Source: a virus. Taken from it: a DNA stretch of 37,731 nucleotides. A program made the position numbers and the translations under genes. The notes under the pieces were generated by a model. It searched no databases. It saw nothing but the letters and a program-made list of their open reading frames with translations, and had not been told where the DNA came from. Every line of letters starts with the position of its first letter. Position 1 is the stretch's first letter. Of this stretch, positions 1-37,731 are shown piece after piece. The DNA is taken from positions 1 to 37,731 of the IMG/VR virus record IMGVR_UViG_3300046517_000759. The stretch is one strand, 5' to 3'.

Positions 1-127
1 GGGAGTGAACCGCTTCACCGGGCCGCCCTGCGCATGTCCCTGGTAGATGGCAGAGCGGCCCCGGTTGTCGACCACCTTGGGCTCCCACGCGCTCCTGCGT
101 TCCCACCGCGCGCGCCCAGCTCGGGGG
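1..127. repeat. Left copy of exact 127-bp inverted terminal repeat
   Basis: Bases 1-127 are the exact reverse complement of 37605-37731; the match stops at 128 (c, where symmetry needs g). Base by base comparison shows no mismatch in 127 positions. The repeat carries no AATAATTATTGAC promoter. It is coding on the outward strand at this end: the gene starting at 255 reads through it with no stop. Inverted terminal repeats are known in protein-primed linear phages (PRD1, phi29 group), but no family B polymerase or terminal protein is visible here. A length of exactly 127 also equals a common de Bruijn k-mer, so the visible repeat may be the inner part of a longer one. Confidence 0.97.
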
Positions 128-255
128 CATGCGGCTGCGAACCCACCAGGGCCAGCTTGGGCTTTCTGATGGCCGGCTCGTCGCTCGGCCGCGTCCTCAA
201 GAGCTGGTAGGTGGGTGGAGGCTATTTGGTCGACCGTCCACGTATCGTCGTTCAC
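1..255 (-). CDS. Partial unknown protein running off the left end through the ITR
   Basis: A GTG at 255-253 overlaps the TGA of the upstream 57-aa gene as GTGA, the coupling style used throughout this genome. The frame stays open for 85 codons to base 1, so the C-terminus is missing. The N-terminal part (VNDDTWTVDQIASTHLPALE) is acidic. The ITR-encoded part is basic and ends in WEPKVVDNRGRSAIYQGHAQ and then GGPVKRFTP. I do not recognise the family. Another frame (TTG at about 200, stop at 15-17) is possible but has no coupling to its neighbour. The lack of a stop is evidence that the molecule continues beyond base 1. Confidence 0.55.
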   Translation of the reverse strand, partial: MNDDTWTVDQIASTHLPALEDAAERRAGHQKAQAGPGGFAAACPRAGRARWERRSAWEPKVVDNRGRSAIYQGHAQGGPVKRFTP

Positions 256-425
256 GGGTAGCCCCGATACATCACGCGGTAGACGCGGCCGACAGCCCGT
301 TGCCACGCGTATGCCTTCTGGCTGAAGAGTTCGAAGCCCTGCGACCGGACCGACTGGACGCGCGCGTGACGGCTAGAAATGCGTGCCGCCGAAACCATCC
401 GTGCCGTGAGATTTGCAGTGTTCAT
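252..425 (-). CDS. Leaderless 57-aa basic protein, unknown
   Basis: The ATG at 425-423 lies exactly 6 nt after the -10 of the promoter at 432-468, so the mRNA should begin at or beside the start codon. The 57 residues run from MNTANLTARMVSAARISSRH to VMYRGYP; the protein is rich in Arg and Ala and has aromatic residues near the C-terminus (AYAWQRAVGRVYRVMYRGY). No signal peptide or cysteine is present. The TGA at 254-252 overlaps the GTG of the next outward gene. The family is unknown; small size and basic charge would suit a nucleic-acid-binding early protein, but that is a guess. Confidence 0.7.
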   Translation of the reverse strand: MNTANLTARMVSAARISSRHARVQSVRSQGFELFSQKAYAWQRAVGRVYRVMYRGYP

Positions 426-431
426 AAGTAC

Positions 432-472
432 ACTCTACAGGCACCCCACCTAGCTGTCAATAATTATTATTG
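432..472 (-). promoter_or_regulatory. Leftward promoter P1 with AT-rich operator
   Basis: On the minus strand: AATAATTATT core (468-459), -35 TTGACA (460-455), 17-bp spacer, -10 TAGAGT (437-432), then 6 nt and the ATG of the 57-aa gene. The stretch from the core's upstream side through GACAGCTA is nearly identical to promoter P7 at the other end of the window. It drives the outward-facing left terminal genes. The upstream part overlaps the last codons of the CHC2 gene, so this unit directly abuts the one before it. Confidence 0.85.
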
Positions 473-925
473 GCACCTCGGTCGATTTATTTCAGCCAGG
501 CACCTCGGCCCAATCGCCGCCACGACATCCGGCGGCATCTCCCACGTCTCCAGCCACGGGAGGTCGGCCACGTCCACCGACACGCGCTCGTCTCGGCAGC
601 GGTCGCACACCAGCTCGTAGGACTTCTTGGGCGCCGACCAGATGTCCACGGGTTCGAGGTCTAGCGCGCCCAGTCGCTCGACAGCTTGGCGGAAGGTCAG
701 GCGTTCTAGCGCGACCAGCGCATCGATGGCATCGCCCCGCACGCCGCAGTTGAAGCAGTGGTATCCCCACCCGTGCTTGCGGTGGTACGAGACGGCGAAC
801 GCGCCCACGTTTGCGCCCTCGTGAAACGGGCACGCGCCCCGATACCTACGCTCGCCCACCTTGCGCAGGCTGGCGAACAGGGTGGGCAGCGGGAACGCGT
901 GCCGAAGTTGGCGAAGGTCGGTCAC
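467..925 (-). CDS. CHC2-type zinc-finger (primase-like) protein without catalytic domain
   Basis: A 152-aa protein started by GTG at 925-923, which overlaps the TGA of the upstream gene (GTGA). Residues 28-60 match the zinc-binding domain of DnaG-type primases: C32-P-F-H35, an aromatic-rich hairpin (GWGYHCFNCG), then C57-x2-C60, followed by GDAIDALVALERLTFRQAV, the usual helix after this finger. In DnaG this finger helps recognise the priming site. A second CxxC (C107, C110) follows. There is no TOPRIM or other polymerase domain, and the protein ends about 90 residues after the finger. It may be a split primase, an origin-recognition factor or a regulator. The catalytic part could lie on the missing sequence past the ITR. 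Confidence 0.82.
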   Translation of the reverse strand: MTDLRQLRHAFPLPTLFASLRKVGERRYRGACPFHEGANVGAFAVSYHRKHGWGYHCFNCGVRGDAIDALVALERLTFRQAVERLGALDLEPVDIWSAPKKSYELVCDRCRDERVSVDVADLPWLETWEMPPDVVAAIGPRCLAEINRPRCQ

Positions 926-1347
926 TTTGCCGACGTGATTACGTGCTCTCCGGCGTCGTTGCAAGCCTGAGAGCAGTAATGCATGTAGCCGGGGTGGCCC
1001 GGTCGTTCCTCTCCGCAGTTGACACCGTGAGTTGCGCAATTTATGTCGTCGCACAGAGCCCATCCGGCTGGGCGTCCACAGTCGGCGGGCACCATCAGCC
1101 AGCCCCACCGTGGCGCGCACCTCCCGCAATTGTCGATGTGCGCGTTCGAGTGAGCGTGACCATCGCACGGGATCAGCTTGTAGCCGTCGCGGCAGTAGTC
1201 AAGGCGAGCGGTATTCGGGCGCAGCATGCTTTCATGTGCCATGACGCGATCCGCGCCCGCCAGCGTTAACCGGGATTCGATGATCTGCCCGTCGAGCAGT
1301 ACGTGCCAGCATTTTCGGTTCCCGGTCTTCTCGGTTGACTTGGTCAT
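922..1347 (-). CDS. Leaderless cysteine-rich 141-aa zinc protein
   Basis: Starts at ATG 1347-1345, exactly 6 nt after the -10 of P2. An upstream in-frame ATG at 1365 falls inside the promoter spacer and cannot be on the message. There are about 11 Cys. The C-terminal half has spaced pairs (DNCGRC, then LCDDINC) and finishes YCSQACNDAG, which resembles an FCS-type zinc module and recurs as YCTKPCRDAG in the 459-aa protein of the right arm. No catalytic motif is seen. It is first in a two-gene unit with the CHC2 protein, so it may act in replication or gene control. Confidence 0.8.
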   Translation of the reverse strand: MTKSTEKTGNRKCWHVLLDGQIIESRLTLAGADRVMAHESMLRPNTARLDYCRDGYKLIPCDGHAHSNAHIDNCGRCAPRWGWLMVPADCGRPAGWALCDDINCATHGVNCGEERPGHPGYMHYCSQACNDAGEHVITSAK

Positions 1348-1353
1348 AAGCAC

Positions 1354-1391
1354 ATCTTGAGGCATGCCGGCGTGACTGTCAATAATTATTT
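1354..1391 (-). promoter_or_regulatory. Leftward promoter P2 with AT-rich operator
   Basis: Minus strand: AATAATTATT (1390-1381), -35 TTGACA (1382-1377), 17-bp spacer, -10 CAAGAT (1359-1354), 6 nt, then ATG at 1347. The -10 is a weaker match to TATAAT than in the other promoters. No terminator hairpin is visible between the upstream gene (stop at 1401) and this promoter. Confidence 0.8.
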
Positions 1392-1400
1392 TTTACTCGG

Positions 1401-2012
1401 TCACGCGTCGGGAAGGAGGTCCCACTCGTCGACGGCCGAAATGTACGGAGGGCGCGCCGGCTTGCCGTGGGGGCAGGCATCCCCGAGGCGACAGGTGTGG
1501 CAGAGCGCGGATCCGGCGCCCTCGATCGGTGGCACGCCTCGGTAGTACACGATCCGTGGCATCCCGACATCGGGCACGATCCAGCGTGGCGTAGCGGCCT
1601 TCTGCATGGCTTCCTCGATTACCTTCTGCGCCGCCCGCACGGTCTCAGGAAGCAGCAACGGCACGTCGTGCGCCGGCCCGGGCGGATGATTGACCACCGC
1701 GTGCATGGCCCACTCTTCCTTGGGCAAGTTCGTGACGTTGAACCATGTTCCCTCGGGAATGGCGTTGCGGCTACGCGAGTGACCGCAGCGACCACGATCG
1801 CCGAATTCGCCGCACAGTACCCAGCATGAACCGGCTACTTCGCACCACCTCGGCAGCGGCTTACTACCGTCGGCCCATCCGATGAACGAAGCCTGCCCAG
1901 CGTCGATTGAAAAGGCACGCAGGCTGCCGATATCGCAGTCGCGCCCGATTTCAAACTCCCCGTGGCTATCCTTCCACCGCTGACCGTTGGCGACCTTACG
2001 CGGCTTGTCCAT
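1401..2012 (-). CDS. 203-aa cysteine-containing protein, unknown
   Basis: Single-gene unit behind P3. The ATG at 2012-2010 is preceded by GGAGG at 2024-2020. The N-terminal 80 residues contain WKDSHGEFEIGRD and scattered Cys (WCEVAGSCWVLCGEFGDRGRC). The C-terminal part has CHTCRLGDACPHGKP, a C-x2-C-x5-C arrangement followed by His that probably binds zinc. It resembles small zinc-containing phage early proteins, but I do not recognise the family. No transmembrane segment or catalytic signature is seen. Confidence 0.75.
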   Translation of the reverse strand: MDKPRKVANGQRWKDSHGEFEIGRDCDIGSLRAFSIDAGQASFIGWADGSKPLPRWCEVAGSCWVLCGEFGDRGRCGHSRSRNAIPEGTWFNVTNLPKEEWAMHAVVNHPPGPAHDVPLLLPETVRAAQKVIEEAMQKAATPRWIVPDVGMPRIVYYRGVPPIEGAGSALCHTCRLGDACPHGKPARPPYISAVDEWDLLPDA

Positions 2013-2031
2013 TGCTCGACCTCCGACAAGC

Positions 2032-2069
2032 AGTCTAGCTCACCCGCGAACAGCCGTCAATAATTATTT
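2032..2069 (-). promoter_or_regulatory. Leftward promoter P3 with AT-rich operator and short SD leader
   Basis: Minus strand: AATAATTATT (2068-2059), -35 TTGACG (2060-2055), 17-bp spacer, -10 TAGACT (2037-2032). The predicted start near 2025 gives a leader of about 13 nt that opens with GGAGG (2024-2020), 7 nt before the ATG. P4 shares this compact design. The core lies 4 bp downstream of the stop codon of the 24-aa peptide gene, so the late unit ends where this unit begins. Confidence 0.8.
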
Positions 2070-2071
2070 AG

Positions 2072-2146
2072 CTAGGGCATGATGCCGATGATTCCACCGG
2101 CCCAGTACCCAATGCGTGCGGCGATTCGAAGCGCGATCAACTTCAT
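2072..2146 (-). CDS. 24-aa hydrophobic peptide downstream of endolysin
   Basis: An ATG at 2146-2144 with a strong GGAGGG about 7 nt upstream opens a 24-codon ORF, MKLIALRIAARIGYWAGGII then GIMP, ending TAG at 2074-2072. The sequence is basic at the N-terminus and hydrophobic afterwards, like a short membrane-active peptide. It is the last gene of the long late unit, 11 nt after the endolysin stop. Position and composition suggest a role in lysis (mini-holin or holin partner), but this is inference from context only. Confidence 0.5.
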   Translation of the reverse strand: MKLIALRIAARIGYWAGGIIGIMP

Positions 2147-2157
2147 GGCGTGCCCTC

Positions 2158-2673
2158 CTATGCGTTGAACCCGGGCGGCGGTTGTGCGGCCCGGTCAAAG
2201 TCAAGGTAACCCAAAAGCTCGCCGCCGTGAATAGCTTCGGGCGAGTAGCCGGTGTGCCGCGCGACACAGTTGCCCGCCCGCCCACCGTGCTCGGCGAACG
2301 TGTTGCCTGAGATCTCCGTCACCAGCCCGTTCGCGTCCACGCTTTCGACGATGCCCACGTGCCCCTTACCGCCTGCGTGGTCGAGCACGTACACGTAGCC
2401 CGGCTGTGGGTTGCTGTCCCGGCAAATGGGCTCGGCCAGCGTCCAGACGCGTAGGCTCGACCCTGTGCGCGGGCATGGGTTCATCTGCCCGATGACCCCG
2501 GCCGCCTTGCTGAACCACGCGAACAGCGCGGCAGCGCACCACGGGTTGCCTGGCGCGAGACCCACCGCGCGCAGCATCTCGTCGACCTCGGGGCCGGTGT
2601 TCGAGCCGGTTTCATGTACGCCAAGGTACGTTTGCGCGAGAGTGAGAGCGGATAGCCGAAGACTTGGCGGCAT
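2158..2673 (-). CDS. CHAP-domain endolysin
   Basis: A 171-aa cell-wall hydrolase. CHAP-type cysteine peptidase/amidase features are visible: catalytic Cys in NPWCAA (C46), His in GKGHVGIVES (H105), and the acidic/Asn partner in TEISGNT (E120, N124). The opening LAQTYLGVHETGSNTGPEVD matches the front of phage and bacterial CHAP endolysins. No signal peptide or separate wall-binding domain is present, so export would need a holin. The ATG at 2673 is preceded by AAGGGG. Candidate membrane genes lie directly upstream (2732-3749) and a hydrophobic mini-ORF lies downstream. Confidence 0.9.
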   Translation of the reverse strand: MPPSLRLSALTLAQTYLGVHETGSNTGPEVDEMLRAVGLAPGNPWCAAALFAWFSKAAGVIGQMNPCPRTGSSLRVWTLAEPICRDSNPQPGYVYVLDHAGGKGHVGIVESVDANGLVTEISGNTFAEHGGRAGNCVARHTGYSPEAIHGGELLGYLDFDRAAQPPPGFNA

Positions 2674-2728
2674 TGCGTTATTCCCCTTGACTTGCTAGAC
2701 TGTTAGCAGACGCGTCAGCCAGCCAGAT

Positions 2729-2776
2729 CCCTTACCGCCGGTTCGCGCCGTCCAAAGCATCGGCCGGCGGTAAGGG
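2729..2776. promoter_or_regulatory. 13-bp perfect stem-loop ahead of the endolysin gene
   Basis: CCCTTACCGCCGG at 2729-2741 is the exact reverse complement of CCGGCGGTAAGGG at 2764-2776, with a 22-nt loop. It spans the last codons and stop of the upstream membrane-protein gene and ends about 55 nt before the endolysin start. No T-run follows on the transcribed strand, so it is not a standard intrinsic terminator. It could be an RNA stability or processing element, or a control of lysis timing. Confidence 0.6.
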
Positions 2777-2950
2777 GGAGGCACCACACACGTACTCGTG
2801 CAGCCGCTGGCGGGCCACTACGTCGACATACAGGCGAGCTGCCGCGCCGATGAGCGCCACGGCGAGCAGGCCGACCACGACCGACACGAAGGTGCGCACG
2901 CGGCGCCGCTTGCGCTTGATGCCCTCCACGTAGGCGGGCCAGCCGAGCAT
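2732..2950 (-). CDS. 72-aa single-span membrane protein, lysis region
   Basis: ATG at 2950-2948; the same frame is open further upstream but only as the shadow of other genes. The sequence has a basic stretch (GIKRKRRRVRT) followed by one strong membrane segment (FVSVVVGLLAVALIGAAARL, about residues 21-40) and a C-terminal tail with a Pro-containing end (ASPLPPADALDG). This topology would suit a spanin- or antiholin-like protein, but no lipobox is present and the family is not recognised. It sits between the holin candidate and the endolysin. Its 3' end forms part of the 13-bp stem-loop. Confidence 0.65.
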   Translation of the reverse strand: MLGWPAYVEGIKRKRRRVRTFVSVVVGLLAVALIGAAARLYVDVVARQRLHEYVCGASPLPPADALDGANRR

Positions 2951-2964
2951 GGGCGCGTCGGGTC

Positions 2965-3036
2965 TCACATCGCCCACGCGGCTAGGCCAGCGGCCAGGGA
3001 GACGAGGCCGCACAGCCAGACGAAGTGCGCGGTCAT
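2965..3036 (-). CDS. 23-aa membrane peptide, lysis region
   Basis: The ATG at 3036-3034 overlaps the TGA of the upstream holin-like gene as ATGA. The peptide (MTAHFVWLCGLVSLAAGLAA then WAM) is essentially one membrane span. Its coupled start and location between two membrane-protein genes make translation likely. A role as a small lysis-accessory peptide is possible but unproven. Confidence 0.55.
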   Translation of the reverse strand: MTAHFVWLCGLVSLAAGLAAWAM

Positions 3037-3251
3037 GGCTTGGCGGGGACCACGTCAGGCGCGGCCGGCGCATTGACCCCGTGGCCAGGCAGTACCTTGG
3101 CCGCGATGATTGCAGCGGTGCCGCCGTACAGCAGGACCTTGCCCGCGATAGCCACGACGACAGCCGGGAGGCCGAGAGGCGCAGCAGCGATGACACCAGC
3201 GGCCGCTACGACGCCGCCGATGACGGTCAGGACCTTATTCAACCAGCTCAT
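3033..3251 (-). CDS. Holin candidate, two membrane spans, 72 aa
   Basis: ATG at 3251-3249, preceded by AGGAGA and overlapping the stop of the upstream gene (ATGA). Hydrophobic segments lie at about residues 7-29 (VLTVIGGVVAAAGVIAAAPL) and 31-52 (VVVAIAGKVLLYGGTAAII), separated by a short turn, with a Pro/Ala-rich polar tail. Two spans in about 70 residues next to an endolysin without signal peptide is the pattern of class II holins, which open the inner membrane at a set time. The family itself is not recognised. Confidence 0.7.
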   Translation of the reverse strand: MSWLNKVLTVIGGVVAAAGVIAAAPLGLPAVVVAIAGKVLLYGGTAAIIAAKVLPGHGVNAPAAPDVVPAKP

Positions 3252-3529
3252 TTGGTCACGTCTCCTGTGTGGTGGTGAGGCTCGCCGGGGAAACAGAAAC
3301 TCCACATCCCGAGGGACAGCCGCCTGACGAAGCCTCGTAACTCGTCCCGGATAAGATCGCGCTCACGTTCGCTTCCAGCCGTTCGCATTCGGTCAATACA
3401 AGACTGGACAATCCTTTGCCCCACGCCGAATGAGAAAACGACTTCGGCGTATGACTGGATTTCGACGTCGAAGTCGCTTGTGACTGTTCGAGGTGGGCCA
3501 CCACCGCCGACGCGATCATGGTCGGACAC
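3248..3529 (-). CDS. 93-aa soluble protein, unknown, lysis region
   Basis: GTG at 3529-3527, with GGAGAG upstream, inside the 3' end of the preceding gene (14-bp overlap); its TGA overlaps the next ATG. The protein is polar and helical in the middle (IQSYAEVVFSFGVGQRIVQS, then DLIRDELRGFVRRLSLGMW). A competing frame from ATG 3519 (87 aa, Ser/Thr-rich, stop at 3256) couples less well downstream and looks less like a protein. Function unknown. Confidence 0.65.
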   Translation of the reverse strand: MSDHDRVGGGGPPRTVTSDFDVEIQSYAEVVFSFGVGQRIVQSCIDRMRTAGSERERDLIRDELRGFVRRLSLGMWSFCFPGEPHHHTGDVTK

Positions 3530-3749
3530 GCCCCGAGAACTCTCTCTCCACGTCTTGCCCGCGAAGGATGGCCTTAATGTCCCCCTCCGCTTCCCCCAGT
3601 CGAGCGAGCAAGTTCGCCACCGAACTGCGCAGCTCCGTCAGCGTCGCCGTCATCGTGGTCATCGCTTGGACGTTCCTTCCGTATGCGTAGATGGCCGACG
3701 CGGCCGACAGTAGTAGCGTCACGCCGACCGATATGAGGATCGAAACCAT
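3516..3749 (-). CDS. 77-aa membrane-anchored helical protein
   Basis: The ATG at 3749-3747 overlaps the TGA of the upstream LamG gene (TGATG). An N-terminal membrane segment (ILISVGVTLLLSAASAIYAY, residues 4-23) is followed by a helix with heptad-like spacing (LTELRSSVANLLARLGEAEG, then DIKAILRG). An N-terminal anchor plus a helical periplasmic part is the plan of i-spanins, though the protein is short; a holin-accessory role is also possible. Location just before the holin candidate supports a lysis role. Confidence 0.7.
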   Translation of the reverse strand: MVSILISVGVTLLLSAASAIYAYGRNVQAMTTMTATLTELRSSVANLLARLGEAEGDIKAILRGQDVEREFSGRVRP

Positions 3750-4528
3750 CAGGCCGCCGTCGGAGAGATGTAGCCATACCCATAGCGCGCGATCTTGACG
3801 CTGCCGGCGACAACTCCGGTCATGGCCGCGAACAGGTTCTCATCTGAAATGCCGGCCAGGTCGGTTAACGTTGCGGCCGACACGCCATCGATCCACAGCG
3901 TTACTGTCGTGCCGTCGAACGTGACCACGAATCGGTGAAACGCATCGTCGCACACGACGGTTGATACCGTCTTTTTTTCGGTGCCATTGAAGGAGTAGAG
4001 AATGTAATGGGTCGCGTCGTTCGTGCTAAACGTTGCAACACCGAGATCGTGAGCGCCGTTGATGGTCTCCAGCCCAATCATGTTGAAGTGACCAGCTGTC
4101 GACGTCGGAAGCAGCCCCTCTGCCGCGAACGCCCATGACGTGGTCTTTGCTGTTTGAAACAGACTGGCGACTGACAACCGAACGTTGGCGTTCGTGTCGG
4201 TGGCGAGCCCGCCGCCGGGGATCGCAGCATCAAGAACGCCCGTCGCCAGCGTGGCGGTTCCGATGGGAGAGTCGCCGAGTTTGATTTCTCGGAAGTTGGT
4301 CAGGTCCGGCGCCGCCGCCGCCATGATGTCTACGGCCTCGGTTAGCCACAGGTCATGATCGTAGGAAAACAGCTTGCCCGTTTGCGTGGGCGTCAGCCCT
4401 GCGCCCACGGCCTCGGGCGCGCTGCCGTCCACGCTGACGAGTAGCCCGTTCGGGTCACGAGACACGCGAACTGTGCCCTTGGGACCAATTGACTCGTTGC
4501 CGAATTCGAGATCGATGTGATTGGGCAT
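3749..4528 (-). CDS. LamG/concanavalin-like tail fibre protein with shared anchor domain
   Basis: 259 aa from ATG 4528-4526, preceded by GGGAG. Residues 1-41 (MPNHIDLEFGNESIGPKGTV and on) are 22/41 identical to the N-terminus of the beta-helix spike at 5642-7669, so both probably attach to the virion at the same kind of site. Residues of about 100-255 look like a LamG/concanavalin fold: DDAFHRFVVTFDGTTVTLWI-DG is the typical strand pair of carbohydrate-binding LamG domains. Likely a receptor-binding or auxiliary fibre that binds surface glycans. Confidence 0.8.
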   Translation of the reverse strand: MPNHIDLEFGNESIGPKGTVRVSRDPNGLLVSVDGSAPEAVGAGLTPTQTGKLFSYDHDLWLTEAVDIMAAAAPDLTNFREIKLGDSPIGTATLATGVLDAAIPGGGLATDTNANVRLSVASLFQTAKTTSWAFAAEGLLPTSTAGHFNMIGLETINGAHDLGVATFSTNDATHYILYSFNGTEKKTVSTVVCDDAFHRFVVTFDGTTVTLWIDGVSAATLTDLAGISDENLFAAMTGVVAGSVKIARYGYGYISPTAA

Positions 4529-4544
4529 GTCGCGAGGCTCCCTG

Positions 4545-5642
4545 TTACGCGGTTCGTTGCCAGAAGTAGACCACAAAATAGGGCGGCACGGAAGCGACCG
4601 CGTCGCCGGTGAACGTGTGCCCGTGCGTGCCCAGCGCGCTCCCCGTGAAGGCCGGCGCGCTGTTCGTGCCGGTGGCCGTGACGGCGTGCGTATGCGTTCC
4701 AAGCGCCGACCCGGCGAACGCGGGCGCGCTGTTCGTGCCGGCCGGCGTGACCGTATGGCTGTGGGTCGCCAGGGCCGAACCGGTGAATGCAGGCGCGGAA
4801 TTGGTGCCCGTTGCCGTGACCGAGTGCGTATGCGTGGCGAGCGCGCTGCCGGTGAAGGCCGGCGCGTTGTTCGTGCCGGCGGGGGTGAGAGTGTGTTGAT
4901 GCGTGGCGAGGGCCGAACCGGTGAATACGGGCGCGGCGACGCTTCCCAGCGGGGTCAGCGTGACGCCCACGCCCGTCGAGGTGTTGCCCGTGACCAACTT
5001 CGGGGATGCGGGCGTGCTCGATGACGTGCTCGCTGAGCCGGTGAACGTCGGTGCGTTGTTCGTCCCCGCTGGTGTCCCCGCGCTCACGAGGCTCGTGTTG
5101 ATGCTCGCCGTTCCTGTGAACACGGGCGCGGCCACGGTGCCGGCCGGGGTGCCGGCCGAGGTGGCGCCAGAGGTGGCCGACGAGCCGGTAAACACGGGCG
5201 CGTCAACGGTGCCTGCCGGCGTGCCCGCTGTGATCGCACTGGTCGCTATGCCGACCGTTCCCGTGAACGTCGGCGCGCCTACTGAGCCTGCCGGCGTGCC
5301 CGCGCTGACCGCGTCGGTGCTCGCGCTCGAACCCGTGAACGTCGGCGCCGCTACTGAACCCGCAGGCGTGCCCGCTGACGTGCTGGCGTTCGCCCCCGTG
5401 GCCGTCGTCGTCTTACTGCCGCCCGTCTTGAGGACAGGGTGATAGTCGGGGTCGGCCCCGTCGTAGCCGACAGGCATTTGACCCGTACCGATGGCCGTCC
5501 ACACGCCGAACCCGAGCAGCGTCGCCGGACTGGTCGCTACGGCACCAAGGAACAGGCACCCCACGGGCCAACAGGACGCTAGGACAGACACAGGAAGGTC
5601 GCCGGGCGTGTCCACCATCAGCGAGTATTGCGCGCCAGGCAT
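4545..5642 (-). CDS. Tail-collar fibre with tandem repeats and HxH needle
   Basis: 365 aa from ATG 5642-5640 (TAATG overlap with the spike stop). The N-terminal part ends in WTAIGTGQMPVGYDGADPDY, and the C-terminus is SVPPYFVVYFWQRTA; these two pieces are the usual halves of a phage tail-collar domain. Between them lie about ten units of 20-25 residues: five of the type SAGTPAGSVAAPTFTGS, then five ending in HxH (HQH, HTH, HSH, HTH, HGH). HxH pairs in the T4 gp37 tip bind iron along a needle, so this may be a metal-stabilised trimeric tip. Cys residues occur near the N-terminus. Confidence 0.85.
   Translation of the reverse strand: MPGAQYSLMVDTPGDLPVSVLASCWPVGCLFLGAVATSPATLLGFGVWTAIGTGQMPVGYDGADPDYHPVLKTGGSKTTTATGANASTSAGTPAGSVAAPTFTGSSASTDAVSAGTPAGSVGAPTFTGTVGIATSAITAGTPAGTVDAPVFTGSSATSGATSAGTPAGTVAAPVFTGTASINTSLVSAGTPAGTNNAPTFTGSASTSSSTPASPKLVTGNTSTGVGVTLTPLGSVAAPVFTGSALATHQHTLTPAGTNNAPAFTGSALATHTHSVTATGTNSAPAFTGSALATHSHTVTPAGTNSAPAFAGSALGTHTHAVTATGTNSAPAFTGSALGTHGHTFTGDAVASVPPYFVVYFWQRTA
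4595..5400. repeat. In-frame tandem repeats encoding fibre units
   Basis: About ten degenerate repeats of 65-75 bp lie in frame inside the tail-collar fibre gene. The side nearest 4.6-4.9 kb encodes TGTNSAPAFTGSALATHSH-type units; the side nearest 5.0-5.4 kb encodes AGTPAGSVAAPTFTG-type units. Such arrays can expand or contract by recombination and change fibre length. They are coding, with no unique spacers, so this is not a CRISPR array. Confidence 0.8.
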
Positions 5643-7669
5643 TACGTGATCCGAACCGCCCCGTTATCAATGTCAAGGTACTTCCATACGCCTAGCGTGG
5701 CGTCGAAGAATGCGAACTTCTGTCCTGGCCACATGGCCACCATGCCGACCGTTGGTGACAGGATGGTATCTGGCGCCCCGAACTTGCGAAAGTTGGGCGG
5801 CGCAGTGCCGAGCATCGCCAGGTAAGCACATTCGGCGTCTTTGATCGACGTGTCGCTGGCTGGGATAATCTGGACGCTAGGCCGCCACAACGCGCCGGTC
5901 ACCGTCGTGTTCGCCGAGATGGTGACCTTCCCCGACCCCTTCGTGATGACCTTGAACCATCCCCATTGCCACGCCCATTGACCGAACGACGACGGCACGT
6001 CGGGAAGGTTGCGCAGTGCCTCGCCTGCGCTGAGAGTGATGGTCTGGTTGCACAGTGGCGTGAAACCGCCCCAGAAAATCGTCATGTCGCCCGAACCGGA
6101 GTTCGACACGAAGTTTCCCGCCGAGCTGCCGCCCGTGTCGAACCGATTCCAGAACCCGAAGATAACTCGGTCGCCGTCGACGAGCGTTTGCGGGCCGGTC
6201 GTCTCATCGAACAGTGCGTGCGACACGGCGCCAGCCAGGAACGCCGTATTTGTGCCGTCTGGAGCAGTCGTGAGCGTCGCGCCCGTGGTAGCTTGCCAGG
6301 CGACGTTAGGGTAACCAGCCGACACGGGGCCGTAGTTCCTACGCGCGCTGTCGTGCTGGCGAAGTAGCGTCGGGCCAGACTCGCCGTATGTAAAACGGTC
6401 GGTCATCGGCGTGAAAGTCGTAGGGTCGTTTTCGATCACGCGACCGTTGGCCGGCCCGCACCTCGTCGTGTAGACGACGCCTCGGCAGTTGTTCAGGACA
6501 GAGCGGGCCTCGCCGATACCGCCGGGCGAGTCGTTCACGTCCATGTTGAAGCAATCCCAACGGCTGAGCACGCCCGTGCCTAGGTCGGGGTCCTCGGCGA
6601 GCCACAGGTTCGGCGAGACGGCGTTCTCAATCGACATGCCGTTGATGATTCCCGACGAGTCGCCCGTTCCGTAGAAGCCCGTGCCGAGCTGCTGGCACTC
6701 GGTGAAGAACTGGAGGTAGGCCGCGCCTCGCCCCGTGTCCATCATGCGCACGGTGCTATTGAATACCGGATCAAGGACGGTCGAGGCCGTGTGGTAGAAC
6801 TGGCAATTCTGGTAGTAGTTCCAGAACGACACTCCAAGGTCAAGCGCCGGCCCGAGATCTTCTCGCAGTCTCACGAACTGGCAACGCGAATAGAGGATGT
6901 TCGCCGTGTACGCGCTGCCCAGGCCGTCGCCGTTGATTAGGCTACACCGCGACAGACGCCACTGCGCCGGGTGCGTATTCGGCGCGTCGCCCGGCGTGCT
7001 GCCTGAGATGATGCAGTCGTAGGGCACGCCCAAGTAGGTGACTGACGATGCCAGATTGTAGACAGTCCCGGCGTCCCACACGGCCAGCGGGCTAGACAGG
7101 CCGGCGCGCACGGTAGGGAAGTTGCCCGTCGACTCCGTCCAAAACTGCGCGTTCTCCCAGATGAGCCCAGCGCCCAGGCCGGCCATTTGAACGGCAGGCT
7201 CGATGAACTCGCCCGCGCCATCGCCGGGCGCGATGTAGCTGGCGCCCCATGCCTGCGGTCCCGGTTCGGGGTTCCCGCTGAACGTGATTTTCATCGGGTA
7301 GGCGATATCGATCCACGACTCGCCGCCGATGCCAGGGTCCGAGCTGCCGCGCAGGTTCAACCCGCCGCCCGGGAACGGGCTGGCCTGCACGAAGTCCTCC
7401 GCGATAATGGTGCCGCCGTGTAGTTCCTGCGTCAGTTGGACGGCGCGAAACAGGGTTTTCACGGCGGCGGTCGTGCCGTTGTGCGAGTCGTTCCCCGTCG
7501 TCGACACTATGATCGTATTCGACGGCACGCTGATATTCCCGCCGATGAGCGGCAGGGGTGGCCCGCCGTCGATGCTAATCAGCAGGCCGTTGGCGTCCCT
7601 CGACATGCGCACGGCGCCCTTACGCCCGACCGCATCGGACCCGTAGCCTATGTCGAGATGGTTCGGCAC
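5642..7669 (-). CDS. Beta-helix tailspike with shared anchor domain
   Basis: 675 aa from GTG 7669-7667, one base after the stop of the previous fibre gene; there is no clear SD, so it probably depends on coupling. Residues 1-41 form the anchor shared with the LamG fibre at 3749-4528. Next comes IIVSTTGNDSHNGTTAAVKT, the usual entry of right-handed beta-helix (pectate-lyase-like) proteins, then Gly/Asn-rich repeats to about residue 430 and a beta-rich C-terminal region with many Trp. Tailspikes of this fold often cut or bind host surface polysaccharide. No catalytic residues can be assigned by eye. Confidence 0.85.
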   Translation of the reverse strand: MPNHLDIGYGSDAVGRKGAVRMSRDANGLLISIDGGPPLPLIGGNISVPSNTIIVSTTGNDSHNGTTAAVKTLFRAVQLTQELHGGTIIAEDFVQASPFPGGGLNLRGSSDPGIGGESWIDIAYPMKITFSGNPEPGPQAWGASYIAPGDGAGEFIEPAVQMAGLGAGLIWENAQFWTESTGNFPTVRAGLSSPLAVWDAGTVYNLASSVTYLGVPYDCIISGSTPGDAPNTHPAQWRLSRCSLINGDGLGSAYTANILYSRCQFVRLREDLGPALDLGVSFWNYYQNCQFYHTASTVLDPVFNSTVRMMDTGRGAAYLQFFTECQQLGTGFYGTGDSSGIINGMSIENAVSPNLWLAEDPDLGTGVLSRWDCFNMDVNDSPGGIGEARSVLNNCRGVVYTTRCGPANGRVIENDPTTFTPMTDRFTYGESGPTLLRQHDSARRNYGPVSAGYPNVAWQATTGATLTTAPDGTNTAFLAGAVSHALFDETTGPQTLVDGDRVIFGFWNRFDTGGSSAGNFVSNSGSGDMTIFWGGFTPLCNQTITLSAGEALRNLPDVPSSFGQWAWQWGWFKVITKGSGKVTISANTTVTGALWRPSVQIIPASDTSIKDAECAYLAMLGTAPPNFRKFGAPDTILSPTVGMVAMWPGQKFAFFDATLGVWKYLDIDNGAVRIT

Positions 7670-7670
7670 G

Positions 7671-8249
7671 TTAGACGGGGATCAGTTGGTACAGAAAGAG
7701 CACGCGCGCCGTACACACGGGCGCTACGCCGGTCATGCCGGCCGTGACGTTCAGCTGCAGCCCGCTGGTCGTCAGGTCGACGAGAGGATTTGGGCTGACC
7801 TGTGTGATTGCGAGGCCGCCCGTGTGCGCCGCCTGAGTCAGCAGGCCGGCCGCGCCAGCTTGTGACGCAAACGCGTTGTCGAAGCTTGCCGAGTTCGAGC
7901 CGATCGAAAACGTCGGCGCGACCGACCGCGTACCGCCGACCGATTCAAGCTCCCACGAGAACGCAATCGGGCGAAACCGTGCGGCGATGGCGGGGAGTAG
8001 CACATAGACGCCCGTCGTCGCGAGGTCGATGACGGCCGAATAGGACGCCTGCGCGACGGCCACGGTAGTCGGCCCATTCAGCTTGGCGAAGTTGGCGGCC
8101 GACATGCTGCCGGGCACGCTGGCCGACGAGGCAGTGAGCGCCAACGTGATGTCGGCGGACAGGTCGCCGCCGCCGGTGATTGGCGCCGTCGTGTTGATGG
8201 TCCGCCCCGACGGCACATCGCCGGGGTTATCGCCTGGCCAGAAGGGCAC
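7671..8249 (-). CDS. 192-aa tail fibre protein
   Basis: GTG at 8249-8247 inside the TAG of the previous gene (TAGTG); the upstream open frame is only a shadow. Residues 17-55 carry a common phage fibre motif (INTTAPITGGGDLSADITLA, then GSMSAANFAKLN). The rest is beta-rich and ends TARVLFLYQLIPV. This looks like a short fibre or the tip-binding part of a branched fibre. It is the third member of the fibre set between the ejection proteins and the spike. Confidence 0.75.
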   Translation of the reverse strand: MPFWPGDNPGDVPSGRTINTTAPITGGGDLSADITLALTASSASVPGSMSAANFAKLNGPTTVAVAQASYSAVIDLATTGVYVLLPAIAARFRPIAFSWELESVGGTRSVAPTFSIGSNSASFDNAFASQAGAAGLLTQAAHTGGLAITQVSPNPLVDLTTSGLQLNVTAGMTGVAPVCTARVLFLYQLIPV

Positions 8250-8926
8250 TAGCGCGGCCCCTTCGCGGCATACGTCATGGTCACGAGCGTCGAGCCGGCC
8301 GTAACGGTGAGCGTGAACCGCAAGCGCCGGCCGTCGAACGGGTCGAGCTGGACGAACTGCGAACTTGGCGCGCTGACTGCCGCGATGGACGGCGAGAATT
8401 GCGAGTTCGCGATGTTCGACCAGCGCGGCCCCCCGTTCGCCTGCGTCTGATTCAGCCCGGGCAGCGACGCCTGAACGTAGTCGTTGGACGCGTCCACGGA
8501 CCACGTCGCCGTCGCGGTCAGGTCGGTGATGGTCGCGGTGACGGTCACGCCGAAAGTCTCATTGACCAGCGACGTGGTGGCCGTGGTGACGTGCGTGGAA
8601 TCGACGACGGTCAGAATCGTCTTGCTGCCGTTGTTCCCGCCGTTGGCCGCGTTCGCGATGACCATGGCCGCGCCGACGTCGCCAGCGGTGAATGCACCGT
8701 TCACGAAGTGCCATGTCCCCGTCGACGCCACGACCGCGTCGGCCGCGTTGTGGACGATGGAACGCACGGCCGCGTTTTCGGTGATGAGCTGGAACGACAC
8801 GCCGCGCACCTGATCGAGGGCCGGCGTGATGGTCACCAGCGGCGAGCCGGCGTATGCCGCCACCGTGTTCTGCCCGTCGAGGCGCAGGTAGTTTTCGAGG
8901 TAGTAGTCACCGATGGAAGTTGGCAT
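8249..8926 (-). CDS. 225-aa virion structural protein, beta-rich
   Basis: ATG at 8926-8924 with AAAGG upstream. There is no catalytic motif. The middle contains GAFTAGDVGAAMVIANAANG then GNNGSKTILTVVDSTHVTT, a small beta module whose pieces recur in the adaptor (FVAGEVGSVITPAF) and the nozzle protein (NNGTKTIARY). The C-terminal part is beta-sandwich-like (LRFTLTVTAGSTLVTMTYAA). Position between ejection proteins and fibres suggests a tail-hub or fibre-attachment role. Confidence 0.65.
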   Translation of the reverse strand: MPTSIGDYYLENYLRLDGQNTVAAYAGSPLVTITPALDQVRGVSFQLITENAAVRSIVHNAADAVVASTGTWHFVNGAFTAGDVGAAMVIANAANGGNNGSKTILTVVDSTHVTTATTSLVNETFGVTVTATITDLTATATWSVDASNDYVQASLPGLNQTQANGGPRWSNIANSQFSPSIAAVSAPSSQFVQLDPFDGRRLRFTLTVTAGSTLVTMTYAAKGPR

Positions 8927-8943
8927 GTCGCTTACCTTTCATT

Positions 8944-9735
8944 CTACCCTAGACCAGCGGCCTTTTGTCCTGGAGTTTGGAGGCCCACGTTCAATTTTGG
9001 CATGTTCGTTTGGGCGGGCGCGACGGGCGCCTGCTGTGGCGCGAGGTCGTGTACGTTCACGCCGTATGGGACGACCCGCTGCATTTTGAACGTCGCCAGC
9101 CCACGGTCAGCGCGCGGCGGCAGGTTCATGAACGACGGCTCGCGCAGGTTGCGGGCCACGAGCGCCGACAGGATAGACCCCTTCATGTGCTCGTACACCG
9201 ACGGGTAGAACTCTTTGAACGTAGTCACCTGGTCGGGCTGGAGCGCGCCACATTGCATGAGCCGGAATATGGCCAGCGGGTCGTCAAGCAGCCAGTACTG
9301 AAGGAAAAACTCGTAGGTCTTGTCACTCGTCGGCTGAATCTTCTTCGGGCCAAGATACGTGTCGTAGTTCGCCACCGGCACGATGTCCTTGAGGTGCGCG
9401 AACACGTTCGTGAGCGTCGACTGGAACGACAGCGCGATGTCGGTCGCATCTGGCGGAAACTTGCGCATGATGTCCGTCACGACCGACTGAGGCACGGGCG
9501 CGAGGAACGTTTCGAGCAGCTTGCGGTACGTGAATGGGCGAGGCATCGACAGATTGCGCGGCAGGCGGTCGTACACGAAGTCGGTGGCGAGGTCGTCGAT
9601 GCGCTTGCCTAGCCCGAGGATTTCCTTTTGAACGCCCACGCCCACGCGAGGCATGCCGCCCGTGAGCACCTTGGTCAGCCCGATGGTCGCGAGAGTCGCC
9701 TCGCCTACCTCGATGGGGTCTGTCTCGCCGGTCAT
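8944..9735 (-). CDS. Ejection/internal virion protein candidate, 263 aa
   Basis: The ATG at 9735-9733 overlaps the upstream TGA (ATGA). The protein is mostly helical with a Pro/Gln-rich tail (DLAPQQAPVAPAQTNMPKLN). It contains GGMPRVGVGVQKEILGLGKR and LQYWLLDDPLAIFRLMQCGA. No enzyme motif is seen. Third in a row of genes in the place where short-tailed phages keep DNA-ejection proteins, directly upstream of the fibres. Assigned by position only. Confidence 0.6.
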   Translation of the reverse strand: MTGETDPIEVGEATLATIGLTKVLTGGMPRVGVGVQKEILGLGKRIDDLATDFVYDRLPRNLSMPRPFTYRKLLETFLAPVPQSVVTDIMRKFPPDATDIALSFQSTLTNVFAHLKDIVPVANYDTYLGPKKIQPTSDKTYEFFLQYWLLDDPLAIFRLMQCGALQPDQVTTFKEFYPSVYEHMKGSILSALVARNLREPSFMNLPPRADRGLATFKMQRVVPYGVNVHDLAPQQAPVAPAQTNMPKLNVGLQTPGQKAAGLG

Positions 9736-10538
9736 GGCATCGCCCCCGCTGGCCCTTGGGTTACCTCGCCCGTGCCCGCGCCTGCCAGGTCGGGCGACTT
9801 AAGCGCCTGGATTTTGGCGTACAGTTCTTGTCCGCGCTGAGAGCCCGACGTGCGCAGTCGGTCGACCATATTGAACATGGGCGATTGAGGCATCGACGTC
9901 GCGGCTGTGGTGGCCGCCGCGCCCACCGCCGGAGCGGCAGCAACGGCGGCGTTCCCGACGGCGCGCGCAGCGGCAGGTGCTACACGTAGCGCGGCCTGTG
10001 CGACGGGTGCCGATGCCGCGCCTATGACCCCGCCGACTAGACCGCCTAGCACCCCGTGACCGTGCATGCCGCCTAGGATGATGCCGCCGATGCCGTTGGC
10101 GTGCGTGTTCGAAATCGCCTTGCTCGCCATCTCGGCGGCCTTTTCCACTGCCGACCCAGCGGCGGGGGCGGCCCTACGCGCGAGACCGGCCGCACCTGCG
10201 CCCGCACCCGCGCCGATGACTCCGCTTCCTAACGCGCCCTCGACTCGCTTGGCGGCGTCGACTGCCTGATCGTTGAGATGCTCGTATTCGAGCTGGCCCA
10301 TGTCTGGACGCAGGGGAATCGAAAGCGCCGTGCCGGGCAGGCGAGCCGACTTGACGGGGCCGGTAGCAAGGTCGAGGCGCTCATTTTCGTCTTGAATGTC
10401 CTCGGGCTTCCCTTGCTTGTTGAGACGCGCCGAGCGCGGGTACTTCGACGGCCGTTCGGCCCGCGCGCCTTCAAGGTCGGCGTCGCTGAGCAACGGCTTA
10501 GCGCCTTCGAGATCTTTCGCGCTCAACAATTCGCCCAC
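9732..10538 (-). CDS. Ala/Gly-rich membrane-active ejection protein candidate
   Basis: 268 aa from GTG 10538-10536 inside the upstream TAG (TAGTG); an upstream ATG at 10574 would overlap the previous gene more without benefit. The middle third is glycine-zipper-like and hydrophobic (GVIGAGAGAGAAGLARRAA, GGIILGGMHGHGVLGGLVGG), followed by long Ala-rich helices. Such composition is typical of ejection proteins that insert in the host envelope to form a DNA channel. Flanked by two other candidate ejection proteins. Confidence 0.65.
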   Translation of the reverse strand: MGELLSAKDLEGAKPLLSDADLEGARAERPSKYPRSARLNKQGKPEDIQDENERLDLATGPVKSARLPGTALSIPLRPDMGQLEYEHLNDQAVDAAKRVEGALGSGVIGAGAGAGAAGLARRAAPAAGSAVEKAAEMASKAISNTHANGIGGIILGGMHGHGVLGGLVGGVIGAASAPVAQAALRVAPAAARAVGNAAVAAAPAVGAAATTAATSMPQSPMFNMVDRLRTSGSQRGQELYAKIQALKSPDLAGAGTGEVTQGPAGAMP

Positions 10539-12361
10539 TATTGCGCCTCGTATCCACCGCGCGCATCGTTCCACTTCGCCTTACGCCCGTCCTTGAGTGT
10601 CAGGTCAGGATGCGACGATGCGACGGCCACGTTCTTGTTGAACTTGGATTTTTCCTCGGCTGACAACGGGATGAGCGTTTGCGTTCGATACTGGTTGCGC
10701 ACGCCGTTGATGTCTTTGAACTTACTCTCCACGGCGTCGAGGTTGGCGCCGTAAAGAATCGCCTTCTTGAGGCTATCGATCAGATGGTCAGGCGAGATGG
10801 CGCCCGACGAGAACCCGAGTGATTCGGCCTCCAGCTTCAGAGACTCGTTAGTCTTGCCGAGCGGCGAGACCACGCCCAGCGCAATGATGGCGTTAGCGTA
10901 CTTCGTGGCGCGCCGAATGATGGCCGCGTTGTCCAGCGGGTTGATCGTAGCTCCATTCTCGCGGATGTCGTCGGCCAGGTCTTTCACGCGGCGGGCGGCG
11001 TCGCCGAACTGTACATCGCGCGTCGTGAACCCCTGTGCGCCTCCCTTACCAGAAGTGACGCGACCGATGGCCATGCCCTTTTCGTTGCGGACGACCTCTT
11101 TCTCGTCCTTTTCGGTGAGCACGTGCTCTTTGCCCTCTTGGCCGGCCGCCTTGCCGCTGGCCGTTTGCCAGTCCTGGAAGATGGTGCGCGCGTTCACGGT
11201 GGTAGGCTTGCCGACCAGCGGAATCTTGTACTTGACGGCCAGTTTGTCGACGAACCGCTGGTCGATAGGCGTGCCCGCCTTCTTGGCGGCGTCGAGTTCA
11301 TCCTCTAGTTGAATCTTCGCGCTGGCGCCCGCGCCACTTCCCCCGCCGCCACCGCCGCCGGCCTTCTTCTTGCGCAGTGCCGCGACTCGCTCCTGTTCGG
11401 CGATGCGGTCGCGCTGAATCTGTTCCTCATTCGTGAGGTGCTGAGCAGTCGCCGCGCCGGCCGTCGCGTTCGCCCAAAACGCGTTCGCCTTCTCGCTGGC
11501 CTCCAGCGCCGTCTTCTTGGCCGTCGAGACGTCGCCCTTGCCTTTGTTCGCGGCAATCATCGCGTTCAGCCGGCCGGATACCGCGTCCCACTTGGCACCC
11601 TGCGAGGCGTTGAACGCGGACAGGTCGCGCAGCTGCTTGACGTCGAGGTCTTTCTCACCTCGCTCGGCCGCCTCGACGGCCTTCCACAAGTCGGCGTGTT
11701 GGGCCTTCTGCTTCTCCAAGTCCTGCGCCATGTTCGTTTCGAGCAGTTGCACGCCTCGGTTGACGTGTCCGGCGTTCCACGAGATGCCGCCGAGGATGAG
11801 CCCGATAGCCGTCGCGACGTTCTGGCCGATGGTGCGCGACTCGAAGTAGGTGTGATACGGCTGTGACTCGGCCTTGATGCGCGCGTCGGTAACCGCCGTT
11901 TCGGCTGCCTGCCGGTGGATGGCCTGGCGGTCAAGCACGTCCTGTAGCGCCTTCGCATACTCGCCCTTGAACGTCTCGGCGAGTTGCGCGCGCTCGGTGT
12001 TCAGGCCGGCGCCCTCCTCGGCGTTCGCGACCTGCTCGGCGCCCAGTGCCGCCGTCTTCTCGGCGTTCTGCTTGGCACCCTCGACCGGCGTGGTAGGCGG
12101 CGGGACGACGGGCACAGGCGGCGGGCTAGGCGGTAGGCCGGTGGCCGCGCTGGCGAGCTGGTCGGGCGTGAGCTGGCCGCCAGGCACGGGAGGCGGCGGC
12201 ATGGCCGTCGTCTGCGCGAACGGTTGATCGGCAAGCGCAGGCGCAACATCGGCGGGATTGGGCAACGGAGCGGGCAGGCCCATGGCCGGCTCGGGCGCTA
12301 CGGTCGGGTCAAACGCGGGGTCGAGCGCCGGCCCTTCGAACTGTGGGTTAACTGCGGTCAC
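10538..12361 (-). CDS. Long coiled-coil ejection protein candidate, 607 aa
   Basis: GTG at 12361-12359 overlaps the TGA of the 49-aa gene (GTGA). The first 95 residues are Pro-rich and disordered (PAMGLPAPLPNPADVAPALA). Residues from about 100 to 335 are charged helices with coiled-coil pattern (EKTAALGAEQVANAEEGAGL, LEKQKAQHADLWKAVEAAER). A Gly-rich linker (KKAGGGGGGGSGAGAS) leads to a mixed C-terminal domain. No transglycosylase or peptidase motif is visible. Its size and place fit the large internal virion protein of short-tailed phages. Confidence 0.65.
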   Translation of the reverse strand: MTAVNPQFEGPALDPAFDPTVAPEPAMGLPAPLPNPADVAPALADQPFAQTTAMPPPPVPGGQLTPDQLASAATGLPPSPPPVPVVPPPTTPVEGAKQNAEKTAALGAEQVANAEEGAGLNTERAQLAETFKGEYAKALQDVLDRQAIHRQAAETAVTDARIKAESQPYHTYFESRTIGQNVATAIGLILGGISWNAGHVNRGVQLLETNMAQDLEKQKAQHADLWKAVEAAERGEKDLDVKQLRDLSAFNASQGAKWDAVSGRLNAMIAANKGKGDVSTAKKTALEASEKANAFWANATAGAATAQHLTNEEQIQRDRIAEQERVAALRKKKAGGGGGGGSGAGASAKIQLEDELDAAKKAGTPIDQRFVDKLAVKYKIPLVGKPTTVNARTIFQDWQTASGKAAGQEGKEHVLTEKDEKEVVRNEKGMAIGRVTSGKGGAQGFTTRDVQFGDAARRVKDLADDIRENGATINPLDNAAIIRRATKYANAIIALGVVSPLGKTNESLKLEAESLGFSSGAISPDHLIDSLKKAILYGANLDAVESKFKDINGVRNQYRTQTLIPLSAEEKSKFNKNVAVASSHPDLTLKDGRKAKWNDARGGYEAQ

Positions 12362-12507
12362 GCGCGGGTCCCTTTGTCGCTTCGGTCGACGGAGAAGAAA
12401 CTATTATCCATCAGACGGATGTACGTGCAGCCACGGCGGATGCACCTCGGCGGCTTCTCTTTCCAGCCGATGTAGTGAACCCCCCGCAGGTGTCGAAGCT
12501 TCTTCAC
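12358..12507 (-). CDS. Hidden 49-aa basic gene between virion genes
   Basis: GTG at 12507-12505 overlaps the TGA of the upstream gene (GTGA), and its own TGA at 12360-12358 overlaps the GTG of the 607-aa gene. The peptide starts VKKLRHLRGVHYIGWKEKPP and contains CIRRGCTYIRLMD, with two Cys. It fills the only sizeable gap in this part of the operon and is coupled on both sides, which makes translation likely. Basic charge and aromatic residues are notable; function unknown. Confidence 0.65.
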   Translation of the reverse strand: MKKLRHLRGVHYIGWKEKPPRCIRRGCTYIRLMDNSFFSVDRSDKGTRA

Positions 12508-13367
12508 GCGCGACTTTCGATCTTCTTGTTCAGGTGGCCCACCGCCGCCATGAGCGCGCCGAGCGCATTCTTGACGTCGATTTCGTGTCCGTCAGATACC
12601 GCGCGACCGACCGGCCCGCCTTGCTTCACGTCGCCAGCCATAACCCCAACACGCTTGCCGGGACCGTCGGACTTTGACTTGTACTCGAAGTTGAACCCGG
12701 CCACGTGCTTGAGGAAAGCGTCCATGTCGCCACCCTTAACCGGCGAGATGTCTTCTTTTTCGTCCTCGTCGGAGATGAGCTTGGCACCAACGCCGCCCGC
12801 GACGTTGCCCACGAGGTTGCGCTCCGATGCGATTTCCTCTTGATTGAGGTTCCCGAGTGCCGCCCCACCCGACACGGCCTGTCCGCTGAGCGCGGTGCCT
12901 GCGCCGGTCGCCGTCGAGGTCTGCTGTCCCGTCGCGGCCTGCTGTTGCGCGAGGAGGTTCGCTTTCGCCTGTTCGGCCTGCGCGACTTCCTGCGCACGAA
13001 TCTGGGCGGCGTCCGCGTTCGCCTTCGCTTGTGCCGCGCCGAGCGCCTGGATGCCGCTGTAACCAGCCAGCGCGGCCGTATTGCCAGACGCGCCCGACGT
13101 GGTGGCGTTGATGTTGTTCTGAATGTCGCCCACGCCGCGCCGCAACTGCGTCTGCGCGACGCTGGGCGCCGTTCCGGCAATCTGCCTGTCGAGTTGCCGG
13201 CCAAGTCCCGACTGCGCGGCCAACTGTTGCTGATACTGCTGGTTGAGCAGGGCCAGCCGACGATAGAAGTCCTCGGCGTGCGCGCGGTCGGACCCAACGG
13301 CGCCTGTGAGCGCCGACGTGTCACCGCCTGCCAAGAGGGAACCGGGTCCGCCGAATGCGCTAGCCAT
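12504..13367 (-). CDS. Ejection/tail protein with S74-like chaperone end
   Basis: 287 aa from ATG 13367, preceded by AGGAAGG. The body is Ala/Gln-rich and helical (LLNQQYQQQLAAQSGLGRQL). From about residue 195 the C-terminus resembles an intramolecular-chaperone (peptidase S74) domain: SDEDEKEDISPV (S-D-x3-K-x2-I), FNFEYKSKSD, then GVMAGDVKQ in place of the usual G-x-I-A-Q-x-V, and a final helix. In endosialidases this domain trimerises the fibre and then cuts itself off after folding. Whether the serine here is active cannot be judged. Found between nozzle and ejection genes. Confidence 0.7.
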   Translation of the reverse strand: MASAFGGPGSLLAGGDTSALTGAVGSDRAHAEDFYRRLALLNQQYQQQLAAQSGLGRQLDRQIAGTAPSVAQTQLRRGVGDIQNNINATTSGASGNTAALAGYSGIQALGAAQAKANADAAQIRAQEVAQAEQAKANLLAQQQAATGQQTSTATGAGTALSGQAVSGGAALGNLNQEEIASERNLVGNVAGGVGAKLISDEDEKEDISPVKGGDMDAFLKHVAGFNFEYKSKSDGPGKRVGVMAGDVKQGGPVGRAVSDGHEIDVKNALGALMAAVGHLNKKIESRA

Positions 13368-13396
13368 GGGTGTGCCTTCCTGAAAAGTCTACCACG

Positions 13397-16300
13397 TCAC
13401 CGGCCTGGTATGCGTCGAAAGTCATTGAATTTGTTGACGCCGATGGGGTCCATGCCTACTTCACACGAAACGAGTTCAAGTTCGCTCGAATTGCCCGGGT
13501 CGTCGATGCCGTCGAAGTCCACGAACACACGCAGGCCGTACGACGACGCCTGTTCAATGGCGGGGTTGATCGCCAGGAGGTAGGGCAGCGTCGGGTCGGG
13601 CGTGAACGGGGAGGCGTCGGGCGCCGGGAAGGTCGTCGGCTCGTCGGGCTGGTCGTCGGGGTAGGACAGGATGGCGTTCAAGTGATGCTCGCCTTTGTAG
13701 TCGCCGACGAGCTGCATCTCCCACACGCTCTTGAGCCCCCGCACGTTCGCGAAGTTGAGCGACGCGAACGTGACATCCCACGGCGTACCGTGCTTCGTGC
13801 CCGCCAGGTTGTCGGCGAACAGTGTCGGGCCGGCCAGCCATACGTGCTCGTCATCCTGGAACGCCGCCTCGCCGTCGAGGATGGTCATCAGGTACGCGCG
13901 CGCGGTCGGCAGTAGCCACGTGTACCAAGTCTGCACGACTTGATCGTAAACGTAGATGAACCCGGTTTGCGCCGTCACGTGTAGCCGCTGGCGCTTGTCG
14001 ACGACGATGGACGAGATAGGCAGGGTGGCGAGCGAGTCTTGAATCGGCTGGCTAATCCACCCGTTCTTGACGTCGCGAGTGACCAGCCACACGCCTCCCG
14101 CCGTGGACGAGTACACGACCCCCTCGCCCAGCGTCTCGGAGAAGCCTGTGCACCCGTTCGTGAACGGCATCTCGACCACGTTGGGCAGCGTGCCGTTTTT
14201 GCCCGCCGCGTTCGGGAATGTGGTGGCCGGGATGTAGAAATTGCGCCCGCCCGAGCAGAGCACGAGCAGGTAATCGTCCATTTTGGCGAGCGACACGGCC
14301 GTCTCTGTCGACGGGATGATAAAGCGGTAACCCGGGAAGAACCACGCGGCGTCGCCCTCGGTCTTCTCGCCGCCCATCCACACGGCGCCATCGTAGCCGA
14401 TTACCCACGGCCTATCCTTCCAGAACGCGCCCCCTCGGTTCGGCGGGGCGGGGAAGCGCGGCAAGAATCCCTTGTCGGTGTACAGGATCTCATTTGAGAC
14501 GACGTTCACGTCGGGATTATTGTCGCTATAGTACCAAGTGAACTCGTCGGGAAACGAAAAGCCCGACGTATTGATCGTCGAGACCGGCGCCAACCCGTTG
14601 ACGTTCAGGTCGTTCGTGAGCTTGTAATGCTGCGTCGTCGGCACGCCTCCCACGTAACTCGTGCGATAGATAGACAGCGTCAGCAGTCGGCGGTTAGTCG
14701 TGCCGAAGTGTGCCGAGATGGGCACGCCGTTCCCGTCGAACGGTTGAGGCACCCGACCGCCGATTTGAACCTGTGTGTTGGGGCCGGTCAGCGTCACGTT
14801 CAGCGGCGGACTAGGAATCGAAAACACGCGCTCGCCGTTTTCATCGGTGACTTCGGCCACCGCGACGTATTGATAGGCGCCGTTCTGCTGGAGGTTACCC
14901 GCGTCGTTCTGCGCGACTACGAACGGTTGCTCAAGGCCGAGGTTGATGCCGTTTTCGTGGAACCCCGACGCGGTGAACTCGCTCGCCATCGGGCCGGGCA
15001 GCATGAGTTCGCCCGACACGGCCACCGACAGGCCGGGCGACGTGGACAGCGTGAACTGTTTGATCCCAACGGTCGACAGGTTCGCCGAGACCGCCGCGTT
15101 GACGACCTGGCCGAGCGGCGTGACCAACGACTGGCCCGACGTGAAGCTAATGGCCCGGTACGGCAGCACAACACGGATGCCCGTCGGCGTGCTGACGACG
15201 CTGGAGACGGACAGCGGATACAGGTTCGCCGGGAAGTCCATCGTCCCAGGCTCAAACCGCCAGTCGGCGAATGCGATGCCCGTTTCGAACTTGCCCACCT
15301 GCGGTTGCACGCCCGTGAGCGGTGTGATGAACCAAGTAGGCTGAAACTCGGGCGAGACGTTCGTGCGAAAGAAAATCGTGATGGTCTCGGCGCCGCTGAA
15401 AAGTTGGTTCACCTGATTCTTGAGACCGTTCAGTGGCACAGTCAGAAACTCGCTCGTCGTGTCGCCCATGCCGGTGATTTGATACACGCCGTCGTCCTGC
15501 GTGTGGAACGCCGAGCCGGTGACCGAGATGAGCGCGCCGATGTACGTGTAATCGAACGTCAGCGATTGAAGCAGGAACTTGTACGGCGGCAGAGTCAGCG
15601 GCAGGACGACAGATATCGACGGCAGCGGGTTGGCGAATACCTCGGCCGTCAGGGCGGTTGCGGTCCCCGTGTCGACAGCCGAGCCGCTGGCGAACGTGAT
15701 TTGGAATCCATCGCCCGTGCTGTTGTTTTCCGGGTGAACCGTATCGCCGGCTACCACAAGGTCGGACCCGACATAACTTGTATCGTACGGCGAGCCACCG
15801 CCGAGTCCCCAACGGTTCGGCGCCAGCGGAGAGATGTCGGTGGAGAATGCGCCGCCGCCGGCCGTCTCGGACCCGCGTACGACCCAGGCTGCGTAGCCGA
15901 CTCCGAAGAACGACACAGAATCGGTGTTGAGCGAGTATCGCGCGATCGTCTTCGTGCCGTTGTTCGCTGGCGTCGATGATCCGCTGACGACCATCGTTGA
16001 CCCGACGAAAAATGCTCGCGTGGTCGAGTCGACTTTGCCAGTGTCGTTGATGGCATACGACGCCATTGTGACGCCCGTGACGGTGCCGGGCCCTACGCCG
16101 TCGAACGTGCCGGCGGGAATGTTGCCGCTGGTGATTTCGCCGGTCGTGTAGACCGTCGTGGTAGTCGCGCCGGGGTCACGCGCCACGACCTCATAGTCAC
16201 CGTCGGCGGCCGTGACGCCCGTGGATCCGGCGATGTTGAGTCGCCAGTTCGTACCCGTGAACGCGCCGCCTGCGAATATCCACTTGGCGACAAGCGTACC

Positions 16301-17872
16301 GTCTGGCACGCCTTGTGACGTGAGGCCGGTGGCGACGAACGGGCCAACCGTGTCGCCGTTCTGGATGGCAAAGGGAGCGGTGCCTGATGTCCAAATCGCC
16401 ACGCCGCTGAGCCGACTGGTAGCGGTAAATGTGGATCCCTCGACGAAATCGCCGAGGGCAACGGCGATAGGCTGTTCGGGCGCGCCTGTCATCCCGTCGC
16501 CCGCTGTGATCGTAACGTCCACCGATGTCGACGTGACGCTTAGCCCGCTGCCTGACTGGTAGTACGTGACCGCGTGATACTCGTCGTTGTGCTTGAACGC
16601 GCGCGAGACTTGGCACGTTTCGTTGTTCTGTCGGATTAGCGTGACCGCGTCTGCCCACGTGCATTGATAGACCTGCGAGTAGCGCAACTGCGGATCGTTC
16701 GGCGGGCCGACTGTCTGCGTGGGTGCCAGGACGGTGAACGACACGAACAGCGTAGGCTGATTCGGCGATGCGCCCTCGACGGGCCAGCCGATGAGCGAGT
16801 CGATGGGCGTTGTGTCAGGGCACTGGACGGCGAAATTGTACTCGTGCCCGACCGTCGTCAGCGCGGTCATCTGATAGCCCCACAGGCGTCCGGCAGGGTT
16901 CGAACCGTCGCCGAGTACCGCGAGGTAAGCGTTTGCGTCGAGGTCGTTCGTCAGCCAGGCGAGCGGCCCACGACAGTGAATCGACGCCTGGTCGCCGGTG
17001 AGCAGTGTGATCGACCCGCTGGCGTAACTGTAGGCCGTGAACCGCACGCCATCGGCCGCGCCTATCTCGTCGTTGAGCGGCTGCGCGAGGGTCATCCCCG
17101 ATGAGTGACGCGCGTGCATGTCCCAATATCCGGGCGTCGAAATCCACACCTTGCCCACGCTGAAATCCTCGGCCAGTAGCGCGCCGCTTAGGTCGAACGT
17201 TTTCACGTTGAAGAACTGGCCGGCGCCAGGGCTGACCCGCTGTTCGTTGTAGACCACCCAGAAGAACTCACCCGTGGCATCGACGCACACGCGGGCCATG
17301 CTGGCGAGCACGGTATACAGGTCGTCAGGGTTGTAGAGAATCGTCGGCGTGCGAATCCACGAACCATCGTCGGCCTTGAACCCGACGTACACGATGACCG
17401 ACGGGGACTCGCCGCCCGTCTGCTCGACCCACACCGAGCAGGTCACGCCGTTGGAGTAAGCCGAGTCGGGCGCGACGATTGTGTGTTGGCTCGTGTGGAA
17501 TACGGTCTCGCTGAGCCGGTTCGTGATGACGCGGGTGTCGCCGTACTTCGTCCAATCGGTACCGTTCCACACGCGCGGGATGGAGTTGGCGATGGAGAGC
17601 ATTTGCTCTCCCAGCGTGCCAAGCAGTTCGGGGTTCGCCCACGCCGGGTCGTCGGGCGTGCCCGTCGCCGCATCGTGCCCGGTGGTCGGCAGCGTGGCGA
17701 ACCCGTTGCGCTGCTTGACGACGATACGCGCCGGCTTGCCCGCGCCGGGGTTGTAGTGCGTGACCTGCGTGTTGACCGCGTTCGTCAGCCGGCCCACGAC
17801 GCCCGAGCGGTCGCCTGGCTGCTGATTGAGCGCGGCGATGAAGACGTCGACCACCGAGTGACGTAGGCCCAT
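13397..17872 (-). CDS. Very large tail nozzle/tubular-like protein, 1491 aa
   Basis: ATG at 17872-17870 overlaps the upstream TGA (TGATG). The N-terminus (SVVDVFIAALNQQPGDRSGV, then NAVNTQVTHYNPGAGKPARI and KQRNGFATLP) resembles the start of tail tubular/stabilisation proteins of short-tailed phages, which open with a list-like 'tested surface' region and form a beta-propeller nozzle under the portal. The C-terminal third (KDRPWVIGYDGAVWMGG, YLLVLCSGGRNFYIP, VVYSSTAGGVWLVTRD) has propeller-like blades. About 500 extra residues of beta modules lie in the middle, making it far longer than T7 gp12 (about 800 aa) or P22 gp10 (about 470 aa). Confidence 0.75.
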   Translation of the reverse strand: MGLRHSVVDVFIAALNQQPGDRSGVVGRLTNAVNTQVTHYNPGAGKPARIVVKQRNGFATLPTTGHDAATGTPDDPAWANPELLGTLGEQMLSIANSIPRVWNGTDWTKYGDTRVITNRLSETVFHTSQHTIVAPDSAYSNGVTCSVWVEQTGGESPSVIVYVGFKADDGSWIRTPTILYNPDDLYTVLASMARVCVDATGEFFWVVYNEQRVSPGAGQFFNVKTFDLSGALLAEDFSVGKVWISTPGYWDMHARHSSGMTLAQPLNDEIGAADGVRFTAYSYASGSITLLTGDQASIHCRGPLAWLTNDLDANAYLAVLGDGSNPAGRLWGYQMTALTTVGHEYNFAVQCPDTTPIDSLIGWPVEGASPNQPTLFVSFTVLAPTQTVGPPNDPQLRYSQVYQCTWADAVTLIRQNNETCQVSRAFKHNDEYHAVTYYQSGSGLSVTSTSVDVTITAGDGMTGAPEQPIAVALGDFVEGSTFTATSRLSGVAIWTSGTAPFAIQNGDTVGPFVATGLTSQGVPDGTLVAKWIFAGGAFTGTNWRLNIAGSTGVTAADGDYEVVARDPGATTTTVYTTGEITSGNIPAGTFDGVGPGTVTGVTMASYAINDTGKVDSTTRAFFVGSTMVVSGSSTPANNGTKTIARYSLNTDSVSFFGVGYAAWVVRGSETAGGGAFSTDISPLAPNRWGLGGGSPYDTSYVGSDLVVAGDTVHPENNSTGDGFQITFASGSAVDTGTATALTAEVFANPLPSISVVLPLTLPPYKFLLQSLTFDYTYIGALISVTGSAFHTQDDGVYQITGMGDTTSEFLTVPLNGLKNQVNQLFSGAETITIFFRTNVSPEFQPTWFITPLTGVQPQVGKFETGIAFADWRFEPGTMDFPANLYPLSVSSVVSTPTGIRVVLPYRAISFTSGQSLVTPLGQVVNAAVSANLSTVGIKQFTLSTSPGLSVAVSGELMLPGPMASEFTASGFHENGINLGLEQPFVVAQNDAGNLQQNGAYQYVAVAEVTDENGERVFSIPSPPLNVTLTGPNTQVQIGGRVPQPFDGNGVPISAHFGTTNRRLLTLSIYRTSYVGGVPTTQHYKLTNDLNVNGLAPVSTINTSGFSFPDEFTWYYSDNNPDVNVVSNEILYTDKGFLPRFPAPPNRGGAFWKDRPWVIGYDGAVWMGGEKTEGDAAWFFPGYRFIIPSTETAVSLAKMDDYLLVLCSGGRNFYIPATTFPNAAGKNGTLPNVVEMPFTNGCTGFSETLGEGVVYSSTAGGVWLVTRDVKNGWISQPIQDSLATLPISSIVVDKRQRLHVTAQTGFIYVYDQVVQTWYTWLLPTARAYLMTILDGEAAFQDDEHVWLAGPTLFADNLAGTKHGTPWDVTFASLNFANVRGLKSVWEMQLVGDYKGEHHLNAILSYPDDQPDEPTTFPAPDASPFTPDPTLPYLLAINPAIEQASSYGLRVFVDFDGIDDPGNSSELELVSCEVGMDPIGVNKFNDFRRIPGR

Positions 17873-18270
17873 CAGACCAGCCACCACGCGGTTGAGTCGC
17901 ACACGAGCGTGATGGCCTTGGTAGCCGGCACGTCGATGGTGAACAGCCCATCGCCCGTCGGTTTCCCGTTGGCCTGCGCGACCGTGACCTTGTTCCCGCT
18001 CGTCGAGTTCTTGATCGTAACCACCGTGTTGATGGATGGATTCGGGAGCGCGAGTTTCATCGGCCCGCCGCGCGAATTGACGATGATGTATCGGTCCTCG
18101 GGTTCAACGGCCGCCGTGTTGAACGTCGGTGTAGCGGTCACATCGCGCACGGTTATATCGCCGCGAAGGATGACCGTGTTCAGGTCGGCGAACGCGTCTT
18201 GGATGTCCTGCTGAATACGGTTGACCGCCTCGGCAGTGACGGCGCCGACGATGCGAATGAGCTTGAACAT
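17872..18270 (-). CDS. 132-aa tail/connector accessory protein
   Basis: The ATG at 18270-18268 overlaps the adaptor's TGA (TGATG). The N-terminal helix (AVTAEAVNRIQQDIQDAFAD) is followed by a beta-rich domain (RYIIVNSRGGPMKLALPNPS, INTVVTIKNSTSGNKVTVAQ) of the kind found in fibre or baseplate caps. Position between adaptor and nozzle suggests a connector component. The family is not recognised. Confidence 0.7.
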   Translation of the reverse strand: MFKLIRIVGAVTAEAVNRIQQDIQDAFADLNTVILRGDITVRDVTATPTFNTAAVEPEDRYIIVNSRGGPMKLALPNPSINTVVTIKNSTSGNKVTVAQANGKPTGDGLFTIDVPATKAITLVCDSTAWWLV

Positions 18271-19508
18271 CAGCGCATCCCACCGCCGCCGAACCCGCCG
18301 CCTGACCCCCACCCGCGCTGAATCGGCGCTTGCTTGACGCCCTCGCTGCGCTGTTTGGTGAGCGCGACCACGCGCGCGGAGATTTCCTCAAACTGCCTGT
18401 CGATGGTGACCGTGTCCTGCTGGCGCGACGTGCGGATGATGCGCGAGGCGTATAGGACGACGTAGCGCGACCACGGGGTAAGCGGCTGAGGCAGGGCGTC
18501 GATGGTGCCGGGCACGGGAGATGCCACGCCGACGGTGCCGGTGGGCGGCGTCGTAAACGTGCCGAGCGCCTGTGGGTCGGGCGTGACGGTGATTTGCTGG
18601 CCTGACAGGACGGCGGCGATGGTGTATGGAACGTTGAACACGCTGTTGGACAGTGCCGAGACGACCGCCGACCCCGACGGCGGACTCGTGAACGCGCCCA
18701 GTGTGCTCGTCGCGGGCGTCGTCGTGATGGTCGTCGAACTCAGTCGAGATGCGATTGTCCACGAGATGTTAAACGCCGTGTTCGGCGCGGCAAAGTTCGG
18801 CGTGATGGTGCCGCCAACGTCCGCGCTCGTGAAATTCGCGTTGGCCATACTCCACCCGATGCCGCCCGCCGTCGTATCGGCCGCGTCAATGGCGAACGTG
18901 CGCGACACCTGCGTGAAGGCCGGCGTGATGACGCTTCCGACCTCGCCGGCTACGAAATTGGCATTGTTGAAGGTCCACCCGAACGGCTGCGAGACGTCGC
19001 TCGGGTTGACGTCGAACGTGCGCGAGGTTGGCAGGGCCAGCGACTTGAGCATCGGCGTGTAAATCAGCCGGTAGTTGCCCGCTGCGTTCGGCGACGGGTA
19101 GACCGTGAGCGTGTCTCCGTCGATCCAGTAGCTGCGCCCAAGGAACCCGCTGTATGACCACGACGAAGCCAGCGGCCACAGTGCGTTTCCACGGTTGCGC
19201 TCGGCGAATGAGTCGAGCATCGGCACAGTCCACGGGGGCGAGTCGCCGTTCAGCAGGTCGAGCCCCTGCGCCATCTGGAAGTCGGGCACGGTCGTCAGGT
19301 CGAACACGCTGCCCGCCTCGCCGTTCGTGAGGCTGAAATCGACCGTCGCCTTGAACCACGACGCGAACCGTACGATCAACTTGTCGCGCAGGTCGGCGTA
19401 CCCGTCGGTCAGAAACTCGGCGATTTCAGAATCCGAAAAAAGCCTGTTAGACCTCAGGCCGCTGGCGAGTCTGGTCTGTGCAATCAGCGACTCGACCGAC
19501 ACGGCCAT
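18270..19508 (-). CDS. Head-tail adaptor with repeated beta insertion
   Basis: 412 aa from ATG 19508-19506. The N-terminus (RLFSDSEIAEFLTDGYADLR, then DKLIVRF) and the late helices (WSRYVVLYASRIIRTSRQQD, FEEISARVVALTK) look like adaptor proteins that sit under the portal. Between them, at about residues 165-335, is an insertion of beta repeats (FNNANFVAGEVGSVITPAF; MANANFTSADVGGTITPNF; then two shorter copies). The C-terminus is Gly-rich. The insertion may extend outward as a decoration. Neighbours are head genes upstream and the nozzle downstream. Confidence 0.75.
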   Translation of the reverse strand: MAVSVESLIAQTRLASGLRSNRLFSDSEIAEFLTDGYADLRDKLIVRFASWFKATVDFSLTNGEAGSVFDLTTVPDFQMAQGLDLLNGDSPPWTVPMLDSFAERNRGNALWPLASSWSYSGFLGRSYWIDGDTLTVYPSPNAAGNYRLIYTPMLKSLALPTSRTFDVNPSDVSQPFGWTFNNANFVAGEVGSVITPAFTQVSRTFAIDAADTTAGGIGWSMANANFTSADVGGTITPNFAAPNTAFNISWTIASRLSSTTITTTPATSTLGAFTSPPSGSAVVSALSNSVFNVPYTIAAVLSGQQITVTPDPQALGTFTTPPTGTVGVASPVPGTIDALPQPLTPWSRYVVLYASRIIRTSRQQDTVTIDRQFEEISARVVALTKQRSEGVKQAPIQRGWGSGGGFGGGGMR

Positions 19509-19511
19509 GGA

Positions 19512-19667
19512 TCAACCTGCTTTCTTTGCGCGCTTCTTCTTGAGGACTTCCCGTCGGTGCGACAGGACGATGGCCACTCGCTGCTTCGGATTCGTGTAGC
19601 CGGCGGCCTTTAACTCTTTGAAGTTCTGTTCCGTCCCCTTGCGAGACGTATCGTCCGACAGCGGCAC
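19512..19667 (-). CDS. Hidden 51-aa lysine-rich phage protein
   Basis: GTG at 19667-19665, TGA at 19514-19512. The peptide VPLSDDTSRKGTEQNFKELK continues AAGYTNPKQRVAIVLSHRRE and ends in a Lys/Arg-rich tail. It follows the common small phage protein pattern 'MPL.KG.S...I..N...L..AG.....QAVAIAL', found near head genes of many phages and usually of unknown function. It lies between the adaptor and the 81-aa gene. The identification of the pattern is from memory. Confidence 0.75.
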   Translation of the reverse strand: MPLSDDTSRKGTEQNFKELKAAGYTNPKQRVAIVLSHRREVLKKKRAKKAG

Positions 19668-19670
19668 GGC

Positions 19671-19916
19671 CTAGTACCCGCCGCCACCGCCGCTGTACTT
19701 GGCCACCGCCTCACGAAGGGCGTCGTCGATGGCCTGCGGGTCCCGCGAGTCGAGCGCCTTTTGCAACTGCTCGCCGCACGAAACGTCGCCCTCGGCGGCC
19801 GCCTCGTCGGCGGGCTCGCTCGCTTCCTCTTCGGGCGACCCTTCGCCCGGCATCGCGTCAGCCGGTTTCTTGCCTGCGATCTTCTTCAGAAATGCAGCTT
19901 TGTCGATGCCGGGCAT
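19671..19916 (-). CDS. 81-aa acidic head-region protein
   Basis: ATG at 19916 with GGAG upstream; TAG at 19673-19671. The first 17 residues are basic (MPGIDKAAFLKKIAGKK), then a long acidic stretch (GEGSPEEEASEPADEAAAEG) and a short helix (QAIDDALREAVAKYSGGGG). It has no cysteine cluster (one Cys). Location after the decoration-like protein suggests a minor head component; no family recognised. Confidence 0.7.
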   Translation of the reverse strand: MPGIDKAAFLKKIAGKKPADAMPGEGSPEEEASEPADEAAAEGDVSCGEQLQKALDSRDPQAIDDALREAVAKYSGGGGGY

Positions 19917-19927
19917 GGTCGGTCTCC

Positions 19928-20329
19928 TTACTGGCTCTTGTAGTTCTGGACTTCGATGTCGATGAACACGATGTCACCATCCGCCGTGTCGACGGCCGCC
20001 CCTGCAGCGGTCTCCGAGGTCAGAACGATGGTTCCGGTGGTGGGCGCATTGCTCGTCACGCGCAGCCGACAGGCCCCGCTTGACGAATAGGACGCCTGTT
20101 GCACCCCCCCGGTGACGTTCGCGAGCTGGAAGAAGTTGTTAGCCACGACGACCGTGATAACCCCCGTCCCGCTGTGCGCCACCGAGGTGATTCCGTTGCT
20201 CATGCTGAGCGGGAACGTAGGCACTGCGCCAGACGCACCCGAAGTGTACTTGACTCGGTAGTGGACAATTCCACCCTGGGAGTCGCTGGTGTCGTTTCCC
20301 CAAGCTTGCGGCGTAGGTGCCCCGGCCAT
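19928..20329 (-). CDS. Capsid decoration/head protein candidate, 133 aa
   Basis: ATG at 20329 with GGAGGG 6 nt upstream, 12 bp after the capsid gene. The protein is beta-rich and polar (VAHSGTGVITVVVANNFFQL, CRLRVTSNAPTTGTIVLTSE) and ends in a strand-rich acidic tail. A small, well-translated gene directly behind the major capsid gene is usually a decoration or head-fibre protein. This is by position and composition; no family is recognised. Confidence 0.65.
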   Translation of the reverse strand: MAGAPTPQAWGNDTSDSQGGIVHYRVKYTSGASGAVPTFPLSMSNGITSVAHSGTGVITVVVANNFFQLANVTGGVQQASYSSSGACRLRVTSNAPTTGTIVLTSETAAGAAVDTADGDIVFIDIEVQNYKSQ

Positions 20330-20341
20330 GGTGAACCCTCC

Positions 20342-21637
20342 TTAGAGGTTGAGGCCGGTCCCGAGGCCGGTCGTGATGACAGCGTTCGACATCAGGTTGT
20401 TGCAGCCGAAGAAGCCCGTCGCCATGACGGTGCAACGCGACTGGTTGAGGTTCGACGTGTTGCCGAAGTCGTCGATGATCATCTTGCCGTTGGTCGCCGG
20501 CCGGAAGATCTTTCCTCCGTTCGGCGGCGCGAACTCCCACGTCCCCGACTTCGTGAGCAGCATGAACGTCGCCGGCATGGACGGCTCAAGCAGAACGTCA
20601 CACTTCCCGGTCGGCAGGACGATGGTGAAGCCAGCGAACTCGACTTCCACACCGTTCACCGAACGCATGTCGTAGCGAATCTTTTGATCGCACGACTGCG
20701 CCATCTTCGGCCCCACGAGCGGGTTCACGAACAGCGTATCGGGCTTGGCGAGCGCCGACGCGTTGCTCATGTAGGCCGCCGTAGCGTAGACCGCCTGGAA
20801 CGGCGGCGTGCTCGACCCGTCGAAGGCCCACCCCGAGACGGCGGGAACGTTCGACGAGCTGGTGCGGGTCACCCCCAGGAACGGCGAGGTGGTCGGCACG
20901 CCAGCGGTGCGCAGGCTGGCCGGCGGCACCCACTGAAGCACGGACGGGAACAGCCCGCTCGTGTCCGTGGTCTCCGGCAGCTGGCCCTGGAGGCCGATAA
21001 TGTCGCCCGCGTCCGGCACGAAGCCAGTTGACCCCGCGTCGGCCGTGATGATGCCGCCCACCGGGTTGACGCCCAAGAGGGTGCCCGTGCCAGTGATGAG
21101 CGCGCCCGTCGCGGTGTCCTTCCCGCTGATGACCTGGCCGATGCTGAACTTCGCGGCGTCGGTCGGGACGGTCAGGACGATGTCGTAGATGGGCCCGCCG
21201 GACACGCTCGCGACCACGGCCATGGCGCCAGCCGCGCCAGAGGTCGAGCCGAGCAGCATGTTCGCCAGGTTCTCGGTGGCGATTTCCAGCGCGTTCTTGG
21301 TGCTGTTCATCGCGATGTCGACGGGCGACTGAGGCGTCTCCGAGTACGCCTGGTCCTGCCACTGGATACGGGTCGTCCCGTATACGATGGCGGGCGGGAC
21401 GGTGAATCCCGCGCCGGTGAACCCGTTCGCCGCCGAGTTGGCGAGCGAGTCGCCGAACTGCCCCGAAGCGCCGCCGCCCGGGCCAGTCTCGACGGGGATA
21501 CGGTAGCCCGTGCCGCCCGCCTTCTTGATCGTCAGTCGGTCAAGGAAGGGGTGGGAACGAACGAAAATCGGCAACCACAAATCGTCGAGGGATTCAATGG
21601 CTACCGCGTTGAGGTCAGCTCCAAGGACATCGGTCAT
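20342..21637 (-). CDS. Major capsid protein
   Basis: 431 aa from ATG 21637, preceded by AAAGG (a GTG nine bases upstream is too close to that SD). It starts MTDVLGADLNAVAIESLDDL and contains YGTTRIQWQDQAYSETPQSP and KPDTLFVNPLVGPKMAQSCD. Gene order terminase, portal, scaffold, small gene, capsid supports the call. The HK97 fold is expected for this family but cannot be proved by eye. A candidate promoter lies 90-120 bp upstream, giving the capsid extra transcription. Confidence 0.88.
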   Translation of the reverse strand: MTDVLGADLNAVAIESLDDLWLPIFVRSHPFLDRLTIKKAGGTGYRIPVETGPGGGASGQFGDSLANSAANGFTGAGFTVPPAIVYGTTRIQWQDQAYSETPQSPVDIAMNSTKNALEIATENLANMLLGSTSGAAGAMAVVASVSGGPIYDIVLTVPTDAAKFSIGQVISGKDTATGALITGTGTLLGVNPVGGIITADAGSTGFVPDAGDIIGLQGQLPETTDTSGLFPSVLQWVPPASLRTAGVPTTSPFLGVTRTSSSNVPAVSGWAFDGSSTPPFQAVYATAAYMSNASALAKPDTLFVNPLVGPKMAQSCDQKIRYDMRSVNGVEVEFAGFTIVLPTGKCDVLLEPSMPATFMLLTKSGTWEFAPPNGGKIFRPATNGKMIIDDFGNTSNLNQSRCTVMATGFFGCNNLMSNAVITTGLGTGLNL

Positions 21638-21726
21638 AGCGCACACGCCTTTCGCGAAGATTGAGAATCGCGGCGGGACGGTTGCCGATGTAGGGCGCCC
21701 GGTGGCGCGTGACTGACCTAACGACT

Positions 21727-21754
21727 AGTGTTGCGTAACTTACGGGAATGTCAA
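21727..21754 (-). promoter_or_regulatory. Candidate internal promoter upstream of the capsid gene
   Basis: In the 120-bp gap 21638-21757, the largest in the late region, the minus strand has TTGACA (21754-21749), a 16-bp spacer and AACACT (21732-21727), a poor -10. It lacks the AATAATTATT operator of the other promoters, so it would escape the repressor. The rest of the gap shows no gene, and only GC-rich sequence without a clear terminator. Confidence 0.4.
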
Positions 21755-21757
21755 GTG

Positions 21758-21994
21758 CTAAGGCGGGCCGGCTAGTTTTCGCACACGCCGGCCGGCCTCG
21801 GCGAAGGTGCGTCGGTAACTTCGCTGCACCAATTCCGGGTCGCCAGCGTCGGCCACAAGCGCGCACTGCTCGATGACTTCGTCGGCCAGCGCGCGCATTT
21901 GGTCGATGAGAATGTCGCCCGCGTAGCCGCCGTGGGGCTCGCGCACAGTGCTGGCATGCCGCTCGATGAGCCTGGAGATGACCACCCTGTCCAC
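21758..21994 (-). CDS. 78-aa head-region protein, unknown
   Basis: GTG at 21994-21992, 3 nt after the scaffold stop. The sequence (VVISRLIERHASTVREPHGG, then LIDQMRALADEVIEQCALVA) is helical and charged, with one Cys. It lies between scaffold and capsid genes. It may be a scaffold partner or head-assembly factor; no family recognised. Confidence 0.65.
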   Translation of the reverse strand: MDRVVISRLIERHASTVREPHGGYAGDILIDQMRALADEVIEQCALVADAGDPELVQRSYRRTFAEAGRRVRKLAGPP

Positions 21995-21997
21995 GGG

Positions 21998-23014
21998 TCA
22001 GCCCCCGTATTTCGCGAGCAGGCGCGCCCGTACCTGTGCCTCGGCCTCGCGGGGGTTCTTCGACAGCGTCTCGCGCTTGAGCGTGACGGCCGGCACGGAC
22101 AGCTTGCGCCCGTACTTGCTCGGGTCGAACACGAACCCGGCGTCACGCGTCTTGGTGAACCGCCGGCCGGTCTGCTCGTACTCCGCTTCGACCTCGCCCG
22201 CCGCTTCCAGGTACAGCGCGTCGGCCTGCTCGGCGGTCAGCGTCGAGATGTCCACCTTGTCGCGCGTCACGATGGCCAGCGCGGCGTTCTGAATGAGGTC
22301 CACGGCCTCGGCCTGGTTGTCCGGGCGGGCGCACAGTTCGAACGTCTTGGCGTGCGTGCCGATGAACCGGGTCACGTACTCGCCGGCCGCCTTCTGGGCC
22401 TCGGCCGCCTCGCGCTCGCTGGCCGCCTTGGTGTCGCCGTCCTTGCCCGCGCGCAGGTCGGCAAGTTCCTTGCGCAGCCCTTCCACGACGCCCATCAGCG
22501 CCGCCATCTCGGGCCCTGGCTTGGCTGGCGGAGTCCCCGGTGTGCCGCCCGCGTCGGCCGATTCCTGTTCCTTCTCGTAGAAGAACGCGACCAGTTCGGC
22601 CAGCACGTCGAGGCCATCCTTGCCCGTCAGTTTGGACAACGCGGCCAGTCGTTCCTCGCCACCCTTCTCCCACAGGCTTTTGACCTCGCGGGCCAGTTCG
22701 GCGTCAGCCTTGAAGGGTTCCAACTCCTTGACTCGCGCCTCCAGGGTGCGCTTGTCGCCCTGCAAGGTGCCGAGCATGCGAATCATCTTCGGGTCGCCCT
22801 TCAACTCGGGCGGCTTGTCGGCGGGCGGCTCGATGGGTTTGCCCGTCTTCATGTCGAACTTCTTGGGCGCCAGCTCGGGGTTCGCCTCTTTGATCTTGTC
22901 CTTGATCGCCTCGAAGATCTTGTCGGCGTTCGGGATGGTCGGCGGGGGAACGTCCACGGCGGGCGAGAGAATCGGCGCGGCGCCTTCGACTACGGGTGCG
23001 GTTGGCTCGGGCAT
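21998..23014 (-). CDS. Scaffolding protein
   Basis: 338 aa from ATG 23014 with AGGAGG 6 nt upstream. Pro-rich N-terminus, then highly charged helices with coiled-coil character (LEARVKELEPFKADAELARE; VVEGLRKELADLRAGKDGD). The C-terminal part has AGFVFDPSKYGRKLSVPAVT and a basic helix, a usual capsid-binding end for scaffolds. No cysteine protease or ClpP-like serine motif is seen, so capsid maturation cleavage is not indicated. It lies directly after the portal gene. Confidence 0.8.
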   Translation of the reverse strand: MPEPTAPVVEGAAPILSPAVDVPPPTIPNADKIFEAIKDKIKEANPELAPKKFDMKTGKPIEPPADKPPELKGDPKMIRMLGTLQGDKRTLEARVKELEPFKADAELAREVKSLWEKGGEERLAALSKLTGKDGLDVLAELVAFFYEKEQESADAGGTPGTPPAKPGPEMAALMGVVEGLRKELADLRAGKDGDTKAASEREAAEAQKAAGEYVTRFIGTHAKTFELCARPDNQAEAVDLIQNAALAIVTRDKVDISTLTAEQADALYLEAAGEVEAEYEQTGRRFTKTRDAGFVFDPSKYGRKLSVPAVTLKRETLSKNPREAEAQVRARLLAKYGG

Positions 23015-23024
23015 TGGTCGCCTC

Positions 23025-24980
23025 CTAGGCGAGTGACTGTGGTGCTACGGTGGTGTTCGTGTTCGGCAGGACGGGCGGCGGGGCAGCTTCGAGCGGCGCG
23101 GCCATTCCAGGTGCGCCAGGGATGACGGGCGGCGGGGTGATGCCCGTGAACGCCATCGGGTCGACGGGCGGGACGGCGCCGGCTACGGGCGAGGGCGGGG
23201 CGTCGGGCGTGGTCGACTGCTTGAGGAACGACAGGATAGTCGAGCGCCACATGGCCAGCCGGTCGAGCGCGCCTTGGTCCGCCCCGTTGGCTTCTTCGCG
23301 CGCGTACCGGGTTTCGACGGCCTTCTTGGCGTAGGGGAAATCCATGTACGGGGTCGGCGGGATGTAGTCGTCCGACTTCACTAGCGCGTCGAGCTGCTTT
23401 TCGATATCGTCCGTCTCGGCATTCAGCTGACTGAACAGGCCAGGGATGTCGGGCGTCTGCATGAACTTGTTGTACGTCTTGTCGTCGATGCGGTTGTTCG
23501 CGCGCATCTGCTCGACGATTTGAATACGGCCCGCCACCGTCTGCGACAGCCGGCCGACGTTGTACGCTTCCAGGTCGTCGATGCGGAAATTCGCGTTCAG
23601 CTTTACCGACTTCCAGTCGAATTCACGTCGCCCGCTCTTGAACGTGGTCCCCAGCCGCTTGAACAGCATGATCTTTTGATACGCCGCCCGGCGGTCGAAC
23701 TCCTCCAGCCGGCCAATCTTTTCGAGAAAGTTCTGGTCATCAATCTGGGCGTACTTCTCGATGGCCACGGCCGCCGTGATGCCCGCCGGCATCTCGCCCT
23801 TAACCGCCGCCTCGCTGACGTGGACGCGCGACCGGCCAAGCTCCATGAGGAACTGGAGGCGTGACAGCCAATACTGCCCGACAGGCTCGGGCGTCACCCA
23901 CATGGGCTGTTTCCCGAGGTACGTGCAAATCGCCGCGTCGAGGTTCCCTAGCGTGTCGGTGTTGACGTTGCTGTTCTCATCGACGAACCACTTGCCCGAG
24001 CCGTTGCGCATGTCGGCTTCCACGCCGCGCGACAACAGCCCGTCGATCCACTGCGAGATTTGCAACAGCAATTCGGCGATGCCCTGGCCGATGATGCTGC
24101 CGGGCAACTCCTGGAACGACCACCACTCGAACGGGTGAGGATACTTCCACTCGGTGTCGATGATGGTCATGTCGCCGATGACCTTGACGTACCGGCCGGG
24201 CGTCGACTTCGACAGCGGGCGCGTCCACCCACAGAGCAGCGGGATGATGTCCGTACAGTCAGGCTCGCCACGCCCGAAGTAGAACGCCGGGTAAGCCGAC
24301 GGGGCGTTTAGGATGGCCTGCTCGACCTCGGCGTTACCCTTGAACTCGTCGAGCAGCTCGGTGCGCTTGGCCCATACGCGGCGGATTACGTCGTACGGCT
24401 TCGGGTCATCCAGGTTGGCGTACAGCATCTCGTCGGGGTTGACCGCTTCGAGCATCGGGTTGCCGTGCCCGTCGTCGCCGAAGTACATGGGCGCGCCGCC
24501 GTACCAAAACGCCTCCGTGCACATGGTCGCGCGCTGTGTCTGGTAGCCGAGTTGATCATCGGAGAGGTCGATGCCCTCCTCGATTTCCTGCGCCATCGCG
24601 TTCTGCTCGGCGTCGCCCTCGGTCGGTATCATCGACACATAGGTCTGGTGGCCGAGCAGCCGGTTGGTGAACACGTCGGCCATCGTCGCGGCGAAACCTG
24701 ACTTGACGCCCGAGAAGTTGAACCCGCTGTAATAGTTGACGAAGTTGGGTGGCCGTTTCGCCATCCCGTAGACCGACGTGCTGAGCGCGGGCCGGCCCGT
24801 CATCTCGCGGTAGTACATCCAGTTGCGCGCGCGCATCGGGATGTTGGCGACCTCGCGACGCGTGGCCGAGCGGTTGAGCGCCTGTGCGAGTTGCTTGCCC
24901 GTGGGGTCCTTCTTGCCCTTGCGTTCGGCGGTCCACCAGAGGTCGGATAGCTTCTCCAGTTCTGCCTTGGTGACGGGCAT
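23025..24980 (-). CDS. Portal protein
   Basis: 651 aa from ATG 24980-24978 (TGATG overlap). Large, mostly helical with the mixed core typical of portals. It begins TKAELEKLSDLWWTAERKGK, contains RNWMYYREMTGRPA and EWKYPHPFEWWSFQELPGSI, and has a Pro-rich end (TPDAPPSPVAGAVPPVDPMA). It forms the dodecameric ring through which DNA enters. The call rests on its size, position between terminase and scaffold, and overall sequence character; no single motif is decisive. Confidence 0.82.
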   Translation of the reverse strand: MPVTKAELEKLSDLWWTAERKGKKDPTGKQLAQALNRSATRREVANIPMRARNWMYYREMTGRPALSTSVYGMAKRPPNFVNYYSGFNFSGVKSGFAATMADVFTNRLLGHQTYVSMIPTEGDAEQNAMAQEIEEGIDLSDDQLGYQTQRATMCTEAFWYGGAPMYFGDDGHGNPMLEAVNPDEMLYANLDDPKPYDVIRRVWAKRTELLDEFKGNAEVEQAILNAPSAYPAFYFGRGEPDCTDIIPLLCGWTRPLSKSTPGRYVKVIGDMTIIDTEWKYPHPFEWWSFQELPGSIIGQGIAELLLQISQWIDGLLSRGVEADMRNGSGKWFVDENSNVNTDTLGNLDAAICTYLGKQPMWVTPEPVGQYWLSRLQFLMELGRSRVHVSEAAVKGEMPAGITAAVAIEKYAQIDDQNFLEKIGRLEEFDRRAAYQKIMLFKRLGTTFKSGRREFDWKSVKLNANFRIDDLEAYNVGRLSQTVAGRIQIVEQMRANNRIDDKTYNKFMQTPDIPGLFSQLNAETDDIEKQLDALVKSDDYIPPTPYMDFPYAKKAVETRYAREEANGADQGALDRLAMWRSTILSFLKQSTTPDAPPSPVAGAVPPVDPMAFTGITPPPVIPGAPGMAAPLEAAPPPVLPNTNTTVAPQSLA

Positions 24981-25282
24981 CAGCTAACCTCAAAGTCGAA
25001 CGCGGGTGGCGTCTCATCGAGCATCGCGACCGCCGGCTTGATCTCGCGCTGTGGCGGCCTGCGCTTGATCGTCACGTCGGCCAGCTTTTGGATGGCCCCG
25101 CCGCCCGGCAGTCGTTCGACGGCCCCGACCGCCGTCTTGAAGGTCACTTCCAGCGTCAGCGCGCCCTGCGTCAGCTTGACCGACCCGAAGTCGGGCGCGA
25201 ACTCCCTCAGCGTCTTGAGCATGGTCCGCGCTGACCGGGGGTCGGTCGTGCGGTTCGTGCGGCGGCGTCGCTTGGGTTTCAA
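24980..25282 (-). CDS. 100-aa basic protein before the portal
   Basis: TTG at 25282-25280 overlaps the upstream TGA (TTGA); an internal ATG (MLKTLREFAPDFG) is a less coupled alternative. The N-terminus is strongly basic (KPKRRRRTNRTT), the middle is beta-like (VKLTQGALTLEVTFKTAVGA), and the C-terminus has Pro and acidic residues (AMLDETPPAFDFEVS). Located between the 84-aa gene and the portal. Function unknown; a DNA-binding or packaging aid is possible. Confidence 0.6.
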   Translation of the reverse strand: MKPKRRRRTNRTTDPRSARTMLKTLREFAPDFGSVKLTQGALTLEVTFKTAVGAVERLPGGGAIQKLADVTIKRRPPQREIKPAVAMLDETPPAFDFEVS

Positions 25283-25533
25283 CCTGGCACTTTGAATGCA
25301 GTGACTACGGTTACTACGCCGGTCTTCTGGTCGACATCCGTAACGGTCATGTGTCCCACGGGGAATCGATTGCCCCAGAGGCCGTGTTCGGGAAATCGTT
25401 CCCAGGTGTTCCCGCCGTCAAACGACGTCCATTGTGCTCCGACTTCGAACCCGCCTGGCAAGAATGGCTCGCGCATGAATGCCGCGCGCTTTTTCTCGCA
25501 GTTTTCCACGCCGCACTGTCCACAAACGGCCAT
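25279..25533 (-). CDS. 84-aa protein with N-terminal cysteine cluster
   Basis: ATG at 25533-25531, 42 bp after the terL stop, with no good SD. The N-terminus MAVCGQCGVENCEKK has three Cys in 9 residues (C4, C7, C12), which may bind zinc with one more ligand. The rest has TSFDGGNTWERFPEHGLWGN and a beta strand pair (VGHMTVTDVDQKTGVVTVVT). Function unknown. Confidence 0.6.
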   Translation of the reverse strand: MAVCGQCGVENCEKKRAAFMREPFLPGGFEVGAQWTSFDGGNTWERFPEHGLWGNRFPVGHMTVTDVDQKTGVVTVVTAFKVPG

Positions 25534-25575
25534 ATGACGAAGCCTACACTATGCCGAAACAGCTTGCAATAGTGG

Positions 25576-27153
25576 TCACTTTGGTGGCACCCACATTCGC
25601 GCGTAGGCCGGCAGCGTCGGCACCTTTGGCCCCTTGCCCCTAAGCACGTCGTCCAGCGTCTTGCGCTGCTCCTCGGCCAGCCGCTCGCGCATGGTCATCG
25701 GCTTGGCCGGCGGCTTCGGAGCGCCCATCTGCGTGTACGATGGCAGGTCGAGCGCGATGCTGGCCGCGTCGCTGACCGCTGGCACCTGCGCCGTCACGTC
25801 GAGTTCCCACTTACCCGCATCGCGCGTCTTGGGGTTCCACCGTGCGGTCGACAGGCAGTCGGCCAAGTAGCCCCCTTCGATGACCTTGGCCACTCCGAGG
25901 GCGAGCAAGTCGGACAGCCGTTGCACGCGCGCCTTGGCAGCGCCGGCCGTCTTGAACGCCGACGCGACGGTGATGCCGTGGGTCATGCGCAGCGCCTCGT
26001 TCACCGGCGGGCTAGACCCCTCGGCGTCGCGAATGAACTCCATCCCACCGCCCCGGTAGCGCGTTCGCAGTTCGGCACATACGGCCAGCCAGTCGCTGTC
26101 TAGCGGGTCGGCCCCCGGCTCGGTTACCGCCTCGGCGAGCTGTAGCAGCCGGTCCTTACGCCGGTGGTCCCACGTCCACGCGACGATGGCGAACCGGCCG
26201 TTACGCGCGGCCTGCTTGATGCCGACGATTGTGCGGTCGAAGCCATGAGGTAGATCAGCCAGTCGTAGAGTGAACGGTCCAAGTACACGTACTTCGGCGC
26301 GCGTCGGCGTGTACGTCTGCCGGCCGGCGTCAAAGCGGTAGGCCGTGGCACTGGACGCGAAGACGATTTCGCCACGGAACCGACGGCGCACTTCGGGGTC
26401 GGAGGGCGAGAAACCGTACTTCGCGCAGTAGTCTTTTTCGCGCTGCTCGTTGTTGAGTTGGAACGGGTTGTCGAACCGCGAGAAGTTGAACGGCGCCCAG
26501 GCCGTATTGGTTTTTGCTTCTTCCCACGTTCGCCACATGTAGCCAGAAGGAGTGTCCGGGATCGATCCACTGAGAACGAGACGGCCGGGCGTCGGCTTGT
26601 CGTATGTAGTTTCATCGAGCATGGGGGCCAAGACGTCCTCGACGGTGATTTGCGCGATGCCTGGCTCACTTTGCATTTCATCGAGTATCGCGATGCCTCC
26701 CGCAAGCTGGTCGCCTAGCAAGTGTGTCACCCGGCGCATGTCGTCCGACCCCGTGAAGTAGACGCGAGAACCGTTGCTGAACTCGGAAAATTGCTCGCTG
26801 TCCGACGACAGGTGTGGGATATCGAACTTCTTGAGCAGCTTGCGCCACTTCCTAAAAATCGGGGCCGCTGCGTCCTTCGTCAAGCCGAGGTAGAGACAGG
26901 ACACGTCGTCGGTCCTGATGGCCGTGAGCAGTAGCAGGCCGCAACACACTTCGGACTTCCCCGCGCGCCGGCTGCACATGAAAATCATGTTCTGTGCCGG
27001 GCAGGTCATGATTTCGATTTGCTTGGCGTGACGCTCGCCGTGCTTCCCCGTGGCGATGGTATCCGGGGTCACGCGCGCGACCGCCTCTGACCACCGTCGG
27101 TCGAGTTCTGCCCGCGCCGACTCGGCGGTTAGCTTTGGCTTTGCGGCTGGCAT
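25576..27153 (-). CDS. terL: Large terminase subunit
   Basis: 525 aa. ATPase motifs are clear: Walker A CSRRAGKSE (about 60-68) and Walker B IAILDE (154-159), with QFSEFSNGSRVYFTGSDDMR between them. The C-terminal nuclease half contains GFDRTIVGIKQAARNGRFAI (motif I region), FIRDAEGSSPPVNEALRM and VTAQVPAVSDAASIALD (later motifs). TerL packages DNA into the head and cuts it. The ATG at 27153 lies 25 bp inside the HNH gene, which is unusual and may mean the endonuclease gene arrived later. No small terminase could be identified with confidence. Confidence 0.93.
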   Translation of the reverse strand: MPAAKPKLTAESARAELDRRWSEAVARVTPDTIATGKHGERHAKQIEIMTCPAQNMIFMCSRRAGKSEVCCGLLLLTAIRTDDVSCLYLGLTKDAAAPIFRKWRKLLKKFDIPHLSSDSEQFSEFSNGSRVYFTGSDDMRRVTHLLGDQLAGGIAILDEMQSEPGIAQITVEDVLAPMLDETTYDKPTPGRLVLSGSIPDTPSGYMWRTWEEAKTNTAWAPFNFSRFDNPFQLNNEQREKDYCAKYGFSPSDPEVRRRFRGEIVFASSATAYRFDAGRQTYTPTRAEVRVLGPFTLRLADLPHGFDRTIVGIKQAARNGRFAIVAWTWDHRRKDRLLQLAEAVTEPGADPLDSDWLAVCAELRTRYRGGGMEFIRDAEGSSPPVNEALRMTHGITVASAFKTAGAAKARVQRLSDLLALGVAKVIEGGYLADCLSTARWNPKTRDAGKWELDVTAQVPAVSDAASIALDLPSYTQMGAPKPPAKPMTMRERLAEEQRKTLDDVLRGKGPKVPTLPAYARMWVPPK

Positions 27154-27632
27154 GGGAAGTTCAGGAACGCGAACGGGCCGAACGTAGACCGCGCTGCTTG
27201 ATCGTACGCTATCGCTGCCTCCTCTTTCGTGGCGAAATAGCCGAGCGTTTTATGCGTGGCTCCGACCTTTATTCTCGCCCTCCACTTCGAGTCACGGCCG
27301 AACCACGACACACCTTTGTAGCCCGACGAATTGTCGCGGCGATGGGCCTGATTCGCCATGTTCTGAGTGCCTGTCGCCGCTCGCAGGTTCTCCCGCCTGC
27401 AATTCAAGCCGTCACGGTCTGCATGGTCGATCTGCCCTGTGATCCCAATCCTGGCTCCGATGACCCGATGAAGCTTGACGAACTTCTGGACTCCGTTGTC
27501 GTCCCTGCCGACTGACCGAATCGCATAGTCCGTGCGTTTCCCGCGCGACGCCGACCATTTGAACTCGGCTAGGTCGGCATCGTCCTCGTCGACGACTGCG
27601 CTTAGGCCGCGCGACAAAGTGATGACTGGCAT
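27129..27632 (-). CDS. HNH homing endonuclease with AP2 DNA-binding domain
   Basis: 167 aa from ATG 27632-27630; AGGAGG 6 nt upstream favours it over the overlapping ATG three bases earlier. HNH core: KLHRVIGARIGITGQIDHAD, then LNCRRENLRAATGTQNMAN. The C-terminal AP2-like domain (SGYKGVSWFGRDSKWRARIK, LGYFATKEEAAIAYDQAA) binds DNA. Free-standing HNH-AP2 genes are mobile elements in phages and often sit beside terminase genes. Here the stop lies within terL's first codons. Confidence 0.88.
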   Translation of the reverse strand: MPVITLSRGLSAVVDEDDADLAEFKWSASRGKRTDYAIRSVGRDDNGVQKFVKLHRVIGARIGITGQIDHADRDGLNCRRENLRAATGTQNMANQAHRRDNSSGYKGVSWFGRDSKWRARIKVGATHKTLGYFATKEEAAIAYDQAARSTFGPFAFLNFPCQPQSQS

Positions 27633-28024
27633 CATGATCCTCCTGTGGGCAGGCACATCCATGGCCTATGTTGAATCCGCCACCGCCTCGTGCCCCTGTT
27701 CGGGATGAACGGCGACGTCATTTGCTTGCGCTTATCGATGCCCGCGCACTTGAGCATGTAGTCCCCGACGCCCTGCCCGCGAAACATGTCGCGCACGTAC
27801 ATCCAGGCGAGTTCTTTCGCGCTTCGGTGGACCGTCCACCCGACGATCAAAAGGTCCGACTCGCACACCGTCGCCGTCCACCCGTTAGCGAGCAGGTTCA
27901 TCAGCAGGCTCACGACTTGGCCGTTCTCTAGTCCCTCGACGTGCGTGGACGCCAGCCGGACAGAGCGCAGGAACGTCTCGGCGATGAATCCCATGTCGTC
28001 GGGCGTGGCGGGCCGGCAGATCAC
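27632..28024 (-). CDS. GNAT-family acetyltransferase
   Basis: 130 aa from GTG 28024-28022 (GTGA overlap). MICRPATPDDMGFIAETFLR is a standard GNAT opening, and ELAWMYVRDMFRGQGVGDYM carries the acetyl-CoA loop (R-G-Q-G-V-G). Substrate unknown; it could modify a host or phage protein. The C-terminal end is basic and irregular. It precedes the HNH and terminase genes. Confidence 0.8.
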   Translation of the reverse strand: MICRPATPDDMGFIAETFLRSVRLASTHVEGLENGQVVSLLMNLLANGWTATVCESDLLIVGWTVHRSAKELAWMYVRDMFRGQGVGDYMLKCAGIDKRKQMTSPFIPNRGTRRWRIQHRPWMCLPTGGS

Positions 28025-28248
28025 TTAGGCTGGCTTTCCCACTTGGCGATTTCCTCGCGCATTCGTCGCGCCGCCCGTCGATGCTCGAACACGTTGAAGG
28101 CCAGCGACCTCAAGGCCGCCGCGCCCTCCGGAGTTTGGTGCAGCCATGACGCCGAGATCGCGTCATACAGGCGCTCGGATTCATCGGCCTGCCCGTCTTC
28201 GTTCAAGGCCATGAACTTCATTTCCTGTAAGCCACTTTCGTCGCTCAC
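28021..28248 (-). CDS. 75-aa helical protein, unknown
   Basis: GTG at 28248-28246 overlaps the upstream TGA (GTGA). Mostly helical (ESERLYDAISASWLHQTPEG, SLAFNVFEHRRAARRMREEI) with a basic C-terminal half. No Cys and no motif. Part of the tightly coupled run of small genes ahead of terL; a small-terminase role cannot be excluded. Confidence 0.65.
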   Translation of the reverse strand: MSDESGLQEMKFMALNEDGQADESERLYDAISASWLHQTPEGAAALRSLAFNVFEHRRAARRMREEIAKWESQPK

Positions 28249-28532
28249 TTTGCCGCCCACTTCTTGACGAGCAGTTCGCCGTCTGGGCACAGCGGCCCCT
28301 CGGCGTGTGGGTTTCCGTACGCCTGGATGGCTTGCTTGCACTGCTCGCAGATTTGCGCGTGCAGCACGAGGTCGGTGTTGTGCCGTCGCTCTAGCACGAC
28401 TACTCGCTTAGCCAGGTCTTCGATGGCCCTGGTGACGGTCGTCTGCGTGTCACGTAGCGCCGCGCCCATCGCAGTCGCCAGCTTTTCGACCATTTCGACG
28501 ATTTCGCCACGGGATACCTTGGACTCGCCCAT
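28245..28532 (-). CDS. 95-aa coiled-coil protein with Cys pairs
   Basis: ATG at 28532-28530 (TAATG overlap). Residues 8-55 form a likely coiled coil (IVEMVEKLATAMGAALRDTQ, TTVTRAIEDLAKRVVVLERR). Then CEQCKQAI and PLCPDGELL suggest a small zinc site. It might be a small terminase or an oligomeric regulator, but nothing proves it. Confidence 0.65.
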   Translation of the reverse strand: MGESKVSRGEIVEMVEKLATAMGAALRDTQTTVTRAIEDLAKRVVVLERRHNTDLVLHAQICEQCKQAIQAYGNPHAEGPLCPDGELLVKKWAAK

Positions 28533-28780
28533 TAGAACACCGGCGCCTTTCTCATCAGTTCTTCGTTGGACGCGCCCGCCGCTCCAGCCACCGGCACGCT
28601 CGTCGGCTTTTCGTCGGGGTCGAGTCGCGAGCAGGTCGCCAGGATGCGCGCCGCCTTGCCGAGTTGGTCGAGGTCGTCGTCGTTGATGCCGGCCGGCTTG
28701 TCGCAAATCGCGTTGACGTAGTCGGTGACGGACTTGCGGATCTTTTCAAGCAGCTTGTCGGGCGTGTCGTCATCAGGCAT
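28532..28780 (-). CDS. 82-aa acidic helical protein, possible small terminase
   Basis: ATG at 28780-28778. DDDTPDKLLEKIRKSVTDYV then LDQLGKAARILATCSRLDPD looks helical and acidic, with a flexible Pro/Ala-rich end. Small-terminase genes are often in this position before terL, and helical acidic proteins of this size are compatible, but no helix-turn-helix is clear. Confidence 0.6.
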   Translation of the reverse strand: MPDDDTPDKLLEKIRKSVTDYVNAICDKPAGINDDDLDQLGKAARILATCSRLDPDEKPTSVPVAGAAGASNEELMRKAPVF

Positions 28781-28949
28781 TCGGGTCCCTCCTAAACTTG
28801 GCGCGCTGTGCTTCGGTAATCGCCCGGCACTTCGGGCACGTCACATCCTTGTAGCGCATCGAGCATTTCTCGCCATCGGCCTCGCGTGCGCCGCACTGGT
28901 AGATGCCCGACTGAACCATCCGGTGAAGTAGCTGCTTCGGAAGTTTCAT
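28773..28949 (-). CDS. Hidden 58-aa zinc-ribbon protein
   Basis: The ATG at 28949-28947 overlaps the helicase TGA (TGATG); the TGA at 28775-28773 overlaps the next gene by 8 bp. MKLPKQLLHRMVQSGIYQCG is followed by Cys at about 19, 29, 37 and 40 (QCGAREADGEKCSMRYKDVT, then CPKC). This matches a zinc ribbon, possibly a regulator or nucleic-acid binder. Confidence 0.75.
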   Translation of the reverse strand: MKLPKQLLHRMVQSGIYQCGAREADGEKCSMRYKDVTCPKCRAITEAQRAKFRRDPNA

Positions 28950-30685
28950 CAGCCATCCTCGCCAGGTTCAGACGGTTGGCACGCTTCGATCTGCTCGCCG
29001 GTCAACTTGCGCCACCCCTGTTTAATCCACACGTCAATCATACGGCTGGCCGTCGCCCACCGCACGTTAACCGGGCAGCCAGCGCGCGATAGGCTGTTGC
29101 GCTGGCGAAATGAAGCCATGTCCTCGCGTAGCCACTTCTTGGCCTGTTCCTGTAGCGCGCGGACGGTCCCCTTGGTCAGCTTCTTGTCGACTTCCTTGGT
29201 CAGCAGCTTGTTCTTGCGCATCCACGCGCGGTCGGCCGCGTCGGCAGGCTCGGCCGCCCACTTGGGCGCCGCCCCGCGTTCCTTCGGCTCGTCCAGACCG
29301 AACCGGCGAAAGGGGTCGAACGTACCCCGGCGAGCCTTCACAGCGGCGCGCGCGGCGGCTGTAGCGATGCGCTGGCGCTGCTCCTCGTCCTCCGCGTCGA
29401 TGAGTTGCTGCGCCTCGGTTAGCGCCTCATCTAGCGTCGTGCCTGGCTTCTTGGCGAGCACGTCGGCCGCACGGTCCTTCACCGCGTCGGGCACCCGCTT
29501 GCCGGCCAGCGCGTTCGCGGCCGTGACCAGCGAATGGCGCCCCGGATGGCCGGTGATGTCGAGCAGTAGAAAGTTCGGCTTTGAGCTTGCCGCGATGGCC
29601 GCTAGCCGTTGTTCTACCGTGTCGAGTTGGCCGATCCACCCCTCGGGCCTGCCACCTCGCCCCGCCATCTGCACGTACAACCCTTGCGACTTGGTGGGCC
29701 GCGCGATGACGATACAGCGCGCGTTCGGCACGTCCAGACCTTCGATATATATGGCGCAATTCGCGATGAATTGGATCTTCCCGCTGGCGAAATCGCGCAA
29801 CGCCTCGGCGCGTTCGCCCACGTCGGTGTCCTGGTCGACCGACCGGGCCGACCCTGGCTTGAGTTGGTTCAGCGTGTCGGCTACCGCGTGCGCCGATGCG
29901 ACACCGGGCGTGTAGATGAGCGTCGGCCGGTCTTTCGCCTCCTCGAATGCGATTTGTGCGATGGCGGCGGCGGACTCGGCGATTTGCGCTTCAAGGTCGC
30001 CTAGGTTGAGGTCGCCGGCCGTCGTCTTGACCTTCGACAGGTCGATTGAATCGATCATGCGCGACACGGGCACGATGGGACAGAAGTACCCTTCGGCCAC
30101 ACCCACGTCGACGTCCCGCTGAAACGCCACGCTTTCGAATACGTTCCACTGTCCGATTTTGTCGTGGCGCTTCGGCGTGGCGGTTATCCCGAATGCTTTC
30201 GCGCTGGCGAAGTGGTCGAACACGGCGCGGTAGCCGGGCGCGGTCGCATGGTGCGCCTCGTCAACGATGATGAGCGAAAACTTGTCCGGCGCGTGCGCCC
30301 GCAGGCGTTCCCCGCGCATCGTCTGGACGCTCCCCACAACCACACGCGTGCCCTCCATGCGCTGCTCGGCCTTTTCGACGGACACATCCTCGGCGCACAT
30401 TTGCATGATGCGGGCGCGTGCCTGGCTGAGCAGGAAATCCCGGTGAGCTAGCCACAAGATGCGACCGGGGAACGCCTTGATGATAGCCCCGCCGATCTGA
30501 GTCTTGCCCGCCCCGCAGTGAGCCACGCCCAACGTCGCGCGCACCTTCGCAAGCTCGGCCAGCGCGGCGTCTACCGCTTCACGCTGGTAGGGGCGCAGGC
30601 CGTCCACGTCGCCCGTGGGCACGCTGGCCAGCGCTGGCGATGCGACGGGCGCAGAGTCGAACAGGCGATATTGTTCGGCGCTCAC
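28949..30685 (-). CDS. SF2 DNA helicase (DEAH, ResIII-like)
   Basis: 578 aa from GTG 30685-30683 (GTGA overlap). Motifs: RPYQREAVDAAL, Walker A AHCGAGKT (55-62), DEAH box IIVDEAHH (139-146), ITATP (167-171), and motif VI QMAGRGGRP (339-347). After about residue 440 comes a basic helical region (KKLTKGTVRALQEQAKKWLR) and a C-terminal domain. Single-protein SF2 helicases of this kind are common in phage recombination/replication modules; this is the only helicase found here. Confidence 0.88.
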   Translation of the reverse strand: MSAEQYRLFDSAPVASPALASVPTGDVDGLRPYQREAVDAALAELAKVRATLGVAHCGAGKTQIGGAIIKAFPGRILWLAHRDFLLSQARARIMQMCAEDVSVEKAEQRMEGTRVVVGSVQTMRGERLRAHAPDKFSLIIVDEAHHATAPGYRAVFDHFASAKAFGITATPKRHDKIGQWNVFESVAFQRDVDVGVAEGYFCPIVPVSRMIDSIDLSKVKTTAGDLNLGDLEAQIAESAAAIAQIAFEEAKDRPTLIYTPGVASAHAVADTLNQLKPGSARSVDQDTDVGERAEALRDFASGKIQFIANCAIYIEGLDVPNARCIVIARPTKSQGLYVQMAGRGGRPEGWIGQLDTVEQRLAAIAASSKPNFLLLDITGHPGRHSLVTAANALAGKRVPDAVKDRAADVLAKKPGTTLDEALTEAQQLIDAEDEEQRQRIATAAARAAVKARRGTFDPFRRFGLDEPKERGAAPKWAAEPADAADRAWMRKNKLLTKEVDKKLTKGTVRALQEQAKKWLREDMASFRQRNSLSRAGCPVNVRWATASRMIDVWIKQGWRKLTGEQIEACQPSEPGEDG

Positions 30686-30885
30686 AGCCCGTGCTCTATC
30701 TCGTCGGCCACCTTGAGCAACATCGCGCGGTCAGTCGGAGACAACAGGCCAGCCGGCCGCGCGATGGCTGTTAGCTTCTCGGTCATGCCCTCGGCCGCTA
30801 TGAACCCTCCACGAAACGCCATCGTGCGCAGCTCGACCCACTGGCGCAACAGTTCGGCGGCAGTCCTGCGATCGTCGGTCTTCAC
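30682..30885 (-). CDS. 67-aa helical protein, unknown
   Basis: GTG at 30885-30883 overlaps the upstream TGA. Helical throughout (TAAELLRQWVELRTMAFRGG, LLSPTDRAMLLKVADEIEHG). The longer open frame upstream is a shadow of the winged-helix gene. No motif recognised; coupled to the helicase downstream. Confidence 0.65.
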   Translation of the reverse strand: MKTDDRRTAAELLRQWVELRTMAFRGGFIAAEGMTEKLTAIARPAGLLSPTDRAMLLKVADEIEHGL

Positions 30886-31133
30886 GCGCTGGCCGCCTCC
30901 CGGTAATCCACCTCGGTCCGCTGGTACAGCCCGCGCCCCACCTGCTCGACCAGCCCCAGCTTGACCAGCGCGCGGAGTGAATTGCGCGCCCATGAGTTGC
31001 CCTGCGAGCGACTGCGTACACCCTTCTTCGGGTACGTCGCGCGCGCCAAGTCTTCGAGGATTACGGGCACGTGCGGGTCGGGGAATGCGTCGAGTGTCGC
31101 CTGTTCTTTCGCGTTCAATGCCTTGGTTCCCAT
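30882..31133 (-). CDS. Winged-helix DNA-binding protein
   Basis: 83 aa from ATG 31133-31131 with AAGGA upstream. The region VPVILEDLARATYPKKGVRS then NSLRALVKLGLVEQVGRGLY is a standard winged-helix arrangement: a helix pair, a recognition helix (SWARNSLRALVKLGLV) and a wing (EQVGRGLYQR). Likely a transcription regulator; its binding site is not known. The gap before it holds the 34-aa membrane peptide gene. Confidence 0.75.
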   Translation of the reverse strand: MGTKALNAKEQATLDAFPDPHVPVILEDLARATYPKKGVRSRSQGNSWARNSLRALVKLGLVEQVGRGLYQRTEVDYREAASA

Positions 31134-31147
31134 GTTGATCCTTTCTA

Positions 31148-31252
31148 CTACGGTTTCGCTCCACTGCCCAACGACAAAACAGTCAGCGCGAGCACGAGCC
31201 ATAGCGCCGACATGACCACCTGCCCGACGCGCTTGATTGCGCGATGGTTCAT
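31148..31252 (-). CDS. Hidden 34-aa single-span membrane peptide
   Basis: ATG at 31252-31250 overlaps the upstream TGA (ATGA). MNHRAIKRVGQVVMSALWLV continues LALTVLSLGSGAKP: a basic start and one membrane span. Two stop codons in a row (TAG TAG) follow. In an early operon such peptides can block host functions or superinfection; no specific evidence here. Confidence 0.6.
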   Translation of the reverse strand: MNHRAIKRVGQVVMSALWLVLALTVLSLGSGAKP

Positions 31253-31563
31253 TTGCCGGCCGCCCGTAGTACGAACGTCACGTCGGCCACCGTCCTGCCC
31301 GACTCATCGTTCCACTGTTCGAGCCATTCGACCTTGAGGCGTTCCCGAAGCATCGCCTTGGCCTCGTCTACGGCGGCGTGCGAGTTGTTCAGCGCGCCGA
31401 CGTGACGAAGGGCGCCCACGAGCGATGTTTCCTCGATGAAGTCGGGATGCGTGAAACTGTCAACGCGCACGGGCTTCCCGTTGCTGCGCGCATAGGACCC
31501 CTGGCACCATCCACGCGCCTCCAGCCTGTCGGCCGCCGCGCGCATCACTTCCACGGCGTCCAT
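31249..31563 (-). CDS. DUF6197-like protein
   Basis: 104 aa from ATG 31563-31561 (TGATG overlap). The pattern AAADRLEARGWCQGSYARSN, a central helix and the end WNDESGRTVADVTFVLRAAG match what I recall of DUF6197 proteins, which occur in actinobacterial genomes and phages with no known function. This is the best hint on host range, but from memory only. Confidence 0.65.
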   Translation of the reverse strand: MDAVEVMRAAADRLEARGWCQGSYARSNGKPVRVDSFTHPDFIEETSLVGALRHVGALNNSHAAVDEAKAMLRERLKVEWLEQWNDESGRTVADVTFVLRAAGK

Positions 31564-31793
31564 CACTTGACCTCCGTCCACGACGCGCTCACATGCCCAC
31601 CCGGCGAACTGAATTCGTTCGGGCTGGCCGCAAAGGTCAATTTCGCGTCGGCCGGCAGGCGCAACAGGCGGATGAGGTCGGCGGCGTAGAAGGTGGCCGT
31701 CTTGTTCCGCGTCACTGTCGATTCAGTGACGATGGCCACACCTTTGATTCTGCGACGTGGCTTGACCGTCGTTCCGTTGGTGTCCTCGCTCAT
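31563..31793 (-). CDS. 76-aa protein, unknown, early operon
   Basis: The ATG at 31793 overlaps the exonuclease TGA (ATGA). Sequence: a basic start (TVKPRRRIKG), then TATFYAADLIRLLRLPADAK and a beta-like tail (GGHVSASWTEVK). No Cys and no known motif. Confidence 0.7.
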   Translation of the reverse strand: MSEDTNGTTVKPRRRIKGVAIVTESTVTRNKTATFYAADLIRLLRLPADAKLTFAASPNEFSSPGGHVSASWTEVK

Positions 31794-32536
31794 GTGTCCT
31801 CGCTTTCAAAGATCAATTGGCTATCCTGCTCGGGCAGTTCCAGGTCCACGATGGCCGACGAATAGCCCGGCCAGCTGTCCGAGTCGACGCACACCTTGAG
31901 TCGCTCGCACCACAGGCGGCATAGCTTGCGGCCCTGCTCGATGGTGCGCTCGCCGACACGAAACACGGTCACAACGAACGGCGGTTTTGACTCGACGGCC
32001 ACGATGTAGGCCGTGCGAACAAAGGGCTGCGTCTCGTCGTATACGCCGTCGAGATACCACGCCAGTTGCGCGTGATAGGCGTACTCGATGACCTTCCACT
32101 GGAATTTGCGCGGGTCGGACGTCTCTCCCGTCTTGAGTTCAGTCAGGAAGTCGCGCCCGCGTACGTCGGGCGTGCCCCTGCACGGGCCGACCATCGGGTC
32201 GGTCCAATAGACAGTCTCCTCGCGGTCCCCTTCCAGTACGCGCATGGCGTCGGGCGTGGACGTGACCGCGTTCGCCATCCCGTGCGCGTCCCTGGCTTCG
32301 TTGGCCGTAAGGATGATCGCATCAGGGTTCTGGTCGGCTAGCCAGGCGTCGTATTCCTTACCCCGGCGCACCTTTCCTTCGGCGTACCCGACCACTCGCC
32401 GGCCGCCCAGGATGAGCGAGTGAGCCGCCGTCCCCACCGACATAGCCGACGTGGTTTCCTGCGAGCTGGCCGCGAAGTGCGCTGGCGAGCGGCCCATCAG
32501 CTTGAGGCGTGAGAAGCGCAACGGCTGGCCGTTCAT
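31790..32536 (-). CDS. RecE-like PD-(D/E)XK exonuclease
   Basis: 248 aa. The start is ATG 32536-32534: GGAGG lies 7 nt upstream and it overlaps the membrane-peptide TGA as ATGA; an ATG at 32548 would bypass this. Nuclease core: GTAAHSLILGG (H39), GTPD (D124), ELK (E133, K135), and YAYHAQLAWYLDG (Q157), the order of lambda-type/RecE exonucleases. These resect double-strand ends for recombination. With the SSB-like gene directly upstream it makes a recombination pair. Confidence 0.85.
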   Translation of the reverse strand: MNGQPLRFSRLKLMGRSPAHFAASSQETTSAMSVGTAAHSLILGGRRVVGYAEGKVRRGKEYDAWLADQNPDAIILTANEARDAHGMANAVTSTPDAMRVLEGDREETVYWTDPMVGPCRGTPDVRGRDFLTELKTGETSDPRKFQWKVIEYAYHAQLAWYLDGVYDETQPFVRTAYIVAVESKPPFVVTVFRVGERTIEQGRKLCRLWCERLKVCVDSDSWPGYSSAIVDLELPEQDSQLIFESEDT

Positions 32537-32640
32537 TTGCGCCTCCATGACTGAACGATTTCAACGGTGAACGCGCCGACGATGACGATAAAAACGCAGG
32601 TAATAAACCAGTGTAGATAGATCAAGTGTGCAAGCGCCAT
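32533..32640 (-). CDS. Hidden 35-aa membrane peptide
   Basis: ATG at 32640-32638 directly after the upstream TAG; TGA overlaps the exonuclease ATG. MALAHLIYLHWFITCVFIVI then VGAFTVEIVQSWRRK is one long membrane span with a basic tail. Coupled on both sides between two DNA-processing genes. A host-takeover or exclusion role is possible; not testable from sequence. Confidence 0.6.
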   Translation of the reverse strand: MALAHLIYLHWFITCVFIVIVGAFTVEIVQSWRRK

Positions 32641-33039
32641 CTAGCCACCACCATGCAACGTCGCGTCGGGCGGCGTGAGAGCGAATCCCTCGGGCGACTC
32701 AAGGGCCGGCTTGCTGGCCGGCAGCTTGTTGCGCACGCGGATACAGTCCACCATGCCCTCCTTCGTCTTGGTGGTCGTCGGGTAGATGGTGATTTTGTGG
32801 CCCACCCACTTGGCCGCCTCGAACGTGCCGAGTAGCGCGCCGATTGTGTTGATGTTCGTTATGTTTACTCCCAGCGGCTTAGTCTTGCCCTTGAAGTGGA
32901 TCATGGGCATCTTCTTGGCCCCGCCGGCCGACGTGACCTCGCCTTGGACGACGCGCTCAATTTCCACCGTGCAATCCTTCCCTTGGAGGTCGAACGCGTA
33001 CAGAAACTTGCGGTCAAGCATGGCGCGCACGTCACTCAT
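32641..33039 (-). CDS. Putative single-strand DNA-binding/annealing-like protein
   Basis: 132 aa from ATG 33039-33037; ATGs at 33045 and 33063 are less likely. The sequence SDVRAMLDRKFLYAFDLQGK, TVEIERVVQGEVTSAG, PMIHFKGKTKPLGVNITNIN, WVGHKITIYPTT resembles a conserved phage protein usually found beside RecE/RecT-type genes and sometimes called SSB-like. OB-fold character is suggested by the strand pattern but is not proven. Confidence 0.65.
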   Translation of the reverse strand: MSDVRAMLDRKFLYAFDLQGKDCTVEIERVVQGEVTSAGGAKKMPMIHFKGKTKPLGVNITNINTIGALLGTFEAAKWVGHKITIYPTTTKTKEGMVDCIRVRNKLPASKPALESPEGFALTPPDATLHGGG

Positions 33040-33142
33040 CGTCATCCCCAAAGTCGTCGCCATCGTCCTGTTCGCGCTCGCCTTCGATCAGCTCGTCGGT
33101 GTAGTCGGCCTCGACGTCGGCCGGGTCGGGAAAGTTATTCAT
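33032..33142 (-). CDS. Hidden 36-aa highly acidic protein
   Basis: ATG at 33142-33140 overlaps the upstream gene; the TGA at 33034-33032 lies inside the next gene. MNNFPDPADVEADYTDELIE then GEREQDDGDDFGDDDE: 17 of 36 residues are Asp or Glu, with one Arg. Such acid density is seen in DNA mimics and in SSB C-terminal tails; note that it precedes the SSB-like gene. Function unknown. Confidence 0.6.
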   Translation of the reverse strand: MNNFPDPADVEADYTDELIEGEREQDDGDDFGDDDE

Positions 33143-33389
33143 CGGAGCGCGCCTTGATGTCGTACGCGAAGACGAAGTATTGAACGATTTGGCGGGCGGC
33201 ATCCTCGGGCGTACGTGGCGTCTCAAGGATGCGCGTGACGCCCGCGACCAGTTCTCCCAGCGCATCAGCCGGCTTAGGCGCGTCTAGGTCATCGAGCGCG
33301 AAACCGGCAGGCATGCAGGCGAGGCACTGCGACGTGCCCGTGAGTCGCCAGTGGAGCGGGTGGGCGCACGAAGCGGCGAGCGAGATCAT
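33135..33389 (-). CDS. 84-aa protein with cysteines, early operon
   Basis: The ATG at 33389 overlaps the upstream TGA (ATGA). N-terminal MISLAASCAHPLHWRLTGTS then QCLACMPAGF: three Cys and one His in the order C-x2-H … C-x2-C, possibly a zinc finger. The C-terminal part is helical (RQIVQYFVFAYDIKARSDE). Function unknown. Confidence 0.68.
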   Translation of the reverse strand: MISLAASCAHPLHWRLTGTSQCLACMPAGFALDDLDAPKPADALGELVAGVTRILETPRTPEDAARQIVQYFVFAYDIKARSDE

Positions 33390-33487
33390 TGCGCACCTCC
33401 AAACACCAGCTCGCGCATCGTCTCGTAAGGCGTCGCGACCGTCTGCTCGTCCTCGTCGTCGCGCTCGTCGTCGGCTTGTTTGTTCAT
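33386..33487 (-). CDS. Hidden 33-aa acidic protein
   Basis: ATG at 33487-33485 overlaps the TGA of the 66-aa gene (ATGA). MNKQADDERDDEDEQTVATP then YETMRELVFGGAQ is acidic in its first half. A second acidic mini-protein in this operon. It is coupled on both sides, so translation is likely; function unknown. Confidence 0.58.
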   Translation of the reverse strand: MNKQADDERDDEDEQTVATPYETMRELVFGGAQ

Positions 33488-33684
33488 GGCCGCACCGAGT
33501 AGATGCGCGGGCCGCGCGAGAAATCGCACGCGCCGTCGTGCCCATCGTCCAGCCGGCATTTCTTGTCGACGTACCACAGCGACGGCATGCCACCTCGGCC
33601 GGACATGCGCGTCTCGCGAGTGATTCGGTGACAACGGGGCGCCTTCTTCGGGGATGACACTTCGATGACCTGCGCGTTTTCCAT
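33484..33684 (-). CDS. 66-aa first gene of the main leftward operon
   Basis: The ATG at 33684 follows P4's 14-nt leader with GGAGG. MENAQVIEVSSPKKAPRCHR, then RGGMPSLWYVDKKCRLDDGH and DGACDFSRGP: three Cys and two His, in an order that may bind zinc. Being first after a repressible promoter it should be an immediate-early protein. Family unknown. Confidence 0.72.
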   Translation of the reverse strand: MENAQVIEVSSPKKAPRCHRITRETRMSGRGGMPSLWYVDKKCRLDDGHDGACDFSRGPRIYSVRP

Positions 33685-33704
33685 GTTCGTGACCTCCGAA
33701 AGAG

Positions 33705-33742
33705 ACTATCGCACGGGCGCTAGCGGGTGTCAATAATTATTT
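33705..33742 (-). promoter_or_regulatory. Leftward promoter P4, start of the ~31.6-kb main operon
   Basis: Minus strand: AATAATTATT (33741-33732), -35 TTGACA (33733-33728), 17-bp spacer, -10 GATAGT (33710-33705), predicted start near 33698, then GGAGG (33697-33693) and ATG at 33684. No further copy of the operator occurs from here to P3 at 2.07 kb, so most of the genome may hang on this one promoter or on another promoter type. Confidence 0.85.
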
Positions 33743-33877
33743 TACGTACCATCGAGGCTTCATGGCGGCGGCGTATTTGGCGTCGATTTCGGCCATGGTC
33801 ACCTGATACTTGATCGCCCACATGCAGAACACGGCCAGCGACCAGATGTCGCATGCGATGCCCTCGCCCGGCCTCAC
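33737..33877 (-). CDS. Hidden 46-aa protein at the end of the repressor operon
   Basis: GTG at 33877-33875 overlaps the VRR-NUC TGA (GTGA). VRPGEGIACDIWSLAVFCMW then AIKYQVTMAEIDAKYAAAMK and PRWYVK; the first part is moderately hydrophobic. The TAA at 33739-33737 is inside the AT-rich core of P4, so the operon end and the next promoter share bases. Unknown function. Confidence 0.6.
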   Translation of the reverse strand: MRPGEGIACDIWSLAVFCMWAIKYQVTMAEIDAKYAAAMKPRWYVK

Positions 33878-34149
33878 GGTACCAGCCCAACGACGATGAG
33901 TGCCTCGGCTACCCCTGTGACCACGTGCGGCGTCTGCCCCTTCCATTCGGCCCACCACTTCACCTGACTGGGCGTGAATCGGTTGCGCCCATCCTTGTTC
34001 TTGACCTCGATCAAGTAGGTCACTCCGGCCCGACCGACGAGCAAATCCGGGGTGCCCTTGGAGTACATGCCGGCATCGATGTGTGTTACGCTGCAACCGA
34101 CCTCGCGCAGGGCTGCCACGATGGCTTTGGTGGGAATGTCCGACTTCAA
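33874..34149 (-). CDS. VRR-NUC family nuclease
   Basis: 91 aa from TTG 34149-34147; GGGAGG 8 nt upstream and TTGA overlap support it. KGTPDLLVGRAGVTYLIEVK has D35, E48, K50, and FTPSQVKWWAEW has Q62, the usual VRR-NUC order. Phage members are stand-alone nucleases thought to cut branched DNA such as Holliday junctions. It is unusual that it lies in the repressor operon, where it would be made when the phage is quiet. Confidence 0.83.
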   Translation of the reverse strand: MKSDIPTKAIVAALREVGCSVTHIDAGMYSKGTPDLLVGRAGVTYLIEVKNKDGRNRFTPSQVKWWAEWKGQTPHVVTGVAEALIVVGLVP

Positions 34150-34391
34150 TTCACACCTCCCATCAGCCCGTCGGCTAGTGCCAACGCCTTCGTGAGTCGC
34201 GAGATAGCCAGCGCCATCTCCCACTGGCCAAGTGGCTTGCGTGCCAGGCTTTCGACGAATCGCGCGTGCTCTAGCGCCTTCTCGACGACACACACGCGGT
34301 CAGGCTCGCGCGCGGCTATCTGTTCGCGTAGGCGTTCGCAGTCGCGCACGAGTTCGACGGCCGTCGCGTGGACCTTCTCGTCGGCGTTCAC
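34146..34391 (-). CDS. 81-aa helical protein, repressor operon
   Basis: GTG at 34391-34389 overlaps the repressor TGA (GTGA). Helical (ATAVELVRDCERLREQIAAR; LEHARFVESLARKPLGQWEM; ISRLTKALALADGLMGG). Two Cys, no known motif. It may be a repressor partner or antirepressor by position only. Confidence 0.68.
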   Translation of the reverse strand: MNADEKVHATAVELVRDCERLREQIAAREPDRVCVVEKALEHARFVESLARKPLGQWEMALAISRLTKALALADGLMGGVN

Positions 34392-34600
34392 GAGCAGTCA
34401 CCGATCAACTCGGCCACCGTGCAGCCCAGCGCGCGGGCCAGCTTGCCGATTACCGTGAGGCTGGCCGAGCTGGTGCGCGATTCGATGTTGTTCACCGTCG
34501 TCCCTGTGACCTTCGCTCGGCGGGCTAGTTCGCGCTGCGACAGGCCGGCTTCTTCGCGTCTCAACTTGAGTTCTACCGACAGGGAATGCGCTGGCGTCAT
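34388..34600 (-). CDS. Leaderless XRE-family repressor, 70 aa
   Basis: The ATG at 34600 lies exactly 6 nt after the -10 of P5, as in leaderless lambda cI from PRM. The whole protein is an XRE helix-turn-helix domain: ELKLRREEAGLSQRELARRA, KVTGTTVNNIESRTSSASLT, VIGKLARALGCTVAELIGD. There is no C-terminal dimerisation or autocleavage domain, so it is unlikely to respond to RecA-type induction. It faces the rightward genes across a symmetric operator and probably controls all AATAATTATTGAC promoters. Confidence 0.85.
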   Translation of the reverse strand: MTPAHSLSVELKLRREEAGLSQRELARRAKVTGTTVNNIESRTSSASLTVIGKLARALGCTVAELIGDCS

Positions 34601-34606
34601 GTTGGC

Positions 34607-34635
34607 AGAATGGCACGTCCATAAGGGGGTGTCAA
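34607..34635 (-). promoter_or_regulatory. Leftward promoter P5 for the repressor
   Basis: Minus strand: -35 TTGACA (34635-34630), 17-bp spacer, -10 CATTCT (34612-34607), then 6 nt and ATG. On this strand the AT core is followed by one extra T before TTGACA, so operator and -35 are shifted by 1 bp compared with the six other promoters. The -10 is weak. This offset may tune autorepression or activation. Confidence 0.75.
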
Positions 34636-34648
34636 ATAATTATTGACA
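34630..34648. promoter_or_regulatory. Symmetric operator between divergent promoters
   Basis: TGTCAAATAATTATTGACA: arms TGTCAA and TTGACA are perfect inverted repeats around 7 bp, and the inner AATAATTATT is itself a palindrome. Each arm is a -35 element of one divergent promoter. This is the only site with two full arms; the other five have one arm plus the palindromic core. Likely binding site of the XRE protein. Confidence 0.75.
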
Positions 34649-34671
34649 GGCTAACGGGCGAGCCTTAGTAT
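34635..34671 (+). promoter_or_regulatory. Rightward promoter P6
   Basis: Plus strand: AATAATTATT (34635-34644), -35 TTGACA (34643-34648), 17-bp spacer, -10 TAGTAT (34666-34671), 6 nt, then ATG at 34678. Drives the right-arm operon beginning with a 10-codon ORF. Best -10 of the set. Confidence 0.85.
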
Positions 34672-34677
34672 GGGCAC

Positions 34678-34710
34678 ATGAGCACGATTTCTCTCCCAGT
34701 GCGCAGATGA
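34678..34710 (+). CDS. Leaderless 10-codon leader ORF
   Basis: ATG at 34678 sits 6 nt after the P6 -10. It reads MSTISLPVRR and stops TGA at 34708-34710, overlapping the ATG of the 459-aa gene (ATGA). The large gene has no SD, so ribosomes that load at the 5'-terminal ATG and reinitiate at the overlap would be its main source of translation. The peptide itself may have no role. Confidence 0.55.
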   Translation: MSTISLPVRR

Positions 34711-36086
34711 GCGACGCCATCTCAAAAGGGCCGTGGACCGCTTGCGGCGCGAAGGACGGCAAGTGCTCGTGTGGCTTGATCTGGAGCAAGGCCGAAGACC
34801 GCGTGGTGGCCATGGTGCAGCGAGAGGACGAATCGGGGTCGTGCTCGGATGAGACCTTCCACGCGAACTGCGCCGCGATTGCTGCGCTGCCTGAAACGCT
34901 CGCCGACCTCACCGCTACCCGTACTCGGGTGGCTGAGCTGGAGGCGCGCGAAGCCGGCCACCAACGAACGGTCGACGCCCTGTATCGCGACCTCGCCGCT
35001 CTCCGAGAGAGGCTGGGGGAGGCGCGGGAGGCGCTAGAGACAATCGCCGAGTACGACACCGACTTTGCGAAGGGCCCGGCCGACAACGTCGCGGCATTGC
35101 AGACCGTGGCCGAGCGCGCCCTCGCCCGCCTCGACGCCTCCCCCCAGGCTGACCCCATGGGGGATATGTGGCCGCCGCCGTATCACATGCAACTTTGTAC
35201 GGGCGACGATTGTACCGAATGCGCGCGGCTGACGGCTACCCCCGTACAGGCTGCTCCCCCGTGCCCCTGCGTCGCCGGTCCCGCGTGCAGGCCGACGTGT
35301 ACATGCGCCAACCCTGTGCAGTCTGGCGGGTGTCTTCGGTGCTCGAACTACGGCGCGGCTACCCCCGTACAGGGAGCGCCGCCGTGTCGTTGCGGGTCGG
35401 GGCTGCATCCGCGTCGATGTGAGCTGCACCCGAACAGGTACGCCGAGCACTGTGCCGAAATCAGCGCCGAGAGCGTCCAGGCAGCGCCAGCCGATGGGCC
35501 GACGCCGCGTGATTGCATCCATGGGCGACGGACATGCGAGCCGTGCGCGTGGACGGCTGGATACCCCAGGGAGCTTTTGCAGGGTGGCGCGGCAGTTTGG
35601 AAGCTGCGCGACTTCGACGGCGAACAATGGAGGGACGTACCAGCCGATGGGCCGACGTGCGCGGCGTGGTGCGGAACGATGTACGACCAGCACACAACGT
35701 CCGATTGCGCGGTCAAGGCGTGGGGCAACGGTAGTCGTTGCTACTGCACCAAGCCTTGTCGCGACGCTGGCCGTCCCCTGCGCCCCGTTCTAAAGAGCGG
35801 AACGGGGCCGAGCACGCTGGCTGAGGAATTGGAAAGCGCGGCCTTCGTTCTTGACGAGGCAATCGGCACAGCCGCTTACGGGCACAAAGGGGCAGCTATC
35901 GTCGGGTCTGTTCTCGCCGCCCGTCTCCGTGCCAGGGCAGCGCGGGCGAGGGAACTGATGGGCCTCCATGAGTTCTGCTCGGACAGTCGGCGAGAAAACC
36001 GGCCGTGTCATGCCTGCTGCGCGTGCGTACTGCGCGATGTGGGCGGTCCCGACCTCGGCCCTACTCGTAGAGGAGAGCCTGCATGA
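34707..36086 (+). CDS. 459-aa cysteine-rich modular early protein
   Basis: The first 150 residues resemble the Ead/Ea22-like domain of phage early proteins (KGPWTACGAKDGKCSCGL, then helices ADLTATRTRVAELEAREAGH). The rest is cysteine-rich: about 33 Cys overall, with repeated pieces ATPVQAAPPCPC / ATPVQGAPPCRC and PADGPT twice. It includes YCTKPCRDAG, echoing the 141-aa left-arm protein, and ends with CHACCACVLRD. Probably many zinc sites. Exact DNA repeats (35232-35248 = 35357-35373; 35487-35504 = 35640-35657) show growth by duplication. Function unknown. Confidence 0.8.
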   Translation: MSDAISKGPWTACGAKDGKCSCGLIWSKAEDRVVAMVQREDESGSCSDETFHANCAAIAALPETLADLTATRTRVAELEAREAGHQRTVDALYRDLAALRERLGEAREALETIAEYDTDFAKGPADNVAALQTVAERALARLDASPQADPMGDMWPPPYHMQLCTGDDCTECARLTATPVQAAPPCPCVAGPACRPTCTCANPVQSGGCLRCSNYGAATPVQGAPPCRCGSGLHPRRCELHPNRYAEHCAEISAESVQAAPADGPTPRDCIHGRRTCEPCAWTAGYPRELLQGGAAVWKLRDFDGEQWRDVPADGPTCAAWCGTMYDQHTTSDCAVKAWGNGSRCYCTKPCRDAGRPLRPVLKSGTGPSTLAEELESAAFVLDEAIGTAAYGHKGAAIVGSVLAARLRARAARARELMGLHEFCSDSRRENRPCHACCACVLRDVGGPDLGPTRRGEPA

Positions 36087-36187
36087 TTCTGTTCCATACC
36101 CTGCCAACACCTACCCGCAGAGGGGCGAGCGAGTGGGCCGTGCGCCGTGGGCTTGTCTACCGCGAACGCCGAGAGGAGCCGTCATGA
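36083..36187 (+). CDS. Hidden 34-aa basic protein
   Basis: ATG at 36083 overlaps the stop of the 459-aa gene (ATGA); TGA at 36185-36187 overlaps the next ATG. MILFHTLPTPTRRGASEWAV then RRGLVYRERREEPS is basic, with nine Arg. Its 3' end includes the purine-rich GAGAGGAG that can serve as SD for the next gene, so it may partly be a translation bridge. Confidence 0.5.
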   Translation: MILFHTLPTPTRRGASEWAVRRGLVYRERREEPS

Positions 36188-36408
36188 CTGCGAGGGAGCG
36201 GGCCGAGGGCGTCGTGCGTGCCATGGGTTACACGCGGCCGAGTGCAATTGAGCTGCATCGCCGTAAGGTCGAAGCCGCCATCCTCGCCGCCCAGAGCGAC
36301 GAGAGGGAACGGTGCGCGCACGAACTTGACTGTTGGCGCGGCGGCGGCCCGCTAGAGGTCATCGCCGCTGCCCTGCGCGCTCTCCCCCCAGAGGACGTGA
36401 AGCCATGA
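36184..36408 (+). CDS. 74-aa helical protein, unknown
   Basis: ATG at 36184 with GAGAGGAG upstream. MTARERAEGVVRAMGYTRPS, then ELHRRKVEAAILAAQSDERE and RCAHELDCWRGG. This helix pattern, A-I-x-A-A-x-x-x-E-R-x-R-C, is common in small phage proteins encoded near Ead-like genes. Function unknown. Confidence 0.7.
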   Translation: MTARERAEGVVRAMGYTRPSAIELHRRKVEAAILAAQSDERERCAHELDCWRGGGPLEVIAAALRALPPEDVKP

Positions 36409-36644
36409 GCTACCGTCGCGTGTTGGTGTTGGGGGACCTTCGCAGCCCCGTCTATGAGGTCCCAGGGAACCCGGAACCGTCGGTCGACATCGCGCTCATG
36501 CCCGAGCGCCGCCTATCCTTCGAGCCGCCCGACCCGCACAGTATCGTGGCCTATCGTCTTCGGTTCGAGTACGTCGACACCGAGCCAAGCCCCATCAAAG
36601 GCGACTCCACCCGCACCTACGTCTACCGCTGTGACCGGCTATGA
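36405..36644 (+). CDS. 79-aa beta-rich protein, unknown
   Basis: ATG at 36405 overlaps the previous TGA (ATGA). MSYRRVLVLGDLRSPVYEVP, then SIVAYRLRFEYVDTEPSPIK and RTYVYRCDRL: strand-rich, one Cys. No motif recognised. Confidence 0.68.
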   Translation: MSYRRVLVLGDLRSPVYEVPGNPEPSVDIALMPERRLSFEPPDPHSIVAYRLRFEYVDTEPSPIKGDSTRTYVYRCDRL

Positions 36645-37024
36645 GCGCGACCCCTCACCATCACAGGTGGGTGAAGGTCGCCGTCCCGGGCTCCCGGTGC
36701 TGCCACGCCTGCAACACGTTCACGCGCAGCTCGTGGAAAGCTTCAGCCTGGTGCGACGGATGCATAACCGGCGTCTGTGAGTATCACGACCCTCGCCGTC
36801 CCCCGACCCCAGCAGAGCGGGAGGAGCGCCGGGTGCTGCTGAGGGCGGCACGATGGCTGCGCAAGCAACCGAGCCCGCCGAGCCTCAAGGGGATGAAGGA
36901 GTCGCCGAGCGCGTGGTGGGACCTTCATCCCGGCGACGAGAGAGACGGGTGGTACTGCCTTGCCGGCAGCGACTACGCCGAGAGCGCCGCCTACTCCTGG
37001 ACCGATGGCCCGCCGCGTCGCTAA
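36641..37024 (+). CDS. 127-aa zinc-binding protein
   Basis: ATG at 36641 overlaps the previous TGA. N-terminal HHHRWVKVAVPGSRCCHACN, then WCDGCITGVCEYHD, gives CCxxC and CxxC-x4-C with nearby His: a likely two-site zinc domain. The rest is basic helix (REERRVLLRAARWLRKQPS) and a Trp/Tyr-rich end. Last gene before P7. Confidence 0.72.
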   Translation: MSATPHHHRWVKVAVPGSRCCHACNTFTRSSWKASAWCDGCITGVCEYHDPRRPPTPAEREERRVLLRAARWLRKQPSPPSLKGMKESPSAWWDLHPGDERDGWYCLAGSDYAESAAYSWTDGPPRR

Positions 37025-37038
37025 TCGACCCCGGTGCC

Positions 37039-37078
37039 AATAATAATTATTGACAGCTAACCCGGTCGTGGGTAGAGT
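37039..37078 (+). promoter_or_regulatory. Rightward promoter P7 with AT-rich operator
   Basis: Plus strand: AATAATTATT (37042-37051), -35 TTGACA (37050-37055), 17-bp spacer, -10 TAGAGT (37073-37078), 6 nt, ATG 37085. The block 37033-37059 is identical to the P1 block on the other strand (477-451), so the two ends have twin outward-facing promoters. Confidence 0.85.
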
Positions 37079-37084
37079 GTATTC

Positions 37085-37324
37085 ATGACCAGCGCAGAGC
37101 GAGCGGAAAAGAAGGCTTCCCGGGCCGCCTCCGAGGCCCGTATCGCTGCCGCCCATATCGTGGCGCAGAACGCCATTGTGGCTAACCGCTGCCCCGATTG
37201 CGGCGCGGGCGTCCATCAGAATCTCGCCCTCACGGGCTGGGTGCAGTGCGACCGCTCTGGAGACGGAACGTTTCGCCGCGACCAGTCTGGCGCCAAGTGC
37301 TTCTGGCAGGGGTTCACGCGATGA
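37085..37324 (+). CDS. Leaderless 79-aa zinc-ribbon protein
   Basis: ATG at 37085 exactly 6 nt after the P7 -10. An Ala/Lys-rich helix (AEKKASRAASEARIAAAHIV) leads to RCPDCGAGVHQN and then QCDRSGDGTF and KCFWQGF: C-x2-C and two further Cys form a zinc ribbon. Likely a nucleic-acid-binding or regulatory early protein. Confidence 0.75.
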   Translation: MTSAERAEKKASRAASEARIAAAHIVAQNAIVANRCPDCGAGVHQNLALTGWVQCDRSGDGTFRRDQSGAKCFWQGFTR

Positions 37325-37521
37325 GTCCAGGCCCGGTTAGCGAATCTAGTGCTGGACCGACCGACGACACGCCGTACGTTCCGAGTTGGATGTACGATGA
37401 CCGCCCGGGAGGGTTGCCACTGACATGCGACTGCGGAGACCATGAAGGGTTCCACAGCGACGACGGCGTGTGCCTACGTCGAGCAAAGTGCGGATGCAAG
37501 GGCCTAGCCGTATCGCCTTGA
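37321..37521 (+). CDS. 66-aa cysteine-containing protein
   Basis: ATG at 37321 overlaps the previous TGA (ATGA). An acidic start (GPTDDTPYVPSWMYDD), then TCDCGDHEGFHSDDGVCLRR and KCGCKG: C-x-C, C, C-x-C with His, probably one zinc site. Family unknown. Confidence 0.7.
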   Translation: MSPGPVSESSAGPTDDTPYVPSWMYDDRPGGLPLTCDCGDHEGFHSDDGVCLRRAKCGCKGLAVSP

Positions 37522-37595
37522 CCGAAGCCGCCGAGGGCGCCGCAATGGGCCTCGAAGGCCTCGCCCGCCGCATCCGAACCCTGCCCGACGACTAG
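37518..37595 (+). CDS. 25-aa mini-ORF before the right ITR
   Basis: TTG at 37518 overlaps the previous TGA (TTGA); it reads LTEAAEGAAMGLEGLARRIR then TLPDD and ends TAG at 37593-37595, 9 bp before the ITR. The coupling pattern supports translation, but the weak TTG start and short length leave doubt. Bases 37596-37604 hold a run of C, and nothing else is seen. Confidence 0.45.
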   Translation: MTEAAEGAAMGLEGLARRIRTLPDD

Positions 37596-37604
37596 CCACC
37601 CGCC

Positions 37605-37731
37605 CCCCCGAGCTGGGCGCGCGCGGTGGGAACGCAGGAGCGCGTGGGAGCCCAAGGTGGTCGACAACCGGGGCCGCTCTGCCATCTACCAGGGACATGC
37701 GCAGGGCGGCCCGGTGAAGCGGTTCACTCCC
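37605..37731. repeat. Right copy of exact 127-bp inverted terminal repeat
   Basis: Reverse complement of 1-127 with no mismatch; the pairing fails at 37604. On the plus strand two frames stay open to the end, but neither has a start on this side, unlike the left end where a coupled GTG opens one of them. If the window is a graph-limited contig, this is the inner 127 bp of a longer repeat. Confidence 0.97.

Follow-up and report, generated by a model that had tools for sequence, protein, structure and literature searches.

Genome-wide regulatory switches are already known in phages, and the system described here most likely adds a clean case to them without introducing a new principle. The closest known systems, by our comparison, are the repressor of mycobacteriophage BPs and the C1 protein of phage P1. 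BPs is temperate with integration-dependent immunity; its gp33 repressor binds at five regulatory regions distributed over the whole genome and controls four promoters, and the operator CGACATATGTCG, which consists of two half-sites with variable spacing, lies between the -35 and -10 elements at PR (PMC4557955). For C1 of P1, 22 dispersed operators with the asymmetric, A+T-rich 17-bp consensus ATTGCTCTAATAAATTT repress the lytic genes and the c1 operon (PMC8546580). The stoperators of L5 and the Cluster A phages are multiple 13-bp sites for one repressor that are situated mostly outside promoters and stop elongation (PMC9283540, PMC6550527). In Cluster O phages (Corndog), SigA promoters have been predicted, a divergent pair among them, that place +1 on the initial base of the start codon, and a repeated 17-bp palindrome is mostly unassociated with promoters (PMC4351075). 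The SAS of Cluster K phages is a repeated 13-bp word that precedes the start codon by 3-7 bp and occupies the ribosome-binding position (PMC3203893).

The window analysed here is the whole of a virus record of 37,731 bases with 64% GC. The initial annotation had reported six copies of an A+T-rich 13-mer in this GC-rich genome. Six exact copies of AATAATTATTGAC are indeed present, at 456-468, 1378-1390, 2056-2068 and 33729-33741 on the minus strand and at 34635-34647 and 37042-37054 on the plus strand, the positions first given for them being only approximate. The chance expectation for both strands ranges from 4e-5 (order 0) to 2.6e-3 (order-4 Markov). When up to three mismatches were allowed, 15 matches were found in the window, whereas shuffled sequences had 1.04 on average and at most 5. 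Each of the 15 traces back to one of the six sites, read directly or in an overlapping, shifted or reverse register; additional copies, degenerate ones with three mismatches included, are found nowhere else in the window. A seventh promoter had also been said to share the 13-mer, on the opposite strand of the 34.6-kb site (34632-34644). Its -35 word carries one extra T (AATAATTATTTGACA), hence this copy is inexact. With a weight matrix comprising the box, the -35 and the -10 element, and applied to both strands, the six sites scored 36.6-40.7 bits and the seventh 25.0 bits. The next scores, 18.0 to 11.5, belong to the back strands of the box sites, and the first unrelated match scored 8.1. Between 0.4 and 37.1 kb the genome therefore has one word repeated at a number of promoters, as six exact copies and one variant.

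Taking TTGAC(A/G) as the -35 element, we found a NANNNT hexamer at a spacing of 17 bp in all six sites and at spacings of 16 and 18 bp in none of the six. NANNNT has a frequency of 3.2% in the window, and six out of six at a single fixed spacing corresponds to a p of about 1e-9. The -35 element is TTGACA in five sites and TTGACG in one. The exact 17-bp spacing and the -10 hexamers that had been proposed were confirmed at all six sites, as was CATTCT on the opposite strand at 34.6 kb. All seven promoters thus show the SigA/sigma70-type arrangement (-35 and NANNNT 16-18 bp apart) as TTGAC(A/G)-17-NANNNT, and an independent sigma70 scan recovered five of them. The box shares with the stoperators of L5 and Cluster A that there are multiple short 13-bp sites. 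Nevertheless the analogy with stoperators drawn in the initial annotation does not hold, since every copy is inside a promoter, and an L5-type system, which is defined by sites in transcribed DNA away from promoters, was rejected.

Promoters 1 to 4 are on the minus strand. Promoter 1 (432-468; TTGACA-17-TAGAGT) precedes the ATG at 425 of a 57-aa ORF (425-252) directed toward the left end, and its box is surrounded by the near-perfect dyad TGCCAATAATAATTATTGACA. Promoter 2 (1354-1390; TTGACA-17-CAAGAT) is followed by the ATG at 1347 of a 141-aa ORF (1347-922) and then by a CHC2 zinc-ribbon (DnaG-like) ORF ending at 467. Promoter 3 (2032-2068; TTGACG-17-TAGACT) lies in front of a 203-aa ORF (2012-1401). 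Promoter 4 (33705-33741; TTGACA-17-GATAGT) lies in front of an ORF at 33684-33484 that heads the long leftward block with the exonuclease, helicase, TerL, capsid and tail genes. On the plus strand, promoter 5 (34635-34671; TTGACA-17-TAGTAT) is followed by the ATG at 34678 of a 10-residue ORF (MSTISLPVRR, 34678-34710), the stop codon of which overlaps the ATG (34707) of a 459-aa ORF; it is possible that the two are translationally coupled. Divergent from it on the minus strand is promoter 5r (34607-34644; AATAATTATTTGACA-17-CATTCT), whose ATG at 34600 is codon 1 of an HTH_3 gene. Promoter 6 (37042-37078, plus strand; TTGACA-17-TAGAGT) precedes the ATG at 37085 of a 79-aa ORF directed toward the right end. 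The TAA stop codons of upstream ORFs are located inside or at the edge of the box at 467-469 and 33737-33739; the operator is therefore packed against gene ends. It had been proposed that every transcription unit begins with a box. This applies to the units marked by these promoters, but the leftward gene block of about 31 kb below 33.7 kb contains no internal copy, and box-free promoters may exist.

Five of the seven promoters (at 456 and 1378, minus strand; 34635, plus strand; 34632, minus strand; 37042, plus strand) have an ATG exactly 6 nt past the -10 hexamer, that is, with the start codon at the expected +1, and look leaderless, a feature that the initial annotation had overlooked. The remaining two (2056 and 33729, minus strand) have a short leader with a GGAGG Shine-Dalgarno sequence, TCGGAGGTC before the ATG. 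In M. smegmatis, ANNNT is found between -13 and -6, and leaderless mRNA has been described in mycobacteria (PMC6448022). A +1 at the ATG in the five sites would be consistent with this placement, and the 6-nt distance from -10 to ATG appears to fit the leaderless mRNA of mycobacteria and of Cluster O phages. Leaderless SigA-type promoters including a divergent pair are common to Cluster O and the present phage; unlike in Cluster O, the repeated word here forms part of each promoter. A repeated 13-bp word tied to gene starts recalls the SAS of Cluster K. This candidate was rejected, as the box is at the -35 position and, in the leaderless sites, about 30 bp away from the ATG.

The six copies were compared position by position. 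Identity is 100% for the eight bases preceding the -35, 94% for the -35 elements, 58% for the -10 elements, 35% for the spacers and 30-33% for the flanks, where random DNA of the same composition would give 27%. The outward-facing end promoters, at 456 (minus strand) and 37042 (plus strand), share a longer similar segment (391-487 versus 37023-37119; inverted, 97 nt, 73%), and therefore only about five copies are independent. These two end regions look as if copied. For five independent copies with a free choice between A and T at the eight positions, identity has by our own arithmetic a p of about 0.5^32. Since the eight bases are invariant while spacers and flanks are near random, this comparison suggests that the box is under selection as a protein-binding word, beyond A+T richness or recent copying: richness alone fixes no choice of A versus T, and duplication would have preserved the spacers. 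That the copies are recently duplicated promoter cassettes, identical owing to short time and not to function, would agree with the longer segment common to the two end promoters. At the other sites, however, the box is identical and the spacers and flanks differ nearly as much as unrelated DNA does. This contrast largely refutes recent duplication, which we rejected as very improbable.

UP elements are A+T blocks upstream of the -35 that stimulate transcription, and they are degenerate. We considered whether the box is part of the promoter only, an UP-element-like A+T block next to a consensus -35 that serves the host polymerase with no dedicated regulator. Such a role would suit the composition of the box, which consists of A+T only within a GC-rich genome, its place immediately before the -35, where the proximal UP subsite is located, and the occurrence of every copy within a promoter. 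Yet its eight bases never vary while the -10 elements do, and we regard a mere UP-element function as unlikely.

A protein-binding word is also suggested by the symmetry of the box. All copies have a perfectly palindromic 10-bp core, AATAATTATT, and the palindrome reaches TGCCAATAAT-A-ATTATTGACA at both end promoters. At the divergent 34.6-kb site the core is flanked by TGTCAA and TTGACA, as TGTCAA-N7-TTGACA. Beyond the 10-bp core the left arm is asymmetric in three of the six sites, and the spacing of the arms is not constant between sites (7 versus 9 bp). The palindromic form is as would be expected for a dimeric HTH protein, the natural candidate, and the box may resemble operators of the 434 type (CAAT-N4-ATTG). 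The sole HTH_3 gene found (XRE/Cro-C1 type; 34388-34600, minus strand; Pfam E 3e-15, above the cut-off) codes for a 70-aa protein that is Cro-sized and has no second domain. Its best relatives of solved structure are small HTH regulators and HipB antitoxins, with weak E-values. The gene starts at the leaderless promoter 5r, so that a phage-encoded DNA-binding regulator is found at a promoter with the same word, apart from the one extra T. It is followed by three ORFs (33737-34391, minus strand) with successive overlaps of about 4 nt, one of which has weak similarity to a Holliday-junction resolvase or endonuclease; all four genes probably form an operon transcribed from promoter 5r. The 70-aa HTH_3 protein is the most likely candidate for a regulator that would bind the box and control its own promoter. 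Alternatively, the box could be bound by another protein, either from the host or a phage factor that escaped recognition, and this protein might be an activator. Many non-structural ORFs have no family match, and the box abuts the -35, a position that activators also use. But the -35 elements are already near consensus, so an activator is not called for, and it is the HTH_3 gene that starts at one of the promoters; binding by another protein is in our view rather unlikely.

Two IMG/VR relatives with capsids 71-72% identical were found, one with the capsid as seed and the other by capsid alignment: G001 (27 kb, 56-57% GC) and G002 (40 kb, 52-55% GC). The initial annotation had proposed looking for the motif upstream of gene starts in related genomes; in both of these the box is missing beyond chance-level matches with two or three mismatches. 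Both also lack the 70-aa protein and any above-cut-off HTH_3 match, with the window serving as positive control. The joint absence, which would be expected for an operator and a regulator gained and lost as a pair, is only suggestive, because there are just two relatives, G001 measures 27 kb and both are possibly incomplete. The two genomes contain candidate -35/-10/ATG arrangements without any such box, which also speaks against the box being an UP-like promoter part. A dispersed 13-mer in at least three copies was not found in G002, and in G001 only low-complexity CTTCC-type repeats reached that number. A two-copy element of G001, TC(A/G)TAC(A/T)AATGCCTTGACAGG, was considered and rejected, with a plausible -10 at one copy only. 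G001 further has arrays of 9-bp GCTTCC-type repeats after ATG starts (L244, 12022-12264, and L245, 14010-14153); one follows a leaderless-type promoter, TTGACA-17-TAAGGT-6-ATG (11999, plus strand), and the other reaches the record end. Collection scans for the promoter pattern gave, among the matches listed, unrelated, mostly A+T-richer phages, nearly all with a single match. With a GC-rich spacer required, one 172-kb contig with one match was obtained, a result that gives no sign of a similar system.

Taken together, we consider it somewhat probable that seven SigA/sigma70-type promoters are fused to the operator of one phage regulator, probably the 70-aa HTH_3 protein. The genome-wide operator fused to promoters that had been proposed is thus retained as the best reading of the invariant box, the fixed spacing, the divergent regulator promoter and the joint absence in two relatives, without the likeness to stoperators. 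Under the fused-operator reading, the seven promoters, five of which would yield leaderless mRNA, would be read by the host's RNA polymerase carrying the principal sigma factor (SigA/sigma70-type). The common operator, AATAATTATTGAC(A), would overlap the -35 element of each promoter. A single phage regulator bound to it would cover the -35 and block initiation, turning the promoters down together. This regulator, most likely the HTH_3 protein made from the divergent 34.6-kb promoter, would also limit its own synthesis. What we infer from the DNA sequence is the type of host, the use of its polymerase, where transcription starts, which protein binds, and that the promoters are repressed and not activated. 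A more far-reaching version, which we think distinctly unlikely, is that all host-type promoters, the regulator's included, carry one identical -35-fused operator, and that initiation on the entire genome, early as well as late, is shut off by one Cro-sized protein. If this were true, early and late promoter classes would not be separate, and units would differ mainly in having leaderless or Shine-Dalgarno starts.

Like in BPs, one word occurs at dispersed regions, there is a divergent pair resembling that of repressor and early promoter, and the core is palindromic. Unlike in BPs, the box has one constant position, overlapping the -35, in every one of the seven promoters, and no integrase was recognised among the scanned proteins of this phage; a temperate lifestyle therefore has no positive sign, and a role in lysogeny is not indicated. 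With P1 C1 the system has in common the many genome-dispersed copies of an A+T-rich word, whereas the P1 word differs and the P1 sites are more numerous. P1 C1 is of a different protein class from the HTH_3 candidate, and we know of no link between its operators and leaderless starts. The particular features here are the fixed fusion of operator to -35 and the mostly leaderless starts. The regulon is unusually clean and readable from sequence, in a phage whose terminase and portal-like protein have no match among sequenced isolates. Names can be put to the operator, the likely regulator and each of the seven controlled units, and short oligonucleotides and one small protein would suffice to test the pairing. 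Repeated operators that coincide with leaderless promoters may help to locate start codons and small genes of phages that have not been cultured.

At the DNA level, positions 1-24000 of the window gave no match among 50,697 phage records, and neither did the terminase and the 651-aa portal-like protein when compared by tblastn with phage records. Viral-contig scans seeded with the terminase, the helicase and the portal-like protein returned no relatives, and genome contigs scanned for capsid relatives yielded none. The record ends carry an exact 127-bp inverted repeat (1-127 and 37605-37731). Genuine terminal inverted repeats are unusual for tailed phages. Because 127 is a common assembler k-mer, the repeat probably represents the border of a more extensive inverted repeat or stems from the assembly graph. 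An HNH endonuclease with an AP2 domain (27129-27662), likely a homing endonuclease, adjoins the terminase. Degenerate tandem repeats of 60-69 nt (4609-5384) are situated inside the minus-strand ORF 5642-4545, which has a Gp10_C domain and is a repetitive tail or fibre protein.
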